Part shown: one piece after another, positions 1-64,000 of the stretch
Layout of the letters: the number at the start of each line of letters is the position of its first letter
How positions within the stretch are numbered: the first letter of the stretch is position 1
Assembly: GCF_947648125.1 (NCBI RefSeq)
Contig: NZ_CANSMR010000003.1
Span: 124,001 to 188,000, forward strand
Reading direction: 5' to 3'
DNA length: 64,000 nucleotides
DNA from: an uncultured Bradyrhizobium sp.
GTDB lineage: Bacteria; Pseudomonadota; Alphaproteobacteria; Rhizobiales; Xanthobacteraceae
Program-made: the position numbers and the translations under genes
Notes under the pieces: model-generated
The model's input: only the letters and a program-made list of their open reading frames with translations
The model's database searches: none
What the model was told of the DNA's origin: nothing

Positions 1-650
1 GCCAGCGCCTCGTCCCTGAAGCCGAACCAGCGGCGGGTGCCGCGCGGATCATCGCCGCCGATGAAGGCGAGCTGCCTGCGCCCTTGCGCAACCAGATGCT
101 TCGCGACAGCGACACCGGCCTTGTAATTGTCGAAGCCCGCGACCGCATCGATCGGGTTGGCCGGCAGGTCCCAGGTCTCGACGATCGGGATCCGCGCATT
201 GCGCAGCAGGCGGCTGCCCTCTTCCGTTGCCGGCGAGCCGACCATGATGATCGCCTCCGGCCGCCGCGACAGCAGCGCCGCCAGCACGCGGTCCTCGCGT
301 ACCGCATCATAGCGCGACTGCGCCAGGATCACGGAGAAGCCGAGCGGCTCGAGCTTGTCGGACAGGCCCTGCACCGTGTCGGCGAAGATCGAGTTGGCGA
401 TGGTCGGCACCAGCACGCCGACCGAATTGGTCCGCGCACTCGCCAGCGCGCCAGCCACCAGGTTCGGGACATAGCCGAGGTCGCGCATCGCCCGCTCGAC
501 CCGCGCCCGGGTCTCCGGGGCAACCAGATCGGGCATCCGGACCACCCGGCTCACCGTGATCGAGGAGACGCCGGCGCGCTTGGCCACCTCTGAAAGGGTG
601 GGCGCGGCACCGGTCGGGCCGGTCCCGGATTCGGTCAGGTCGGAGCTCAT
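1..650 (-). CDS. LacI-family transcriptional repressor (C-terminus cut by window edge)
   Basis: The start ATG at 650 gives a protein whose residues 17-40 form a LacI-type helix-turn-helix (SEVAKRAGVSSITVSRV), followed by the hinge and a periplasmic-binding-like effector domain (VGVLVPTIANSIFADTV, then a GFDNYKAG segment). About 216 residues are present of the usual 330-350; the rest lies outside the window. It diverges from the dioxygenase-like gene at 748, with two palindromic operators between them, so autoregulation plus repression of the dioxygenase/transporter unit is the natural reading. The effector cannot be read from sequence; a sugar or sugar acid is usual for the family. Confidence 0.93.
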   Translation of the reverse strand, partial: MSSDLTESGTGPTGAAPTLSEVAKRAGVSSITVSRVVRMPDLVAPETRARVERAMRDLGYVPNLVAGALASARTNSVGVLVPTIANSIFADTVQGLSDKLEPLGFSVILAQSRYDAVREDRVLAALLSRRPEAIIMVGSPATEEGSRLLRNARIPIVETWDLPANPIDAVAGFDNYKAGVAVAKHLVAQGRRQLAFIGGDDPRGTRRWFGFRDEAL

Positions 651-687
651 GGCCCGACCCTGCACGATTCCGGGTTGCCAAGCCACG

Positions 688-703
688 ATGTTAGCGCTAG
701 CAT
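688..703. promoter_or_regulatory. LacI-type operator 1 (imperfect palindrome)
   Basis: ATGTTAGCGCTAGCAT is a 16-bp near-palindrome centred on AGCGCT with one asymmetric pair. It lies between the divergent LacI gene and the dioxygenase gene, 22 bp (about two helical turns) from the second, perfect copy. An even-length palindrome with a central CG is typical of LacI/GntR-type operators. Confidence 0.75.
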
Positions 704-709
704 CGCTCA

Positions 710-725
710 ATGTTAGCGCTAACAT
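710..725. promoter_or_regulatory. LacI-type operator 2 (perfect palindrome)
   Basis: ATGTTAGCGCTAACAT is a perfect 16-bp palindrome. It ends 22 bp before the chosen ATG at 748 and covers an alternative in-frame ATG at 724, which argues for the 748 start. Together with the copy at 688-703 it gives two repressor sites on the same helical face. Confidence 0.82.
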
Positions 726-747
726 GGAGCAGAAAGGGAGAAACGGC

Positions 748-1620
748 ATGATTTCGGACGAGCAGGCCCAGGCCTACAAGCGCGACGGGGTGATCGTGGT
801 CCCCGAGGTGCTCAACCAGGAGACCCTGGGCAAGGTCCGCACGGTACTCGCCGAGCTGGTGGCAGGCGCCGCCGCGGTCAGCGAACACACTGATGTCTAC
901 GACCTCGAGCCGGGCCATACGCCGGAGACCCCGCGCGTCCGCCGCATCAAGGCGCCGCACAAGGTGCACCCGATCTTCGACGAGATCGTCCGCAGCCCCG
1001 CCGTGATCTCGATCCTGACCAAGCTGATCGGTCCCGGCCTCCGGCTGCACGGCTCAAAACTCAATATGAAGTCGGCGCAATACGGCTCGCCGGTCGAGTG
1101 GCATCAGGACTGGGCGTTCTATCCGCACACCAATGACGACATCCTCGCGATCGGCGTGCTGCTTGACGATTGCGATATCGAGAACGGCCCGATGCTGGTG
1201 ACGCCGGGATCGCACACCGGCCGCACGATGTGGGATCATCACGGCGAGGACGGCTGCTTCGCGGGCCTGATCGATCCGGACCAGATCCAGGACGACATCA
1301 AGTGCGCGGTGCCCTGCATGGGCAAGGCCGGCAGCATGTCGTTCCACCACGTGCGCGCGCTGCACGGCTCGGCGACCAACACATCGGACCGGCCGCGCAA
1401 TCTGCTGCTCTATGAAGTGGCCGCCAGCGACGCCTGGCCGCTGGTGGGCGTGAAGGATTTTGACGAGTTCAACAGCCGCCTGCTGGCGGGGCCGCCGGTG
1501 GTTACCCCACGGCTGACCGACGTACCGGTACGGATGCCGTTGCCGCCGGCCAAGCGACAAGGATCGATCTACGAGACCCAGTCGGCGTCGAAGAAATCCT
1601 ACTTCACGCGCGCCGCCTGA
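748..1620 (+). CDS. Phytanoyl-CoA dioxygenase (PhyH) family protein
   Basis: A 290-residue protein of the PhyH family, Fe(II)/2-oxoglutarate oxygenases that hydroxylate small organic substrates. The double-stranded beta-helix iron ligands are visible as H119-x-D121 (in VEWHQDW) and a distal H206 (in RALHGSA); R215 or R217 (SDRPRN) fits the 2-oxoglutarate carboxylate anchor. The ATG at 748 is preceded by AAAGGGAG and gives a normal N-terminus (MISDEQAQAYKRDG). Longer in-frame starts run through the operators. It is followed by a strong hairpin and an MHS transporter, suggesting a catabolic unit under the divergent LacI protein. The substrate is not identifiable. Confidence 0.9.
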   Translation: MISDEQAQAYKRDGVIVVPEVLNQETLGKVRTVLAELVAGAAAVSEHTDVYDLEPGHTPETPRVRRIKAPHKVHPIFDEIVRSPAVISILTKLIGPGLRLHGSKLNMKSAQYGSPVEWHQDWAFYPHTNDDILAIGVLLDDCDIENGPMLVTPGSHTGRTMWDHHGEDGCFAGLIDPDQIQDDIKCAVPCMGKAGSMSFHHVRALHGSATNTSDRPRNLLLYEVAASDAWPLVGVKDFDEFNSRLLAGPPVVTPRLTDVPVRMPLPPAKRQGSIYETQSASKKSYFTRAA

Positions 1621-1630
1621 CACTGACGAC

Positions 1631-1656
1631 AATGCCCGCGGCAAGCCGCGGGCATT
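1631..1656 (+). terminator. Intercistronic hairpin after the dioxygenase gene
   Basis: AATGCCCGCGG and its exact reverse complement are separated by the loop CAAG, an 11-bp GC-rich stem 10 bp after the stop codon. The following bases (GCTGCTTTC) are a poor T-tract. It may attenuate rather than end transcription before the transporter gene 41 bp downstream. Confidence 0.6.
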
Positions 1657-1697
1657 GCTGCTTTCAAGACATAAAAACCAAAACAACGGGGAAACGA

Positions 1698-3044
1698 ATG
1701 ACCGAGATGGCAACAGATGGCGCTCGCACATCGCGCCTGCGTGTGATCCTGGCCGCAAGCATCGGCTCCGCGCTCGAATGGTACGATTTCTTCCTCTACG
1801 GCACCGCGGCCGCGCTGGTGTTCGGCGAGCTGTTCTTTCCGAAGAGCGATCCGGTGGTCGGCACGCTGCTGTCGTTCCTGACCTTCGGCGTCGGCTTCGT
1901 GGTGCGGCCGTTCGGCGGCCTGCTGTTCGGTATCCTCGGCGATCGCTATGGCCGCAAGCCGGTGCTGGTCGCGACGCTGTTGATGATCGGCATCGGCACC
2001 ACCGCGATCGGCTTCCTGCCGACCTATTCGCAGATCGGCGTCTGGGCGCCGATCCTTCTGGTCGCAATGCGCGTCATCCAGGGCCTCGGCGCCGGTGCCG
2101 AGTATGGCGGCGCGGTGATCTACCTGGTCGAGAACGCGCCGCCGAAGCATCGCGGCTTCTGGGGCGGCTTCGCGCCGCTCGGCGTCTCCGTCGGCAATCT
2201 GCTCGCCGCCGCCGCCTTCGCGCTGGTGACGATGCTGCCGCGCGAAGACCTGATGAGCTGGGGCTGGCGCCTGCCATTCCTGGCAAGCTTCCTCCTGATC
2301 GTCGTCGGCATCTTCGTCCGCATGCGGATCACCGAGACGCCGGTGTACACCCAGGCGGTGGTTGCGCGCGGCAAGGTCGAGCGCAATCCGGCGATGGAGG
2401 CGTTGCGCCAGCACCCGCGCAACTTCTTCGTCGTGCTCGGCGCCCGGATGGCCGAAAACGGGCTCGGCTATTTCTTCCCCGTGTTTGGCCTGAGCTACGT
2501 CATCACCACGCTGGGCGTGCCGAAGGCGGAGGCGCTCAGCGCGCTGATGCTGGCCTTCACGGTCGAGCTGTTTGCGATCCTCGGCTTTGCGGCCCTGTCG
2601 GACCGGATCGGACGGCGACCGGTCTACATGTTCGGCGCGCTGGCCGGCGTGGCGCTTTCCTTCCCGTTCTTCTGGATGGTCGGCACCAAGGAATGGATCA
2701 TGATCGCGCTCGCCTTCATCCTGGCGCGCGCGGTGGTGACGGCGGCGATGTTCGGACCGCAGGCGGCGTATTTCGCCGAGCTGTTCCCGCCGCAACGCCG
2801 CTTCGCCGGCTTTGCCTTCGCCCGCGAGCTCGGCTCGCTGCTGTCGGGCGGCCCGGCGCCGTTCGTCGCCACCGCTCTGGTGGCGGCCTACGGCACCTGG
2901 TGGCCGGTCGCCTGCTACGCGATGTTCCTGTCGGCCTGCACGGTGGTTGCGATCTGGATCGGGCCCGAGACCTATCAGGAGAACATCGCCGAAGACGCGA
3001 GCGAACAGGCCGAGCTGCCCGCGGCGATCCCGGCGCGGGCCTGA
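1698..3044 (+). CDS. MFS transporter, metabolite:H+ symporter (MHS) type
   Basis: A 448-residue, 12-helix transporter. The N-terminus (LEWYDFFLYGTAAALVF) and the loop 2-3 signature (GDRYGRKPVLV) are typical of the MHS branch (shikimate, proline/betaine and dicarboxylate carriers). A second signature, SDRIGRRPVY, sits in the C-terminal half, as expected for a duplicated six-helix fold. ATG 1698 follows GGGGAAACGA; the longer in-frame extension is hydrophilic and unlike the family. It probably imports the substrate of the neighbouring oxygenase and isomerase-like enzymes. Confidence 0.9.
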   Translation: MTEMATDGARTSRLRVILAASIGSALEWYDFFLYGTAAALVFGELFFPKSDPVVGTLLSFLTFGVGFVVRPFGGLLFGILGDRYGRKPVLVATLLMIGIGTTAIGFLPTYSQIGVWAPILLVAMRVIQGLGAGAEYGGAVIYLVENAPPKHRGFWGGFAPLGVSVGNLLAAAAFALVTMLPREDLMSWGWRLPFLASFLLIVVGIFVRMRITETPVYTQAVVARGKVERNPAMEALRQHPRNFFVVLGARMAENGLGYFFPVFGLSYVITTLGVPKAEALSALMLAFTVELFAILGFAALSDRIGRRPVYMFGALAGVALSFPFFWMVGTKEWIMIALAFILARAVVTAAMFGPQAAYFAELFPPQRRFAGFAFARELGSLLSGGPAPFVATALVAAYGTWWPVACYAMFLSACTVVAIWIGPETYQENIAEDASEQAELPAAIPARA

Positions 3045-3047
3045 CCG

Positions 3048-3908
3048 GTGGCGCAGCAACTGCGCGTCCTCCAATCGCTCTGGGCGATGGAGCGGCGGCT
3101 GGCGGACGAACCGGAGTGGCCGCTGCAAACCCAGCTCGCGATGATCCGCGATGCCGGGTTTGACGGCGCTGGCGTGCGCTTCATCGATCCCGCCTTCGCG
3201 CGCGAGGTGACGGGCTTCCTGCGCGCGCACGGCATGATCTGGCAGGCGCAATGCTATCCGAAGGGCGTCGATGACCTGAAGCCGGTGCTCGAGCTGGTGG
3301 CGCAGCTCGGCGCCGATCACATCAACCTGCAGCCGGATATTCGTCCGCGCCGGCTTTCCGATTGTATTCCGCTGCTCGAGGGCTGGCGGCGGCTTGCCGC
3401 GGAGGCCGGCGTCGCCGTGCATGTCGAGACCCATCGCGACCGCATGACGACCGACCTGTTTTTCATGCTCGATTTGCTCGACTGCTTTCCCGATCTACGG
3501 CTGACCGCCGATCTCTCGCATTATCTGGTCGGACGCGAATTCGCCTGGCCGATCGACGACGTCAATCATGCGATGATCCATCGCATCCTCGACAATGCCT
3601 GGGGCATCCACGGCCGCATCGCGAGCCGCGAGCAGGTGCAGGTCTCGCTCGGCTTTCCGCAGCACCAGGGCTGGGTGGCGCTGTTCATGGGCTGGTGGGA
3701 CTACGGCATCCGTTCCTGGCGCAAGCGCGCCGGGCCCGATGCGACCTTGACCTTCCTGTGCGAGCTCGGCCCCCCGCCCTATGCCATCACCGGGCCCGAC
3801 GGCAGGGAATTGTCCGACCGCTGGCAGGACGCGCTGGTCATGAAGGACATGATCCGGGCGCTGTGGGATCGCATCGCGAACGAGCCGAACGGCGCGTCAT
3901 CGAGTTGA
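3048..3908 (+). CDS. Sugar phosphate isomerase/epimerase-like TIM barrel protein
   Basis: About 286 residues with the AP-endonuclease-2/xylose-isomerase-like TIM barrel pattern: GADHINLQPD, VAVHVETHRDRMTTD (His/Glu metal-ligand strand) and LRLTADLSHYLVG (Asp/His strand). Family members are metal-dependent isomerases, epimerases or dehydratases of sugars and sugar acids. GTG 3048 lies 3 bp after the transporter stop; ATG 3087 is an alternative start 13 codons in. Tight spacing indicates co-transcription with the transporter. Substrate unknown. Confidence 0.85.
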   Translation: MAQQLRVLQSLWAMERRLADEPEWPLQTQLAMIRDAGFDGAGVRFIDPAFAREVTGFLRAHGMIWQAQCYPKGVDDLKPVLELVAQLGADHINLQPDIRPRRLSDCIPLLEGWRRLAAEAGVAVHVETHRDRMTTDLFFMLDLLDCFPDLRLTADLSHYLVGREFAWPIDDVNHAMIHRILDNAWGIHGRIASREQVQVSLGFPQHQGWVALFMGWWDYGIRSWRKRAGPDATLTFLCELGPPPYAITGPDGRELSDRWQDALVMKDMIRALWDRIANEPNGASSS

Positions 3909-3969
3909 TCCTGAGAAGCTGCAGCGGCATGCTACGGCGAAGCGCCATTCAGAACGCCGCGAAGCCCTC

Positions 3970-5478
3970 ATGCGCGACCATCGGGTTCTTCCTCCTCGAC
4001 GCCTCGGATGCGTCGTTGTCCTGGCCATTGCGGCCTTGGCACAGGCGAAGGCCGCCGCGGCAGAGCTGACGCTCGGCGTCGCCGCCATGCCGCGTGTTGC
4101 GACCATCGACCCACGCTTCCAGTCCTACAACATCGAGATGGTCGAGGTGACCGGCGGGAGATTCTGGAAGCCTTATGCCGTCGCGGCACGGCCGGATGCG
4201 AAGCCGGAACGGTTCGCAGCGCGCACCCCGATCGATCTGCACGACGACAGGCTACGCAGGCTCGCAGCAGCACTCGCTCCCGCCTACCTTCGTGTCAGCG
4301 GAACCTGGGCCAACAGCACGTTCTTTGCGGATTCCGACGCGCCACCATCGGCGCCACCGGCCGGCTTCAAGGGCGTACTGACGCGACAGCAGTGGCAGGG
4401 CGTGATCGACTTCTCGCACGCCGTCGGCGCTCCCATCGTCACGTCCTTTGCGATCAGCGCCGGCACGCGCGACGCTGGGGGCCGATGGACCACCGAACAG
4501 GCCCGGCAGCTTCTCGCATTCACGAAATCGACCGGCGGCGGGATCGCCGCGGCCGAGTTCATGAACGAGCCCGATCTGCCGGCCATCGGCGGCGCCCCAG
4601 AGCATTACGATGCCGCAGCATACGGCCGCGATTTTGCGACGTTCCGCGCATTCATGAAGGACGCCGCACCCGAGGTGACGATCCTCGGCCCGGGCACGAT
4701 CGGCACCGGCGCGGATGCAAAGGCCCTCTTTGGGGTTTCAGCGGCGGGCATCGACGCGGTCTCCTACCATCATTATGGCGCGCTCTCGGCGCGATGCTCC
4801 GGCGATCGCACGGCACAGCAGGCCTTGTCGGACCGATGGCTGGCACGAACCGACAAGACACTCGCCTTCTACCGGGCGCTGCGCAACCGGTTCGCACCGG
4901 GCAAGCCGATCTGGCTGACCGAGACCGCGGAGACCGCGTGCGGAGGCAATCGCTGGGCTGCGACCTTCGCCGATACGTTCCGCTATCTCGATCAACTCGG
5001 ACAGCTCGCCAAGGCCGGGGCTCAGGTGGTGATGCACAACACGCTGGCCGCGAGCGACTATGGGCTGCTCGACGAACAAACCCATCTGCCGCGGCCGAAC
5101 TACTGGGCCGCGCTGCTATGGCGACGGCTCATGGGAACCACCGTGCTCGATGCCGGCGTCGGCAAGCAGCCCGGTCTCCACGTCTATGCGCATTGCGCGC
5201 GCGATATGCCTGATGGAATAGCCCTGCTCGTCATCAACAATGACTGGCGGATGCGACGCAGGCTGACGCTGTCGGCCGCCTCGCAACGCTATACATTGGC
5301 AAACGAAAAGCCTGCCGATGGCAATGTTCAGCTCAACGGCAGCACGCTTGCGCTTGGGGCTTCCGACCAGATGCCCACACTGAATGGCGCGCCGACCTCG
5401 GCGGGAGCGATCGTTTTCGCTCCCGCAACGATCACGTTCCTGACCGTTGCCAATGCGGGCAACGCCAACTGCCGGTAG
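3970..5478 (+). CDS. Heparanase-like exported glycoside hydrolase (GH79 type, clan GH-A)
   Basis: A 502-residue protein with a signal peptide (about residues 1-33, ending AQAKAAAAE). The fold reads as a heparanase/beta-glucuronidase-like clan A glycosidase: AYLRVSGTW near residue 110, acid/base E200 in EFMNEPD, and probable nucleophile E318 in WLTETAETACGG, followed by a stretch parallel to heparanase (QVVMHNTLAASDYGLLD). The C-terminal beta domain (NGSTLALGASDQMPTL) also matches the heparanase end. It may cut glucuronate-containing polysaccharide in the periplasm or outside the cell. It begins 61 bp after the TIM barrel gene; a shared function is not evident. Confidence 0.8.
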   Translation: MRDHRVLPPRRLGCVVVLAIAALAQAKAAAAELTLGVAAMPRVATIDPRFQSYNIEMVEVTGGRFWKPYAVAARPDAKPERFAARTPIDLHDDRLRRLAAALAPAYLRVSGTWANSTFFADSDAPPSAPPAGFKGVLTRQQWQGVIDFSHAVGAPIVTSFAISAGTRDAGGRWTTEQARQLLAFTKSTGGGIAAAEFMNEPDLPAIGGAPEHYDAAAYGRDFATFRAFMKDAAPEVTILGPGTIGTGADAKALFGVSAAGIDAVSYHHYGALSARCSGDRTAQQALSDRWLARTDKTLAFYRALRNRFAPGKPIWLTETAETACGGNRWAATFADTFRYLDQLGQLAKAGAQVVMHNTLAASDYGLLDEQTHLPRPNYWAALLWRRLMGTTVLDAGVGKQPGLHVYAHCARDMPDGIALLVINNDWRMRRRLTLSAASQRYTLANEKPADGNVQLNGSTLALGASDQMPTLNGAPTSAGAIVFAPATITFLTVANAGNANCR

Positions 5479-5487
5479 CGATCCGAC

Positions 5488-6339
5488 CTACGCCGCGTCG
5501 CGGTTGGCGTCGGCGGACTCCGCTGGGCGCGCCAAAAGATGGCTGAGCATGATCGCCGTCATCAGCCGCTCCATCTCAAGCCATGCGGTGACATGCGACA
5601 TGGTCGGCCGGCCACCCAGCGCGAGCTGATTGACATCGTCGACCGCCGTCAATCCGCGCGGATAGAATTCGCGGAAGATCACGCGCTCGGCCAAGCCGTC
5701 GACCAGGCGGAAGTTCAGCGTCTTCGACAGTTCGCTGAGGGCTTCACCGACCAGGCGCTTGTTGCGTGAACCGAGGGTCGAGAGGCGGTTGCGCAGCACC
5801 ACCCACTCGAATGCCGGTTGATCGTGCGCGCTGCGCTCGCGCCGCGCTTCCTCCACCATCTTCGAATAATGGCTGATCCCGGTTACCTTGAAGTCGCTCG
5901 GATCGACCGTGCCGAGCACGTCGAAGTCGAGGAAGCTGTCGTTCAGCGGCGTAATCAGCGTGTTCGCCAGCGAATGCGTGAACGTCGTCAGATAGGTGTC
6001 GTGGCCGGGACAGTCGATGACGACAAAATCATGCGACCGGCTGAGCCGCTCGACGATCTCGGCAAGCGCGCTGCGCCCGAGCGTCTCGACCTCGCTGCTC
6101 CGGCCGCTTACCGTCTCGAAGCACATATGCGTCGGGATGCCCAGCTCGAGCGAGGACTCCCGCGCCCAGTCCCGCCGGTGATCGACGTAGTGCGTCAGCG
6201 ACTTCTGCTTGTTGTCGAGATCGATGGTGGCGACACGCTGACCCGCCTTGATCAGCGCGATGGCGACGTGCATGGCAATTGTCGACTTGCCCGAGCCGCC
6301 CTTGTTATTTCCGATTACAATTACTCGTGCGTTTGTCAT
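5488..6339 (-). CDS. mipZ: Division-plane positioning ATPase MipZ
   Basis: A 283-residue ParA/MinD-type ATPase with a deviant Walker A (GNNKGGSGKST, residues 10-20) and Walker B-type VIDCPGHD. The segments DFDVLGTVDP and RVIFREFYPRGLTAVDD are characteristic of MipZ, the alphaproteobacterial inhibitor that forms a bipolar gradient through ParB and keeps FtsZ off the poles. The ATG at 6339 puts the nucleotide loop at the expected distance. It is convergent with the glycosidase gene (9 bp between stops) and appears monocistronic. Confidence 0.93.
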   Translation of the reverse strand: MTNARVIVIGNNKGGSGKSTIAMHVAIALIKAGQRVATIDLDNKQKSLTHYVDHRRDWARESSLELGIPTHMCFETVSGRSSEVETLGRSALAEIVERLSRSHDFVVIDCPGHDTYLTTFTHSLANTLITPLNDSFLDFDVLGTVDPSDFKVTGISHYSKMVEEARRERSAHDQPAFEWVVLRNRLSTLGSRNKRLVGEALSELSKTLNFRLVDGLAERVIFREFYPRGLTAVDDVNQLALGGRPTMSHVTAWLEMERLMTAIMLSHLLARPAESADANRDAA

Positions 6340-6531
6340 GGGAATCCATACCGGACGCTTGAGTGAAAGCAGGACGAAATTGAATTTAATGAATGGATTC
6401 GAATCTCCCTGATTCGACGAATCTCGACAAGAGTCGTCGCACGATCATCGTGATCGAAATTGATGCGGCTGCGACAACATTGTCACAACCGCAATCCGAG
6501 CACGTATCGTGAACGCAGCGCGCGTCGCTGG

Positions 6532-6575
6532 GGCTAGCGCGCTTGGACTAGCGTGCCTGGGACTAGCGTCCCTGG
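6532..6575. repeat. Three tandem copies of a 15-bp unit at the 3' end of the enoyl-CoA hydratase gene
   Basis: Units GACTAGCGTCCCTGG (6561-6575), GACTAGCGTGCCTGG (6546-6560) and a diverged GGCTAGCGCGCTTGG (6532-6546) follow one another. On the coding strand each carries the last codons plus the TAG stop, so the end of the reading frame has been duplicated downstream without changing the protein. Confidence 0.75.
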
Positions 6576-7351
6576 AACACCGCAGCGCGGCGCTCGACGA
6601 ACGACTTGATGCCCTCGGCCGCATCTGATGTGTTGAGCACGCGTTCGCGGATCTGCGGAATGATCGCAATTGCCGCCTGCTCGCCGGCTTCGATGAACTT
6701 GCGGCCCGCCTCTTTCGTCACCTGGATTCCAAGCGGCGCGTTACGCGCGATGATCTCTGCAAGCGCCATCGCACGCTCGATCTGCTGGCCGGCCGGCACG
6801 ACTTCCTGCACGAGACCGATCCGGTGCGCTTCTGCGGCAGTGAACTCGTCGCACAGCAGCAGGTGATACATCGCATCGCCCCATCCGGCGCGACTGATGT
6901 AGCGGAAATGCGCGCCGGCAAGCGGCGCGATGCCGCGCTTGGCTTCCATCTGGCAGAAGCGGCTATCGTCCGCGGCAACGACGATATCGCCGGCCAGCAT
7001 CATCTCGATGCCGACGGTGAACACGATGCCCTGCACCGCCGTGATGATCGGCTTCCGGCACCGCTTCGACAATCCGAAGGGATCGACGTTGCCCTCCGGC
7101 AGCGGCTTGCGCGACGCCGTCGGACCGAAGAATTTCGGCATGTCGAGACCCGCGGTGAAACTGCCGCCGGCGGCACACAGCACGCCGACCCACAGGCCGT
7201 CGTCATTGTCGAGCAGCGTCAGCGCGTCGGACAGCTCAGCCATCATCTCCGGGCTGAAGGCATTCTTCTTCGCCGGATTGTCGATGATGATCTTCAGGAT
7301 GTGATCATGCCGCTCGTGGCGGACCCGCCCTTCGCTCGCGCTGCCGGACAT
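6563..7351 (-). CDS. Enoyl-CoA hydratase/isomerase family protein
   Basis: A 262-residue crotonase-fold protein: oxyanion-hole segment AGGSFTAGLDM, VQGIVFTVGIEMMLAGDIVVAA and FCQMEAKRGIAPLAG. The glutamate in QME aligns with one of the two crotonase catalytic acids. ATG 7351 follows a strong GGGAGG; longer starts run into the divergent operator region. It probably acts on an acyl-CoA intermediate. The divergent tetR gene is the likely regulator, which suggests an inducible catabolic function. Confidence 0.9.
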   Translation of the reverse strand: MSGSASEGRVRHERHDHILKIIIDNPAKKNAFSPEMMAELSDALTLLDNDDGLWVGVLCAAGGSFTAGLDMPKFFGPTASRKPLPEGNVDPFGLSKRCRKPIITAVQGIVFTVGIEMMLAGDIVVAADDSRFCQMEAKRGIAPLAGAHFRYISRAGWGDAMYHLLLCDEFTAAEAHRIGLVQEVVPAGQQIERAMALAEIIARNAPLGIQVTKEAGRKFIEAGEQAAIAIIPQIRERVLNTSDAAEGIKSFVERRAAVFQGR

Positions 7352-7383
7352 CTGTTCCTCCCTGCTTTGTGACTGCATATTTT

Positions 7384-7405
7384 CTGGATGATACTTGTCA
7401 TCCAG
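7384..7405. promoter_or_regulatory. Candidate TetR-family operator
   Basis: CTGGATGA and TCATCCAG form perfect 8-bp inverted arms around a 6-bp centre. The site lies between the divergent enoyl-CoA hydratase (start 7351) and tetR (start 7457) genes, as expected for an autoregulating TetR protein. A partial arm (AATCCAG) recurs at 7420-7426. Confidence 0.68.
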
Positions 7406-7456
7406 ATGCATGATGGTCATAATCCAGATGGAGAGTCAAACAGGGGTTGAGCGAAG

Positions 7457-8026
7457 ATGGGCCATTCCCAGGCCGACAAGGCCAGGAGCCGCGAGCGCAT
7501 CCTGAACGAGGCTGCGACGCAGATCCGCGACAAGGGGCTGGACGCGCTCAGCATCGGAAGCCTGATGCAGCAGGTGAAGCTGACCCATGGCGGCTTCTAT
7601 GGCCACTTCGCCTCGCGTTCCGACCTGATCGCCGCGGCGCTGGAGCAGGCGCTGACCTTGGGTGAGGCGTCGGCGCGCGCATCGCGCGATCCCGACAAGC
7701 CGGTCAGCGTCAACGCGCTGGTGCGAAGCTATCTCAGCCGCAGCCATCGCGACTCGCCGAAGTCGGGCTGTGCGATCGGCGCGCTGATCTCGGATGTCGG
7801 CCGCGCCGACGTGCAGTGCCGCGCGGTGATGGAGCCGCACATCGAATCCTTCATCGCCAAGGTTGCCGAGACGCTCTGCGACGACGACGATAGCAGCGCG
7901 ATCGTCGCGGTGAGCGCGATGGTCGGCGCGCTGGCGATCTCGCGCGTCATCACCGATCCGAAGCGGTCCGATGCCATTCTGCGCACGGTGCGCGATGCCA
8001 TCGTCGCGATGGCGTCCGACCAATGA
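7457..8026 (+). CDS. TetR/AcrR-family transcriptional regulator
   Basis: 189 residues. The N-terminal TetR helix-turn-helix (RERILNEAATQIRDKGLDAL, then HGGFYGHFASRSDLIAAAL) is complete. The C-terminal ligand domain includes KSGCAIGALISDVGR, common in the NemR/AcrR-like subgroup. It diverges from the hydratase and lies 37 bp ahead of the SDR gene, so it probably controls both. The ligand is unknown, perhaps an acyl-CoA or electrophile. Confidence 0.9.
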   Translation: MGHSQADKARSRERILNEAATQIRDKGLDALSIGSLMQQVKLTHGGFYGHFASRSDLIAAALEQALTLGEASARASRDPDKPVSVNALVRSYLSRSHRDSPKSGCAIGALISDVGRADVQCRAVMEPHIESFIAKVAETLCDDDDSSAIVAVSAMVGALAISRVITDPKRSDAILRTVRDAIVAMASDQ

Positions 8027-8063
8027 TTTCACCCGCGCCGCGGGCGCCTTGATGGAGTGAGCC

Positions 8064-8822
8064 ATGAACGACAAATCCGCACTCGAGCCGACCGCTGTAC
8101 AGGGCAGCGTGCTGATTGTCGGCGTCGGCGCATCCAACGGCCTGGGAGCCGCGATCGCGCGTCGTTTTGCAGCCGGTGGCCATCCCGTCGCGATCGCCGG
8201 GCGCAACGCCGAGAAGCTCGCCGCAACGGCGGCCGAACTCGCGGCAACCGGCGCCAAGGTCACCCACGTCGTCGGCGATGCTTCGACGGCAACCGATGTC
8301 GCCCGCTTCGTCGAGGCTGCCGGGAAGCTCGCGCCACTGGCGATGGCCGTGCACAATGCAGGCTCCAACCGGCCCGCGCCGTTCCTCAAGGTCAGCGAGC
8401 AGCGCTTCGAGGAGCACTGGCGCGAACACGCGCTCGGCGGATTCCAGCTCGCACAGGCCGCGATCCCTGCCCTGCTCGCGCGCGGCGGCGGCACGTTGGT
8501 GTTCACCGGCGCCAGCGGCTCGCTGCGCGGCAAGGCCAACTACGCGCCATTCGCCTCCGCCAAAGCCGCGCTGCGCGCGCTGGCGCAGAGCGTGGCGCGG
8601 GAATTCGGGCCGCAAGGCATCCATGTCGGCCATGTCGTGGTCGACGGCGGCATCGAGGGCGATCGCCTGCTCAGCGCACGTCCGCAATTGAAGGACGACC
8701 GCGGGCCGGATGGGCTGCTCAACATCGCGGCCATCGCGGACGCCTATTGGGTGCTGCATCACCAGCATCGCAGTGCATGGACGCTGGAGCTCGACCTGCG
8801 GCCATGGGCGGAGTCGTTCTGA
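8064..8822 (+). CDS. Short-chain dehydrogenase/reductase family protein with atypical active site
   Basis: 252 residues with a Rossmann fold: GVGASNGLGAAIARRF (cofactor loop), HNAG after beta-4, and the serine strand VFTGASGS. At the catalytic position the expected YxxxK reads FASAK (in YAPFASAKAAL), so the general-acid tyrosine is replaced by phenylalanine; a Tyr lies three residues earlier. Other SDR-like proteins have this pattern, and activity should not be assumed. The ATG follows GATGGAG. It lies in a co-directional run after tetR. Confidence 0.88.
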   Translation: MNDKSALEPTAVQGSVLIVGVGASNGLGAAIARRFAAGGHPVAIAGRNAEKLAATAAELAATGAKVTHVVGDASTATDVARFVEAAGKLAPLAMAVHNAGSNRPAPFLKVSEQRFEEHWREHALGGFQLAQAAIPALLARGGGTLVFTGASGSLRGKANYAPFASAKAALRALAQSVAREFGPQGIHVGHVVVDGGIEGDRLLSARPQLKDDRGPDGLLNIAAIADAYWVLHHQHRSAWTLELDLRPWAESF

Positions 8823-8934
8823 CGGAACCGCGCCATCGTCGTTCTCCAGAGGAAATGGGTTGCGATCCGCCGGAATCTTGTCAGGCTGTGCGACAAGGTT
8901 CGAGGAGATCGCACCCATATCCCGGGAGGAGGCC

Positions 8935-9858
8935 ATGTCGCAGCCCACGCCGATCCTGCATCACTTCGATCAGTCGCCGTTCTCCGAGAAAATCCGCGTT
9001 ATCTTCGGATTCAAGAAGCTCGCCTGGAACTCGGTGCGGACTTCCCGGATCATGCCGCGGCCGGATCTGATGCCGATGACCGGTGGCTATCGCCGCACAC
9101 CGACGATGCAGATCGGCGCGGACATCTATTGTGACACCCAGATCATCATCCGCGAGCTGGAGCGGCGCTATCCGACGCCGACGCTGTTTCCCGCAGGCCA
9201 TGCCGGGATGCCCTGGGCGCTCGGCATGTGGACCGACCGGCCATTCTTCCAGAACACGGTCACCCTCGCGTTCGGCTTCATCGGCGACAAGGTGCCGCAG
9301 GATTTCATCGAGGATCGCGAGAAGCTGCGCGGCGCCAGATTCGATGTCGCCGCCATGACCGCGGCGCTGCCGCAGATGCGCGACCAGTTCCGCGCCAATG
9401 TCGACTGGATCGAGGCGCAACTTGGCGATGGCCGGCCGTGGCTGTTCGGCGAGTTCAGCCTCGCCGACGTCAGCGCCTACATGAACGTGTGGTACGCACG
9501 ACAGAGCGTCGCCGCGATCGACGAGATCATCAAGCCCTTGCCGCGCGTCGCGGCCTGGGAGGAGCGCGTGCGCGGCATCGGCCACGGCACGCGCACCGAA
9601 ATGTCGTCAGCGGACGCGCTCGAGATCGCGGCGAAGGCAAAGCCGGAGACGCCTGTTTTTGGCGACCCCTTGGATCCGAACGGTCGCAAGCCCGGCGACA
9701 TCGTCAGCGTGATGCCCGATGACTACGGCAAGATCCTGGTCCGTGGCGAGATCGTCTCGCTGTCGGCACAGCACATCGCGATCCGCCGGTCCGACGAACG
9801 TGTCGGCGAGGTCGTGGTGCATTTCCCGCGGGCCGGCTTCCTGGTCATCCCGGGCTGA
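8935..9858 (+). CDS. Glutathione S-transferase family protein
   Basis: 307 residues. An N-terminal thioredoxin-fold GST domain (ILHHFDQSPFSEKIRVIFGF, YCDTQIIIRELERRYP) and an all-alpha C-terminal domain (GRPWLFGEFSLADVSAYMNVWY) are followed by about 80 extra residues (PVFGDPLDPNGRKPGD onward), making it longer than a typical 200-230-residue GST. The strong RBS GGGAGGAGG sets the start. A role in detoxification or glutathione-dependent catabolism is likely given the neighbours, but the substrate is unknown. Confidence 0.88.
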   Translation: MSQPTPILHHFDQSPFSEKIRVIFGFKKLAWNSVRTSRIMPRPDLMPMTGGYRRTPTMQIGADIYCDTQIIIRELERRYPTPTLFPAGHAGMPWALGMWTDRPFFQNTVTLAFGFIGDKVPQDFIEDREKLRGARFDVAAMTAALPQMRDQFRANVDWIEAQLGDGRPWLFGEFSLADVSAYMNVWYARQSVAAIDEIIKPLPRVAAWEERVRGIGHGTRTEMSSADALEIAAKAKPETPVFGDPLDPNGRKPGDIVSVMPDDYGKILVRGEIVSLSAQHIAIRRSDERVGEVVVHFPRAGFLVIPG

Positions 9859-10081
9859 TCGCCGCAGCCTCGGCCGCAGGCCGGACACAGCCGACCTGGA
9901 AACGCTGCGTTTCACGGCGTGACCTTGCCGGCCGGCGAACAGGCAATACCTCCACTGCATCTCCAACGAAGGCTCCACAGCGCAGGCTTGCGGACATCTC
10001 CGCAGCAACATGACCTTTCGGCCTGCGTGCGATGGGTGGCCCGTGGCGGATACTCCGCCACGCCGACAACTGGACTGACTG

Positions 10082-11116
10082 ATGACGACCTCTCTCGAAT
10101 TCGGGCTCGACACATTCGGCGACGTCACCAAGGACGCTGCCGGCGCGCCGCTGCCCCACGCCCAGGTGATCCGCAACGTCGTCGACGAGGCGGTGCTGGC
10201 CGATCAGCTCGGGATCGATTTCATCGGGCTCGGCGAGCACCACCGGTCCGACTTTGCGATCTCCTCCCCCGAGACCGTGCTGGCGGCCATCACCGCGCGC
10301 ACCCAAAACATCCGCCTTGGCTCGGCGGTGACCGTGCTGAGCTCGGACGATCCGATTCGCGTCTTCCAGCGCTTCGCAACCGTCGACGCGGTCTCGAACG
10401 GCCGCGCCGAGGTGATCCTCGGCCGCGGCTCGTTCACCGAGTCGTTCCCGCTGTTCGGCTTCGACCTCCGGCAATACAACGAGCTGTTCGAGGAAAAACT
10501 CGATCTGTTCACCGAGCTCCTGAAGCAGGAGCCGGTGAGCTGGGAAGGCAAGCTGCGGCCGCCGCTCAAGGGCCAGTCGGTCTATCCGCCGGTCGAGCAC
10601 GGCCGGCTGAAGACCTGGATCGGCGTCGGCGGCAGCCCCGAATCGGTGGTGCGCGCGGCGCATTATGATCTGCCGCTGATGCTCGCCATCATCGGCGGCG
10701 ACCCCAAGCGTTTTGCGCCCTATGTCGACCTGCACCAGCGCGCCTACCAGCAGTTCGGCCGGACGCCGAAGCCGATCGGCGTGCATTCGCCGGGCTACGT
10801 TGCCGAGACCGACGCGCAAGCTCGGGAAGAGCTGTGGCCCGACTACAAGGTCATGCGTGACCGGATCGGCAAGGAGCGCGGCTGGCCGCCGATGGGCCGC
10901 GACGAGTTCGTGGCTGAGGCCGAGCACGGCTCGCTCTATGTCGGCGCGCCGGAAACCGTCGCCCGCAAGATCGCGGCGACCGTGAAGACGCTCGGTGCGG
11001 CGCGCTTCCAGCTGAAATACTCGGCGGGCCCGCTGCCGCACGAGAAGCTGATGAAGAGCATCGAGCTCTATGGCCGCAGGGTGGTGCCGATGGTGCGCGA
11101 CATGCTCGCCGCGTGA
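10082..11116 (+). CDS. LLM-class (luciferase-like) flavin-dependent oxidoreductase
   Basis: 344 residues with the bacterial-luciferase-like TIM barrel: EFGLDTFGDV at the start, FIGLGEHHRSDFAISSPE and IRLGSAVTVLSSDDPIRVFQ, a typical FMN/F420-binding arrangement, and a C-terminal SPETVARKI-like motif (GAPETVARKIAA). Such enzymes oxidise small molecules with reduced flavin from a separate reductase. It stands 223 bp after the GST gene; that gap holds no recognisable gene. Confidence 0.9.
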   Translation: MTTSLEFGLDTFGDVTKDAAGAPLPHAQVIRNVVDEAVLADQLGIDFIGLGEHHRSDFAISSPETVLAAITARTQNIRLGSAVTVLSSDDPIRVFQRFATVDAVSNGRAEVILGRGSFTESFPLFGFDLRQYNELFEEKLDLFTELLKQEPVSWEGKLRPPLKGQSVYPPVEHGRLKTWIGVGGSPESVVRAAHYDLPLMLAIIGGDPKRFAPYVDLHQRAYQQFGRTPKPIGVHSPGYVAETDAQAREELWPDYKVMRDRIGKERGWPPMGRDEFVAEAEHGSLYVGAPETVARKIAATVKTLGAARFQLKYSAGPLPHEKLMKSIELYGRRVVPMVRDMLAA

Positions 11117-11154
11117 GGTGCTGTACTGACCCGGACAACACCGCGCAGGCCGAT

Positions 11155-11367
11155 CTATCGGGGAGATTTGGCAGGATGATATGTAAACGGATCGGCTGCC
11201 CAACCTCTGCCGCTTCGCACAACCCAGCCCATCGCCACCAGCTTCCGACACGTCGGATTGACGCGTTGTATCGTGGCCTCTTCACCGAACAAGCGCTCGG
11301 CAAGTTGGCGTTCGGTGAGACCCGGTTGTTCGCGGACCATGCGAACTATTTCTTGGGCAATCGTCAT
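11155..11367 (-). CDS. Small winged-helix-like hypothetical protein
   Basis: About 70 residues (MTIAQEIVRMVREQPGLTER..., ending DPFTYHPAKSPR). The pattern of helix, PGLTERQLAERLFG, helix, then VAMGWVVRSGRGW (wing) resembles a minimal winged-helix DNA-binding fold. ATG 11367 is preceded by AGGGTGG; a 91-residue version starting upstream is possible. Its role is unknown. Confidence 0.55.
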   Translation of the reverse strand: MTIAQEIVRMVREQPGLTERQLAERLFGEEATIQRVNPTCRKLVAMGWVVRSGRGWAADPFTYHPAKSPR

Positions 11368-11445
11368 GACCACCCTGACGATCGATCGGTATCCCGGTCT
11401 AGTCAATGACCTAAATGAGACATCCCGCAAGAAATGGCCACAGCA

Positions 11446-11481
11446 AAATAAGCAAAACCCCCGGCGCGTTGGCGCCGGGGG
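11446..11481 (-). terminator. Rho-independent terminator of the porin gene
   Basis: CCCCCGGCGC and GCGCCGGGGG form a perfect 10-bp stem around GTTG. Read on the minus strand it is followed by TTTTGCTTATTTTG. It lies 30 bp past the porin stop codon. Confidence 0.88.
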
Positions 11482-11512
11482 CTCTATTAGATCGAAGTCA
11501 GATCAACCGGTA

Positions 11513-13063
11513 TTACCAGTTGCGCTGAGCGCGGAGCAGAAGGAGAAGCGTGTTCTGGTCCTTCAACTCGTACGTGGCGAGCGGCTTGCCGATACCGACG
11601 CTGGCGTTGGTGATCGTACCAGACATCTTCTGATCCAGGTGGGTGTAGGTCAAGTCAGCCGTGAAGGTCAGGTTCTTGACGGGGGTCCACTGGGTCTGCG
11701 TACCGATCTGCGCGATGTTGTAGTCGGGGTTGCAGGAGGTCAGACCAGCGGTACCGAACGTGGCGCCGAACGAACCACCCACACCGTTGCCAGCCGGGCC
11801 GCAGATGTAGCCCTTAGCCGTGTCGTTGTAGCGGACGCCAGCGTAAGCACCGTAGATGCTGGTGTTCCAGTAGGGGCTCCAGTTGTGGACGTATGCACCG
11901 CGCATACCCCAAGTCTTGATCGACTGCTGCGAGCCACCGTTGATGAACACCGTGTCAGGCGCAATGCCGAAACCGACGCTCTGGTAGGCGCCAGCCAAGC
12001 CAGTGCCGCTGTAGATGGTGTTTGCACCAGCCGAACCGGCAAGGTCCTGGATGTTGTAGCGAGTCGCACCGTCCGTGTAGACACCCTGGATGTTGATGGT
12101 GTCGCCAGGTCCAGTCGGGATGTTCTTGATCGACAAGGCCAACTGACCTGCCCAACCCCACTTGTCGTCCGGATGACCGGTCAACTCAGTGCCGCCGTAG
12201 TAAGCCACGTGGTTGTCATGCGCCGCGAACGACGCCTGGAACAGACCCCAAGCTTGGTCGACGCGCAGCATCGCGACAAGATCCGGAGCAATCGTGCCGG
12301 CGTAGTCGCTGGTGCCGAACGGGCCGAGCGCGCCCGGAGCGGCGCCGAGGTTCATGACGCCAGCCTGATAGTAGGCCGTCTGATCCTGAGCCGACAGAGA
12401 CAGCGACACGCCGTTGCCGAACTGAGCGGTGTAGGTGAACTGGTTCACACCAGTGATCGTGCCGCCGCCGCCGACGAGACCGTCGAAGTTGTTGCCCGGA
12501 TAGTTGGCCCACGGAGCCGAGAACTGTGAGACCGCCTTACCGATGGTGAAGCCGGCGAACTGGATGAAGGCGTAGTAGACGCCGACCGTACCGCCTGCAA
12601 CCGCGCCGGAGTTGGCGTTGTTCGGAGCCTGAACCGCGCCGATCGGCGAGTAAACGGTCGCGCCGTTACCCTGTCCGGCGTAGGTGTCCGTCGTCCACGA
12701 GAACGTCGCATCGAAGAAGGTGCGGACCACGCCGTATTCGGTCGCGGTGCGCGTATCGATGTTCAGGTCTTCACGAGAGCGCCAAGTGTAGCCGTTGGTG
12801 AAGCGATTGTTAGCGGCACCAGCACCCGAGGTGTTGCCGGTGTCATCCGAGTTGGTGTTCGCCAGAACGTCGACACGCAGGTAGCCGCCCAGCTTGATAC
12901 AGGTATCGGTGCCCGGGATGTAGTAGAAACCGGGACCATACAGGGAGCAAACCTTCACGTACTCGACCGCTTTGGCCTTGACGGGAAGATCGGCCGCCTG
13001 AGCTCCGCCGACCGCGACGAGAGCCGCCGCCGAGCCGAGGATAAGGCTCTTAACCATCTTCAT
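11513..13063 (-). CDS. Rhizobial outer-membrane porin (Omp2b-like)
   Basis: 516 residues with a signal peptide (MKMVKSLILGSAAALVAVGGAQA), mature start ADLPVKAKAVEYVKVC, and the SLYGPGFYYIPGTDTCIKLGGYLR pattern of the alphaproteobacterial porin family (two conserved cysteines). Alternating beta strands run to a C-terminal aromatic residue (RAQRNW). It forms a general diffusion trimer in the outer membrane. GGAGG 6 bp before the ATG is a strong RBS, and codon use is typical of a highly expressed gene. A clear terminator follows. Confidence 0.95.
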   Translation of the reverse strand: MKMVKSLILGSAAALVAVGGAQAADLPVKAKAVEYVKVCSLYGPGFYYIPGTDTCIKLGGYLRVDVLANTNSDDTGNTSGAGAANNRFTNGYTWRSREDLNIDTRTATEYGVVRTFFDATFSWTTDTYAGQGNGATVYSPIGAVQAPNNANSGAVAGGTVGVYYAFIQFAGFTIGKAVSQFSAPWANYPGNNFDGLVGGGGTITGVNQFTYTAQFGNGVSLSLSAQDQTAYYQAGVMNLGAAPGALGPFGTSDYAGTIAPDLVAMLRVDQAWGLFQASFAAHDNHVAYYGGTELTGHPDDKWGWAGQLALSIKNIPTGPGDTINIQGVYTDGATRYNIQDLAGSAGANTIYSGTGLAGAYQSVGFGIAPDTVFINGGSQQSIKTWGMRGAYVHNWSPYWNTSIYGAYAGVRYNDTAKGYICGPAGNGVGGSFGATFGTAGLTSCNPDYNIAQIGTQTQWTPVKNLTFTADLTYTHLDQKMSGTITNASVGIGKPLATYELKDQNTLLLLLRAQRNW

Positions 13064-13902
13064 GTTAAACCTCCAAGTTGCTCTATCTCAGGGAAGGTTC
13101 CGGATCCGCCGGGTAAAACACCCTAGGTTGGTTCCCTTTGTCCCTTAAAACCCCGCCTAGTCGCTTCGCGCCTTCGGACACACCCGCATGAACGCGAGGG
13201 ACTTAAGCGAACCACCTAAAACGGGACGACCTCGGGATGCCCCCCTCCGTCGCAGTTCCATATGAGACAGAAGGCCCCCGATCACGCAACAAAAGACCGC
13301 TCGGGTTGGGACGAGTTGCGGCTGTTTTCGGGCAAATGTTGCACAAATATCACGGGCATTTGAACTGCAGCATCTCGACAAGCTATTGAAATATAAGACA
13401 AATATTTCAGATACCGCTGGCGGGCACAAGTTTGAGCAATACCGGGCGGAACGGTGTGCAAAACGCGTAGTCCTACGGAGAAAGCGAAAATCGGAGCCTG
13501 TTCGGGCGCCGCTGATTCCGGCTCCGTGCACAATATTTCGGCTCGAAAATGCCGGTATCTGAACGACATAGCCCGCCCCAAATACCGCCGACTCGCGCCT
13601 GGAAGGGGGCATTCCGATTGCTCGGAGCAGGCTGGAAGACGGCGGACGGACCGCCTCAGATGTGCACTACCGGCGCTACATGTCACCGCGATGTCAGCGT
13701 GCGGAATCAGTCGATTTGTTCTCCGCAGCCGAGCGCGCGATGAAATATCTCCACTGCTCGCGTAATGCACTCACATGACGCGAAGCAGCCCGATGCAGCC
13801 ACAAGACTCGCATCTGAAGAGAGTCAGGCGGCGCGGTGAAGCGGCGCGATCGTTCACATCAGAGAGCGCCCGACGAAGGCCTGGCCAGGGGTAACGTCGT
13901 AC
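13064..13902. other. Gene-free region upstream of the porin
   Basis: About 840 bp between the porin start and the convergent-facing end of the helicase gene. Open frames here lack family features, good ribosome sites or consistent codon bias. Base composition is lower in GC than the flanking genes. The porin promoter and 5' leader must lie near 13075-13200; beyond that I recognise nothing. Confidence 0.6.
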
Positions 13903-16900
13903 TCACTCGTCCAAAATATCGAGCAGATCATCGATCCGCTCGAAGGGCGGTTCGTTGGTCTTGCCTGAGTAAAAGACGCGATCACCGTCGCGTTGTAGCG
14001 ATCGTGCTCTTGATTTAGGCAGCCTCCCCGGCAGAAACGTCGCTGCGACGGCCTCCGGCCCGACGTCGAGCCTCACGATACCTCGCCGTTTGCAATCGAT
14101 CCTGAGCCTTGCCGCCGCGAAGAAATCCCGGCCCGCCGATGGCAGCCTGCCGAAGCGGCGAGAGGTCTCCTCTTCCAGATCTTCCAGATCGTCTTCGTTC
14201 CTGCACCTCGCGACGCGGCCATAGATTTCAAGGCGCATGGATTCCGATTGCACATAATTCTTGGGCAGCAGATCCACGAGTGGAAGGTTGAGATCGGGCA
14301 CCCAAAGATCCGCAGCCCGGTCGTTGGTCTTCTCCGAAGCCTGTTTCAGAAGGTGGCTATAGAGCACCGGTCCGAAAACCTGCACGTGGCCGGATTGCCG
14401 TTCGGACAGCAGATCTCCGGCACCTCTGAGGTCCAGATCGCGCTCGCTGATCGCGAAGCCGGCGCCCGGCCTGCTGAACTCCTCGAGAACGGCCAAACGC
14501 TTGCCCGATTGCTCCGAATTCGATTCCGTCAGCATGTATGCGAAGGCACGCGTGCCACCGCGTCCCACGCGCCCTCTGAGCTGGTGGAGCTGTGCCAGAC
14601 CAAACTTTTCCGGCCAACAAACCACGATGGTGTTCGCCCGCGGAATGTCGAGACCGCTTTCCACGATGTTGGTCGCCAGCAACACGTCGGCCTCGCCTTC
14701 GACGAAGCTCATCATCCGGTCGTCAAGCTCATCGGCTGGTAGCTTGCCATGCAGGCAAACGATGCGCAGCTCCGGGGCCACCGCCTGCACGCGCGCCAGC
14801 AGCGGCTCCAGATCCTGGATGCGCGGACAGATCAGGAAGCTTTGCCCGTGACGTCTCTGCTCGCGCAGCAGGGCAGCGGCAATGGCGGCGTCCGAAAGTG
14901 GCGCGATCTTGGTCACGACCGGAAGCCGATGCACCGGCGGGGATGCGATCACGCTCAGGTCCCTGAATCCGGCGAGACCCGCCGCAAGCGTGCGCGGGAT
15001 CGGCGTGGCACTCATCCAGAGCGTATGGACGCTCTTCGCCAGGCCCGAAAGCTTGGCCTTCTCCGCCGCCCCGAAGTGCTGCTCTTCGTCGACAATGACC
15101 AGACTCAGCTTGGCGAATTTCACGTCCTTCGCGGCGATCGCCTGGGTGCCGACCACGATCTTCATCTTTCCGCTTCGCAGGGCTTCCTTCGTCTGCTTCA
15201 TCTCCGCAGTCGACGTCGCGCGCGACAAGCTTCCGACGTCGATGCCGAGCGGGGCAAACCGTTTGCGGAATGTTGCGACGTGCTGCCTTGCCAGAACGGT
15301 CGTCGGCACGACGACGGCAACCTGCTTGCCTGACAGGGCCACGGCCGCCGCCGCGCGCAAGGCAACCTCGGTCTTGCCAAATCCGACGTCGCCGCAGACG
15401 ACCCGGTCCATCGGATGACCCGACGCAAGATCATCCAGCACGTCCCGGATTGCCTTCGCCTGGTCGACGGTCGTGAAATACGGAAAGCGCGCGACGAACC
15501 GCTCGTATGCGGGACCGGGAGCGACCAGTCTGGGCGCGCGCCGGCGGCGTCGCTGCGCGATGTGTTTGGCAAGCGCCTTGGCGGCAAGTTGAATTTCCTG
15601 CTCCGCCTTGGTCCGTCGCGCCCACCACGTGCTTCCGTCCGCCCTGTCCAATGTCAGCTTGCCGCGCTCCGCCGCATACGGCCAGATCAGCGCAAGGTCG
15701 GCGGGCGGTACGAGCACGGCATCATCCCCGGCAAATCCCAGCCTGACCATCTCGCGCGATGATCCCTTCCCCATGTCGAGGGTTTGCAAGCCATCGAGCA
15801 CTGCCAGCCCGCGCGGCAGATGAACGACGAGCGCGCCGCGCTCCGGCACATCGGGATGATCGAAAGCTGCACCCCAGGCTCTGGCCATGGGCTGCGGATG
15901 ATGCGCCCGGCTGCCGAGCACGTCGGTCGCCGTCACGACCACAAGCGGCTTGCGGCCCGAACCGATGAAGCCGGTGTCGAAGTCAGCCAGCAGCGCCGCT
16001 TCGCCGCCTCGCCCCTTCGCCGCCTCGCTCCAACCTCCGACGCGCTCCGCCTTGATCCCGCTCATGCGCTCGATCGCGCGCAAATCGTCCTCCACCGCCG
16101 CAACAAAGACCAGCCGCGATCCGGCGCGCTGCGTGTCGGCGACGAACGCGCGGAGCGCTTTTCGCGACGAGGCGACCTTCGAGAAATCGGGCGTCGGGGT
16201 GAACGCCGCCTTGCGAGGCAGCGCACTCATGCGCTTGGTCAGCCGCTTCCAGTCGCCGGGGCCGAAGTACTCGCGGTCCGCCTCTCTGCGGCCGGCTGCC
16301 TCCTTGATCGTGCTCAGCCAGCTATCGGCATGACCTGCAACTCCCGCGTCTGCGATCCAGCGGGCGCGCGGACAATAATCCGGCAGCGCCGCCCGCTGTG
16401 CCCGCTTGCCTCCCAATGCGATCCGTTCCGACATCGGATCGATCAGCAGTTCCTGGGTATCGAACACGACGTCGTGTTCGTTGGGATCTACCCCGGCTAT
16501 CCTGCGGATCACGCCAGCGGAATGCTCGATTCTGTACGGCCCGAGGGCGCCGGCAGGAAACACTTCAAATGTCATTCCGTGGAAAAGGACGCTTCCAGGA
16601 TAATCCGCCTCTTCGTCGAGATCGTATCCCAGAGCTTCCAGACGATCCTTGAGATCCTGCTCGGCATAGCGCGCACCGACCTTCAGGCTGGTGCTGAGGC
16701 GGCCCCAGCTCGCGGGCAGCGGCAACCGCTCCATGATCGCCTCCGCCGTCGACACCAGGAAGACCGGCTTCCTGCTCTTCGCAAGACGCCGCAACACCGA
16801 ACTCCGCCTGCCGGCGATCTCGTGCGACGGCTCCAGCCCGTCAAACGGCAAGGTATTCAGCCTCGGGAACACCAGCACCTCGAGCGAAGGATCGAGCGAA

Positions 16901-17103
16901 TGCAGCACGCTGCCGAGGCGCTCCGCCCTGTTCTCGCTTTCCGCAAGGAAGACGATGCCGTCACGGCCCGACTCTTTCCATTGCTCGAGAAGATGCAGTG
17001 CCAGCATGCCGAGTGGCGAGGAGGATGAGATCCCGGAACGCGTCAATCCCTTGCTGTTCTTCTTCGCGCCAGCAGCCGCGCGGGCCTTCTTGGTCTTCGC
17101 CAC
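13903..17103 (-). CDS. Mfd-like DEAD/DEAH helicase (paralogue of transcription-repair coupling factor)
   Basis: About 1066 residues with the Mfd order of domains: a UvrB-like N-terminal part (VFPRLNTLPFDGLEPSHE; LGYDLDEEADYPG), a diverged RNA-polymerase-interaction segment (GALVVHLPRGLAVLDG), RecG/Mfd-type motor (GDVGFGKTEVALRAA, DEEQHFG, SATPIPRTL, QLRGRVGRGG) and a TRCF-type C-terminus. It is shorter than E. coli Mfd (1148) and lacks close match in the N-terminal blocks, so I read it as an additional paralogue, with true mfd expected elsewhere. The GTG at 17103 begins the basic lead AKTKKARAAAG; longer versions use TTG (17220) or an ATG (17151) with poor ribosome sites. Confidence 0.85.
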   Translation of the reverse strand: MAKTKKARAAAGAKKNSKGLTRSGISSSSPLGMLALHLLEQWKESGRDGIVFLAESENRAERLGSVLHSLDPSLEVLVFPRLNTLPFDGLEPSHEIAGRRSSVLRRLAKSRKPVFLVSTAEAIMERLPLPASWGRLSTSLKVGARYAEQDLKDRLEALGYDLDEEADYPGSVLFHGMTFEVFPAGALGPYRIEHSAGVIRRIAGVDPNEHDVVFDTQELLIDPMSERIALGGKRAQRAALPDYCPRARWIADAGVAGHADSWLSTIKEAAGRREADREYFGPGDWKRLTKRMSALPRKAAFTPTPDFSKVASSRKALRAFVADTQRAGSRLVFVAAVEDDLRAIERMSGIKAERVGGWSEAAKGRGGEAALLADFDTGFIGSGRKPLVVVTATDVLGSRAHHPQPMARAWGAAFDHPDVPERGALVVHLPRGLAVLDGLQTLDMGKGSSREMVRLGFAGDDAVLVPPADLALIWPYAAERGKLTLDRADGSTWWARRTKAEQEIQLAAKALAKHIAQRRRRRAPRLVAPGPAYERFVARFPYFTTVDQAKAIRDVLDDLASGHPMDRVVCGDVGFGKTEVALRAAAAVALSGKQVAVVVPTTVLARQHVATFRKRFAPLGIDVGSLSRATSTAEMKQTKEALRSGKMKIVVGTQAIAAKDVKFAKLSLVIVDEEQHFGAAEKAKLSGLAKSVHTLWMSATPIPRTLAAGLAGFRDLSVIASPPVHRLPVVTKIAPLSDAAIAAALLREQRRHGQSFLICPRIQDLEPLLARVQAVAPELRIVCLHGKLPADELDDRMMSFVEGEADVLLATNIVESGLDIPRANTIVVCWPEKFGLAQLHQLRGRVGRGGTRAFAYMLTESNSEQSGKRLAVLEEFSRPGAGFAISERDLDLRGAGDLLSERQSGHVQVFGPVLYSHLLKQASEKTNDRAADLWVPDLNLPLVDLLPKNYVQSESMRLEIYGRVARCRNEDDLEDLEEETSRRFGRLPSAGRDFFAAARLRIDCKRRGIVRLDVGPEAVAATFLPGRLPKSRARSLQRDGDRVFYSGKTNEPPFERIDDLLDILDE

Positions 17104-17616
17104 GTCAAATCCATCGTTATTGCGCAAGTTCGATCGCCCGGAGACAAGCATCTCCGGTCGATCGCGGGCCGCCGGCGCCCCCCGACGCACGCGGCCAGCG
17201 CCCTCATTACAGCCTCGCAATCGCGTTGGATAGCCGCGGGTTCGGGATCAATTGCGGCATCGGCATGTCTCGCTCCACGCCACCATCCTTCTTGCAATCC
17301 AGCATACACGTCGGATCGCGCGATCCGCGCGTCCGAGAATTCACCCGCCCGAAAAATCACCGCAAGCACGCTGCGCATCGCGCTCATTCGAATTGTCTTA
17401 GGGGTGTGAGCCACATCGGCACCGATGCCGACGACGACGCGCAGGGCATTCGCCTTGCGCGGCGAACAGCTTCGATTGTCTTGAGACGTTCCTGCAAGGT
17501 CTTCTTCATCGCCGTCCCATTCACAAGCCATCGAACAAGACGTTCTGGACATCACGAGGCCGTCAGGCGGTCGCGCGGCGCTGCTGTGTCACGCAACAAA
17601 AACAGGGAAGGTTATC
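17104..17616. other. Divergent promoter region between the helicase and PstS-like 1 genes
   Basis: About 510 bp without a convincing gene. It must hold promoters for the Mfd-like helicase (minus) and for the PstS-like gene (plus), whose RBS GGGAAGG lies just before its ATG. I looked for Pho-box repeats (two GTCAT-type 7-mers spaced 11 bp) and found no good copy. Confidence 0.5.
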
Positions 17617-19590
17617 ATGAAGACGAAATCGTTCGCCGAACGCGTGCTGGGCACGACCTCGCTGGTCGCGTTGTCGGCCGCCGCCATGATCGGAGCCCAG
17701 CAACCGGCTGCGGCCCAAACCGGCATCTACGGCGGCGGCAGCACGCTGTCGTCGCTGGCGCTGCGGCAGATCTTCGACTGCTATGCGGGCTCGACGCTGG
17801 CCAATGACGGCCAGGCGTTCTCGCCGAGCTTCTCGACCGCAACCCCGAGCCCGAACCTGCTGCCGACCAGCTGCACCCTCGGCTCGACCTCGGTCGAGGG
17901 ATTGTTCGCCGCCGTCGGCTCCGGCAACGGCCAGCGCGCCTACATCGCCGACGATGCGCGGCAACTGTTCCGCGGCAGCCCGGATTCCGCGCCGGCCGTG
18001 GTGCGCAAGCCTTCGGCCAAGCCGCCGTTCCGCGACACCGCCAATGCGGCCTTCAAGAGCTATCCCTATCCGCGGCTCGACTTCGCCGCCAGCGACGCGC
18101 CGCTCGCCAGCTCGATTTCCAGCCTGACCACCATCTCGTTCAGCAATTTCGTCCCGTCGACCAATTGGCAGAACACGCTGCTGATCGGCGCCCTGAGCAG
18201 CTCGTCCGCGAGCTTCAGCACCTCGGCCGTCGGCGCCCCGATCCAGGTCCCGGCCATGGAAGTCCCGGTTGCGATCGCGGTCAACACCGCGAACTCCACT
18301 TCGGGTGTGACCTGGACCAACCAGTCGGCACTGTCGCCGAACAGCCAGGCCGGCGGAGCGATCCAGCTCACGGCCGCCCAGCTCTGCGCGATCTTCTCGG
18401 CGACCGTGACGGACTGGCATGACACCTCGACGCTGATCCCCGCGCTCGACGCCAACGGCGTGCAGCAATTCCAGCACTTCTACGACGCCAACACCAACGG
18501 CTCGCTGACCCCGGTCGCCTATACCAGCGGCCGGCTGCCGATCAAGGTGGTCTACCGTGCGGATGATGCCGGCGCGAGCTTCATCCTGACCAACTACCTT
18601 GCCAACCTCTGCCCGCTGCTCGATCCGACCGGCACCTACAACTACAAGAAGATCTTCACCGGGGTCGGGGTCGGCGGCAGCGCCACCGCGAACCTGCCGT
18701 CGGGCAAATTCGTCCGCCTGCTCGACAACATCAAGGCGGTGAAGAGCTCCGACCAAAGCGACCCCTACGATGTGGATGACGACGAGGAACGTCCGGATCC
18801 GCACTGGATCAGCGCCTCGGGCAGCAACCACGAAGCGCTGAAGATCGGCACGGACCCGCGCTTCGCCGGCCGCATCGGTTATCTCAGCGCCGACTTCACG
18901 CAGCCCTATGCGCAGGTCGTGACCGAGGAAATCGCCGGGACCACGATCTCCGCGGCGGCTCCGCTGTCGGCCAGCGTCCAGAACGAACGGCAGCGCCTGC
19001 TCGGCGTCTATCATCCGGGCCAGGTCGGCAGCAACGGCAGGGCGCAGAACTTCGTCCCGCCGACGCCGAACAATGCCGAGCTGGCGTTCGCCAACCTGAC
19101 CGCTCCGGACATCAACAGCAGCTATGATGCCTGGAACCTGTATGCGCAGGTCTACCCCGCCGGCACCGTGGTTGGCGGCGTGACCTATGACGGCCTGTCC
19201 GTGATCGGCATCCCGCTGCAGTCGCAGACCGACTATCCGATCACTGGCGCGAGCTTCCTCAACGTGTACAGCTGCTACGGCGACACCGCCGGGACGCGGG
19301 TGCCCGCCGTGAAGAACTGGCTCGCCTGGTTCTTCGGCGGATCGGTCACCGGGCTGCCGAACTACAATCCGGCGGCATCGAACGCCGACAATCCCGGCTA
19401 CGATCCGAATGTCGCCCGGGTCATTCGCAATAACGGCTTCCACGAGCTCGACGGCGTGTGGGCCACCAACATCCTGAATGCCTATCTGATCTCGAGCGCG
19501 GCCGGCGGCCTGCCGAGCGCGATCGCGGCCTACAGCACGTCGGGCACGCAGACCGATGGCTGCACGGGTGTCACCGGCGGCGCGAAGTAA
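17617..19590 (+). CDS. Large PstS-like phosphate-binding-type exoprotein 1
   Basis: 657 residues with a signal peptide (cleavage near AAAQT, residue 34). The type-II substrate-binding fold of PstS/DING proteins shows in GIYGGGSTLSSLALRQIF, the strand RIGYLSADFTQPY and RADDAGASFILTNYL. It is about 300 residues longer than E. coli PstS and has paired cysteines (FDCY, PTSCTLG, ANLCPLLD, YSCYGD, DGCTG) shared with the paralogue at 41470-43401. In the oxyanion loop, PstS R-x-D-G-S-G-T appears as R314-A-D-D-A318-G-A320, so the side chains equivalent to Ser139 and Thr141 of E. coli PstS are lost. No pstCAB genes are nearby, which argues against a classical ABC uptake role and for an exported protein. 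Confidence 0.8.
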   Translation: MKTKSFAERVLGTTSLVALSAAAMIGAQQPAAAQTGIYGGGSTLSSLALRQIFDCYAGSTLANDGQAFSPSFSTATPSPNLLPTSCTLGSTSVEGLFAAVGSGNGQRAYIADDARQLFRGSPDSAPAVVRKPSAKPPFRDTANAAFKSYPYPRLDFAASDAPLASSISSLTTISFSNFVPSTNWQNTLLIGALSSSSASFSTSAVGAPIQVPAMEVPVAIAVNTANSTSGVTWTNQSALSPNSQAGGAIQLTAAQLCAIFSATVTDWHDTSTLIPALDANGVQQFQHFYDANTNGSLTPVAYTSGRLPIKVVYRADDAGASFILTNYLANLCPLLDPTGTYNYKKIFTGVGVGGSATANLPSGKFVRLLDNIKAVKSSDQSDPYDVDDDEERPDPHWISASGSNHEALKIGTDPRFAGRIGYLSADFTQPYAQVVTEEIAGTTISAAAPLSASVQNERQRLLGVYHPGQVGSNGRAQNFVPPTPNNAELAFANLTAPDINSSYDAWNLYAQVYPAGTVVGGVTYDGLSVIGIPLQSQTDYPITGASFLNVYSCYGDTAGTRVPAVKNWLAWFFGGSVTGLPNYNPAASNADNPGYDPNVARVIRNNGFHELDGVWATNILNAYLISSAAGGLPSAIAAYSTSGTQTDGCTGVTGGAK

Positions 19591-19600
19591 CGCCCAATAT

Positions 19601-19636
19601 GAGATCGTGATCCGGGACGATCCGGATCACGGTCTC
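19601..19636 (+). terminator. Strong hairpin after the PstS-like 1 gene
   Basis: GAGATCGTGATCCGG and CCGGATCACGGTCTC pair over 15 positions (one G-U) around a 6-nt loop, 10 bp after the stop codon. There is no T-tract; it probably protects the 3' end or works with the next hairpin. Confidence 0.65.
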
Positions 19637-19650
19637 ACGCAAGACATCAG

Positions 19651-19685
19651 CAGCCGGGCTCTTGATCGGGGCTCGGCTGTTTTCT
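19651..19685 (+). terminator. Rho-independent terminator of the PstS-like 1 gene
   Basis: CAGCCGGGCT pairs with GGCTCGGCTG (10 bp with two G-U pairs) and is followed directly by TTTTCTTG on the plus strand. It overlaps the region just past the convergent FkbM gene stop at 19693. Confidence 0.7.
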
Positions 19686-19692
19686 TGCCGTC

Positions 19693-20601
19693 TCAGCCGG
19701 TTTTGGCGGCAGCGCGGTGCGCTGCGGCGAGCTCGAAATAGCGGCTTCCGGCGTGGGAGACGATCGCATCACGGTTGAGTAGATGCTGGATGCAGATCGC
19801 CGCGAGATCGTAGGAGCCGTAGCAGTGATGGGCGACCAGCGCGAGATGCTTGAGCTGCTCGGAGCTCATCGCATCGGCCTTGGTGAAATCGCGGACATAG
19901 ACGGCGTCGGCCTCGACCAGCTGATTGAACGCCTCATAGGGATTGGTGCCGCGCATCGGCCAAATCATCCGCTTGTCGATCGCCATCAGGGCATGGGGAA
20001 TGAAGCCCTGGCTGCGCAGCTCGAGGTCGATCTCGCCGAACACCGGCTGCTGCTTGTACAGCGGGAGAAACGAGACCTCGGTCTGGATGACGACCGCCTC
20101 CGCGAGCCGCCGCCGCCCATTCTGGAAGATCGCAAGTTCCGAGCCCTGCACGTCGATCTTGAGATAGTCCAGCGCATCGATCTCGCCGATGTCATCGAGC
20201 CTGTGGGTCGCGATCTTGCTGTCGGCGATGATGCGGCCCCACTCGTTGAAGCCCTGAAAGTGCTTCAGCATCAGCGGATCGGGCTCCAGCAGGCTGGTCA
20301 TCCCGGGCGCGGCACAGACGCGAAGGCGGGCCTGCTCGCCGTTGCCAATGACGTAGGGCAAATAGGTTTCGAGCTCGCTCTTGCGGGCATTCAGCTCGGC
20401 CAACGCGCTCGGCTGCGGCTCGAAGCCGAACAGCCGGCACAGCCGCTTCTGCAGCAACGGCACATAGGGCGGGACGTCGATCGGGTTGGCACCGATATCG
20501 ACCACCGCGGTGAGACGTTCGGGTACAAGCAGAGCATTCAGCGGGTCGATCTCGGCAGCTGGGACTGATGGCGCGGGCGCGGTTGACGGGGATGACATCA
20601 T
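19693..20601 (-). CDS. FkbM-family SAM-dependent methyltransferase
   Basis: 302 residues. The SAM-binding start (AVVDIGANPIDVPPY), the acidic loop (FGFEPQPSALAEL) and the family signature DYLKIDVQGSELAIFQNG (near residue 145) identify an FkbM methyltransferase, usually acting on sugar hydroxyls of glycans or secondary metabolites. The C-terminal 100 residues are an extension of unknown role. The ATG pair at 20601/20598 follows GAGG. It lies beside the giant exoprotein gene and near glycosyltransferases, so glycan O-methylation is plausible but unproven. Confidence 0.87.
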   Translation of the reverse strand: MMSSPSTAPAPSVPAAEIDPLNALLVPERLTAVVDIGANPIDVPPYVPLLQKRLCRLFGFEPQPSALAELNARKSELETYLPYVIGNGEQARLRVCAAPGMTSLLEPDPLMLKHFQGFNEWGRIIADSKIATHRLDDIGEIDALDYLKIDVQGSELAIFQNGRRRLAEAVVIQTEVSFLPLYKQQPVFGEIDLELRSQGFIPHALMAIDKRMIWPMRGTNPYEAFNQLVEADAVYVRDFTKADAMSSEQLKHLALVAHHCYGSYDLAAICIQHLLNRDAIVSHAGSRYFELAAAHRAAAKTG

Positions 20602-20664
20602 AGGACCTCACGGAGCGGCGCAAGGCGCGTCGAATCTTGAAGTCGAAGCGCGCAGCTCTATCCC

Positions 20665-20786
20665 CGTCATTGCGAGCCACCCGGTCGGCGCGAAGCGCCG
20701 CCGGATGACAGGCTCCGCGAAGCAATCCATCGGTCCACACACGCGGAACCATGGATTGCTTCGTCGCTTCGCTCCTCGCAATGACG
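20665..20786. repeat. Bradyrhizobium-type long palindromic repeat
   Basis: CGTCATTGCGAG (20665-20676) and CTCGCAATGACG (20775-20786) are exact inverted ends. Inside, GAAGCAATCCAT and ATGGATTGCTTC form a second inverted pair, with a GC-rich centre. This matches a family of dispersed intergenic palindromes that I recall from Bradyrhizobium and relatives. It sits between the FkbM gene and the end of the giant exoprotein gene. Confidence 0.85.
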
Positions 20787-20867
20787 AGGTCACATACATT
20801 CACGGGCCTTCACCTGAGAAAGGCCGTGCGCAATCCGGATCAGCACAACCATGGCACCAACGACAGG

Positions 20868-23800
20868 CTACGGCTGCTGCCCGCGGCGACGGCGCTCGTC
20901 ATCACTGCTGTTCGGCTTCTGGTTATTGCCACTGCCGCCGCTGCCCGGCGTCGCGTCATCGCCACCGCTGCCGCCATAGCCCAGCACCTCGACGATCACG
21001 ACCGACGGCTGGTCGCTGGGCTTGTTCGACGCCGGCTGGCCGGCCTGCTGGGTCGCAGCGGCTGCGTTGTTGTTGACCGCGGACAGCGTGGTGCTCGGCG
21101 TTGGCACGGTGGGGAGCCCTGCCACCGTGGTGGCCTGAACGTTGTAGGCATTGAGCACGACCGGCGCCACCAGCAAGACTTCGTTGCCGGCGCGAACGCC
21201 CGCCGAGCCGAGATCGATGGTGCCGCGCGGCGCAACCAAGACGACGTTGCTCTTGGTCGGATCCTGCCCCGGCAGCGTGACCAGCGCAGCGATGCCGGCG
21301 CCTGTCACCAGCCCCTGCGGGTTGATGTAGCAATAGCCGTCAACGGTGCAGATCTCGCTGAGCGCGGGGCTCGAGACATAGGTCTTCGGTCCCGCGCCGG
21401 CACTGATGTCGCCATTGGCGGTGAACAGGCCGACGTCGCCGCCCTGCTGGGTCATGATGCGGCTCTGGTTGACCAGGATCGAAGCATCGGCGAAGGCCCG
21501 GATGGTGCCGCCGCCGAGGGTCAGGATGCCCTCCTGGTTCGGTGTCAGCGTGTCGAGCGAGGAGTGGCCGACGGTGATGCCGCCGCCCGGCCCGACGATG
21601 TTGATGTCGCCGCCCATCTGGGTCTCGAGCACGGAGGCCGCGACGTTGAACCTGCCGGTCGCGATCTTCGGCGCGGCCTTGCCGTCGACGCTCAGGCTGT
21701 TGTCGGTATAGCCGTAGCCGGCCGGGAACAGCGTGGAGATCGCGGTATAGGCGCGAGCGTATTGACCGAAATAGGGGCTCGACGGATTCTTGAAGTCCTT
21801 GCCCACCTGGATCAGGAAGTCGAGGAAGGCGCGGTTGACGAGAAGCTGCTGCCGCGCCTGCGACAGACCCTGGAAGGTGGCCCAGGCCTGATCGCGCGGC
21901 TGGCCGAGGATAGCGGCGATATCGGTGAGGAAATCGATGCCGCCGGTGCCGGCATGCGCCGGATCGACGTAATCGGCGATCGCCGCGGCATAGTTGATGC
22001 CGGGCTTCACGCCGAACAGCAGATCGAGCTCGGCGCCCTTGGACGGCAAATACGGCTTGAGAGCATTCGACGGCAGACTGGTGAATGCGCCGGCGACCGC
22101 GCTGCCGTTGCCGATCGTCGCGATGCCACGTGTCGGCGCGTCGGAAGCCGAGAACGGCCCCAGATCATGCCCGGCCTGCAGCACGAAGGTGCTGGGGCCG
22201 TAGAGAAGATAGGAGCCGCCGACCAGATCGTTGCCGGCAACGATACTGGTGATGTCGGTCGCGTTGTTGTTCTGGCCGACGAAATTGAAGCTATTGTTGG
22301 CCAACGGCGTGCCGTTGCTGGTCGTCGAGACGCCGCCACCCGGAGCTATGCCCGCGTAGATGTTGTTGCCAGCCTCGATCCGCGCCGGCTTGATCAGCGT
22401 CAGGCTGGCGCCAAAATTGCTCACGGGATCGACGGCATAGATGTCCTTGCCGGCGGCGATGACGATGGGCACGGGATCGTTCGCATGCAGTGCCTGAGTG
22501 AGGGTGGCCGGTGGCAGCCCGAGTGGGCTGATGACGTTGGTGAAGTCGGATTGACTGATGCTTGCGCCGACAAACTGTGTGATGCTGGTGCTGAGGTCCG
22601 GCATCACAAGGCCGACCTCAAGGCTAATGGTTCCGGCTGCGAGGAGGTTGACGGTGCCGCCGTTGCTTGGCAGCACGTTACTCATGTCCGTCTTGCTCAG
22701 GGTCAGATTTCCGCCAAGCGCCGCCAGGTCGAACGTCGCGGGAAGCAGCAGCCCGACTATCGACGCGTTCGCATTTCCTCCGAGGGTGATGTTTGCGCTG
22801 GTGTTGTGCACAAAAAGCCCCGGGATCGAGTTCACTGAAACAGTCGGGCCTGTCACGTCACCGGCGATGCTCGTCAGCGAAATGCCGCTGCCCGGGCCGT
22901 AGCTGGTGAAATAATTGCTCCAGGCACCGTTGCCAGGGCTGTTGGCATCAGGCGATGCGCCAGGCACATATAGGTCAGCCCTCACCTGCACCCCGGCGTT
23001 GAGCGGCAACGCCGTGGGATCGTAGACATTGCCGAGCGTCACCGAACCACGCGCGCCGAGCGTGATGAAGCCATCCTGTACTGCGAGCAGCAAGGGCAGC
23101 GCATAGGTGCCGACGACGGAGCTCCCGTTATTCGTGACCCCAATCGTTGGTAAGCCCTGGTTGACCGGATTGCTGCTGGTGGCCTGGACCGAACCGCCCA
23201 CCCGGATCAGGCCGGCGCCGCGGCCGACCAGGAAATCGCTGCTCAGGAGGTTGCCGCCGGCGGTCACGCTGAGATTGCCGCCGCCGTAATAGGTGACCTT
23301 GGGCGGATTGGCCGACGTGAACCCGGCGCCGCCGCCGCGCGTCGCCGGCCCCGCCGCGCCGACATCGTTGTTGTCGGCGCCCGCCGACAGCGTGATGTTG
23401 CCGCCGCCGAGCGCGCCAAACCCCTGGAAGAAGGTGGCGTAGTTGACCCAGGCCGCGGTCTGGCAAGCAATCGAACCCGCAGCCGCGCAAGCCGCGAACG
23501 GCGTCGACGTGCCATTTGAGAGGCCGTAGTGAACATACCAATCACTCCACATCTGGCCGATCGAGGCACCGGCAACGCCGGTCTGGCTGCCATCTGCATC
23601 GATCGGCATCTCGATGCCGATGATCGATCCGCCGGCGGTCACGGTGACCGCGCCGCCGCCGGTAGCCCAGGCCGGTGCGCTGACGAGCCCGTTCGGTTGG
23701 ACGGTGTAGAGCGCAGGCAAGGTCGGCGCATTGAAATCCGCCGGCGTGGCGGTGGCCGCGCCAGCGGTGTAGACCGCACCCGGAGCCACCTGGTCGCGCA

Positions 23801-26800
23801 GTTCGACATTGCCGGCCGCCGCGATCGTGATCGAGCCGGTGCCGGTGCGCACCAGAGTCGGGATGTTGATCGTCGTCGCGCCGACACCGGGTACTGACAG
23901 CTGGTTCAGATAAGAGCTGTGGCCGTCGATGGTTACGCTGCCCGTGACCGTCGACGGCTGCGACGACAAGGAAACCACCGCGTTGGGATCGACCGGCGGC
24001 GCGTTCGCAACAGTAAAGTCCGCGCCGGCGACAATGTCGTAGGAGAAACTGCCCCTGCCGCTCACCGCGGCAGACATCAGTTGCGACGCAGAAGTAGTAT
24101 TGTAGACGATGCTGAGGGTGCCGCCGACTGGGTTGTAGACCGCTGGGTTGTTGGCAATCCGATCGGCAGGAGGAACCTGATCCGTCGACGCAAGGTAGGT
24201 GCCCTGCACGGCGGTGTAGGCTGGCGGCGGCGCTGGCGGCGTCACCGCGATCGCGGCAAGGACACCGTGTGCGAAGTCAAGCCCAGCCGCATAGTCCAGG
24301 CCGACCGGCAGGCTCCCCGTGTTGAGAAAATTTTTCAGTCTAGGCTTACCACTGTTCACCAAGTTGGTATTGATCACACTGAGGAAGTAAGCCGTCCACT
24401 TCGTTGCATAGTCTTGCGCTCCGGTGACCACGTTGCCGGTCCCTGAGTACAGCAACCTGCCAATGCCGGTGGTCAGATTGTAGTACTGTGTCCTTGTGGT
24501 GGGCGCTACCGGGATCACGTTGATTGACGGATTCAGTAGACCGCTAACGCTTCTTGCCTGAGCGTAAGCCACGAAATCAGCATAGGACAGCACGATCCCT
24601 CCGCGCGCTGAAACGCCCGTCGATGGGTTGATCCCGTTGACGTTGACCCCGATCAACTCCGTCTCATAGGCGCGGAACATCCGCAAATACTGGGAATAGT
24701 ACAGATTGTATTGATCGATCACCGCCGGATCGCTGGAGGAAATGACGACCGGCTGTGCCAGCTTGAACTGCAGCGCGAGCGCGTTATAGGCAGCATCCGA
24801 GAGCCCGAAGAATGCGGCGCTCGGTGAGGCCGTGGGCGATGAGGGGCCCGACCACGCGCCATTGGTCTTCACCAGATAGTCGACGATCCCGCTTGAATTG
24901 TAGACCAGATTGTTGCCGTCCGGGAACATGCCGAGATAGGCTTGATAGAGGCTCGAATTGAGCTCACTCGCATAGAGCCCGGCTGCGTCTCCGCCGCGGG
25001 GCGCGTAGTTGACGAAGAAGCCGTCGCTCACCGTCGCGTTGATGTTGACGTTGTTCCTTGCTTGCAGGACCAGCGACCCGGGCTCGCCGCCGGTCGCGGT
25101 GCGATACACCAGCGAGACGTGGCCGGATGCATCGACACTGCCTGCGCCCAGATTCCAGTTGCTGGCGACCGTGATGTTGCCCTTGTTGATGTCGAGGCTC
25201 GGATTGATCAGATCGATCTCGGGCCGCACGTGCATATTGGCGAAGCTCGCGCCCCCTCCCGCCGGCGTCACGGCAAGGTGCTGGACGAAGCTCGCCAGCG
25301 TGTTCTGATAGAAGCCGACGTGATCGGCATTCGGCGCCGTGACAATGAATATCGTACCGGTCGCCAGCGGCGCCTGCGGCGTCGGCGCCACGATCGCATT
25401 GCCGTTCTGATCGGTCGTGTTGCCGTGCTGATCGGTGCCCGGCAACGGATTGCCGGCGGCATCGAACCATCCGGCTGGATCGATGATGCCGTCGAAATGC
25501 TGCGCGCCAGTCGAGCGGTCGGTGGTGCTCCACACCGCGTAGGGGTTGAGCACGACGCCCTTGCCGATCGGATTGCCGCCGCCATCGACCACGCCGATGA
25601 CGCTGCCGCGGAAATCGACCTTGACGGTGTTGTCGGTGAGGATCGGCGCGCGGAGGATGACCGCCCCGCCGGAATTGTTGATGTTCGCCCCACCCGGCCC
25701 GCCACTGACGTCGAACTTGGCGCCTGCGGCGACGCTGATAGCGCCCGAGGTCGACATGTTCTGGTAGCCATAGGTGGCGTTGACGGCGCCGTTTGCATCG
25801 GGTGTGCCCGTGGTGCCCAGCGTGATGGTGCCGCCGGTCTGCACCAGGCTGGCGGCGGCGTAGGCCGGATCGGAAGGATCGCCTGCGGCGTAGGATGCCT
25901 TGAGGACTGCACTGCCGCCGATGCTGACGCCGCCGGTGGTCACGCCGCCCGCGGTGATGCCAGCGCCATAAAGCGAGATCTGGCCGCCGCTCGGCCCGCT
26001 CGCGTCGATGGTGCCGTTGACGACCACGCTGCCATTGTTGGCCACCAGCAGCACCTTGCCGGAGTTGAGCGTCTGGCCGGCCTCGATGCGGATGTCGCCA
26101 TTGCCGAGCCGCACCGAGAAGCCGCCGCTGAATGCTGTGAGCGGCAGGCCGGCCGCTCCGCCGATGCTGTTGGCCTGCAGCGTAAAGCTGCCGCCGAGGT
26201 CCTTGAACGCCGCGCTGCCATCGAGCATTCCGTCGAGCGTTGCGGCGTTCGCAGCCAGGATCGACAGCGACCCGGCAAAACCGCGGCCTGCCCCGGCCAC
26301 GCTGACGGTGGTGCCCTGCCCGACGATCACATTGCCGGTCGTCGACGCGAGTTGCACATTGCCGCCCGGCGCGTCCTGGACCACGTCGAGGATCGTGATG
26401 CGCGAGCCGGACGCATCGATCAGGGCGCCGCTACCGAGCACAATATCGCCGGCGGTCGCAGTCAGGCTGACCTTGCCGGACAGCGCCTGGATCGTCGCGC
26501 TGTCGGTGATCGACCCGCCCGTGATGGCGAGAACGCCGCCGATATTGCTGGCGACACTTGCGGGCTTGGTACCCGCGGCGGTGACCAGGCTGACATTTCC
26601 CAGCGTGCTCAGCGATTGCGTCGCGCCGCTATTGACCACGATCGCCGGCGCGGACAGCACCATGTTCGCGGCCGCAGCGCCGCCGCCCGAGAACGTCACC
26701 GTCGGCAGGCTCGAATAGCCGGTGCCGGCATTGATCAGCGTCACACCGGTGACGGCGCCGCCGGACACGGTGGCAGTCGCCGTCGTGCCGGATCCGCTGA

Positions 26801-29800
26801 TCTTGATGGTCGGGGTGCTCAGGTAACCGTCACCCGGATTGGTGAGATTGATTCCCGTCACGTTGACGACGGCCTGCGCCGTCGTCGCCACGCCGCCCCC
26901 GCCGTTCGCGAAGGAGAAGGTCGGCATACTGGTATAGCCGGAGCCCGGATTGGTGACGGTCACGCCGACCACGCCCAGCGACGCGGTCAGCTGGGCGCCG
27001 CCGTCCCCGGTGGCGCTATTGACCGAGATGGAGTCGACAAAGCCGGGGAAGCCGGAGCCGGACGAGGTGAGCTTGACGCCGGTGACCGCACCGCTGCCAT
27101 TGACGATGGCCGTGCCGGTCGCCGTGACCGGGTTGCCGTTATTGTCGGTTCCGGACACCGTGACCGGATCGCCATTGCTGTAGCCCGAACCGCCGCTGAC
27201 GACGGCAAAGCTGACCACGCCAAGCAACGCGGTGGCTTGGGCGCCGGATCCACCGCCGCCCGAGATGGTCACGTCCGGGATGCTGGTATAGCCGGTGCCG
27301 GGGTTCGCGATCGTTACGCCGCCGATATCGAACATCAGCGCCGCAGCCGCGACCGATCCTGTATCGAGCGTGCCATTGCCGCTGAACGCAACCGCCTTGC
27401 CGGCGTTGAAATAGATCTGGCTGAAGCCGCCGAGGTGCTTGGTGCCGACGTCCTCGGTGATGACCTGCGAAGCATTGAGCGTGAGGATGCCGCCGGCGCC
27501 GGTGATGCCCGTGCCGGTCGCGCCACTGGTGTTGGCGAGATCGATGTTGGTGGCATTGACGGTGGTGTTGCCACCCTGGCTGTAGAGCCCGGCGCTGTCG
27601 AAGGTCAGCGTGCCGATCGGATGCGCGGCATCGCCGATCTGCAATCCGTTGGCGTCGTACAGATTGATCACGGTCGCGCTGCGCAGCCGGACCGAGACCG
27701 CATCGTTGAAATTCGCGAGCACCGCAGGATTCAGCACAATGCCGGTGCTGCCGCCGCCGATGTTGATGACCGATCCGGCGATGTCATAGTTCCTGGCGTT
27801 CAGGATGGCGTTGGAGGCGAGCGTGCCGCTGCCGCTGGTATCGAGCGTCAGCGCATTGCCGCCGTCGATGACCGCGCCGGCGCCGATCGAGAAGGCGCCG
27901 AGCGGTGTCTGGCTGCTCGGCGGCGGACCGCTGCCCGCATATTGCCCGGGGACATAAATCCGGCTGACCTTCACCGTGTTGCCATTCGAGACACGCAGCA
28001 GCGCGCCGTCGCCGCTGGCGAACACATAGCTGCCATCGGACTGTTGGACCGGCAGCGCGCCGATCGTGATGTCACGGTCGGTACCGCCCGGCACTGCGCC
28101 GATTGCCCTGACAACGCTGCCGTCACCGATGACAAGACCCCTGCCGGTAACGAGATTTCCGTCACCGGCAAGCGAGACAAGAAGCAGCTCGGGCCCGGTC
28201 AACGGATGCGCCGCGTCGGTCAGGACCTCGAGATTGAGCGCACTGGCGGTGATGTTCTGGATGCCGTTGACGACCTGCGCAGTGCCGCCGATCAGCACCG
28301 AGGATGCCCCGAGGCGGCTGATCTGATCGGCATCGAGCACGAGGTAGTTGACCGAGCCGGTGCAGCCCGGCGCGCTTCCGGCGAGGCAATCGCCCGCCGG
28401 CACCGCCTGGTCGGCGGCGCGGATCAGGATGTTGCTGCCGCCGATCTGCACCTGGCCGCCGCCGCCGACGAGGCCCGGCGCGAGATCGCTGGTGCCCGGC
28501 GCGAAGCGGTTGGTGCCGGCAAGGTCGAGCGAGCTGATGGCGCCGAGCACCAGCACACCGCCGTCGATCGGCAGCGGCGGCGGTGCCTTGCCCGCGGCGA
28601 TCGCCTGGTTGCGGAAGAACGTCGTGCCGGAGGTGATGTCGATGCGGGAGTATCGCGACCACACCGCTTGCGACTGCAGCTGGAACACGGCCGATTGCGA
28701 CGAGCGCGCGCCGGTCAACGTATTGCCGAGTGTGCCGGTGACATATTGCGAGCCGTCGGCGCTGGACGTGCTCGCGACCGCATTCGGATTGACGTTGTTG
28801 GCAACCTGGACGACGCGGTAGGCGCCGGGCAGCGTTGCGTACATTCCCGGCAGCAGCGTGTAGGTGCCGGCAGGGATGCCGCTGCCGGCACCGATGGTCA
28901 CCGACTGGCCCGGTGCGATTCCGTTCGCGAACGGCTGCGAATTCCCGGTCGCCGATGCGCCGAAGGTGGTACCGGCCGGCACCACGAGGCCTGAGTAATA
29001 TGGAGAGAAGGCGAAGTTGGGATCGAAGGCCGCCACGGCCGACGAGTAGGTCGGGACCAACGCATAGACCTGGCGGCCGTCAGCGTAGGTCGGCGTGATG
29101 CTGCCGTTGGCCGGGTTCTGCTGATAGGTCGTCAGCACATTGCGGCTGCCACCGGTTCCCGCCACGAACTCTGTCGCGTAGATGTCGCCGCCACCGTTCA
29201 AGTCGAGCACGGCGCCGGATTGGGTCGCCACATCAGTGCCGAACAGGCTGATCGACTTGCTCGGCGGCGCAGTCAGCACCTGAGGCACGATACGGTTGGA
29301 GTTGGGGGCGCCCTGATACCAGGTGGTGCCGTCGACGGTGTAGCCGTCGGGCACGACCAGACCGGCGGCCGAAACGGAGGTCAGGCTGCCCGCGGCCAGC
29401 GTCACGCTCGCCGTCGGCACGAAGGTGCCCGAGGCAAAGTTGACGCCCCCCTCGTTGGCAATCGCCTTGATGAACTGTGCCGGGACGTCGCTGCTTGTCC
29501 GCACGCCCAGGATGATGTTGCCGAGCGGCGCCCACAGCGTGCCGCCCTGCACGATGGTCTGCGCGCTGAGCACGATGCCTCCGCCGATCGAGAGCGGCGC
29601 TGTCGGCACGCCGTTCTGTGCGATCGTGATCACGCTCGAGGGGCCGGTCGACATCAGCAGGAAATCGGTGTTGCTGACCGGATAGATCTCGGCCGCGCGC
29701 AGCGTGAGATTGCCTGGAACCAGCAGCGCGCCGCCGAACACCGTCTCTCCCGAGCTCAAGCCGCCGTCGATGAAACCATAGTATTGCGGCAGCAGCCGGA

Positions 29801-32800
29801 TCGGGCCGGCGCTGGTGAGGTTGACGCTGCCGGCGTTGTCGAGCCCGATGCCGCGCTCGAGGTCGATCCATTGCGCCGTCACGTTCAGTGTGCCAGCGCC
29901 GGCGGTCGGGACGATTGACACGCCGCCGACCCCGACCCCGACCATGCGGACATAGCCGGCGTTCAGATTGACGACGGACCCATCCGCAATCGCAACGTGC
30001 CCATTGCGCGCATAAAGGGTCAGGGCGCCGGGGATTTTGACATTGACCGAACCGTCGAATGCGATCTTGCCCGCATTGAGCGTCACGGAATCGAAGCCGC
30101 TGTTGCTCAGCGTATCGGCTCCGATGAATGCGCCCGGAGTGGCCGTCGCGCCCAAAGCCGGCAGGTTCGTTGCGACCACGCCGGGCTGCTCCACGACGAT
30201 AGTGTCCGGCGTCGGCGGCGCTCCAACCGCACTGTTATTGATAACGCCGATGGTCAGGCTGCCGCCGGCTGCAAGCGGCGCACCGCCGGCCGCATCGACG
30301 GTGCCGGCAAAATACACCGTCGTGCCGGACAGCTGCAGACTGCCGCCGTTGCTCCAGGCCGCCTGCCCGACGAAACGCGGCACGAGACCGCCCTGCGGCA
30401 CCTGGATCAAGTTGCTGTCTGCGGGCACGGCTGCGCCCTGCAGATTGAATTGTGCGCCCGGCTCCGCCACCACGGTGGTGGCCAATAGCGAGATGGTGCC
30501 GCCATCGCGCACCGTGCCGGTGGAATAGGTTTTCACCTGCGGATTGGGCACGAACACGCCGCTGACATCGAGCGTGGCGGTGGCGCCGACGCGCACCGCC
30601 GTGCCGGTTGCAGTGATGCTGCCTGCGGGCGCAGTAATGCTGCCGAGAATCTCGGCCGTCCCAATCGGACTGAGCGTGACCGTGGCCAGCGGATCGGTGA
30701 CGATGGCGGCGCCGCGATCAACCAGCACATTCGTCCCGCCCAGCGACAGGCTGACCGGCTTGCGCAAGCCATCGGGCAGCAGTCCGAGCGATGCGAAGTC
30801 GCGCACCCGCGCGCCGGTTGGAATCTGCGCCTCGCGGCCTGTGAGCAGGGCGGTCGGCTGCCGTTGCAGCAGCAGCTGCGTGCCGGCGGTGATCGTGGTG
30901 CCGCCATAGATGTCGCTCAGGGCGTATTGGGAGAACCCGCCGCTGGTAAAGAACGACGGCGGCAGAACGAGCTGACCGGCCTTCGCATCCGAAACGACGA
31001 AACCGGTGACCGGAGATCCGGTGTAATTCGCGATGGCGCTGGCTGTCGCACTCGAAGCGTACGACGTCACCCCCGTCGTCGCACCATCGACCGCAATGGT
31101 CGACGCCTGCAGCGTCAGCGTCCCGCCACCATCGAAGCCGCCTGCGTAGATCGTGCCGCCGAGCAGCACATTGGCCTGATCGGGATGGTTGACTGTGCCA
31201 TCAGGATTGGTGCCGTGCGGGAGGACGTTGAAGTTGGCGTCCACTTCAGTACCGATCGTTCCGGAGAAGCCTTTGCCGGCGTAGATTGCTATATTCAGGC
31301 TCCCGCCCCTGCCGACCGGCAGGCCGTCTGAGCCGAGCTTGACCTTGCCAGTAGTATCGACATAGCCGCCGCCGGACACGTCGATGACGCTCCCGGGCAA
31401 CAGTACGATGCTCTGGGTGACGTCAACGAACGCCCCCTCACCTCGCGCTGGCCCGTCGCTGGCGGCAATGGTCGAGATGCTCACGCTGCCGCCGTTGACG
31501 TAGGCACGGCCCTCAAGCTGATCCGTCGAAAGGCCGTTGTCGTTGACCCAGCGCCCGCGCACGTCGAGCACCGCATGCGCCCCGATGACCAGGGCCGGCA
31601 CCGGTGGCTGCTGCGGATGATTGACAGGATAGGTGAAGCCGGTGAGGCTGATCTGGCCAGCGGGCGCGCTGAGCGTACCGTCGATGATTGCGACGTTGTC
31701 GAGCGTGATGCTGCCGCCCGGTCGCACCGACAAGGTGGCGTTCGTCGCCATGTCGAGCCGGCGCGCGCCATTGATCGAGATCGCGCCGAGCGATGCTCGG
31801 GACAGCACATCGGTGAAAATCGGAAATGCGCCGTTGGCGAGCGTCGGCGACCAATTGGATGCGTTGGCGAAATTCAAGCCATTCAGGCCGTACGGGTCCG
31901 ATCCGGCATCGGCCTGAGAAGTGAGCACCGCATGTTGCGTGCTGTCGCTCAGCGACGGAACAGCGAAGGTGATGCTCAGCGACGCGCCCTTCGGCATCTG
32001 GTCGGCGAGCGAGAGATTCGACGATCCCGCCAGCGCGCGCTGGCGGCTGCCCGCCGTCACATTGCCGATGATGTCGTTGACGATCGGATTGATGGCCGCG
32101 ACGGTGACCGAGCCGGCATTGGCGCCGGTGATGTAGCTCGCCTCATAGTGCGTATTGCTGCCGCCGCCCCAAGGGCTGAGGTAGATTTCGGTCAGCTTCG
32201 TATCGACGACGCCGTTGACCTTGTGCAGCACCGTGAAGCCGCTGCCGACGCCGACATAGGCGATGGTGGGATCGGCGCGGCCGATATCGTAGATGCGCCC
32301 GTCGGCACCGAGCAGGCGGGTGGTGCTGATCAGGCCGCCAGTGTACTGCACATAGCCGGCCGACACGTTGATGCTCGCGCCCGGCTGTTGCACGACATTC
32401 CTTCCCGACGTCGTGAAATTGCCGCCGACGGTCAGGATCTGGTCGATGCTCTGCGGGATCAGGCCGACATACCCCGCCGCGTTGAGCAGCGGCGAGCCGA
32501 CCCACTGCACGCCGTCGGCGCGGGTGCCGCTGAGCCGCGCGTCGATGGTCACGGTCTTGCCGATCAGGGCCTGGGCGAGCGGGCTGTCGGCCACCTCGGC
32601 CGCGGTGACGAGGATGCTGATCTGATTGATCGACATCGGCAGCGTCACGCCGGCGATGCCGGAGAGATCGATGGTGCTGCCCTTCTCGAGCAGCACCGTG
32701 CCGATAACACTGTCGGCGCCGATCGTCAGCGCGGCGCCCGGCGCCTTGATCAAGGCACCGGCGCCGCCCGCGCCGCTGCCCTGCACGTCGACACTGCCCA

Positions 32801-34196
32801 CCGCCGTGATGTTGATCTGCGGCTGCAGCACCGTCTGAAAATACGGCGCGTTGCTGGCGCCGTTCGCCGACGTCGGTGTATTGAGCGTCGCGGTCGGCAG
32901 CGTTCCGCTGGTTTCGTCCGGCAGGATCGACGTGAGGCTCGCCGATCCCAGCACGATATTGCCGTCGGCGCCGGCCGCGCAGCCGCCCTGCACGCAGGTC
33001 GTGCTCAGGCTGATTGAGCCTGTGCGCGTCGTGCTGGTGGTGGCGACGATGCCGCCGAGCTGGTTGATCGATCCGCCCGCCAGCGTGACCGCGCCGGAAC
33101 TGGACGAAAGCAAGCCGGAAGCTTCGTTGGTGACCACGCCGCCGCCAGCCAGGACCCGCATCGCGGTCTGGACGCCAACCGCCGTCAACAGCGGCGTTGC
33201 GAGGGTGACGGAGCTGTCGGAGGCCAGGATGATCTGACCATTCCTGGTGATGATCGCACCGGCGTTGCTGACGCCGCCATCGGCGAGCAGCGCCACATAA
33301 CCGCCGTCGCCATTCGCGCTCAGCTTGCCCGTGGTATCAATGATCGCGCCAGACTGGACCACGACCTTTCCACCGCTACCCTGGTTGAAGATCGCGGCTC
33401 CCGCGGCGTTCTTGGTGGTGATATTCGCGCTCGTCGGGACATCGCCGATCAGCGAGAACAGCCCACTCTGCAGATAGCCCTGATAGTTGCTGCCGCTCAG
33501 CTTGGACGGAAGGTCCAGCGTCGATGCGATCAGGGTGTGAACGTTGATCTGGCTGGTGCCGCCGAAGATAATGCCGTTCTGGTTGATCAGATAGACCGCA
33601 CCATCGGCCCTGATCGATCCCAGAATCTGGCTCGGCACACCGGTCGATGCGATCTTGTTCAGCGCTGCCCAGTTGGCGTTGCCCTGCTGGTTGAAATTGA
33701 CTGTCGTGTCCCTGCCGACGTTGAACGATTGCCAGTTCAACACCGCCTGGGCCTGAGTCTGGTTGATATTGACCGTGGTCTGGCCGCCGCTGCTGGTCTG
33801 CGTCGGCGTGTTGGCGCCGACCCAGTTGGTGACCGGATTGGCGACGCCGGATGCGGCGAGGCCGCTGTTCGGCACCAGACCACCCGCATTGAGACCGTTG
33901 GGCACCGTGCTCGGCGCGCTCGCAGCAAGCCCGCGCGCGACGCTCTGGGCCGCCTGCAACGCCTGGATCGCCTGCGCGGCGCGCGTCATCGACGCTTGCG
34001 AGTTCTGTGCGGCCTGCTGCGCCTGCTGTGCGGCGGCCTGTGCCGCGCTGACCGCCGCCTGCGTGGCCGCCGTGCTGACGCCACCCCACGTGCCGAACGG
34101 GCGCGCTGCCGCGGGCGAGCCCATTGCGATCGCGATCGAACTTACACCTGCGAGCAACAGGCCACGGCGCGAGGTCGAGCGAGGGAGCGAATGCAT
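20868..34196 (-). CDS. Giant filamentous haemagglutinin-family (TpsA-type) exoprotein
   Basis: About 4442 residues from ATG 34196 (RBS GGAAGG; a 36-residue longer frame has a weaker start). The order is: signal peptide with twin-arginine-like SRRGLLLAG; an Ala/Gln-rich helical segment (about 40-100); a TPS/haemagglutination-activity domain (about 120-270: QAVLNWQSFNVG, NQNGIIFGG); then thousands of residues of right-handed beta-helix repeats rich in Gly, Asn, Ser and Thr; a cluster of GYxSxPTVTxSGGG repeats (about 2290-2500); and a low-complexity C-terminus ending in a basic, Gly/Ser-rich tail. Such proteins are secreted adhesins normally exported by a TpsB outer-membrane pore. No tpsB is in the window; type II secretion genes flank it instead. 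Confidence 0.92.
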   Translation of the reverse strand: MHSLPRSTSRRGLLLAGVSSIAIAMGSPAAARPFGTWGGVSTAATQAAVSAAQAAAQQAQQAAQNSQASMTRAAQAIQALQAAQSVARGLAASAPSTVPNGLNAGGLVPNSGLAASGVANPVTNWVGANTPTQTSSGGQTTVNINQTQAQAVLNWQSFNVGRDTTVNFNQQGNANWAALNKIASTGVPSQILGSIRADGAVYLINQNGIIFGGTSQINVHTLIASTLDLPSKLSGSNYQGYLQSGLFSLIGDVPTSANITTKNAAGAAIFNQGSGGKVVVQSGAIIDTTGKLSANGDGGYVALLADGGVSNAGAIITRNGQIILASDSSVTLATPLLTAVGVQTAMRVLAGGGVVTNEASGLLSSSSGAVTLAGGSINQLGGIVATTSTTRTGSISLSTTCVQGGCAAGADGNIVLGSASLTSILPDETSGTLPTATLNTPTSANGASNAPYFQTVLQPQINITAVGSVDVQGSGAGGAGALIKAPGAALTIGADSVIGTVLLEKGSTIDLSGIAGVTLPMSINQISILVTAAEVADSPLAQALIGKTVTIDARLSGTRADGVQWVGSPLLNAAGYVGLIPQSIDQILTVGGNFTTSGRNVVQQPGASINVSAGYVQYTGGLISTTRLLGADGRIYDIGRADPTIAYVGVGSGFTVLHKVNGVVDTKLTEIYLSPWGGGSNTHYEASYITGANAGSVTVAAINPIVNDIIGNVTAGSRQRALAGSSNLSLADQMPKGASLSITFAVPSLSDSTQHAVLTSQADAGSDPYGLNGLNFANASNWSPTLANGAFPIFTDVLSRASLGAISINGARRLDMATNATLSVRPGGSITLDNVAIIDGTLSAPAGQISLTGFTYPVNHPQQPPVPALVIGAHAVLDVRGRWVNDNGLSTDQLEGRAYVNGGSVSISTIAASDGPARGEGAFVDVTQSIVLLPGSVIDVSGGGYVDTTGKVKLGSDGLPVGRGGSLNIAIYAGKGFSGTIGTEVDANFNVLPHGTNPDGTVNHPDQANVLLGGTIYAGGFDGGGTLTLQASTIAVDGATTGVTSYASSATASAIANYTGSPVTGFVVSDAKAGQLVLPPSFFTSGGFSQYALSDIYGGTTITAGTQLLLQRQPTALLTGREAQIPTGARVRDFASLGLLPDGLRKPVSLSLGGTNVLVDRGAAIVTDPLATVTLSPIGTAEILGSITAPAGSITATGTAVRVGATATLDVSGVFVPNPQVKTYSTGTVRDGGTISLLATTVVAEPGAQFNLQGAAVPADSNLIQVPQGGLVPRFVGQAAWSNGGSLQLSGTTVYFAGTVDAAGGAPLAAGGSLTIGVINNSAVGAPPTPDTIVVEQPGVVATNLPALGATATPGAFIGADTLSNSGFDSVTLNAGKIAFDGSVNVKIPGALTLYARNGHVAIADGSVVNLNAGYVRMVGVGVGGVSIVPTAGAGTLNVTAQWIDLERGIGLDNAGSVNLTSAGPIRLLPQYYGFIDGGLSSGETVFGGALLVPGNLTLRAAEIYPVSNTDFLLMSTGPSSVITIAQNGVPTAPLSIGGGIVLSAQTIVQGGTLWAPLGNIILGVRTSSDVPAQFIKAIANEGGVNFASGTFVPTASVTLAAGSLTSVSAAGLVVPDGYTVDGTTWYQGAPNSNRIVPQVLTAPPSKSISLFGTDVATQSGAVLDLNGGGDIYATEFVAGTGGSRNVLTTYQQNPANGSITPTYADGRQVYALVPTYSSAVAAFDPNFAFSPYYSGLVVPAGTTFGASATGNSQPFANGIAPGQSVTIGAGSGIPAGTYTLLPGMYATLPGAYRVVQVANNVNPNAVASTSSADGSQYVTGTLGNTLTGARSSQSAVFQLQSQAVWSRYSRIDITSGTTFFRNQAIAAGKAPPPLPIDGGVLVLGAISSLDLAGTNRFAPGTSDLAPGLVGGGGQVQIGGSNILIRAADQAVPAGDCLAGSAPGCTGSVNYLVLDADQISRLGASSVLIGGTAQVVNGIQNITASALNLEVLTDAAHPLTGPELLLVSLAGDGNLVTGRGLVIGDGSVVRAIGAVPGGTDRDITIGALPVQQSDGSYVFASGDGALLRVSNGNTVKVSRIYVPGQYAGSGPPPSSQTPLGAFSIGAGAVIDGGNALTLDTSGSGTLASNAILNARNYDIAGSVINIGGGSTGIVLNPAVLANFNDAVSVRLRSATVINLYDANGLQIGDAAHPIGTLTFDSAGLYSQGGNTTVNATNIDLANTSGATGTGITGAGGILTLNASQVITEDVGTKHLGGFSQIYFNAGKAVAFSGNGTLDTGSVAAAALMFDIGGVTIANPGTGYTSIPDVTISGGGGSGAQATALLGVVSFAVVSGGSGYSNGDPVTVSGTDNNGNPVTATGTAIVNGSGAVTGVKLTSSGSGFPGFVDSISVNSATGDGGAQLTASLGVVGVTVTNPGSGYTSMPTFSFANGGGGVATTAQAVVNVTGINLTNPGDGYLSTPTIKISGSGTTATATVSGGAVTGVTLINAGTGYSSLPTVTFSGGGAAAANMVLSAPAIVVNSGATQSLSTLGNVSLVTAAGTKPASVASNIGGVLAITGGSITDSATIQALSGKVSLTATAGDIVLGSGALIDASGSRITILDVVQDAPGGNVQLASTTGNVIVGQGTTVSVAGAGRGFAGSLSILAANAATLDGMLDGSAAFKDLGGSFTLQANSIGGAAGLPLTAFSGGFSVRLGNGDIRIEAGQTLNSGKVLLVANNGSVVVNGTIDASGPSGGQISLYGAGITAGGVTTGGVSIGGSAVLKASYAAGDPSDPAYAAASLVQTGGTITLGTTGTPDANGAVNATYGYQNMSTSGAISVAAGAKFDVSGGPGGANINNSGGAVILRAPILTDNTVKVDFRGSVIGVVDGGGNPIGKGVVLNPYAVWSTTDRSTGAQHFDGIIDPAGWFDAAGNPLPGTDQHGNTTDQNGNAIVAPTPQAPLATGTIFIVTAPNADHVGFYQNTLASFVQHLAVTPAGGGASFANMHVRPEIDLINPSLDINKGNITVASNWNLGAGSVDASGHVSLVYRTATGGEPGSLVLQARNNVNINATVSDGFFVNYAPRGGDAAGLYASELNSSLYQAYLGMFPDGNNLVYNSSGIVDYLVKTNGAWSGPSSPTASPSAAFFGLSDAAYNALALQFKLAQPVVISSSDPAVIDQYNLYYSQYLRMFRAYETELIGVNVNGINPSTGVSARGGIVLSYADFVAYAQARSVSGLLNPSINVIPVAPTTRTQYYNLTTGIGRLLYSGTGNVVTGAQDYATKWTAYFLSVINTNLVNSGKPRLKNFLNTGSLPVGLDYAAGLDFAHGVLAAIAVTPPAPPPAYTAVQGTYLASTDQVPPADRIANNPAVYNPVGGTLSIVYNTTSASQLMSAAVSGRGSFSYDIVAGADFTVANAPPVDPNAVVSLSSQPSTVTGSVTIDGHSSYLNQLSVPGVGATTINIPTLVRTGTGSITIAAAGNVELRDQVAPGAVYTAGAATATPADFNAPTLPALYTVQPNGLVSAPAWATGGGAVTVTAGGSIIGIEMPIDADGSQTGVAGASIGQMWSDWYVHYGLSNGTSTPFAACAAAGSIACQTAAWVNYATFFQGFGALGGGNITLSAGADNNDVGAAGPATRGGGAGFTSANPPKVTYYGGGNLSVTAGGNLLSSDFLVGRGAGLIRVGGSVQATSSNPVNQGLPTIGVTNNGSSVVGTYALPLLLAVQDGFITLGARGSVTLGNVYDPTALPLNAGVQVRADLYVPGASPDANSPGNGAWSNYFTSYGPGSGISLTSIAGDVTGPTVSVNSIPGLFVHNTSANITLGGNANASIVGLLLPATFDLAALGGNLTLSKTDMSNVLPSNGGTVNLLAAGTISLEVGLVMPDLSTSITQFVGASISQSDFTNVISPLGLPPATLTQALHANDPVPIVIAAGKDIYAVDPVSNFGASLTLIKPARIEAGNNIYAGIAPGGGVSTTSNGTPLANNSFNFVGQNNNATDITSIVAGNDLVGGSYLLYGPSTFVLQAGHDLGPFSASDAPTRGIATIGNGSAVAGAFTSLPSNALKPYLPSKGAELDLLFGVKPGINYAAAIADYVDPAHAGTGGIDFLTDIAAILGQPRDQAWATFQGLSQARQQLLVNRAFLDFLIQVGKDFKNPSSPYFGQYARAYTAISTLFPAGYGYTDNSLSVDGKAAPKIATGRFNVAASVLETQMGGDINIVGPGGGITVGHSSLDTLTPNQEGILTLGGGTIRAFADASILVNQSRIMTQQGGDVGLFTANGDISAGAGPKTYVSSPALSEICTVDGYCYINPQGLVTGAGIAALVTLPGQDPTKSNVVLVAPRGTIDLGSAGVRAGNEVLLVAPVVLNAYNVQATTVAGLPTVPTPSTTLSAVNNNAAAATQQAGQPASNKPSDQPSVVIVEVLGYGGSGGDDATPGSGGSGNNQKPNSSDDERRRRGQQP

Positions 34197-34487
34197 GCGG
34201 GCCTTCCAATGCAGCAGGCGATGCGAACGATCGTGACGCGACAAGGCACCGGCCAGCCTGCAATCAGTTGGCCCGATGCCGACAACTCGATGAAAGGCAC
34301 GCAACTCAACCGGCGCAGCCGCCCCCGAGCGGACACGCCCGACAGTTCGGGACGCCTCTCCTGTTCCTAAGACAGTTTGAAAGGGGCTAACGCGAAGCGA
34401 TTTCGCAAAAAAGTTTTAACGCTGCGGTGGAACTCAACCTCGGCGCGAACCGGCGCATTCACCCGGCCCGCCAAAAACAACGCCGCG
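34197..34487. other. Short leader region of the giant exoprotein gene
   Basis: About 290 bp between the GspC/N-like gene and the exoprotein start. The RBS GGAAGG sits just before ATG 34196. No clear terminator hairpin with a T-tract on the minus strand is visible after the GspC/N-like stop, so co-transcription of the two genes is possible. Confidence 0.45.
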
Positions 34488-35009
34488 TCAATTGGTTGGC
34501 GATGCTGCTTTGGTCTGCCGGATCGGACGCTCGGCGGGCTTCGGGGGCTTTGCCGCACCGGTGAACAAAGCGAAATCCACCGAGCGCTCTCCCTGTTTGA
34601 GCACAAGCCGGCGCGGCTCGATCCGCTCGACCTTCCAGCCGCTCACGTCGTCACCCGTACGAACGCGCAGCACCTTGTCGCCTTTGCTCGCCGCCCGGAT
34701 CGCGGCGAGGCCATCGCCGTTCTCGCTGACGATGCCGAGCACCACCACGCTTGGCGGCGGCGGTGGCGGTGGCGGCGGTTCCTGCCGCGCCACCGGCGCG
34801 ACCGGTTTGGCCGGCGGCCGCCGCGCGACCGAGAACAGCGGCTTGTCCCTGGTCGCACTCAATTGCTGCAGCGGCTGGAGCTCCACCGGATTGTCGACGA
34901 TGACCTCGCCGCCCGCCGGAACTTCCGCTGCGCGCGCAAACAACGCGCAAAGACAAAACACAGCGACCATCAACGATTGCAATGCGATCGACATCTGTCC
35001 GCTGCCCAT
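34488..35009 (-). CDS. Type II secretion GspC/GspN-like protein
   Basis: About 173 residues from ATG 35009 (ATG 34994 and 35069 are alternatives). A signal/anchor segment (MSIALQSLMVAVFCLCALFARA) is followed by ATRDKPLFSVARRPP, a proline stretch (nine Pro in a row) and a small beta domain (VLGIVSENGDGLAAI ... GDDVSGWKVERIEPRRLVLKQG). This TRxRPLFS-Pro-VLxG arrangement is that of the short GspC/GspN-like proteins in alphaproteobacterial type II systems, which link inner-membrane platform and secretin. It has no PDZ domain. It lies upstream of the giant exoprotein gene on the same strand. Confidence 0.68.
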   Translation of the reverse strand: MGSGQMSIALQSLMVAVFCLCALFARAAEVPAGGEVIVDNPVELQPLQQLSATRDKPLFSVARRPPAKPVAPVARQEPPPPPPPPPSVVVLGIVSENGDGLAAIRAASKGDKVLRVRTGDDVSGWKVERIEPRRLVLKQGERSVDFALFTGAAKPPKPAERPIRQTKAASPTN

Positions 35010-35355
35010 TTGCCGCGTGTACTTACGTGCGTACTTGTCTACGTGCACCAGCGTTCGACGGATCGTCATCAGCGCGTGCAACAATCAACCTGCGCCAGCA
35101 GCGTGCGTGTTGCAAGCCTTCTCGTTGCACGCGGCGCAACGTGTTGCGCGTCGCAGCGTGTATGCGTCAAATCCGTGAACGTGAATCACAGCCGGGCATT
35201 GTCGCCATGCGCATCGCGCGAGAACTCATGTAACGACGGCGTCATCCAAGCCGCACACACTGAAGGCGCGCAGCAGGCGGCATCTTGTCGGCGCTGCGGC
35301 TTCCATCGACACCAAGATCGTCGAGACGAAACACCGGTATCAAAGACGTAGCGTC
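35010..35355. other. Divergent promoter region between the GspC/N-like and phosphatase-superfamily genes
   Basis: About 345 bp that must drive transcription both ways. It contains repeated GCAACGTGTTGCGCGTCGCA-like and GTACGTGCGTACTTAC-like short inverted elements but no operator I can assign to a known regulator. Confidence 0.4.
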
Positions 35356-37503
35356 ATGCGTTCGAGTCGCATCCGTGCCGGCCTCATGCCGCTGCTGCTC
35401 GGCGCCCTGTTCCTGGCGCTGGATTGCGTTGTGACGGGCAGCACCGGGGCCGGACAGGCGCTCGCGGCGTGCGAGCTGCGCTCGCGCGGCGGCGTGATCA
35501 AGCGCGTGGTGCAGATCGAGCTCGATAGCGTTCACCTGCGCCGCGACAACCCGAACGTTCCGTCGGACCTCGAGCAGATGCCGCATTTGCGCGATTTCAT
35601 CACGCGCGATGGAATCATCGGGAGCAATCACCAGACCTCGCCGCTGGCCGAGACAGCCACGGACGCGCTCACGATCCTGACCGGCTTGCACGGCGACCGC
35701 ATGGGCGTTCCGATCGGCGACCGCAGCGCTGCGTTCCGCAGCGACGGCAGCGTTGGCTATGCCAGTGCTTTCGCCTACTGGACCGCGAACAGCAGCGACG
35801 GCAAGCCACTGATGCTGGCCGACACCGGCAAGACCGTGCCCGCGCCATGGGTGCCGTTCACATCAGCCGGCTGCGACGTCGGCGCGTTCGCAACGACAGG
35901 TCTGACGCTGCAGGAGATCGGCCCCGAGATCGCGGCCACGCTCGGCGCCTCCGAAGCGCGCGCTGCTGCCGGCGATCCGCTCAAGGCGCGTGCCGATCTG
36001 CTCGGCATCGCCATCCATTGCGCCCGCGGCAGTGCATTGTGCAGCAACGCCAATGCGCGTCCCGATCTGTTGCCGGATGAACGGGGCGGCTACGCCGGCT
36101 TCAGCGCGTTGTTCGGCAACCGCAATGTGCAGCCGGTGATCTCGCCGGACGGCCCGGTCAGGGATCTTGACGGCGATATCATCGACGACGACGCAGGCCA
36201 CCCCGGCTTTCCCGGTGCATCGGAGGCAACGGCCGCCCAATCGCTCGGCTATGCCGCGGCGATGCTGGAGGCCGGCGTCCCGGTGGTCTATGTCGGAATC
36301 GGCAATGCGCACAGGCCGGCCGCCGCGCGGCGGCGCGCCCTCGGCCCCGGCGAACGCGACCATGTCGCAAGGCTCGCCGCAGACGATGCGGCCTTCAAGA
36401 TTTTTATCGACCGGCTCGCCGCAAGCGGGATCACCACGCGCAACACGCTGTTCGTCGTCGTGCCCACAGGCAACGACCGCTTTGTCGGCGGGCCACCTAG
36501 CCCGCCGGCGTGTGATGGCCTTGCGGTGCCCTGCAGCTACGGGCCGATCGGCGCGATCGGCATCGCCATCGATCGGCTGCTCGCGACGGAACGGCGCAAC
36601 GTCACCGCGTTTGATGTTCAGGCCGGCAACACGCCGCCGTTCTACATCCGCGGCAATCCGCTATCCACCGATCCGCTGACGCGCACGCTCGCACAGGATG
36701 TCGGCAAGCTTGGCGTCGTCAACCCACTCACCGGCAAGAGCGATCGCCTGACATCGATGGTCGCGGACCGCGCCCAGATGCAGCTCATGCACATGGTCAC
36801 GGCAAGCCCCCTGCGCACGCCGCATGTCCTGATGTTCGCAGATCCCGACTACGTCATTCGGACTGCCGCCAGCCGCGCCGACTGCGCACAGCCGCCGGCC
36901 TGCATTGCGGTCGATCCCGACACGACGTGGGTGCGCGGCGACATCGCGCAAATCCTCGGCGGCAGCTGGTTCGGCATGGCCGGACCGGGCGTCGCGCACC
37001 GTGGCGAGACACCGGACATCCTCTCGCATCACGCGGACCTGCGGCCCACCGTGCTGGCGTTGCTGGGCCTGACCGACCGCTACATCCACGACGGCGTCGT
37101 GCTTGTTGATGCGCTCGAAGCGAACGCGCTGCCGGCGGAGCTCGCAAACGATCGCGAGACCTATAGGGATCTGGCGCGCGCCGCCAAGACGATCAACGAT
37201 CCGCTCGGTCAACTCGGACGCAACGGCCTTGTGCTAGCGACCCAGGCCATCAAGGGCGGCGACGTCGGCTATCAGCGCTATCTCGACACGATCGGCGCGA
37301 TCACCACGAGGCGTGGCGCCCTGACGCGCGAGATCAACACGCAACTCGATAGCGCAGCTTTCAGCCATCGGCCGCTCAATCCGTCTTACGCCCGCGCACT
37401 GATCGGTCGCGCCGAGGCGCTGGTCAACGAGGTCGAGGATCTCGCCGGCAGCAACCTGGCCCCTGCCGATCGTCCCTGGAAGGCAGCAAGCGATGCGCAT
37501 TGA
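35356..37503 (+). CDS. Exported alkaline-phosphatase-superfamily hydrolase
   Basis: 715 residues with an N-terminal signal sequence (cleavage near ALAACE, residue 36). The metal-dependent alkaline phosphatase/sulfatase/phosphodiesterase fold shows in VVQIELDSVHLRRDNP (first metal Asp), NHQTSPLAETATDALTILTG (candidate nucleophile Thr segment) and the C-terminal LSHHADLRPTVLALLGLTD (metal-binding His/Asp). The substrate could be phosphomonoesters, diesters or sulfate esters. Its last 11 bp overlap the start of gspD, so it is translated with the secretin and is a likely substrate of the type II system. Confidence 0.82.
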   Translation: MRSSRIRAGLMPLLLGALFLALDCVVTGSTGAGQALAACELRSRGGVIKRVVQIELDSVHLRRDNPNVPSDLEQMPHLRDFITRDGIIGSNHQTSPLAETATDALTILTGLHGDRMGVPIGDRSAAFRSDGSVGYASAFAYWTANSSDGKPLMLADTGKTVPAPWVPFTSAGCDVGAFATTGLTLQEIGPEIAATLGASEARAAAGDPLKARADLLGIAIHCARGSALCSNANARPDLLPDERGGYAGFSALFGNRNVQPVISPDGPVRDLDGDIIDDDAGHPGFPGASEATAAQSLGYAAAMLEAGVPVVYVGIGNAHRPAAARRRALGPGERDHVARLAADDAAFKIFIDRLAASGITTRNTLFVVVPTGNDRFVGGPPSPPACDGLAVPCSYGPIGAIGIAIDRLLATERRNVTAFDVQAGNTPPFYIRGNPLSTDPLTRTLAQDVGKLGVVNPLTGKSDRLTSMVADRAQMQLMHMVTASPLRTPHVLMFADPDYVIRTAASRADCAQPPACIAVDPDTTWVRGDIAQILGGSWFGMAGPGVAHRGETPDILSHHADLRPTVLALLGLTDRYIHDGVVLVDALEANALPAELANDRETYRDLARAAKTINDPLGQLGRNGLVLATQAIKGGDVGYQRYLDTIGAITTRRGALTREINTQLDSAAFSHRPLNPSYARALIGRAEALVNEVEDLAGSNLAPADRPWKAASDAH

Positions 37504-39928
37504 CAACCGAACTGCCGGTGACACCGCAGCATCCCCGCGAGGCGGACACGAGCGGCCGGTCGAGCAACGTCTCCCGCCGTTCTGCCTCCCGCGCATGGTG
37601 TCGGTTGGCGCAGTGACCGGCACGTGGCTTGCGCTCGCCGGCCTGCTCGGCGGCTGCATGATGGACAAGGGCATCGACTTGCCTGGCCGCGACCAGGTGA
37701 CCGACCCGATCCGCGATGCCGACTTGCGGGCGCGCTGGAGCGGCCCGGTCGGCGGAACCTCCGCCGCCGCGACGACATCCGCGCGCACGCAGCCCATGGT
37801 GTTTCCCGGCGCCGATCAGGATCTCGCGCCGGCGCCCACGCCTACGCAACGAGACGCCGCCACAACGGCGACGACCCGCCTGGCGAACGCGGTCGACAGC
37901 GACGTCGTCACCGAGGGCGGCGGCATCGAGCTGAATTTTGACAATGCCGATATTCCGACGGTGGTGAAATCGGTGATCGGCGACAGCCTCGGAATGAACT
38001 ACATCGTCGACCCGCGGGTGCAGGGCGTGATTACGCTGGCCTCCGCGCAGCGGATTCCGCGCAAGGACGTGTTGCCGATCTTCGAAAGCGTGCTGCGCAT
38101 GTCGAACGCGGCGCTGCTGCGCGAAGACAATCTGATCCGCATCGTGCCGCTGCCGGAGGCCGCCGGTGCCGGCGTCTCGGTCGTCGGCGCGGGACAACCC
38201 GGCTATGGCGTCTCGATCGTACCATTGCGGTTTGTCTCTGCCGCCGCGATCGGCAAGACGGCGGAAAGCTTCCTGTCGCGACCCGGCGCCGTGCGCGTCG
38301 ATCAGGCCCGCAACGTGCTGCTGATCCAGGGCACCGCCTCCGAGCGGCAGGCGGCGCTCGGCGTCATCGGCACGCTCGATGTGGAGTGGCTGCGCAATCA
38401 GTCGGTCGGGCTCTATCCGCTGAAGTCGACCGCGCCCGAGACCATGATCCGCGAGCTCGAGAAAGTCTTCGACACCGCCGACGGCGGACAGGGACAGGGC
38501 GTGATCAAGTTTCAGCCGGTGTCGCGCATGAACGCGGTGCTGGCGGTGAGCAAGAACAGCAAGGTGCTGGAACGCGCCACCCAATGGGTGCGGCGGCTGG
38601 ACCGCTCCGACCCCACCGGCACCACGGTGCGGGTCTACAGCCTGCGCTTCGGCAATGCGCGCAGCATTGCCCGCATCCTCAACGAGATGTTCGTCGGCCG
38701 CAGCTCGCAATCGGCCGGTGACAGCCAAACCAGTCCGACCGCGCCCGGTCAGAGCGGAACGACATCGCGTATCGACTCACTCGGTGCCGGCACGCTCAGC
38801 AGCAGCAACAATCCAGCGACGCCAAACCAGGGCGGCACCGACAATTCCGGCACCGCCAATCGCAGCGGCGCGGCCCAGGTCGGATTCTCCGATCGCAAGG
38901 ACGACGACCAGGATACTGCGGGACCGGGCGGCGGCGGCACCGGGCTGGGCTCGCTTCCGCGCGGCGTCTTTCAGAATGTTCGTGTCACTGCCGACAAATC
39001 GACCAACGCGATCATGGTCTATTCCAACCAGGAAGATTATCTCGTGATCGAGCGGGCGATCGAGTCGCTGGATCGGCCGCGACTGCAAGTCGCCGTCGAT
39101 GCCATGGTCGCCGAGGTCACGCTCACCGACCAGCTGCAGTATGGCGTGCAGGCCTATCTGACCAGCGCCAACGCCGGCGCCGGCCCCGACAAGGGATCGG
39201 TGGGCCTGTTCGGCGCCGCGCAATCGGCCGCCCAGACCGCCCTGCTCGCGCGGGTGCTCCCCGGTTTCAACCTGCTGCTCGGCGCCGAAGCCAATCCCAA
39301 GTTCGTCCTCAACGCGCTGTCCACCCTGACCACGGTCAAAGTGCTGTCGGCGCCGTCGCTTGTGGTCGCCGACAACGAGCCGGCGATCCTCGAGGTCGGC
39401 GACCAGGTGCCGATCTCGACCGGCAGCACCGTCACCGGCCTCAATGTGGTCAGCAGTATCAGCCGGCAGAACACCGGCATCATCCTGAAGGTGCTGCCGC
39501 ATGTGCATCCGAACGGATCGATCGAGCTCGAGATCGAGCAGGAGGTCTCCAATGTCGTCAATCCGGGCGGCGCGAGCGCCCAGAACCTGACGCCCACCAT
39601 CTCGCAGCGGCGGATCCATTCGACGGTCGGCACCAGCAGCGGTCAGACCGTGCTGCTCGGCGGCCTCATCAAGGAGGACGACGAGCGCTCGGTCGCCGGA
39701 CTGCCCGGCCTCAGCCAGATCAAATATCTCGGCGACCTGCTCAGCCAGAAGAGCGACACCAAGCTCCGCTCCGAGATCATCGTGTTCGTCACGACGAAGC
39801 TGGTGCGCAACGGCCACGACGCCCAGGTGGTTGCCGAGGAATTCCGCGAGCGTCTCGACAGCATGCGACGCGCACCTTCGAGCTTCGATGCGCCGGGCGC
39901 GGCACCGCCGTCTGTCGCGCGCAAGTGA
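37493..39928 (+). CDS. gspD: Type II secretion system secretin GspD
   Basis: 811 residues. A lipobox (LAGLLGGC, Cys near residue 55) suggests a lipidated N-terminus without need of a separate pilotin; ATG 37595 is an alternative start just before that hydrophobic segment. N0/N1 domains (GIELNFDNADIPTVVKSV; IPRKDVLPIFESVLR), N2-N3 repeats (VYSLRFGNARSIARILNEMF; MVYSNQEDYLVIERAIESLD) with a long Ser/Gly/Asn linker between, then the secretin core (VLSAPSLVVADNEPAILEVG, QNTGIILKVLPHVHPNG, GQTVLLGGLIKEDD). It forms the outer-membrane channel. Translational overlap with the upstream phosphatase-like gene. Confidence 0.95.
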   Translation: MRIDNRTAGDTAASPRGGHERPVEQRLPPFCLPRMVSVGAVTGTWLALAGLLGGCMMDKGIDLPGRDQVTDPIRDADLRARWSGPVGGTSAAATTSARTQPMVFPGADQDLAPAPTPTQRDAATTATTRLANAVDSDVVTEGGGIELNFDNADIPTVVKSVIGDSLGMNYIVDPRVQGVITLASAQRIPRKDVLPIFESVLRMSNAALLREDNLIRIVPLPEAAGAGVSVVGAGQPGYGVSIVPLRFVSAAAIGKTAESFLSRPGAVRVDQARNVLLIQGTASERQAALGVIGTLDVEWLRNQSVGLYPLKSTAPETMIRELEKVFDTADGGQGQGVIKFQPVSRMNAVLAVSKNSKVLERATQWVRRLDRSDPTGTTVRVYSLRFGNARSIARILNEMFVGRSSQSAGDSQTSPTAPGQSGTTSRIDSLGAGTLSSSNNPATPNQGGTDNSGTANRSGAAQVGFSDRKDDDQDTAGPGGGGTGLGSLPRGVFQNVRVTADKSTNAIMVYSNQEDYLVIERAIESLDRPRLQVAVDAMVAEVTLTDQLQYGVQAYLTSANAGAGPDKGSVGLFGAAQSAAQTALLARVLPGFNLLLGAEANPKFVLNALSTLTTVKVLSAPSLVVADNEPAILEVGDQVPISTGSTVTGLNVVSSISRQNTGIILKVLPHVHPNGSIELEIEQEVSNVVNPGGASAQNLTPTISQRRIHSTVGTSSGQTVLLGGLIKEDDERSVAGLPGLSQIKYLGDLLSQKSDTKLRSEIIVFVTTKLVRNGHDAQVVAEEFRERLDSMRRAPSSFDAPGAAPPSVARK

Positions 39929-39942
39929 GACCGAGGCCGCCG

Positions 39943-40680
39943 ATGGCGATGGTGTCATCCATGCTGCGGGTCCTGGGAGCAGCCATCTTCAGCACGGCCG
40001 CGACCGCCGCCGAGCTGAGCAGCGTCACTCTCAAGGGTGACATCACCATCATCGCGCTCAGCGGCGACGTCGCCCAAGGCGACACGGAGACTGCGGAAGC
40101 ACTGATCACGGCGGCCAATGACGGCAACCGCCTGATCTCGGCGGTGCGGCTCGATTCACCTGGCGGCAGCCTCGCCGAGGCGGTCAAGCTCGCCGGCCTG
40201 ATCCGCAGGGCGAAGCTGCCGACCATCGTCGCGGCTGGATCGCGCTGCGCATCGGCCTGCTTCATCGTGTTCGCGGCGGGAAACGAGAAATTCGCCAGCT
40301 ATGAGGCCGCGATCGGCGTCCACGGCGTGTCCGATAAATTCGGCCACGAGACTGCGCAAACCGAAGAGGCGACCATCGCCATGGCGCGCATCGCAAGCGG
40401 GTTCGGCGTGCCGCCGCGCATCGTCGGACAGATGCTGGCGACGCACGCCCACGAGATCGCGTGGCTGACGCCCGACGATCTGCGCGCCATGGGCGCCATC
40501 ATGACCGATCGGCCCGGACACCACACCCCGCCGCCGCCAACATCGCCTGACGATCGTTGGCTTGCCGGGCTCGATCATCAACCGGACGACGGAACAACGA
40601 GATCGCAAGGGGCCGATCAGCGCGCGAGAGAGGCCGCGGGCAAGCCCGGCCAGCACGGGTTGCCCTTGCAGAAGAGGTAA
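39943..40680 (+). CDS. Exported ClpP-fold serine-protease-like protein
   Basis: About 245 residues with a signal peptide (MLRVLGAAIFSTAATAAEL). A ClpP/crotonase fold is indicated by VRLDSPGGSLAEAVKLAGL (oxyanion strand), GSRCASACFIVFAAG (candidate nucleophile Ser within CASAC) and IGVHGVS (His). Proteins of this COG3904-like type are common in Bradyrhizobium and their substrates are unknown. The start is ambiguous: GTG 39925 overlaps the gspD stop and ATG 39943 is preceded by GACCGAGG. The C-terminal 60 residues are Pro/His-rich and disordered. It probably belongs to the gspD transcript. Confidence 0.75.
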   Translation: MAMVSSMLRVLGAAIFSTAATAAELSSVTLKGDITIIALSGDVAQGDTETAEALITAANDGNRLISAVRLDSPGGSLAEAVKLAGLIRRAKLPTIVAAGSRCASACFIVFAAGNEKFASYEAAIGVHGVSDKFGHETAQTEEATIAMARIASGFGVPPRIVGQMLATHAHEIAWLTPDDLRAMGAIMTDRPGHHTPPPPTSPDDRWLAGLDHQPDDGTTRSQGADQRAREAAGKPGQHGLPLQKR

Positions 40681-40818
40681 GGCGGTTTCCGCGCAAGAGT
40701 TCGTCGAGCGCGCCGACATGGCGTGCATCGAGACCGGATTGCGCCCGCTTCTCGGCCTCCCGATCGCGATCATCACAGCGCTCTCGCTCACGAGGCTCAC
40801 TCGTGATCGCAGGCAGCG

Positions 40819-41313
40819 TCATTGCTCGTTGCTCGCGGCGCTGGTTAGCTTGTCCAACGAGATGTCTCCGGCAGTCCCGCTGCCTCCCTCCTGGCCATCG
40901 GAGCCATAGGAGAGGATATCGTAGGCATCATGTTCGCCGGGCGCCCGATAGATATAGGGATGACTCCATGGGTCATTTGGAACCATGCCGCCCTTCAGGT
41001 AAGGACCGTTCCAGTTGGCAGCGCCTGACGTCCGCTGCACCAGCGCCGTGAGCCCCTCCGCAGTCGACGGATAGCGGCCGGTATCGAGCTGGAACAGGTC
41101 GAGCGCGCTCGCAAAACTCCGCATCTGGATCTTGGCAGCCTTGACCTTCGATTCACTCAGGTAACTCAGCACGCGTGGGCCGACCAATCCCATGATCAAG
41201 CCGATGATGGCGATGACGACCAGCATCTCGACAAGCGTGAATCCCCGCTCGCCTTTCCGCGTACTGTCTCGGTCGATACGCCCGGAAGTAAGGACAGGTT
41301 TTTGCTTCGACAT
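40819..41313 (-). CDS. gspG: Type II secretion major pseudopilin GspG
   Basis: 164 residues from ATG 41313. The prepilin cleavage site GERG/FTLVEMLVVIAIIGLI carries Glu at +5, followed by the GspG core (RVLSYLSESKVKAAKIQMRSF, LDLFQLDTGRYPSTAEGLTAL, NGPYLKGGMVPNDPWSHPYIY, YDILSYGSDGQEGGSG), which also supplies the calcium-site loop. It forms the pseudopilus shaft after processing by a prepilin peptidase not encoded here. Unlike the other gsp genes it is on the minus strand, directly after the PstS-like 2 gene, which suggests a shared transcript. Confidence 0.95.
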   Translation of the reverse strand: MSKQKPVLTSGRIDRDSTRKGERGFTLVEMLVVIAIIGLIMGLVGPRVLSYLSESKVKAAKIQMRSFASALDLFQLDTGRYPSTAEGLTALVQRTSGAANWNGPYLKGGMVPNDPWSHPYIYRAPGEHDAYDILSYGSDGQEGGSGTAGDISLDKLTSAASNEQ

Positions 41314-41381
41314 CGCTGTTCGTCCAATGAGCTGCAAGGCGGAGGTCCGCCAGCAGACTTGTCGACGCTCCGTGAATAGTT

Positions 41382-41407
41382 CCGGGCGCCTCGATCGAGG
41401 CGCCCGG
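41382..41407 (-). terminator. Intercistronic hairpin between the PstS-like 2 gene and gspG
   Basis: CCGGGCGCCTCGA and TCGAGGCGCCCGG are exact inverted halves (26 bp). There is no T-tract on the minus strand, so it looks more like an attenuator or RNA-stabilising element than a full terminator. Confidence 0.6.
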
Positions 41408-41469
41408 TCGTGTGCTTGACGCGATCTGGTACGGCGCAATCGGAATTGCGCCGTCCGCAATGCGTCGAC

Positions 41470-43401
41470 TTACTTGGCGCCGCCGCTGGCGCCGTTGGCG
41501 ACGTTCAGGCAGCCGTTCGCTTGCGTGGCGGCCGCGGCGGAGATGGCGGTCGTCAGGCTGCCCCAGTACTGCTTCTTGATGTTCTGGGCATAATTGACCG
41601 GGACCAGGTGGAAGCCTGCGTTCTGGACCACCGCCGAGACATCCGGATCAAAGTTGCCATCGCCGGAATCGGCGCCGGCAATGTACGTCGTCAGGAAGTT
41701 GACGAGGTTGGTGACGCGGTTGGAGTCGGCCTGGACGTTGTAGCAGCTATACAGGTCGAGGAAGGTGGTGCCGCTGAGCGGATAGGCGTTCAGCTTGTTC
41801 GTGAGCGGCAGCACCGGCAGGCCGGTCACGGTCACACCGGACTGGGTGACGGCGCCGAACACGTTGGCATAGATGTTGTAGTCGTTCCAGGTCCAGGTCG
41901 TGGACGGCGTCTTGAGCCGGGTGTCACTCCACGCGGCGGCGGCGCCATCCGGCGTCGGTGCAATGAACGTCAAGTTCGCCGGACGAGTAGCCGGCGGGGT
42001 CACAGAGTTGTTCGGAACGTAGGTCCCCGCGCCGCGGAGCTGCTCGTTCTGCAGCGCTGCCGAGAGCGGCGCGGCGATGGTCCCAACCTGGGTGGTGTAG
42101 GGCTGGGTGAAGTCGGCGCTGACATATCCGATGCGGCCTGCATTGCCACTGCTGATGCTGATCGCCGATGCCACGCCACCGCTGCCGGTCGCGGGGACCC
42201 AGGCGTTTGTCGCCGTCGTGTTGTTCCAGCCTCCCGCGCCGCGGACAGCGTTGATACGGGTGATCAGGTTGGAGAAGGACGTGCTCGGCAGGGTCGTGGT
42301 GTTGAAGATCGAGGTGTAGCCGAACGCGCCGGTGGAATCGAGCAGCGGGCAGACCGCCTTGAGATAGTTGGTCAGGATGAAGCTCGTGCCGCTGCCATCG
42401 CCGCGGTACACGATCTTGATCGGCAGCGACGAGCTCGAATAGGCCTGCAGCGTGCCCCCGCTGTTGGCGTTGGCGTAATTGAAAGCCGCGAGCTGCTGCG
42501 TACCGGTCTTGTCCAGGTAGGGGATCTTGTTGGCGGTGACATCGTTCCAGTCGGTGACCAGACCGGTGAAGATCGCGCACAGCTGCCCCGTGGTGAGCTG
42601 GATGGCGGCGCCCTGGTGGGCTTGGGTGCCGGGCGTGGTGCCCGCGCCCGCGACTGACGAGTTCACCGTCATCGTGCTGGTGTTGACGCCGATCGCGACG
42701 TTGACCTCGAAAGCCGGGATCTGGATCGGATTGCCGTAGGCCGTGGTGTTGTAGGCAACCGACGCCGTCGAGGTGCTGTTCAGCGTGATCTGGGTCAGCG
42801 CGCCGCCGGTGGTGGTCCAACCCTGCGTCGGGTTGAAGCTGACGGACGACGTCGTGAGCGCCGCCAGGGTGCTGGCGAGCGGGGAGTCCGACAGGCCGAT
42901 ATCGACGCGCGGATAGGGATAGCTGCCGAACTTGGTCGCCGGGCTTCCCGGATTGGCAAGGTCGATCGTCGCGGGCTGGTTCGCCGGCAGCGGCGTGGCG
43001 ATCGAGATGTTGGCCGACGCGCTCGGCGTGACCGTGCCGTTGTACCACTGCTGCGGATTGTTGGTGATGAAGCCGCGCACGCCGTTGCCGCTGCCGACAC
43101 CGGCATACATGCCTTGCACCGGCACGCTCACCAGCGTGCAGGTGGTCGGCAATTTGCCTCGGGCCGGGAAGCTGGAGTCGAACGCGAAACCGTCGGGATA
43201 GGCGGTGCCGGAACCGACAATGCCGCCCATGTAACAGTCGAAGATCTGCCGGAAGGCTTCCGAGGCGAGCGTGCTGCCGCCCGCGTAAATGCCGGCTGTG
43301 GCGGTGGAAGCCTGCGCGTTCGCGGGCGTGATGGTCGAGGACGCGAGCAGGGCGAGCACCGAGGCGGTGCCGAGCATGTATCTGGACGATTGCATTTTCA
43401 T
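41470..43401 (-). CDS. Large PstS-like phosphate-binding-type exoprotein 2
   Basis: 643 residues with a signal peptide (cleavage near ANAQAS, residue 32). It is a clear paralogue of the protein at 17617-19590 (GIYAGGSTLASEAFRQIFDCY; RIGYVSADFTQPY; same cysteine pattern). Here the oxyanion loop keeps the PstS consensus, R333-G-D-G-S337-G-T339, followed by SFILTNYL, so anion binding is likely intact. It lacks pstCAB neighbours and sits 156 bp upstream of gspG on the same strand, tying it to type II secretion. By analogy with DING/LapA-type proteins of Pseudomonas it might be a secreted phosphate-binding protein or phosphatase. Confidence 0.83.
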   Translation of the reverse strand: MKMQSSRYMLGTASVLALLASSTITPANAQASTATAGIYAGGSTLASEAFRQIFDCYMGGIVGSGTAYPDGFAFDSSFPARGKLPTTCTLVSVPVQGMYAGVGSGNGVRGFITNNPQQWYNGTVTPSASANISIATPLPANQPATIDLANPGSPATKFGSYPYPRVDIGLSDSPLASTLAALTTSSVSFNPTQGWTTTGGALTQITLNSTSTASVAYNTTAYGNPIQIPAFEVNVAIGVNTSTMTVNSSVAGAGTTPGTQAHQGAAIQLTTGQLCAIFTGLVTDWNDVTANKIPYLDKTGTQQLAAFNYANANSGGTLQAYSSSSLPIKIVYRGDGSGTSFILTNYLKAVCPLLDSTGAFGYTSIFNTTTLPSTSFSNLITRINAVRGAGGWNNTTATNAWVPATGSGGVASAISISSGNAGRIGYVSADFTQPYTTQVGTIAAPLSAALQNEQLRGAGTYVPNNSVTPPATRPANLTFIAPTPDGAAAAWSDTRLKTPSTTWTWNDYNIYANVFGAVTQSGVTVTGLPVLPLTNKLNAYPLSGTTFLDLYSCYNVQADSNRVTNLVNFLTTYIAGADSGDGNFDPDVSAVVQNAGFHLVPVNYAQNIKKQYWGSLTTAISAAAATQANGCLNVANGASGGAK

Positions 43402-43771
43402 TGCGCTGTTCCTGTGGGGTTGATCACCACCGGCACATCGTCATCGCGTCGTCATCAGAGCGCAAAGTAATCTTCAAACAAGATGAAGTTTATTTTGCCA
43501 CTCAACCAAGATTTGTTAGAACAAATCTACGATCGAGAAAGTATCTCTGCCGTCGACGTCATGTCTCCGTCGCCGATGATTGACTTCACGTCTGATAGAC
43601 AATTCGACGATCGGCTTCGCGCAGGGATTATTTTCGATCAGTGTCCGAAAAACATCTTGGCAATACCACATCGGGTGCTCTATGGACTCCCCCGTCCGGC
43701 GGATCGCCGTCTGATCGCAAACTATCTACAGAGCAATCTCTGCGGGCTTTCATTCAAGCGAGGCCTCCCAC
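43402..43771. other. Divergent promoter region between the PstS-like 2 and SPINDLY-like genes
   Basis: About 370 bp, noticeably AT-richer than its surroundings (43460-43660), consistent with promoters in both directions. AGGA before 43401 is the RBS of the PstS-like gene. No gene is apparent; a direct repeat TCGTCAT-CGCG-TCGTCAT lies at 43438-43455. Confidence 0.5.
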
Positions 43772-45958
43772 ATGGAAGACAACTCGAGCGGACGTCTTGC
43801 GATTCGTGTGGGGCATGGCGGCCATGCAATTTTGGCGCGCCCGCTGACAAACTATCCATCAACCGACCTGAAGCGGGCGCAAGCTCTGCATCAAGAGGGC
43901 GTGGCGCACGCACGACAGGACCGCTGGCGCCAGGCACTGCGCGCATTCAACGAAGCCGCGCGGCTCGCGCCCGACCAGTCCGGCTTCAATTATTGCAAGG
44001 GCGTTGCGCTGTGCCGGTTCGATCGTTTCGATGACGCGCGCGAGGCATTCGCCGCGGAACTCAGGGTGACGCCGACGCATGCGCCGGCGCTTGCCGAGAT
44101 CGGCACCTGCCTTGCCCGCACCGGACGCACCCGGGACGGCATTCCCTATCTCCAGGATGGGCTGCGCCTGCTGCCGAAGATGCCGCTCGCGCAATACAGT
44201 CTCGGTCTGGCGCTCCTCACCGAGAACCGGCGCAGCGAGGCGCTCGCGGCGCTGGACAAGGCGATCGAGCTCGATGCCGGATATGGCGAAGCCTACCGTA
44301 CCCGCGGCCTCGCCTATGTGATGGATGGACAGTTCGACAAGGCGGTCGACGATCTCCGCGCCGCCTCAACGATCGACAGCGACAACTACAAGGCGATCAT
44401 CGAGCTCGGCATGAACTTCGGTATCGCCGCGCGCGACCAGCAGGCGGCGCGGCTGTTCGAGATCGCCGCCGAGAGCGCGCCGACCGTCGCGCTGCCGCAG
44501 TATCTCTATGGTCACTTCCTGATCAATCATCGCGCGTTCGAGCGCGGGCTCTCTTATGTCGATCGCGCGCTCGCAATCGATCCGCTGCAGGCGGAGCATC
44601 ATGTCGGCCGCGGCTTCGGATTGCTCGGACAGGGGCGCATCGAGGAGGCCGTCGCGGCCTATCGGCGCGCAGGCGAGCTCGATCCCGGGAGCGCCGGCAT
44701 CGCCGGAACCCTGCTGTTCGCACTTCAGCACAAACCGGGCGTGACCCGCGACGAGCTGCTGCGCGAGCACAGGCGATGGGCGATGCTCTACCGGCCGAGC
44801 GCGCCGCTCAGTCGTCTTGCATTCGCCAACGCGCCGGATCCGGCACGCAGGCCGCGGCTCGGCCTGGTGTCGGCGGACCTGCATCGCCATGCGGTCTCGT
44901 TTCTCGTCCTGCGCGCCTTCGAGGCGCTCGTCGCACTCGGCTACGAGATCTTCTGCTACAAGACCGACAGCAAGCGGCAAGACGACGACTTCAGCGAACG
45001 CTACAAGGAAATCTCGCTCTGCTGGCGCGACGTATCCGGAATGGACGACCCGGCGCTGGGACGGCAGATTGCCGAGGACCGTATCGACGTCCTGTTCGAT
45101 CTTGCCGGCCACACCGCCGGCAACCGCCTCTCGCTGTTCGCAATGCGCGCGGCGCCGATCCAGCTCAGCTGGGCCGGCTATGTCGGCACGGTCGGGCTCG
45201 ATACCTATGACGGTCTGATCGCCGATCCGGTGGAGATTCCGCCGGCGCATGACGCGAGCTATATCGAGCGCCCGATCCGCCTGCCCGACTGCTATGTCTG
45301 CTATCACCCGCCGGCGAAAGCCCCTGAGGTGCCGCCGCTGCCGAGCTTGAGCGGTGGCCGCTTCACGTTCGGCTGCTTCAATCGTCCGGCCAAGCTCAAC
45401 AGCGAGCTTGGCAAGGCTTGGGCGCGCATTCTCGCGCAAGTACCGGACTCGCGCATCCTGATGGTTTATGGCGGCCTCGGCGAGACCAGCACGCGCGACG
45501 CGGTCTACAACGTGCTCGGCCAGGGCGGCGTTCCACGCGAGCGGGTCGAATTGGTCGGCGAAACCGAGCAGGACAAGCTGCTGGTGGCCTATGGCGAGGT
45601 CGATGTCGCGCTCGATCCGTTTCCCTATTCTGCCGGCGTCACGACGCTCGAGGCGATGTGGATGGGCGTTCCGACCGTGACTTTCGTCGGCGATACCTTC
45701 GCCGGCCGTCACTCGGCGGCGCACCTGACCGCAGCGGGACTGGGCAGCTTCTGCGCACACAGCATCGACGACTACGTCGCGATGGCAGTTGGCTGGACGC
45801 AGCGGCGCGATGAACTCGCCGAGTTGCGCCGCACCTTGCGCGAACGCGTCGCCGCCTCGCCGCTCTGCGACGCCCCGCGTTTCGCCGACAATCTCTCGCG
45901 CGAATTGATGAAGCTCTGGGCGGAGTGGTGCGAGGTCCGTATCAACGCGGCGGCCTAG
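43772..45958 (+). CDS. TPR-containing O-GlcNAc-transferase/SPINDLY-like glycosyltransferase (GT41 type)
   Basis: 728 residues. About seven TPR units (residues 30-300; e.g. ALHQEGVAHARQDRWRQALR) are followed by a GT41-like catalytic region: RLGLVSADLHRHAVSFLV (His-containing start), DVLFDLAGHTAGNRLSLF, IQLSWAGYVGTVGL, FTFGCFNRPAKLN and LDPFPYSAGVTTLEAMWMG (UDP-sugar binding end). It is a cytoplasmic enzyme that transfers a sugar to Ser/Thr or Asn of proteins. It lies inside the type II secretion cluster beside a large exoprotein locus, so secreted proteins are the obvious candidate acceptors. Confidence 0.9.
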   Translation: MEDNSSGRLAIRVGHGGHAILARPLTNYPSTDLKRAQALHQEGVAHARQDRWRQALRAFNEAARLAPDQSGFNYCKGVALCRFDRFDDAREAFAAELRVTPTHAPALAEIGTCLARTGRTRDGIPYLQDGLRLLPKMPLAQYSLGLALLTENRRSEALAALDKAIELDAGYGEAYRTRGLAYVMDGQFDKAVDDLRAASTIDSDNYKAIIELGMNFGIAARDQQAARLFEIAAESAPTVALPQYLYGHFLINHRAFERGLSYVDRALAIDPLQAEHHVGRGFGLLGQGRIEEAVAAYRRAGELDPGSAGIAGTLLFALQHKPGVTRDELLREHRRWAMLYRPSAPLSRLAFANAPDPARRPRLGLVSADLHRHAVSFLVLRAFEALVALGYEIFCYKTDSKRQDDDFSERYKEISLCWRDVSGMDDPALGRQIAEDRIDVLFDLAGHTAGNRLSLFAMRAAPIQLSWAGYVGTVGLDTYDGLIADPVEIPPAHDASYIERPIRLPDCYVCYHPPAKAPEVPPLPSLSGGRFTFGCFNRPAKLNSELGKAWARILAQVPDSRILMVYGGLGETSTRDAVYNVLGQGGVPRERVELVGETEQDKLLVAYGEVDVALDPFPYSAGVTTLEAMWMGVPTVTFVGDTFAGRHSAAHLTAAGLGSFCAHSIDDYVAMAVGWTQRRDELAELRRTLRERVAASPLCDAPRFADNLSRELMKLWAEWCEVRINAAA

Positions 45959-46006
45959 AGCATGATCCGGAAAAGTGTGTAGCGGTTTTCCGAAAAGATC
46001 ATGCTC
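45958..46006. repeat. Bradyrhizobium-type short palindromic repeat
   Basis: GAGCATGATC and GATCATGCTC are perfect inverted ends, with CCGGAAAA/TTTTCCG as an inner stem. I recognise the pattern as a common dispersed Bradyrhizobium intergenic element. It begins on the last base of the glycosyltransferase stop codon and may act as its transcript end. Confidence 0.85.
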
Positions 46007-46018
46007 AAAACAAAGAAA

Positions 46019-46059
46019 TAGAGCGGGATGATGATTCGAAGAAAAGGCATCTCGCTCTA
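46019..46059. repeat. Second Bradyrhizobium-type palindromic repeat
   Basis: TAGAGCGGGATG and CATCTCGCTCTA are inverted with one mismatch. It lies 13 bp after the first palindrome, upstream of the next gene; such pairs are frequent between Bradyrhizobium genes. Confidence 0.7.
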
Positions 46060-46139
46060 ATCGCAGGCGAAGCGGACAAAGGTGCGGTCTTCCGCGGGTA
46101 TCGCGAAGGAGACGCAGGTCGACCGTAAGGAGTGCGTCG

Positions 46140-48611
46140 ATGTCGAAAGCAGGGTTCAGCGAAGCGCAGACGATGCGTGCAGGGCTGGCGATGCTCAATC
46201 AAGCTTCGTCCGAGCGGCGCGCGGAATTCATCCAAACTGTCATGGACCGCGCTATCGCCCTGTTCCGCGACGGTCAGCTGGACAGCGCCGATCTGCTGCT
46301 CGAGACCATGGAGCAGGAACCCGAGGCGCGGTCACACGTCCTGCATGTCCGCGGCGTGATCGCGCTGCAGCGGGAGGAGGACGAGCGCGCGCTGGAGCTG
46401 ATCGGGGAAGCGGTCAGGCTCAATCCCGCCGACGGCGAAGCGCATGGCAATCTCGGCGTTCTGCTGCTGAAGGGCCGCCAGTACCCGCAGGCGCTGGCCG
46501 CCTACACTGCCGCGCTGACGCTCCGGCCGGACAACGCGGCGGCGCAGCTCGGCCTCGCCCGCGCCCTGGCGATGCTCGAGCTGAGCGATTTCGCCGACGA
46601 CGTATTCCGCGACCTGATCGCGAGCGCCCCCGATTACATCGATGCGATCGTCGATTTCGGATGGTTGCTCAGCGACACCAACCGGCACGACGCAGGCATC
46701 ACGTTGCTGCATGACGCGCTGGAACGATATCCTACCCGTACAGAGCTGCGCTCCGTGCTTGCCGTCTGCCTGTTCGGCGTCGGCAACTGGTCGGCGGCCT
46801 GGGCCGAGTATGAAGGGCGGCTGTCGGATCCCCGCGTCAACAGGCATCTGATCTCGACCGACCGGCCACGCTGGCAGGGTGAGGATCTTGCTGGCAGGAC
46901 CATCCTGCTGCAATCCGAGCAAGGCTTTGGCGACACATTTCAGTTCGTGCGCTACGCGCCGATGGTGAAGGCGCGCGGTGGCCGCGTGATCCTGCGGACG
47001 CCGCAGGTCTTGTTGTCCCTCATGCAAACCGTCGCCGGCGTCGATGATGTCGTCAGCGACGCGACCGCAGCGCCGGCATTCGACGTCCACGTGCCGCTGT
47101 TGTCCTTGCCGCTGATCTTCGATACCCGGATCGACACGGTTCCGGCGGCAACTCCCTATGTCACGCCCGATCCGGATCTGGTCGCCCGATGGCGCGAGCG
47201 CCTTCGTGAGCGCCTTGGCGACAATCCTGGCCGCGGCATGTCCGTCGGCCTGGTGTGGCAAGGCAATCCCGGCCATCTCAATGATCAGCGCCGCTCGATC
47301 CGGCTCGACCTGCTACGCACCCTGCTCGACTGTCCGCGCGCGCGATTTGTCAGCCTGCAGATCGGTCGCGGGCGTGAGCAGCTCGCCGACTTCGACGATC
47401 GTATCCTCGATACCGGCGCGCAGATCGACGCGGCATCCTTCGCCGATGCCGCAGCGATCATCGGCAATCTCGACCTCGTCATCTCGATCGACAGCGCCAT
47501 CGCGCATCTGGCCGGCGCAATGGGCAAGCCCGTCTGGATCCTGCTCGCCAATGGCAGCGATTGGCGTTGGCTGCGAGATCGCAACGATACCCCGTGGTAT
47601 CCACAAGCCCGGCTATTCCGACAAACAAGGCCGGGCGATTGGGCTGAAGTGATCGGACGGTTGAACTGCGAACTCAGGTCCCTCGCCGGGGCCAGGTCTG
47701 AGTTGCCGGCGGAACCGATCGCGGACCCGATCATGAGTTCCGCGGTTAAGATGACGGTGCCCCATGACGAGGGCGACGCGCTGGTCTGTGATGCGCTGTT
47801 CGTCGAGGCGTGCCGCCAGCATCGTGCAGGCAAACCGGATCGCGCGGCGAAACTATTCGAGCATATCCTTTCCTTCGACCACGGACACGTCAACACACTG
47901 TGCAATCTCGGCGCGATCGAGCTCGGCTTCGGCCATCATGAGCGCGCGTACACGCTGTTGCAGACCGCGGTGGCGATCGCACCTGACCTGGCGCCGGCGC
48001 GTATCGCACTCGCCGATGTGCTGATCGCGACGCACAGGACAGAGCAAGGGGTTGCTCAATACCGCAGGGCGGTCGAGCTTGCACCAACGAGCGTCGACGC
48101 CCACGCGGCATACGCAAATGCGCTGCGGAAGCTTGGCCGTGATGAGCAGGCGAGCGGCATGCCTGCCGATATGGCGAAGCGCCAGCTTCGTCAGCATTAC
48201 CGCAGGGCGCTGGAACTCGCCCCCGCCAGTGACAAACTGCACGCGCAATATGCACTGGCATTGTGCGAGCTTGGCGATCTCGATAACGCCATGCTGCATT
48301 TCCTGGCCGCGACGAAGATCAATCAGCAGCAAACCTCGGAATTCTACGAAGCGCTTGGGCGCGCATGCGCCGCACGCGGCAATTCGCAGGGCGCCGAAAT
48401 CAGCCTGAAACATGCAGTTGCGCTCGATCCGCGCCGCGTGACCGCCCATTGCGCACTTGCCGACGTCTATCTCTTGCTCGAACGACCCGATGAAGCATCG
48501 GCAAGTTTCCGTGAGGCGCTGGCGATCGATGCCGGAAGTACGGCAGCCCTGCGCGGAATTGAACGGACGCTTACGGCGCAGCGGAACACAGTCATCAACG
48601 GAATATCGTGA
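46140..48611 (+). CDS. TPR protein with central GT9-like glycosyltransferase domain
   Basis: 823 residues: TPR units (about 35-215), a central glycosyltransferase-9/heptosyltransferase-like domain (about 245-520: LLQSEQGFGDTFQFVRYAPM, VGLVWQGNPGHLNDQRRSI, LVISIDSAIAHLAGAMGKPVW, DWRWLRDRNDTPWYPQARLF), then a second TPR block (about 555-810). The arrangement is common for proteobacterial TPR-glycosyltransferases of unknown acceptor. AAGGAG at about -10 supports ATG 46140. With the SPINDLY-like gene upstream it forms a two-gene glycosylation module inside the secretion cluster. Confidence 0.88.
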   Translation: MSKAGFSEAQTMRAGLAMLNQASSERRAEFIQTVMDRAIALFRDGQLDSADLLLETMEQEPEARSHVLHVRGVIALQREEDERALELIGEAVRLNPADGEAHGNLGVLLLKGRQYPQALAAYTAALTLRPDNAAAQLGLARALAMLELSDFADDVFRDLIASAPDYIDAIVDFGWLLSDTNRHDAGITLLHDALERYPTRTELRSVLAVCLFGVGNWSAAWAEYEGRLSDPRVNRHLISTDRPRWQGEDLAGRTILLQSEQGFGDTFQFVRYAPMVKARGGRVILRTPQVLLSLMQTVAGVDDVVSDATAAPAFDVHVPLLSLPLIFDTRIDTVPAATPYVTPDPDLVARWRERLRERLGDNPGRGMSVGLVWQGNPGHLNDQRRSIRLDLLRTLLDCPRARFVSLQIGRGREQLADFDDRILDTGAQIDAASFADAAAIIGNLDLVISIDSAIAHLAGAMGKPVWILLANGSDWRWLRDRNDTPWYPQARLFRQTRPGDWAEVIGRLNCELRSLAGARSELPAEPIADPIMSSAVKMTVPHDEGDALVCDALFVEACRQHRAGKPDRAAKLFEHILSFDHGHVNTLCNLGAIELGFGHHERAYTLLQTAVAIAPDLAPARIALADVLIATHRTEQGVAQYRRAVELAPTSVDAHAAYANALRKLGRDEQASGMPADMAKRQLRQHYRRALELAPASDKLHAQYALALCELGDLDNAMLHFLAATKINQQQTSEFYEALGRACAARGNSQGAEISLKHAVALDPRRVTAHCALADVYLLLERPDEASASFREALAIDAGSTAALRGIERTLTAQRNTVINGIS

Positions 48612-48841
48612 CATGGGTTGCGTTGCCGGTGATCGCGTTGTTGCTCGCGTCGCAATCGCAGCCGTGACGCGCGCAGCAATTGTCCCGGACACAAATCAAT
48701 TCTGCATCATCGACTGTGGCACGGCATGTCGCGACGTGAGCACTCGTTGTGGTTTCATTTCCATGTCACCAACCACAGATAGAAATGTCGCGACCGACTT
48801 GAAATGTGACGATTGCCGCGGTTGGGGATGGGGCCCCTGCA

Positions 48842-49474
48842 ATGAGCGACACCAATCGAACGGCGTTGCTCGCGCTCCTCGTCACAAGCTACGACGATCT
48901 CAAACAACGTTTGACGCGCCGGACCGGGTCGGCGGATCTCGCCGACGAGGCATTGCAGGATACGTTTCTGCGCTTGAGCAAGGCGGACGGCATCGGGCCC
49001 GTTCGCGATTTGCCGGCATATCTGTTCCGCGTGGCGATGAGCGCCATCAGCAACCGGCGCGTTGCCGAACGACGCCGTCGCACGGTGCCGCAAGCGGATA
49101 CGCTGTTCGATCTACCGGACGAAACTCCCGGCCCGGACCGGATTATCGAGGCGCGATCCGAGATCGGTGCGCTCCGGCGCGCCATCCAGGAGTTACCGAC
49201 CCGTCGCCGAGAGATCTTCATGGCGATATGTGTTGAAGAAGTACCGTTGCAGCAAGTCGCAAAACGGTTCGGCATCAGCGTGCGCACGGTCCAGGTCGAG
49301 ATCAAGCAGGCGCTGGTGCATTGCGCAGTGTGCATCGATCGGAACGCGCAGATGCCACGGGCTGCGTTTCGGCGCCGAATTCCATTCACCGAGCGGGAGC
49401 GCGCGGCGCTGCATCCAACCGGCGATGGCGATACGGTGCTCGGCCGGCGATTGCCGTTGGGCGGCAGCGGGTGA
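48842..49474 (+). CDS. ECF-type RNA polymerase sigma factor
   Basis: 210 residues. Region 2 (LADEALQDTFLRLSKADGIG, DLPAYLFRVAMSAISNRRVAERRRR) and region 4 (LPTRRREIFMAICVEEVPLQQVAKRFGISVRTVQ) are those of FecI-like group-4 sigma factors. It has a 35-residue C-terminal tail. No anti-sigma factor or FecR/FecA-type partner lies next to it. Its position just before gspE suggests that it may drive the secretion genes, in parallel to VreI next to the hxc genes of P. aeruginosa. Confidence 0.88.
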   Translation: MSDTNRTALLALLVTSYDDLKQRLTRRTGSADLADEALQDTFLRLSKADGIGPVRDLPAYLFRVAMSAISNRRVAERRRRTVPQADTLFDLPDETPGPDRIIEARSEIGALRRAIQELPTRRREIFMAICVEEVPLQQVAKRFGISVRTVQVEIKQALVHCAVCIDRNAQMPRAAFRRRIPFTERERAALHPTGDGDTVLGRRLPLGGSG

Positions 49475-49638
49475 CGCGCGATGGCAAGACAAGTCCATAT
49501 CGTCCGTCGTGCCGGGGTGACCACATCGCACCCGACGCTTGAGTTGCGACGCCTTCACCATGGTCGGCGACGCGCAGCGCGAGGACTACGTGCCGCGGGT
49601 GGATCAACTGTGCAGGCCGGGTCGATCGGAGCTGTGCG

Positions 49639-51354
49639 ATGCTAGCGCGCGAAAGCGATGGGCCTGCGAGACCGGCGGTGCCGCCGATCGACTTCATGAC
49701 ATATCTCGCCGGCAAGGGCGCGTTGCGCGACAGCCAGAAGGATGAAGGGGCTGCTCGGCCGCGTCAGGCCGACGGATCGGCTGGCCATGTCGACTGGAGC
49801 GCCGTCACCAAGCTGACACCCTCGGCGCTGGCTGACGAACTGGCCAGCTTTTACAGATGCGACCGGGTTCGTCGCGACGATCTGGTCGACGGGCGCTTTG
49901 CCGGCGGCGAGATGTCGACCCGGTTCCTCAAGGAGGAGCGCCTGTTTCCCTACGAGGGCGCGGCCGGCACGTTACGTCTCGCGCTGGCCTCCCCGATCGA
50001 CGATGAAACGTTGCGCGCGGTCGAACTCATGCTGCGCCGGCCAGTGGCGCTTGCGGCAGCGACCGCCGACGATCTGGAAGCCGCATTGTCGCTACGGCTC
50101 GAGCCCGATCAGCCAAGCGACGCCGCGCAGCCCGGGACCGCCGGCGGCGAGGACGATCTCGACAATCTGCGCGACCTCGCGCGCGGTGCGCCGGTCGTGC
50201 GAGCGCTTGATGACCTGCTCCGCCTAGCCGTCGAGCAGCGAGCGACCGATCTGCACATCGAGCCCGCCGGCAATACGCTGCAGGTTCGGCTGCGCGTCGA
50301 CGGCATGCTGAAGAACGTGCCGGCACCGCCGATGACGATGGCCAAGGGCATCCTGTCACGGCTCAAGATCATGGCCGGGCTTAACATCACCGAGCGCCGG
50401 CTGGCGCAGGACGGGCGCGCCCACATCCTGGTCGGCGGCAACGAGATCGACCTGCGGGTCGCCACCATGCCGACGATGCACGGCGAATGCGCGGTCATCC
50501 GGCTGTTGCGCAAGGGAGCCGGCCTGGTCTCGCTCGACCAGATCGGGCTCAGCGCGCATCACGAGGCGGTTCTACGCAAGGCGTTGCTTGCACCATACGG
50601 AATGGTCATCGTCACCGGCCCGACCGGATCCGGCAAGACCACGACGCTCGCAGCATCGCTTGCGGTGATCAATGAACCCACCCGCAAGATCCTGACGATC
50701 GAGGACCCCGTCGAGTATCAGATACCCGGTATCACCCAGACCCAGGTGCATCCAGGCATCGGGCTCACCTTCGCATCCGCGCTGCGCTCCTTCATGCGGC
50801 TCGACCCCGACGTCATCATGGTTGGCGAGATGCGCGATTCCGAGACGGCCCATATCGGCGTCCACGCCGCGCTGACCGGCCATCTGGTGCTGACGACGCT
50901 GCACACCAACACCGCCGCGGGCGCCGTCACGCGCCTGATCGACATGGGAATCGAGAGCTTCCTCTTGGCATCGTGCGCGCGGGTGATCGCCGCGCAGCGG
51001 CTGGTCCGGATCCTGTGCGACCACTGCAAGGAACGTCACACCCTGTCGGCGGCAGATATCGCGGCGGACGAACGTTATGCGGCACTCGGCATCGAGGCTG
51101 GCGAGGTGGTCTGCCGGCCCAAGGGCTGCGATTGGTGCAGCAACACAGGCTTCCGCGGACGCAAGGGCGTGTTCGAGATCATGGAGATCGGCGCGACGCT
51201 GCGACGGTCGATCGGCCCGAAAACCGATGCCTCCGACCTTGAAGCCGTGGCCCGGCGCGCCGGCATGACGTCGATGACGGAGGACGGTGTCGCAAAATTA
51301 CGCGCCGGGCAGACCACGCTCGATGAGATATTCCGACTGACCATGAGCCTGTAG
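49639..51354 (+). CDS. gspE: Type II secretion ATPase GspE
   Basis: 571 residues. An N-terminal GspL-binding region is followed by the secretion ATPase core: DLHIEPAGNTLQVRLRVDG, Walker A GPTGSGKTTT (Lys333), Asp box ILTIEDPVEYQIPGI, Walker B SFMRLDPDVIMVGEMRDSET and His box GHLVLTTLHTNTA. The metal-binding tetracysteine is present as CDHCKER and CDWCSNTG. It is the cytoplasmic motor of pseudopilus assembly. It starts the unbroken gspEFHIJKLM run. Confidence 0.96.
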   Translation: MLARESDGPARPAVPPIDFMTYLAGKGALRDSQKDEGAARPRQADGSAGHVDWSAVTKLTPSALADELASFYRCDRVRRDDLVDGRFAGGEMSTRFLKEERLFPYEGAAGTLRLALASPIDDETLRAVELMLRRPVALAAATADDLEAALSLRLEPDQPSDAAQPGTAGGEDDLDNLRDLARGAPVVRALDDLLRLAVEQRATDLHIEPAGNTLQVRLRVDGMLKNVPAPPMTMAKGILSRLKIMAGLNITERRLAQDGRAHILVGGNEIDLRVATMPTMHGECAVIRLLRKGAGLVSLDQIGLSAHHEAVLRKALLAPYGMVIVTGPTGSGKTTTLAASLAVINEPTRKILTIEDPVEYQIPGITQTQVHPGIGLTFASALRSFMRLDPDVIMVGEMRDSETAHIGVHAALTGHLVLTTLHTNTAAGAVTRLIDMGIESFLLASCARVIAAQRLVRILCDHCKERHTLSAADIAADERYAALGIEAGEVVCRPKGCDWCSNTGFRGRKGVFEIMEIGATLRRSIGPKTDASDLEAVARRAGMTSMTEDGVAKLRAGQTTLDEIFRLTMSL

Positions 51355-51361
51355 GACGGTC

Positions 51362-52567
51362 ATGCCGCACTACCGCTATCGCGCGTTGACCAAGGCCGGC
51401 GAGATCATTCTCGGCGACCTCGACGCGCCGTCGCGCGAGGAAGTGCTGCGGCGGATCGAGTATCTCGGCCACCTGCCGGTCGAGGCCGAGATCGCGGGCC
51501 GCAGTGCGCTGCGCGCCAGTATTTCGAGCGGGAGCCTGCCCCGGCAGCGCGAACTGACCACGTTCCTTCGCCTGCTGGCGTTGCTGCTTCGCTCGGGACT
51601 GACGCTGGAAGCTGCGCTCCAGACGCTGGAGGAAGACACCAACAAGGCGGTAGCCCGCTTTGCCGGCAGGCTGCGCTCCGCGGTCTCCGGCGGCGACGGC
51701 TTCGCCGAGGCGCTCGAGCGCCACAACCAGATCATCGAGCCAATCTACATCGCGATGGTGCGCGCCGGCGAAGCCTCCGGCAAGCTGGAAGTCGTGCTGC
51801 GGGCGATCGTCGAGGACCGGACGCGGCGCGAGCAGCTGTCGCAACGGATCTCGTCGGCGGTCCGCTATCCGATGTTCCTGGTCGGGTCGGCGCTCGTCAT
51901 CCTGTTCTTCTTCCTGCTCTATGTCGTGCCGCAGTTCGAGTCGGTGTTCACGGAACTGCGCGGACGTCTCAATTCCGGCGCGGCCTTTGCGCTCACGATG
52001 TCCACCTGGCTGCGCGCCCATCTCGACGCGTTCCTTGGCGGCTGCGGCGCGGTGCTGCTGCTCGGCTGGCTGATCCTGCGCCAGCCGGCCGCGCGCGCAT
52101 CGCTGATGGCAGTGCTCGCGACCATTCCCGGCATCTCCGGCCCGATGCACGATCGCCGCACCGCCCGTTTCATCGGCACGCTGGGGCTGCTGGTGGAGAA
52201 CGGGGTCGCATTGCCGACCGCGCTGAAGATCCTGCGCGATATCATGACCGAACCCCGCTACGCTGCGGCCGTCGAGCAGGTGCACGAGCAGGTGCGCAAC
52301 GGCCGCCGTTTCATCGAGGCGTTGTCCGAGAGCGACCTGGTGCCACCGCTCGCAGTCCGCATGCTCCGGGTCGGTGATGAGACCGGAGATTTGTCGGCCA
52401 TCGCGCAGCACGCCGCCGATCTCTATGAGCAGCGGCTCGCCATCGGCCTCGACCGGCTGATGGGTGCGATCGGACCGATTACCATCATCGCCGTCAGCAT
52501 CGGTATCGGAACGCTGGTGGTATCGATCATGAGTGCGCTGCTCAGCATCACCGAGCTTGCGATGTAG
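51362..52567 (+). CDS. gspF: Type II secretion inner-membrane platform protein GspF
   Basis: 401 residues with two GspF domains and three membrane segments (about 170-190, 220-240, 370-395). Signatures: MPHYRYRALTKAGE start, LTTFLRLLALLLRSGLTLEAAL, AMVRAGEASGKLEVVL and the repeat RMLRVGDETGDLSAIAQHAA. It lies 7 bp after gspE. Confidence 0.96.
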   Translation: MPHYRYRALTKAGEIILGDLDAPSREEVLRRIEYLGHLPVEAEIAGRSALRASISSGSLPRQRELTTFLRLLALLLRSGLTLEAALQTLEEDTNKAVARFAGRLRSAVSGGDGFAEALERHNQIIEPIYIAMVRAGEASGKLEVVLRAIVEDRTRREQLSQRISSAVRYPMFLVGSALVILFFFLLYVVPQFESVFTELRGRLNSGAAFALTMSTWLRAHLDAFLGGCGAVLLLGWLILRQPAARASLMAVLATIPGISGPMHDRRTARFIGTLGLLVENGVALPTALKILRDIMTEPRYAAAVEQVHEQVRNGRRFIEALSESDLVPPLAVRMLRVGDETGDLSAIAQHAADLYEQRLAIGLDRLMGAIGPITIIAVSIGIGTLVVSIMSALLSITELAM

Positions 52568-52576
52568 GGATGGCCG

Positions 52577-53026
52577 ATGACGCGCGCAACAATCACCGGT
52601 TCGACGGCGGGCTCCACCCTGATCGAGATGATGGCGGTGATGCTGATCATCGCGATGCTGGCATCGCTGGTGGTGGCGATGGTTCCGGGCACCGGGCGCG
52701 GCAACCTGAAGGCGTTGACGCTGCAGACCGCGGCACTGCTGCGACGCGAGCGGCTTGCGGCAATTCTCACCGGGCAGAGCCGCCGCGTGTCGCTCGACGG
52801 AAATGCACGGACGATCGTCGGGCAGGCGGGCACGATCGCGATCCCTCGCGACGTCCGGGTCGATGTGATCGGCGTGAACGAGCTCTGGTCGGGACGACAG
52901 GCGGTCGTGCGGTTCGAGCCGGACGGCGCTTCGACCGGATCCGTGCTGAAATTCTCGTGGGAGAATGTGCGCTATGAGGTGGACGTCAACTGGTATAATG
53001 GCCGCGTTGCGGTCGATCTGCCCTGA
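52577..53026 (+). CDS. gspH: Type II secretion minor pseudopilin GspH
   Basis: 149 residues. The prepilin motif reads AG/STLIEMMAVMLIIAMLASLVV: Glu at +5 is present but the first mature residue is Ser instead of the usual Phe or Met. The C-terminal beta domain (LWSGRQAVVRFEPDGASTG) fits GspH. It starts 9 bp after gspF and its end overlaps gspI by 29 bp. Confidence 0.88.
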   Translation: MTRATITGSTAGSTLIEMMAVMLIIAMLASLVVAMVPGTGRGNLKALTLQTAALLRRERLAAILTGQSRRVSLDGNARTIVGQAGTIAIPRDVRVDVIGVNELWSGRQAVVRFEPDGASTGSVLKFSWENVRYEVDVNWYNGRVAVDLP

Positions 53027-53465
53027 ACCTCGCGACGCACGTGCCGGGTTCACCCTGATCGAGGCGCTGGTGGCATTGGCGTTGCTTCTGGCGTTCGTGT
53101 CGGTGCTTGGTCCGCATCTGTTTTACGCGCGCCGGATCGCGGACCGGATCGACGGCCGTATTGCAGCGCAGGTCCTGTTGCGCACGATCCTGGATTCGCC
53201 GGTCGACCGCTCGATCCTCGCCAATGGAACGCGTGACGGCGAGACCGCCGGTCTGCGCTGGTCCGTCACATCGGAGCCCATGTTCGTCGATGCCATGGCC
53301 GTGCGGCGGGACGCGCCGGCCGCAGCCGCGCCGGACAAGAAGGATGAGCCCGGCACCAAGCGTCCGAACTGGATCGCCTACCATCTCGTAGCGACAGTGT
53401 CGTGGGCGCCCGGACGGATGGTCAGCGCGGATACGCTGCGGCTCGGATTGGGAGCCGACGAATGA
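52998..53465 (+). CDS. gspI: Type II secretion minor pseudopilin GspI
   Basis: 155 residues from ATG 52998, which overlaps the end of gspH. Prepilin motif ARAG/FTLIEALVALALLLAFVSVLG, then the GspI-type beta sheet with RTILDSPVDRS. An insertion of charged residues (AAPDKKDEPGTKR) is near the C-terminal part. It forms the pseudopilus tip complex with J and K. Confidence 0.9.
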   Translation: MAALRSICPEPRDARAGFTLIEALVALALLLAFVSVLGPHLFYARRIADRIDGRIAAQVLLRTILDSPVDRSILANGTRDGETAGLRWSVTSEPMFVDAMAVRRDAPAAAAPDKKDEPGTKRPNWIAYHLVATVSWAPGRMVSADTLRLGLGADE

Positions 53466-54199
53466 GCGCAGCATGTCGAAAAGGGCTCCGCGCGGCGTCA
53501 GGCTTCACGCTGATCGAGGTGCTGGCCGCGCTCGCGATCGGGTCTGCCGTGATCGCGGCAACTGCGGTTCTGATCAACAACGTTGCGCTGAATTTCGATC
53601 GCAGGACAGGCCTGGTGGGAAAGACGGATCAGTTGCTGCTCGCGGTCGACCGCCTCGCGGCGGACGTCGGGTCCGCCCGGCAAGTAAAACAAGGTGACGG
53701 TGCGGATGCAGCCGCCGCTTTCAACGGCGATGCGAGCCAGATGACGTTCGTCACCGGAAGCAGTGCGGGTGGCGGCCGGGCTGAGGAAGTGGTCAGCCTG
53801 CAGGTCGAGGAGACTGATGGCGTCAACCATCTGGTCCGGCGCCGTGCCCGATGGCAAGGACAACGCACGCCGTTCGCGAGCCTCGCGCTGCAGGACCCCG
53901 TCGGGGTGATCGAAGGCCAGGTCGACATCGCGTTTGCATTCGGAAGTCCTGGTCCGGACGGCACGTTGTCATGGAGCACGACATGGATCGGGCAACCGCT
54001 TTTGCCGCGCCTTGTGCGGCTGACCGTTCGAGACCGCGCCAGCGGGGCCGAACTGTTGCCCGGCGTGCAGTTCACGCTGCGCGCCGACGCGCCGATCGGC
54101 TGTGCCCAGCCCGGAGCCAACGCCGACTGCGTCACCGGCAAGGCCGCATCGCCGAAGGAGACACAGGCCAAGGACCCGCCGCCGGGAGCACGCCGATGA
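53462..54199 (+). CDS. gspJ: Type II secretion minor pseudopilin GspJ
   Basis: 245 residues; ATGA overlap with gspI. Prepilin motif ASG/FTLIEVLAALAIGSAVIAAT, followed by GspJ features (LLLAVDRLAADVGSARQV, MTFVTGSSAGGG). The C-terminal tail (about 220-245) is a Pro/Lys-rich extension with a Cys pair (GCAQPGANADC). Confidence 0.92.
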   Translation: MSAACRKGLRAASGFTLIEVLAALAIGSAVIAATAVLINNVALNFDRRTGLVGKTDQLLLAVDRLAADVGSARQVKQGDGADAAAAFNGDASQMTFVTGSSAGGGRAEEVVSLQVEETDGVNHLVRRRARWQGQRTPFASLALQDPVGVIEGQVDIAFAFGSPGPDGTLSWSTTWIGQPLLPRLVRLTVRDRASGAELLPGVQFTLRADAPIGCAQPGANADCVTGKAASPKETQAKDPPPGARR

Positions 54200-55134
54200 G
54201 CAGGCCTCACACCAAACGCGGCATGGTCCTGCTCGCCGTGCTGTGGGCGATCGCGCTATGCGCCGCCCTCGCCATGGCAACCTCGGCGACGTTTCGCAGC
54301 CTCGCCGGCATCGTTCGGATCGACCGGGAGCGTGTACAAGCCGACGGACTCCTGACCGCGGGTCTCGAGGCCGCTGCCGGTATCGTCGCGGCGCTGCGAG
54401 ACACCCCGCCCGCCGAGCGCAGTTCTACGCTGACCTTCGCGACCGGATCCGTCCAGCTGACGATCAGCGATGAGGGCGGCCGCATCGACATCGGAAAGGC
54501 GCCGGTCGAACTGCTCGCCTCACTGCTCCGCTATGTCGGCGCCGAGGATGACGATGCCGCCATCGTCGCACAACGCATCGTCGCGCTTCGCGACATCGCT
54601 GGACAGGCGCGACCGAACGGTGCGCAGCCGCCGGCGAACAATGCGGCGAAGCCATCGCCGGCGGAGAAGCCTGACCAGCCGGCGGCAGCGTCCACGCCGT
54701 TCACTGACATCGGGCAGATCGCCGATATTCCCGGCATGCAGCCGCAATGGATGGCGGCGATGGCGCCCTTGATCACCGTCTTCGGCAGCGGCGGCGTCAA
54801 TCCGCTCACCGCGCCGGTCGCGGTGCTGCGGGCGTTGCCGTCGTTCGATGCGGAGCATCTTGACGCCTTCCTCGAAATGCGGAGCTCGCCGTTCGTCGAT
54901 CCCGAGCGCCTCTCCTTCCTGCTCGGACCGGCGCAAAAATACCTGAAGGTTCAGCAGACGCGTGTGGTCGCGGTAGACCTCGTCGCCGGCACGACCGGCG
55001 GCTACACCGCCGCGGCCAGAGCGTTCATCGTGCTGCTCCCGGACGACAAGCAACCGTATCGGGTTCTGGCCTGGACACCGATCTCGCGGTTCGCAAGGAC
55101 AGGCGTCGTCGCATCGCTGGAGGCACGCCGATGA
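54196..55134 (+). CDS. gspK: Type II secretion minor pseudopilin GspK
   Basis: 312 residues; ATGA overlap with gspJ. Start KRG/MVLLAVLWAIALCAALAM lacks Glu at +5, as is characteristic of GspK, the cap of the pseudopilus tip. The SAM-like helical domain shows FTDIGQIADIPGM and VNPLTAPVAVLRALPSFDAEHLDAFL. A Pro/Ala-rich insertion (about 140-165) is species-specific looking. Confidence 0.92.
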   Translation: MSRPHTKRGMVLLAVLWAIALCAALAMATSATFRSLAGIVRIDRERVQADGLLTAGLEAAAGIVAALRDTPPAERSSTLTFATGSVQLTISDEGGRIDIGKAPVELLASLLRYVGAEDDDAAIVAQRIVALRDIAGQARPNGAQPPANNAAKPSPAEKPDQPAAASTPFTDIGQIADIPGMQPQWMAAMAPLITVFGSGGVNPLTAPVAVLRALPSFDAEHLDAFLEMRSSPFVDPERLSFLLGPAQKYLKVQQTRVVAVDLVAGTTGGYTAAARAFIVLLPDDKQPYRVLAWTPISRFARTGVVASLEARR

Positions 55135-56180
55135 GCATCGAAATGATCATGCGGCACTGGATCGATATCCTCGCCCGTCTGTGGCTCGGCTGGCAGGAGC
55201 GGCGCCGCGCCAGGCACTGGTTGAAGGTGACGAGGGTCGGCAACGACTGGGTGGTTGAAGACGCGACGAAATCGGCGAGATCGACCTTCGCGGCGGGGGC
55301 CGCGGACAATGCGCTACCTGATGAGATCATCCGCGCCGCACAGAAATCCTTCGTCATTCTCGAGCTTCCTACCCCCGCCATCGTTTCGCGTGCGATGAAT
55401 GTTCCGGCGCAGGCGCGAGACCTGCTGGCCGGCATCGTGCGCAATCAGATCGAGCGGCTGTTTCCGTGGCGGGCGAGCCAGGCCGCCTACGGCATCAATG
55501 TGGCAACCAGCGCGGATGCAAACATCCTCAATGTGCAGATCCTCGCCGCCTCGCGCGCGACACTCGATGACGCGTGCGGCCAGCTCGGCGCGTTGGGCCT
55601 GCGGGTCGACCGGGTCGTTGCGGGCAAGGGCCCCGGTGACGGCTCGGTCACGCTGTGGTCCCGCCTCACTGAGGCGTCCGACAGCAGTCTCGCGCGGACG
55701 CGCCGAATGGTCGTCGGCCTGATGGTCGGAGCGGTCTGCCTGACGCTGGTGGTGAATGTCTGGGCTTTCATGAGTGCGGCATCCGCGGACAGCGAGAGCG
55801 ACGAGATCGGATCGCGCCTTGCGACGTTGCAGCGCCAGATCAGGGGCAGTTCGTCGAAAGAGGCGATCGCCTCGCTGGCGCCGGCTGAACGGGCGCGCGC
55901 CCTGAAGGAGACATCGCTGGTCGCGGTGGTCGTCGTCGAAGCACTGTCCCGCGCCCTCCCCGACACGTCCTATCTTACGGAACTGAATATGGACGGTTCG
56001 ACGCTGCGCATCGTCGGCCTCGCTGGCGATGCGCCGTCGCTGATCGCGCCGCTCGAACGCTCCGGGCATTTCAAGGATGTGCATTTCTTTGCTCCGACAA
56101 CGCGCAATGCCGATGGCGGACGGTTCGTGTTTCACATCGAAGCCCGCGTCGAGCCGCATGTCCGGATCGATGGAGAGTGA
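55131..56180 (+). CDS. gspL: Type II secretion inner-membrane protein GspL
   Basis: 349 residues; ATGA overlap with gspK. A cytoplasmic actin-like part is shorter than in enteric GspL (about 190 residues; LELPTPAIVSRAMNVP, NQIERLFPWRASQ), then one membrane segment (RMVVGLMVGAVCLTLVVNVWAF) and a PilN/GspL periplasmic domain (LPDTSYLTELNMDGSTLRIVG). It anchors GspE to the platform. Confidence 0.88.
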   Translation: MSIEMIMRHWIDILARLWLGWQERRRARHWLKVTRVGNDWVVEDATKSARSTFAAGAADNALPDEIIRAAQKSFVILELPTPAIVSRAMNVPAQARDLLAGIVRNQIERLFPWRASQAAYGINVATSADANILNVQILAASRATLDDACGQLGALGLRVDRVVAGKGPGDGSVTLWSRLTEASDSSLARTRRMVVGLMVGAVCLTLVVNVWAFMSAASADSESDEIGSRLATLQRQIRGSSSKEAIASLAPAERARALKETSLVAVVVVEALSRALPDTSYLTELNMDGSTLRIVGLAGDAPSLIAPLERSGHFKDVHFFAPTTRNADGGRFVFHIEARVEPHVRIDGE

Positions 56181-56183
56181 ATC

Positions 56184-56756
56184 GTGCTGAAGATGAAGCT
56201 GAACCTCAACTTCGACATCAACCGCGAGCAAGTTTTCGCGGCCGGCGGATTCTGCGCGCTGCTGCTGATCTGCGCGATGGCGATTGCGGGCGCGCTGCAG
56301 ACACGTTCCAGCGCGGCGCAGCACCTGGCCGAACAGCGCGACGAGCTGGCGGCGCTCGAGGCGCGCTCGCGCCCCGCCGCCAACAAGCGCGCGCAGACCC
56401 AGCGCCTCGCCGCGCCGGCGGCGGCTTTCCTGGATGCGCCGACCACCGGCCTCGCCGCCGCGCAGCTCCAGGCTTACCTGTCCGAACTGGTGCTGAGCCA
56501 GCACGCGGTCCTGGTCTCGTCCGGGATACCCGCCGATCGCGACGACAAGAACGACGCCATCAGGCTCCAGATCTCCCTCAATGCCACGCTGGCGGCATTG
56601 CAGACCTTGCTCTACCGGCTTGAAAGCGGCGCGCCCTATGTGTTCGTCGACGCATTGCTGGTGCAGCCGGGCGGATCCACCGAGCGAACTGCCGGCGATC
56701 CGGTCTTGAAGGTCACTCTGACGGTGCACGCCTTCTGGCGCCGCCGGACGGCTTGA
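56184..56756 (+). CDS. gspM: Type II secretion inner-membrane protein GspM
   Basis: 190 residues. One N-terminal membrane segment (VFAAGGFCALLLICAMAIAGAL), a coiled region (AEQRDELAALEARSR) and a periplasmic ferredoxin-like domain ending AFWRRRTA. GTG 56184 follows GGAGAG; ATG 56193 is possible. It closes the gspE-M operon, 3 bp after gspL. Confidence 0.85.
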   Translation: MLKMKLNLNFDINREQVFAAGGFCALLLICAMAIAGALQTRSSAAQHLAEQRDELAALEARSRPAANKRAQTQRLAAPAAAFLDAPTTGLAAAQLQAYLSELVLSQHAVLVSSGIPADRDDKNDAIRLQISLNATLAALQTLLYRLESGAPYVFVDALLVQPGGSTERTAGDPVLKVTLTVHAFWRRRTA

Positions 56757-56796
56757 TCGATCGCAACCGTGCAAGAGCGGGCCAACTCAAGGGATG

Positions 56797-57744
56797 CTAC
56801 TCCGCAGCTGCTCTCAACTGGCCCCGGAAGTAATCGATCGTTCGCTCGAGACCACGGCCGAGATCGATGGTCGGCTCCCAGCCGAGCACCGAACGCGCCA
56901 GCGAGATGTCCGGCTGCCTCTGACGTGGGTCATCGGACGGCAACGGCGCGAACACCAGCTTGCTTCTTGATCCGGTCATTGCAATGACCTGCTCGGCCAG
57001 CTCGCGGATGGTGAACTCCCTGGGATTGCCGATGTTGATCGGCCCGGTGAAATCGTTGGGCGTGTTCATGGTCCGGATCATCGCCTCGATCAGATCGTCG
57101 ACGTAGCAGAAGCTTCGGGTCTGGCGGCCATCTCCGTAGATGGTGATGTCGTTACCGCCGAGCGCCTGGACGATGAAGTTCGACACCACACGGCCATCAT
57201 TGGGGTGCATGCGGGGACCGTAAGTATTGAATATCCGCACAACCTTGATCCGCAGGCCGTGCTGGCGCCAATAGTCGAAGAACAGCGTCTCGGCGCAGCG
57301 CTTGCCTTCGTCATAGCAGGAGCGCAGCCCGATCGGATTGACGTGTCCCCAGTAGGATTCGACCTGCGGATGGATTTCCGGATCGCCATAGACCTCCGAG
57401 GTCGAGGCCTGGAGGATCTTGGCCTTCACGCGCTTGGCCAAGCCAAGCATGTTAATGGCGCCGTGGACGCTGGTCTTGGTCGTCTGCACCGGATCGAACT
57501 GGTAATGGATCGGCGAAGCGGGGCACGCCAGATTGTAGATCTGGTCGACTTCGACATAGAGCGGGAACGTCACGTCGTGGCGCATCATCTCGAATCGGGG
57601 ATTGCCGATCAGATGCGCGATGTTGGCCCTGCTGCCGGTGAAGTAATTGTCGACGCAGAGCACATCATGGCCCTGCCCGATCAGCCGCTCGCACAGATGC
57701 GAGCCTAGAAATCCGGCTCCGCCGGTCACCAGCACCTTTGCCAC
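56797..57744 (-). CDS. UDP-glucuronic acid decarboxylase (UDP-xylose synthase type)
   Basis: 315-residue extended [19 protein letters not shown] (NAD loop), [13 protein letters not shown] (signature of UXS enzymes), [12 protein letters not shown], catalytic SCYDEGKR (YxxxK) and [19 protein letters not shown]. It converts UDP-glucuronate to UDP-xylose. It is translated 1 bp after a small secreted protein gene on the same strand and is convergent with gspM. The UDP-xylose could feed glycan synthesis or, speculatively, the glycosyltransferases of the adjacent island. Confidence 0.93.
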
Positions 57745-57745
57745 G

Positions 57746-58174
57746 TCACTCTCTCTTCATGTCCGAGCCTGAAGCCGGTTGCCAGACCCACGCACGCCGG
57801 GCAGCGGGAACATAGCCCGCGACATGCGAGCAATCGCCACTCTGCGAGCCGAACACCGTCCACTGCGTGACCTTCCAGACTTCGTTGCGGTGAAGCGACG
57901 CGCCGGCGAGGACGCAGCTGTTCCAGGGAGCGACCACGAATTGAATATCGTAGCAACCAGGCACGATGCGTGAGACCGTATGAAATCGCGAGGGCGGCAA
58001 CGCCCCGGCAAACTGATCCGGGCCCCACTGCCCTGCGTCGCATGGCGAAATGTAGAGGTGCTGCAGCGGTGTGTTCGAGGCGTTGACGATGGTGAATTCA
58101 GCCGCATCGGCAGCAGACGAGAGCATCGCCGCCATCGCCGTCACAACGAGCCGTTGATAGGATGAGCGATGCAT
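57746..58174 (-). CDS. Small secreted protein of unknown function
   Basis: 142 residues with a signal peptide ([24 protein letters not shown]). The mature part ([43 protein letters not shown]) has an immunoglobulin-like beta pattern with several Cys. No family is recognised with confidence. ATG 58174 is chosen because it starts the signal peptide. It is 1 bp from the UDP-glucuronate decarboxylase gene. Confidence 0.7.
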
Positions 58175-58812
58175 GTGAGGCGAACGCACTGCGGACATTC
58201 ATTGCAGCTGCCGCGTGGCAGGCAGCCAACGATAGCATCGCGCCATTGCAGTTTTATGGCGTTTCCCGTTGTGATTGTCTCGCTCGCAATGCGATGCGTG
58301 AATGCCTGCGCAGCGTTGCACGTTCGTTGCGAGCCATTCGGCTGAGCTTGGATTTCGCGTTGCGCGAGATGAGCTGATGGGACTTCGCGCAGGCTGAGCA
58401 CACCTGGTGGACTGCGACGATTCACGCTGCCCTAACGTGCAGAAATTTTTCTGCGCATGGATCGGATTTCAGTTCAACATTCAGCGATCGCAAATTTGAG
58501 AACCGCGTCGTGATGGCGCGGATGATCCGCAGACGCGCCCGCGATGTCGATCGGGTCTCGACCGACCTCCACGCCGCACATGATCGCCGGCGCGTCGTCG
58601 AGCGACCGGGCCGGTGCTTGTTGTGCACAGCCAATCCGGTCAGATTTGAACGACGCTCAATTCTACGCCGGCGCACGACTCGGCGCGCGCCGACCATGGA
58701 AACGACGCGGCGCAGAATTTGTGGGTAATGGCAAATCCGCTTCCCGAATGCCGGCCAGGGCCCGGTCTCGCGAGCGGTAGAATTTCTATAATCAAATCAA
58801 TTACTTGTGCGA
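58175..58812. other. Gene-free region left of the tRNA fragment
   Basis: About 640 bp. The open frames on both strands are Arg-rich reading shadows with no family features or clear start signals. Nothing is recognised except the promoter region expected for the minus-strand gene starting at 58174. Confidence 0.5.
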
Positions 58813-58862
58813 TGGCTGGGCGGGAGGGATCGAACCTCCGAATGGCGGAATCAAAATCCGCG
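58813..58862 (-). pseudogene. 3' fragment of tRNA-Gln(TTG), probable attachment-site scar
   Basis: Read on the minus strand, about 50 bp give an anticodon arm CGGATTTTGATTCCG (anticodon TTG), variable loop, a T arm with GGTTCGATCC, and the 3' acceptor ending GCCCAGCCA. The 5' half (D arm and 5' acceptor strand) is missing; sequence beyond 58862 is unrelated. A 3' half beginning at the anticodon is the classic product of integrase recombination in a tRNA gene. Confidence 0.8.
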
Positions 58863-59274
58863 AGGATCTTGAGCAGTATCAACGTCGGTTCTGAATTGCA
58901 GGCCATTTCGGCGGCTAATCAGATCAAGAGGTTACTGGGCAATTCAGAATGCTTCGGGAAAGGAAATGGCCTGATCTCCCTGCGCCAAATATCGCGAGAG
59001 ATAGCAGCAGCCGGCCACACGACTCCAAAGGGCCTTCCAAACTCCGCCTCGGCGGTCTCCACGATGATCCAAGGCCGTCAGATCCACGACAGCATGCCCG
59101 AAAGCGGTCCGCCAAAATGCGCAGGGCCAGGTCAAGCTCTGATTCCAGGGTGCGGATCAGACTCCAGCGGGTATTCACGGTTAAGTAGCCCGGGCAATTC
59201 AACCTTAGTGGCGCGACGATCTTGGTACTAACCCGCGGCTGCACCCATTCCTGACACCGTGCTGTATGGGTCGC
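58863..59274. other. Decayed region with a possible recombinase remnant
   Basis: About 410 bp next to the tRNA fragment. On the plus strand a segment near 58975-59060 reads SLRQISREIAAAGHTTPKG followed by SASAVSTMI, which resembles the recombinase domain of serine recombinases, but there is no intact gene, nucleophile domain or plausible start. It is probably debris of a mobile element. Confidence 0.35.
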
Positions 59275-59916
59275 TCAACAAACACCCAGGGGTATCCAAC
59301 ATGCGGCAGTATCCGAGCCCAATCGCAGTTGCGGCCACAACGTGCGGAGAGCCACCTCACCCCAAGGAACACGGACTGTAAACAGCACGGCCGCATACGC
59401 CAGCAGGGAGGGGGTCAGCCACTTCAGGAAAAAGACGTAGCGATGATATGGCACGAGGACCTGAAGCAGGAGCGTCGTGACTGCAAAGGCGATTGCCATC
59501 GCGCGTCGATCTAATCCCGTGACGAGTTCGCCGACTTCCCCAATGGCAGCGACATCGGCGCCGATATTGAGCGTGTTCGCAATCAGCAGGAGCAGGACCA
59601 CACCCTTCAGCACGACGGGCGGGAACGCCGCCCTGACATTCGCTGCCAGGCCACGACCGGTGACTCGCCCGATCCGGCCGCACATCGATTGAACGGCGGC
59701 CATGAGGGGATACGCCAGCGGCATGGTCCACAGCATGTTCAGGCCAAACTGGGCCCCCGCCTGAGAGTAGGTGGCAATGCCGCTGGGATCATCATCGGCC
59801 ACGCCGGTGATCAGTCCGGGACCCAGTCGCGCCAGCGGATGGTTTTTCAATCGCGCCCAGCGGGATCGGAACGTGCTTCCACGCGCGGCAGTCCGCTCAT
59901 CCGTCAGTTCGACCAT
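59275..59916 (-). pseudogene. Truncated Nramp-family metal transporter
   Basis: 213 residues that match only the N-terminal half of an Nramp-type transporter (usual length 400-450): LGPGLITGVADDDPSGIATYSQAG (helix 1 region with DPSG in place of the canonical DPGN), MAAVQSMCGRIGRVTGRGLA, and helices to about residue 195. It then ends in unrelated sequence. The DPSG motif points to the Nramp-related subgroup, not a classical Mn transporter. The 3' half is absent from the neighbouring sequence, so it is judged non-functional. Confidence 0.75.
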
Positions 59917-60397
59917 GCCAGCTCCCGGCGCTGCTGTCTTGCGATGTCCAGCGCGCTTTCATGCCTGGCGCGGAGCCGGCGTCCCGTGGGCACAGAGGCT
60001 CATCGATAGCGCCTATCTCATCCGCGTCTCCGCGCACACTACGAGCCTGCTGCGCAAGGGCGTCGTATCCAGCCGCTATCTTCATGAAATGATCCTGGAT
60101 AGCCAGGTCCTGATAGCGGCTCGCCTGCCGCCTCGTCCGCTCGGCACGAGATGCCCAGTAATCCGCATCGTTCTGCCGATTTTCGGACCGCGGTCCCTCG
60201 CTTTTCACCTCAGCCTCGCTTTTGTCGCCTGTCGTGCCCCATGGACAAACTGATTCGCCAAGAGAGGCGTTTGGCTTGTCGAAGACGCTCCTGCCTGGCG
60301 AGCGCTTCCAGAATATGCCGCTCTTCCGGTCACTGGATTGAGCTGAGTCACCACCCCCTCTGCCGTCACACCACCTACCCGGATTGAGCCACGTCAA
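59897..60397 (-). CDS. Hypothetical protein containing a small rhizobial helical motif
   Basis: The frame encodes 166 residues from a weak TTG start. The central part (about 60010-60175: DADYWASRAERTRRQASRYQ and IAAGYDALAQQAR) resembles short helical hypothetical proteins common in Bradyrhizobium, while the flanking residues look random. It overlaps the start of the Nramp fragment by 20 bp. It may itself be a decayed gene. Confidence 0.35.
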   Translation of the reverse strand: MTWLNPGRWCDGRGGGDSAQSSDRKSGIFWKRSPGRSVFDKPNASLGESVCPWGTTGDKSEAEVKSEGPRSENRQNDADYWASRAERTRRQASRYQDLAIQDHFMKIAAGYDALAQQARSVRGDADEIGAIDEPLCPRDAGSAPGMKARWTSQDSSAGSWHGRTDG

Positions 60398-60453
60398 TCG
60401 CGCTAACCGCTACACATGCGATAAGCGGCGACATCGACCGGAGGCGATGTTAC

Positions 60454-60699
60454 ATGCGCCATACATTCACCTCATGGCTTCGCTGGCTAACCCTTTTTGG
60501 ATGGCGGGATATCGCGTCGGCTCCGTTCGGCTGCGTAATCGAGCTTGCGGTGATTGATGGCGGACGTCAGCCGCTCGGCGTCCCCTGCATCCGCCACACC
60601 GAGGGGTGGCTGGACGCCGCCACGATGCAACCTGTTACCGTGTCGGCGACGCACTGGCGCTACTGGCGCCCTGACGTGCTGCCGATGTGCTGCTGCTGA
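60454..60699 (+). CDS. Small hypothetical protein of Bradyrhizobium type
   Basis: 81 residues: GWRDIASAPFGCVIELAVIDGG, then GWLDAATMQPVTVSATHWRYWRP. The pattern of IASAPF, ELAVID, GW(V/L/I)DA and THWR(E/Y)W occurs in a family of small uncharacterised proteins that I recall from Bradyrhizobium and relatives. ATG 60454 follows GGAGGCG. Function unknown. Confidence 0.6.
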   Translation: MRHTFTSWLRWLTLFGWRDIASAPFGCVIELAVIDGGRQPLGVPCIRHTEGWLDAATMQPVTVSATHWRYWRPDVLPMCCC

Positions 60700-60853
60700 C
60701 GACGATGCGGTTCGGCGCTATCAACCGACTGGTCGCAGTCCTGTTTCTCCGCTCGCGGGTGCCGCAATCGCGGCGGACGGACTGGACACTCCTGCTGGCG
60801 CTCGCCTGCACCGCGTTGACGATCGCATCGGCGGTTTCACTGGTGCATTTTCA

Positions 60854-61021
60854 TTATTTGGACTGACCCTGACCGCTGACGGGCTCATCGTCGGCGATGG
60901 CGCGCCATGCCGCGCCATCGAGGTCGTCATATTGGCCGCTCTTGAGCGACCACAGGAAGCCGAGCAGCCCGGCAAAGCCAAGTGCGAGCGCCAGCGGCAC
61001 CAGAATGACCAGAACTTCCAT
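60854..61021 (-). CDS. fixS: cbb3-type cytochrome oxidase maturation protein FixS (CcoS)
   Basis: 55 residues: one membrane segment (VLVILVPLALALGFAGLLGFLW) followed by SLKSGQYDDLDGAAWRAIADD, the FixS/CcoS signature. It is needed for cofactor insertion into cbb3 oxidase. Its ATG overlaps the fixI stop (TGATG). It is the last gene of fixGHIS. Confidence 0.95.
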   Translation of the reverse strand: MEVLVILVPLALALGFAGLLGFLWSLKSGQYDDLDGAAWRAIADDEPVSGQGQSK

Positions 61022-63222
61022 CAGCCCGTCTCCGTCGTTCGTGCTCTCAGCGCGTTCAGCATCACGATCACCGATGAACCCGACATCGCCGCCGCGGCGA
61101 TCAGCGGTGTGACCAGGCCGGCGATCGCGATCGGCACGGCCAGCACGTTGTAGACGACGGCAAGCCAGAGATTTTGCCGCATCAGCCGCAGCGCCTTGCG
61201 GGACACCTTGACGGCGGCCAGCACTGGCGCCAAGCGTTCGCCAAGGAAAACTGCGTCCGCGACCGCCTGACTCACATGCGTGGCCGTGACGGGCGACATC
61301 GAGGCGTGCGCGGCAGCCAGCGCCGGCGCATCGTTCAAGCCATCGCCGACCATCAGTACCTTGCAGCCTTGGCGCGCCAGCTCCTCGATCCGGTCGATCT
61401 TGTCGACCGGAGACACCCCGGCACGCCATTCATGCACGCCGAGCGCCTCGGCCGCGAGCCGGACTGCAGGTTCGCGATCTCCGGACACGATCTCGACGGC
61501 GATGCCCATGCGCGCCAGCCCTGCCACCACATCGGCCGCGTCCGGCCGCAGCCGTTGCCGAACCGCGAAGGCATATCTGCTTTCGCCATACCTGAATGCG
61601 ACGACGGATGCTTCCGTATCGTGACACAGGATCTCGTCAGCGAGGTCATCCGCGCCGCAGAATGACGGGCGGCCCAGCCGGATCGGACGCCCCTCGTAAA
61701 GGCCGTAGACACCCTGCCCCGGCTCTTCCTGGATATCGGGCAACGGTGAGGCCGCACCCGCCTTGCGCGCGACCGCGGCAGCGACCGGATGACGACTCGA
61801 AAGCGCCAGCCGGCCTGCAAGCTTCACGACATCGTCCGGGATTTCCGCGAGATTGGCGACATCGAGCTCGGGCAGTGTCAATGTACCTGTCTTGTCGAAG
61901 ATCACCCGGTCAATCTCGGCAATCCGCTCGATCGCATCGCCGGCGTTGAGCAGCACGCCCGAGCCGAACAGCGCGCCGGACGCGACGGTCTGCACCGCCG
62001 GAATGGCAAGACCCAGTGCGCAGGGACAGGTGATGATCAAGACTGCAATCGCTGTCACGATCGAATCATGAAAGCTCGCGCCGTAGGCCAGCCAGCCCAG
62101 CATCGTGAGCAACGCGGTCGCGTGCACCACCGGGGCATAGAGCCTCGAAGCCCGCTCCGCCAGTCGAAGATAGCGCGAGCGCGCCTGCAACGCACGATCG
62201 AGCAGCTCAGATATCTCATCCAGCAATGTACCACCCGAGGCGGCCGATGCGCGGACGCGCAGTGTTCCGGTACGGATCAGCGTGCCCGCGAACACAGCGC
62301 TGCCAGGCGTCGCCATCGCCGGCAGGGTCTCGCCCGTGATCAGGCTCTGGTCGACCTCCGAGCGGCCCTCGATCACGTTGCCGTCGACCGAACAACGCTC
62401 GCCGGGCCGCAGCAGCACGATGTCGCCGGGCCGGATCGCAGCCGCCGGGACCGTTCTGATCTCGGTCGGACTGATGAACTTCGTCGCCGTCTCCGCCTTG
62501 AGGGCAGCCAGGTTGCCGGCAAAGGCACGGGTACGCCGCCGCATGTTCTGGTCGAGGTAGCGGCCAGCGAGCAGGAATGCGATCAGCATGATCGCGGCAT
62601 CGAAATAGGCGTGTTCGGCGTGATTGAGGGTCTCGATCACCGAGGTCGCCAGCGCGAGCACGATGCCGATGCTGATCGGCACGTCCATGTTGACGCCGCG
62701 TGCCCGCAGCGCTGACAGCGCCGACGAAAAGAAGGGCTGCGCCGAATGGGCGGCGGCCGGCAGCACGATCAGCGCCGACAGCCAGTGAAAGAAGTCGCGC
62801 TGTTCCGGCAGCATGTCGGAGACGTTGCCGGACCATACCGGGACCGACAGCATCATGACGTTCATCGCGGCAAAGGCCGCGACGCCCAGTCGTCGCAGCA
62901 AGCCTTGCGCGCGCTGCGCTTCCAGCGTTTCGGCATCATTCCGCTCGAACGGATAGGCCTTGTAGCCGAGCTCCGCGAGCCGGCTTACGAACAGCGCCGG
63001 ATCAAGTGCACCCGCCTTCCATTCCAGTGCCAGGCGGCTGTCGGTCAGGTTTACGCGGGCCGAGGTGACGTCCGGTATGGTTGAAAGGTCGCGCTCGATC
63101 TTGGCCATGCAGCCCGCGCAATTGATGCCCTCGACTGCGAGATCGAGATGGATGAGCCCAGTGCCCGCGCTCTTCAGATAGTGAGAGAAATCGATATCCG
63201 CCTGCATGAGATGCACCCTCAT
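61021..63222 (-). CDS. fixI: Copper-transporting P-type ATPase FixI (CcoI)
   Basis: 733 residues. An N-terminal heavy-metal domain (EGINCAGCMAKIERDL, metal CxxC) precedes eight membrane helices. The intramembrane CPC motif reads TCPCALGLAIP, the phosphorylation site is FDKTGTLTLPE (Asp443), and the hinge is GDGLNDAPALAAA. It is a P1B-ATPase supplying copper for cbb3 oxidase assembly. Its start overlaps the fixH stop (ATGA). ATG 63207 is an alternative start. Confidence 0.96.
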   Translation of the reverse strand: MRVHLMQADIDFSHYLKSAGTGLIHLDLAVEGINCAGCMAKIERDLSTIPDVTSARVNLTDSRLALEWKAGALDPALFVSRLAELGYKAYPFERNDAETLEAQRAQGLLRRLGVAAFAAMNVMMLSVPVWSGNVSDMLPEQRDFFHWLSALIVLPAAAHSAQPFFSSALSALRARGVNMDVPISIGIVLALATSVIETLNHAEHAYFDAAIMLIAFLLAGRYLDQNMRRRTRAFAGNLAALKAETATKFISPTEIRTVPAAAIRPGDIVLLRPGERCSVDGNVIEGRSEVDQSLITGETLPAMATPGSAVFAGTLIRTGTLRVRASAASGGTLLDEISELLDRALQARSRYLRLAERASRLYAPVVHATALLTMLGWLAYGASFHDSIVTAIAVLIITCPCALGLAIPAVQTVASGALFGSGVLLNAGDAIERIAEIDRVIFDKTGTLTLPELDVANLAEIPDDVVKLAGRLALSSRHPVAAAVARKAGAASPLPDIQEEPGQGVYGLYEGRPIRLGRPSFCGADDLADEILCHDTEASVVAFRYGESRYAFAVRQRLRPDAADVVAGLARMGIAVEIVSGDREPAVRLAAEALGVHEWRAGVSPVDKIDRIEELARQGCKVLMVGDGLNDAPALAAAHASMSPVTATHVSQAVADAVFLGERLAPVLAAVKVSRKALRLMRQNLWLAVVYNVLAVPIAIAGLVTPLIAAAAMSGSSVIVMLNALRARTTETG

Positions 63223-63719
63223 TTCAGCAGGATTCGGTTCTTCGACAGGAACATGCGGCGGCCATCAGCGTCGCCCTCGATTACGAGGTCCCACTGCCCC
63301 GCGGCGACGCCCTCGGCGCGGCCGCTATAGCTCCCACCCCCAGCCTCACTGATCTCGATCGCCCGGTCGGCGCGACGATCGATCGGCCGCTCGAGCCGAG
63401 CGAGAAAACTCATTCCCGTCAGAGGCGCGCCTGCGTGGTCGCGCGCATTGAGTGCAATCGCGGCGCTGCCATCAGACCGCCGATCGATATGCGCCTGGAT
63501 CTGCCAGTCGCGCTCATTCTGCTGTCTTGCCGCGTCGATCTCGCGCTGATAAGCGAGGCTGGCGCTATAGGCGCTGTCGACTTCCGTGCCCGGAAGCGTC
63601 GTGATGGCAAGGCGCATCATGACCATGTTCACGCTGATGACGACGGCAAAGAACACGATCGTCGTGACCAGGACGAAACGTCCGGTGATGGGTCGCGCGA
63701 TTGGGCTTGAGGCCGCCAT
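63219..63719 (-). CDS. fixH: cbb3 oxidase assembly protein FixH (CcoH)
   Basis: 166 residues. One N-terminal membrane helix (FVLVTTIVFFAVVISVNMVM) and a periplasmic beta domain (IALNARDHAGAPLTGMSFLARLERP, WDLVIEGDADGRRMFLSKNRILL), as in FixH. It interacts with the oxidase and FixI during assembly. The gene starts 15 bp after the fixG stop. Confidence 0.95.
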   Translation of the reverse strand: MAASSPIARPITGRFVLVTTIVFFAVVISVNMVMMRLAITTLPGTEVDSAYSASLAYQREIDAARQQNERDWQIQAHIDRRSDGSAAIALNARDHAGAPLTGMSFLARLERPIDRRADRAIEISEAGGGSYSGRAEGVAAGQWDLVIEGDADGRRMFLSKNRILLK

Positions 63720-63734
63720 GGTGAAATTCCGTGG

Positions 63735-64000
63735 TTAGGGAAGGACGAAGTGATCGGTCGCCGAGGCGACCTCTCCGAGACCGATGTCGGTGACGCGGAA
63801 CGTGACCGGCACCGACTTTTCCGCTTTTTCATCTAGCGGTGCCGTCACCAGCACGCGAAGTTCGGTGGTGGTGTCGCGGCCAAGGACGATCATCGGACGG
63901 TCTGGCGTCACTGAGTCCGCACCGATGACATGCAGCTTCGCGTCGGCCGGTCCATCGACATCGATCGCGATCACACGATCAAAGCCGCGCTTGTTGAGGA
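63735..64000 (-). CDS. fixG: FixG (CcoG) ferredoxin-like protein, C-terminal part
   Basis: Only the last 88 or so codons are in the window. They encode the Ig-like FixG C-terminal domain (LNKRGFDRVIAIDVDGPADA, PMIVLGRDTTTELRVLVTAP, TFRVTDIGLGEVASATDHFV). The iron-sulfur and membrane parts lie outside. FixG is a copper reductase-like protein of cbb3 oxidase biogenesis. Gene order fixG-H-I-S is standard for rhizobia. Confidence 0.9.
   Translation of the reverse strand, partial: LNKRGFDRVIAIDVDGPADAKLHVIGADSVTPDRPMIVLGRDTTTELRVLVTAPLDEKAEKSVPVTFRVTDIGLGEVASATDHFVLP

Follow-up and report, generated by a model that had tools for sequence, protein, structure and literature searches.

A Bradyrhizobium type II secretion island with DING-like proteins and a giant TpsA appears to be one half of a split Hxc/PUMA3-type locus

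The window analysed here is a 64-kb stretch of Bradyrhizobium DNA, to which all positions refer; 40 of its ORFs, a part of the total, were scanned for protein domains. It encodes a type II secretion system (T2SS) with GspD, E, F, G, pseudopilins, K, L and M. The secretin GspD (37493..39928, plus strand) matches PF00263 at E 6.6e-40 and TIGR02517 with 416 bits, over the cut-off, the major pseudopilin GspG (40819..41313, minus strand) matches PF08334 at E 1e-38 and TIGR01710 over the cut-off, and gspE, F, H, I, J, K, L and M, identified with Pfam and NCBIfam, form a run (49639..56756, plus strand) that is homologous to one in relatives. Within this run, GspE, F, H, I, J, K and L (49639-56180) were assigned from Pfam domains, or from NCBIfam matches under the cut-off together with position, with the GspI and GspJ calls based on prepilin motifs, gene order and homology to relatives, and GspM matches NF040576 over the cut-off. 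A short GspC-like protein (34488..35084, minus strand) gives a weak match to NF041515 (E 2.7e-9, below cut-off), and its homologue in relatives sits between tpsA and the alkaline-phosphatase-like gene (apL) described below. An SppA/ClpP-like protein (39925..40680, plus strand; TIGR00706 E 3.5e-7, below cut-off) is encoded next to gspD, in relatives too. The ORFs scanned in the window include no prepilin peptidase GspO; in the islands of two relatives, G190 and G240, inspection by eye picked out a GspO-like ORF. Rfam gave no matches in the window at gathering thresholds.

Two exported proteins of 657 and 643 aa, encoded at 17617..19590 (plus strand) and 41470..43401 (minus strand), match PF12849 (PBP_like_2) at E 2.1e-11 and 1.4e-12, respectively. 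Their family profile is nearer to DING-type than to PstS structures, as its seven best PDB matches run from 4m1v (8.9e-19) to 2q9t (1.2e-13), with PstS at 2e-6. Two of these seven are named DING, and the remaining five we take to be DING-type phosphate-binding proteins. VGSGNG, SD and R-x-D, presumably the phosphate-site motifs, are invariant columns of the alignment, and the first protein has AGA at the place of SGT in the second. Neither protein has the DINGGG N-terminus or the size of ~38-40 kDa; the N-termini are GIYGGGSTL and GIYAGGSTL and the 643-657 aa include the signal peptide, and we therefore call the proteins DING-like. The genome has three stronger PBP_like_2 matches outside the window. 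The first-pass annotation had listed a T2SS, two PstS/DING-like exported proteins, a TpsA, two glycosyltransferases with TPRs and an ECF sigma factor, all of which Pfam and NCBIfam support, and had noted the lack of pstCAB, in agreement with the absence of any pstCAB domain among the 40 window ORFs scanned. The DING-like proteins would be cargo of the island's T2SS.

The giant TpsA (20868..34196, minus strand; 4,442 aa from the likely ATG) carries a TPS domain and a C-terminal DUF3739. The only TpsB (PF03865) detected in the genome is encoded on another contig, C7, in a PUMA3-like cluster of VreA-like, TonB, ECF, FecR, TpsB, ExbB, ExbD, TonB, porin and PpiC genes; FecR had no match among the window ORFs scanned. 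Both partners of a two-partner secretion system are thus encoded in the genome, and we infer that the C7 TpsB serves the window TpsA. DUF3739 genes at two T2SS loci, and the lack of a tpsB adjacent to tpsA, raised the idea that TpsA is exported through the T2SS: tpsA adjoins gspC, a second T2SS on contig C46 is adjoined by another DUF3739 gene, and the genome has five DUF3739 matches against one detected TpsB. We rejected it as the main explanation because a TpsB is present in 30 of 30 DUF3739-positive genomes, compared with 84 of 266 others (counts that ignore genome size and kinship). The two genes lie within 50 kb of each other in at least 22 of the 30, and TpsA and TpsB share one stretch in G190, G240 and Methylosinus, which makes the T2SS route very improbable. 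An order-wide DUF3739 survey, with 3 positives among 150 genomes, was too sparse for use.

An exported protein resembling the alkaline-phosphatase (AP) superfamily is encoded at 35356..37503 (plus strand), overlapping gspD by 11 nt. The ORF has no Pfam or NCBIfam match at E 0.01, and a profile of eight homologues matches ENPP4 in the PDB at E 0.0032; a genome survey for the protein returned 10 genomes, one of them weak (E 4e-4). The sequence DE[NG]DH, which we take to be a metal-ligand motif of the superfamily, is absent from 11 of 11 island copies and kept in 58 of 61 distant homologues; it is missing, too, from the rows for B. macuxiense (L257), G226 and G259, and all other listed rows keep it. 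Since the island copies have lost a motif that distant homologues retain, and with it the complete metal-ligand set of AP-superfamily enzymes, the protein is probably catalytically inactive. Its earlier description as an enzyme of this superfamily is not supported, and the motif loss led us to reject an active phosphatase.

The two TPR proteins are a SPINDLY-like GT41 glycosyltransferase (43772..45958, plus strand; PF13844 E 3.1e-33, SPINDLY 7y4i E 3.9e-95) and a protein with a GT9-like segment (46140..48611, plus strand; PF01075 E 2.5e-5). They had been regarded as a rhizobial addition, but such genes are not special to rhizobia, because three genes similar to the TPR-GT9 protein precede tpsA in B. 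arboris. A UDP-glucuronate decarboxylase (UDP-xylose synthase)-like gene (56797..57744, minus strand; 4gll E 5.1e-124) is convergent with gspM, and a 90% identical gene lies beside gspM in both G190 and G240. The window also encodes an FkbM methyltransferase (19693..20601, minus strand; PF05050 E 5.1e-18), of which no homologue was seen between pstSL and tpsA in G190, G240 or G357.

For comparison across genomes, relatives' genes were called with our own hexamer caller, whose starts may be wrong (as for G357 tpsA and G190 pstSL1); G357 and Bradyrhizobium sp. STM 3843 (L199, L204) were counted as one genome, as were G170 and L200. One homologue survey of 296 genomes gave matches in 8, of which 5 strong ones were counted and 3 at E 2e-4 to 6e-4 dropped; blastp found further homologues at 26-32% identity in G220, G259 and G414, which are absent from the survey list. 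G190, G240 and STM 3843 share the gene set; Methylosinus has most of it, and parts recur in seven further named Bradyrhizobium loci. This bears out the conserved synteny that the first-pass annotation had proposed as a check. In G190 and G240 both halves form one stretch of about 55-58 kb, with no ECF7 called in the G240 island. The Methylosinus plasmid pMSC49a has, in a row, T2SS, ECF, two TPR genes, PstS-like, TpsA, PpiC, porin, TonB, ExbD, ExbB, TpsB, FecR, ECF and VreA-like. The block of pstSL2, glycosyltransferases, ecf and gspE-M is found in the window on the opposite side of tpsA from that in G190 and G240, and gspG and fkbM are extra here, as might be expected if an ordinary T2SS had come to lie beside unrelated genes by chance or local rearrangement. 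Recurrence in other genomes argues that the arrangement is more than chance, and the cargo genes have a promoter-like element in common (see below); chance gathering is thus already disfavoured by synteny, and we consider it extremely unlikely. With the second half on another contig and both halves contiguous in relatives, the island appears to be a split member of the Hxc/PUMA3 kind, the window holding its secretion-and-cargo half and C7 the other. It had been thought an independent rhizobial version; homologues of TpsA, TpsB (44%), ExbB, ExbD, VreA, ECF and FecR also lie together in Burkholderia arboris, which leaves independence unsupported.

The resemblance to the Pseudomonas hxc-vre-pdt locus is closer than first claimed, because a matching second half exists in the genome and is joined to the window half in relatives. 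By gene types, the island is like the P. aeruginosa Hxc-LapA/LapB-PdtA/PdtB-PUMA3 region as listed in the available part of PMC2729926: T2SS, DING-like cargo and giant TpsA lie in one locus, and TpsB with ExbB, ExbD, TonB, VreA-like, ECF, FecR and a downstream PpiC lies on C7, outside the window. LapA and LapB are DING-like according to the available part of PMC2225411. Unlike the P. aeruginosa region, the Bradyrhizobium island is split over two contigs and has two ECF genes; its DING-like proteins measure 643-657 aa, an AP-like ORF overlaps gspD, and Pho-box-like repeats stand at its ECF rather than its cargo genes, whereas in P. aeruginosa the promoter of pdtA itself contains the pho box (PMC4971064). 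In P. fluorescens SBW25, psp has hxc genes on one side and on the other an ORF of 4,083 aa that carries a haemagglutination domain, and so shares with the island a DING gene by hxc genes and a giant haemagglutinin-type ORF; Psp is Pi-induced and secreted mainly by Hxc, but the DING protein is of 40 kDa, hxcR is plant-induced and not Pi-induced, and glycosyltransferases are unmentioned (all from the available part of PMC2225411). According to the accessible text of PMC2729926, B. vietnamiensis has some hxc-like genes together with tpsA, and R. palustris has four copies of PUMA3, with tpsA following three of them and tpsB with exbBD the fourth; unlike the Bradyrhizobium island, the R. palustris copies are given there without mention of T2SS or DING genes. 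Caulobacter crescentus likewise has an alphaproteobacterial T2SS beside a phosphate-starvation protein, ElpS, which differs in being a lipoprotein whose release, not translocation, needs the T2SS, with TpsA and PUMA3 genes unmentioned in the accessible part of PMC2996285. Apart from the R. palustris remark in PMC2729926, we saw no description of a rhizobial or related version of such an island among the papers listed by searches of the open PMC literature.

Both DING-like genes and tpsA are preceded by an element, CTKCGC-N16-YTGTCT, that is promoter-like and may be the target of an ECF factor. Exact matches read CTGCGC-N16-TTGTCT before DING-like genes 1 (17371..17398, plus strand) and 2 (43597..43624, minus strand), and CTTCGC-N16-CTGTCT before tpsA (34370..34397, minus strand). 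The window holds 3 exact copies against 0.07 expected, with 3 reached in 0 of 100 shuffles, although, as the element was derived from these very promoters, its presence there is by construction. An extended exact form occurs in the genome only at the two DING-like genes and tpsA; across four whole genomes 11 of its 12 matches lie at these three gene types, and G000, G190 and G240 each have it at all three. L197 and G240 each have one exact copy away from such genes, the element is absent at the tpsA of G357 and of Methylosinus, and the G395 stretch, which excludes the tpsA start, has no exact copy. Only exact copies were used, since with up to one mismatch the extended element was no commoner than its reversed-pattern control in four of four genomes (38 vs 56, 32 vs 55, 22 vs 56 and 41 vs 45).

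The window's ECF sigma factor gene, ecf (48806..49474, plus strand; PF08281 E 2.5e-14), probably starts at the ATG at 48842, as judged from an alignment of starts. Conserved Pho-box-like repeats precede both it (48752..48769, plus strand; 4 mismatches to consensus, in a block conserved in relatives) and ECF7 on C7, and a weaker one precedes the AP-like/gspD operon (35228..35245, plus strand; 11 loci, score reached in 2 of 500 column shuffles). Of 34 matches, 11 sites elsewhere in the genome went into the Pho matrix; 4 had no locus, and 19 were left out because they fell within genes or no gene lay at a suitable position. Among 29 orthologue families, from which an identity filter excluded pstSL2, ecf and ECF7 rank 1 and 2, with 0 of 1000 column shuffles for each. 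Operon-internal genes make up many of the remaining 27 families, and their upstream regions are therefore coding. The two ECF genes of the Methylosinus plasmid again rank 1 and 2, of 13 genes scored; among 544 background upstream regions, 0.37% and 0.18% score as high. The PstS-like gene there scores 11.9. The earlier proposal of a phosphate link thus gains from repeats at the ECF genes and finds little sequence support at the cargo genes: with up to 3 mismatches, no Pho box lies at island genes in the window, the 2 matches, against 3.56 expected, both being outside the island, which ruled out canonical boxes at the cargo genes.

Together with modest single-site scores in the genome itself (ecf scores 11.2 and the C7 ECF gene 10.4, against a background in which ~4-5% of regions attain 9.9-10.9) and in relatives (7.6 for G357 ECF7, 8.8 for G395 ecf), this absence leaves some room for a Hxc/PUMA3 relative in which ECF/FecR/VreA senses another surface or plant signal, as the plant induction of P. 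fluorescens hxcR would suggest, and the DING-like proteins have another role. The footprinted repeats at the two ECF genes, which recur in Methylosinus, and the DING relationship of the exported proteins make such a cue unlikely, though not negligible. We favour phosphate control, in which low phosphate would turn on the two secreted DING-like proteins and the giant TpsA together. Phosphate starvation would act through PhoB on the two ECF genes, and perhaps on the AP-like/gspD operon, and one ECF factor would then read the dedicated promoter type at the three cargo genes. Signal peptides would take the DING-like proteins across the inner membrane, and the island T2SS would then export them; TpsA would exit through the C7-encoded TpsB, with ExbB/ExbD/TonB partners that may energise or sense the process; and outside the cell, at the surface close to TpsA, the DING-like proteins may bind phosphate or handle it. 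To this explanation as a whole we assign a probability of about 0.64. A more elaborate version appears doubtful: a joint surface device of the T2SS and two-partner system, with a three-target ECF factor, DING-like binders displayed on a TpsA fibre, cargos glycosylated before export by the SPINDLY-like and TPR-GT9 proteins fed by the UDP-xylose synthase, and the inactive phosphatase-like protein serving the secretin in cargo recognition or assembly.

These results suggest that the Pseudomonas phosphate-starvation arrangement is a module also of soil- and root-associated alphaproteobacteria, carried once on a plasmid. They predict that one ECF factor has three target genes and that PhoB has sites at two ECF genes, and they point to a probable pseudoenzyme linked to the secretin. 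What DING proteins do outside the cell is poorly defined, according to the available part of PMC2225411, and a legume-symbiont genus with a co-regulated DING-like pair would be a workable model for it.

The island extends from a gene for a DING-like protein at 17617 to gspM, which ends at 56756, and the gene list of the first-pass annotation held up under Pfam and NCBIfam searches, with a weak family match for the GspC-like gene. The convergent reverse-strand gene at 56797–57744 is probably also part of the island. Its product best matches UDP-glucuronate decarboxylase, and a similar gene adjoins gspM in two related genomes, G190 and G240, and lies near a DING-like gene in a third, G395. At the right edge of the window (61021–63719) are a heavy-metal P-type ATPase and a FixH gene (fixI/fixH-like). 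The window occupies positions 124001–188000 of contig C3. The 8.57-Mb genome, in 71 contigs, has five DUF3739 matches and a single TpsB locus detected with PF03865, which lies on another contig, C7. By Pfam, this locus encodes a VreA-like protein (STN and TonB), TonB, an ECF sigma factor (ECF7), FecR, TpsB (POTRA_2 and ShlB), a DUF2341–ExbB protein and ExbD, followed by an unknown protein, TonB, Porin_5, a protein without clear family labelled coiled-coil and a PpiC isomerase. The accessible text on the P. aeruginosa PUMA3-regulated set lists vreA, vreI, vreR, the hxc genes, PA0688, tpsA, tpsB, exbB2, exbD2, PA0696–PA0698 and the PpiC-type PA0699, and also names the tonB homologue PA0695 (PMC2729926). 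The window and the C7 locus together match this set closely at the level of gene types, which is the level compared. We read the two together as an alphaproteobacterial form of the Hxc/PUMA3 island that is split between contigs.

The synteny search that the first-pass annotation had proposed found the arrangement in G190, G240 and STM 3843 (G357) and, for the most part, on a Methylosinus plasmid. In a survey of 296 genomes of the family, 30 had DUF3739 and 10 had the AP-like protein, one of these by a weak match; strong homologues of the DING-like proteins turned up in 5, including this genome. G190 and G240 carry both halves in one stretch of ~55–58 kb, with the secretion and cargo half in the order UXS (the decarboxylase-like gene)-gspM-L-K-J-I-H-F-E-ecf-GT9-GT41-pstSL2-pstSL1-tpsA-gspC-apL-gspD-clpL. 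In the window, pstSL2, the glycosyltransferase genes, ecf and gspE–M form a block that lies on the opposite side of tpsA. In G240, the hexamer gene caller did not call ECF7, and gspG was found in neither the G190 nor the G240 stretch; the window has gspG, and GspO was not recognized there. Both the G190 and G240 islands contain a GspO-like ORF between gspE and ecf. STM 3843 has the secretion and cargo half on one contig, followed by FecR and ECF7, and TpsB-ExbB-ExbD on another, and eight Bradyrhizobium records (L192–L199) contain parts of the same arrangement, with TpsA in reach in seven. According to the record annotation, plasmid pMSC49a (L272) of Methylosinus sp. C49, which NCBI places in the Methylocystaceae, combines a T2SS, an ECF gene, two TPR genes, a PstS-like gene, TpsA and the PUMA3-like half in ~42 kb; AP-like, SppA-like and UDP-xylose-synthase genes are absent from the annotation of this stretch. 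The plasmid is predicted to be non-mobilizable. Burkholderia arboris has three TPR-GT9-like genes, a 4,250-aa TpsA and a pair of DING-like proteins of 448 and 445 aa, together with VreA-like, ECF, FecR and TpsB-ExbB-ExbD-TonB-porin-PpiC genes, and sequence comparison with the island recognized the F- and G-like genes alone of its T2SS.

The two candidate cargo proteins encoded by pstSL1 (17617–19590) and pstSL2 (41470–43401, reverse strand) resemble DING proteins more closely than PstS. In a PDB search with a profile of nine homologues, the top seven structures were 4m1v, 2v3q, 3w9v, 5jk4, 5j1d, 4f18 and 2q9t (8.9e-19 to 1.2e-13), ahead of the first PstS structure at 2e-6; the search output names two of the seven as DING, and we take the other five to be DING-type. 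We call the proteins DING-like because their N-termini read GIYGGGSTL and GIYAGGSTL, not DINGGG, and because they are larger than DING proteins. At what is presumably a phosphate-site motif, the two differ, with AGA in protein 1 and SGT in protein 2. The accessible text on P. fluorescens Psp supports reading them as cargo (PMC2225411), and that on Caulobacter ElpS cautions that a protein induced by phosphate limitation and linked to a T2SS is not necessarily its direct cargo (PMC2996285).

For the giant exoprotein TpsA (20868–34196, reverse strand), the exporter is likely TpsB and not the T2SS, judging from how DUF3739 and TpsB occur together and lie near each other. TpsB is present in 30/30 DUF3739 genomes versus 84/266 others (Fisher p 2.6e-14, ignoring genome size and kinship), and the two lie ≤50 kb apart in at least 22 of the 30, compared with 6 for DUF3739 and GspG. 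Contig C46 of the same genome carries a second complete T2SS adjoining another DUF3739 gene, with a PF04185 phosphoesterase close by; MauG-like and imelysin genes also occur at this locus (L018, L019). A C46-type T2SS, TpsA, TpsB-ExbB-ExbD and a 30% DING-like protein occur together in G220. The island GT41 protein, which is nearest to Arabidopsis SPINDLY, is 83–97% identical in G190, G240, G357, L192 and L198. HMW1C, in the accessible text, is a cytoplasmic glycosyltransferase that modifies the TpsA protein HMW1 (PMC5422565). By inference, the GT41 and TPR-GT9 enzymes may have TpsA or the DING-like proteins as substrates.

The AP-like gene (35356–37503) overlaps gspD (37493–39928) by 11 nt. 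Its homologues were taken as the best 80 of 260 relatives in named genomes, spanning several phyla, and among these the closest are from B. altum (94%) and B. sp. NAS96.2 (90%), which points to Bradyrhizobium as the host genus. In 61 distant homologues, D57, Thr, DE[NG]DH and SDHTD-type motifs are near constant, with DENDH or DEGDH in 58. We take the roles of these residues to be those in AP-superfamily enzymes, and an ENPP4 alignment around the Thr backs the assignment. TGNDR or a similar sequence replaces DE[NG]DH in 11/11 island copies, a loss that speaks against the AP-superfamily enzyme initially annotated here, and the Thr is also lost in three of them (G190, G240 and STM 3843). The copies in B. 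macuxiense, G226 and G259 depart from the motifs too, and in B. macuxiense and G226 the gene adjoins a similar gspD without TpsA, while copies at C46-type T2SS loci (G283, L204, L238) keep the motifs. From these sequences, we expect the AP-like protein to have a non-enzymatic role linked to the secretin.

Upstream alignments of pstSL1, pstSL2 and tpsA share the element CTKCGC-N16-YTGTCT, whose three exact copies in the window (0.07 expected) all lie at these genes. Leaders of 173–218 nt separate it from the called start codons (upstream of 17617, 34196 and 43401), and Rfam gave no match in the window. An exact search of four whole genomes with an extended form ending in WW returned 12 matches: at 3/3 genes in this genome and in G190, at all three genes in G240 and at a further, intergenic site there, 46 nt upstream of an unrelated 404-aa ORF, and two in G357, where tpsA has a variant. 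Across 80 named loci (1.36 Mb) there were eight exact copies. Seven of them stand at cargo genes (tpsA in five cases, pstSL2 in two); the eighth (L197:15861–15888) has none downstream and lies near the place that pstSL2 occupies in the window. Of the seven tpsA promoters in reach, one of which is that of G357 itself, five have the exact element and one has a single mismatch. In Methylosinus, a copy of the element with a single mismatch lies 227 nt upstream of the PstS-like gene, and the element is absent upstream of the annotated tpsA start. We read the element as a putative ECF promoter.

The window shows no excess of consensus Pho boxes (≤3 mismatches; 2 versus 3.56 expected), and both matches lie outside the island; on C7, a PstS-type gene has a perfect box upstream. 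A matrix was derived from 11 intergenic sites in other parts of the genome and applied to 29 orthologue families. By mean aligned score, ecf (48806–49474) reached 13.4, ECF7 10.9 and the AP-like gene 8.2, and none of the remaining 26 exceeded 1.5, a control that leaves out pstSL2 and is largely coding, many of these families being operon-internal. Column shuffles reached the score in 0/1000 cases for each ECF gene and in 2/500 for the AP-like gene (11 loci), and the repeats follow the 11-bp period of Pho boxes. Against this, single-site scores are modest in this genome (11.2 and 10.4 for the two ECF genes), and ECF7 in G357 and ecf in G395 score 7.6 and 8.8. Methylosinus provides a fair test, because the sites were first spotted in the very genomes scored: among 13 genes, the top two scores belong to its ECF genes (15.9 and 16.4, reached by 0.37% and 0.18% of 544 background upstream regions), followed by the PstS-like gene (11.9) and gspE (10.7). 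Among 21 B. arboris genes, the VreA-like gene is top at 9.1, a weak score inside the background's upper tenth.

These patterns, on which the makeup of the 29-family control and the weak Burkholderia score slightly lower our confidence, point to a cascade in which PhoB would switch on the ECF genes, and the ECF factor would then activate pstSL1, pstSL2 and tpsA. In P. aeruginosa, according to the accessible text, the pdtA promoter itself carries a pho box and is a joint target of PhoB and VreI (PMC4971064), whereas in the Bradyrhizobium island PhoB would act one step above the cargo genes.
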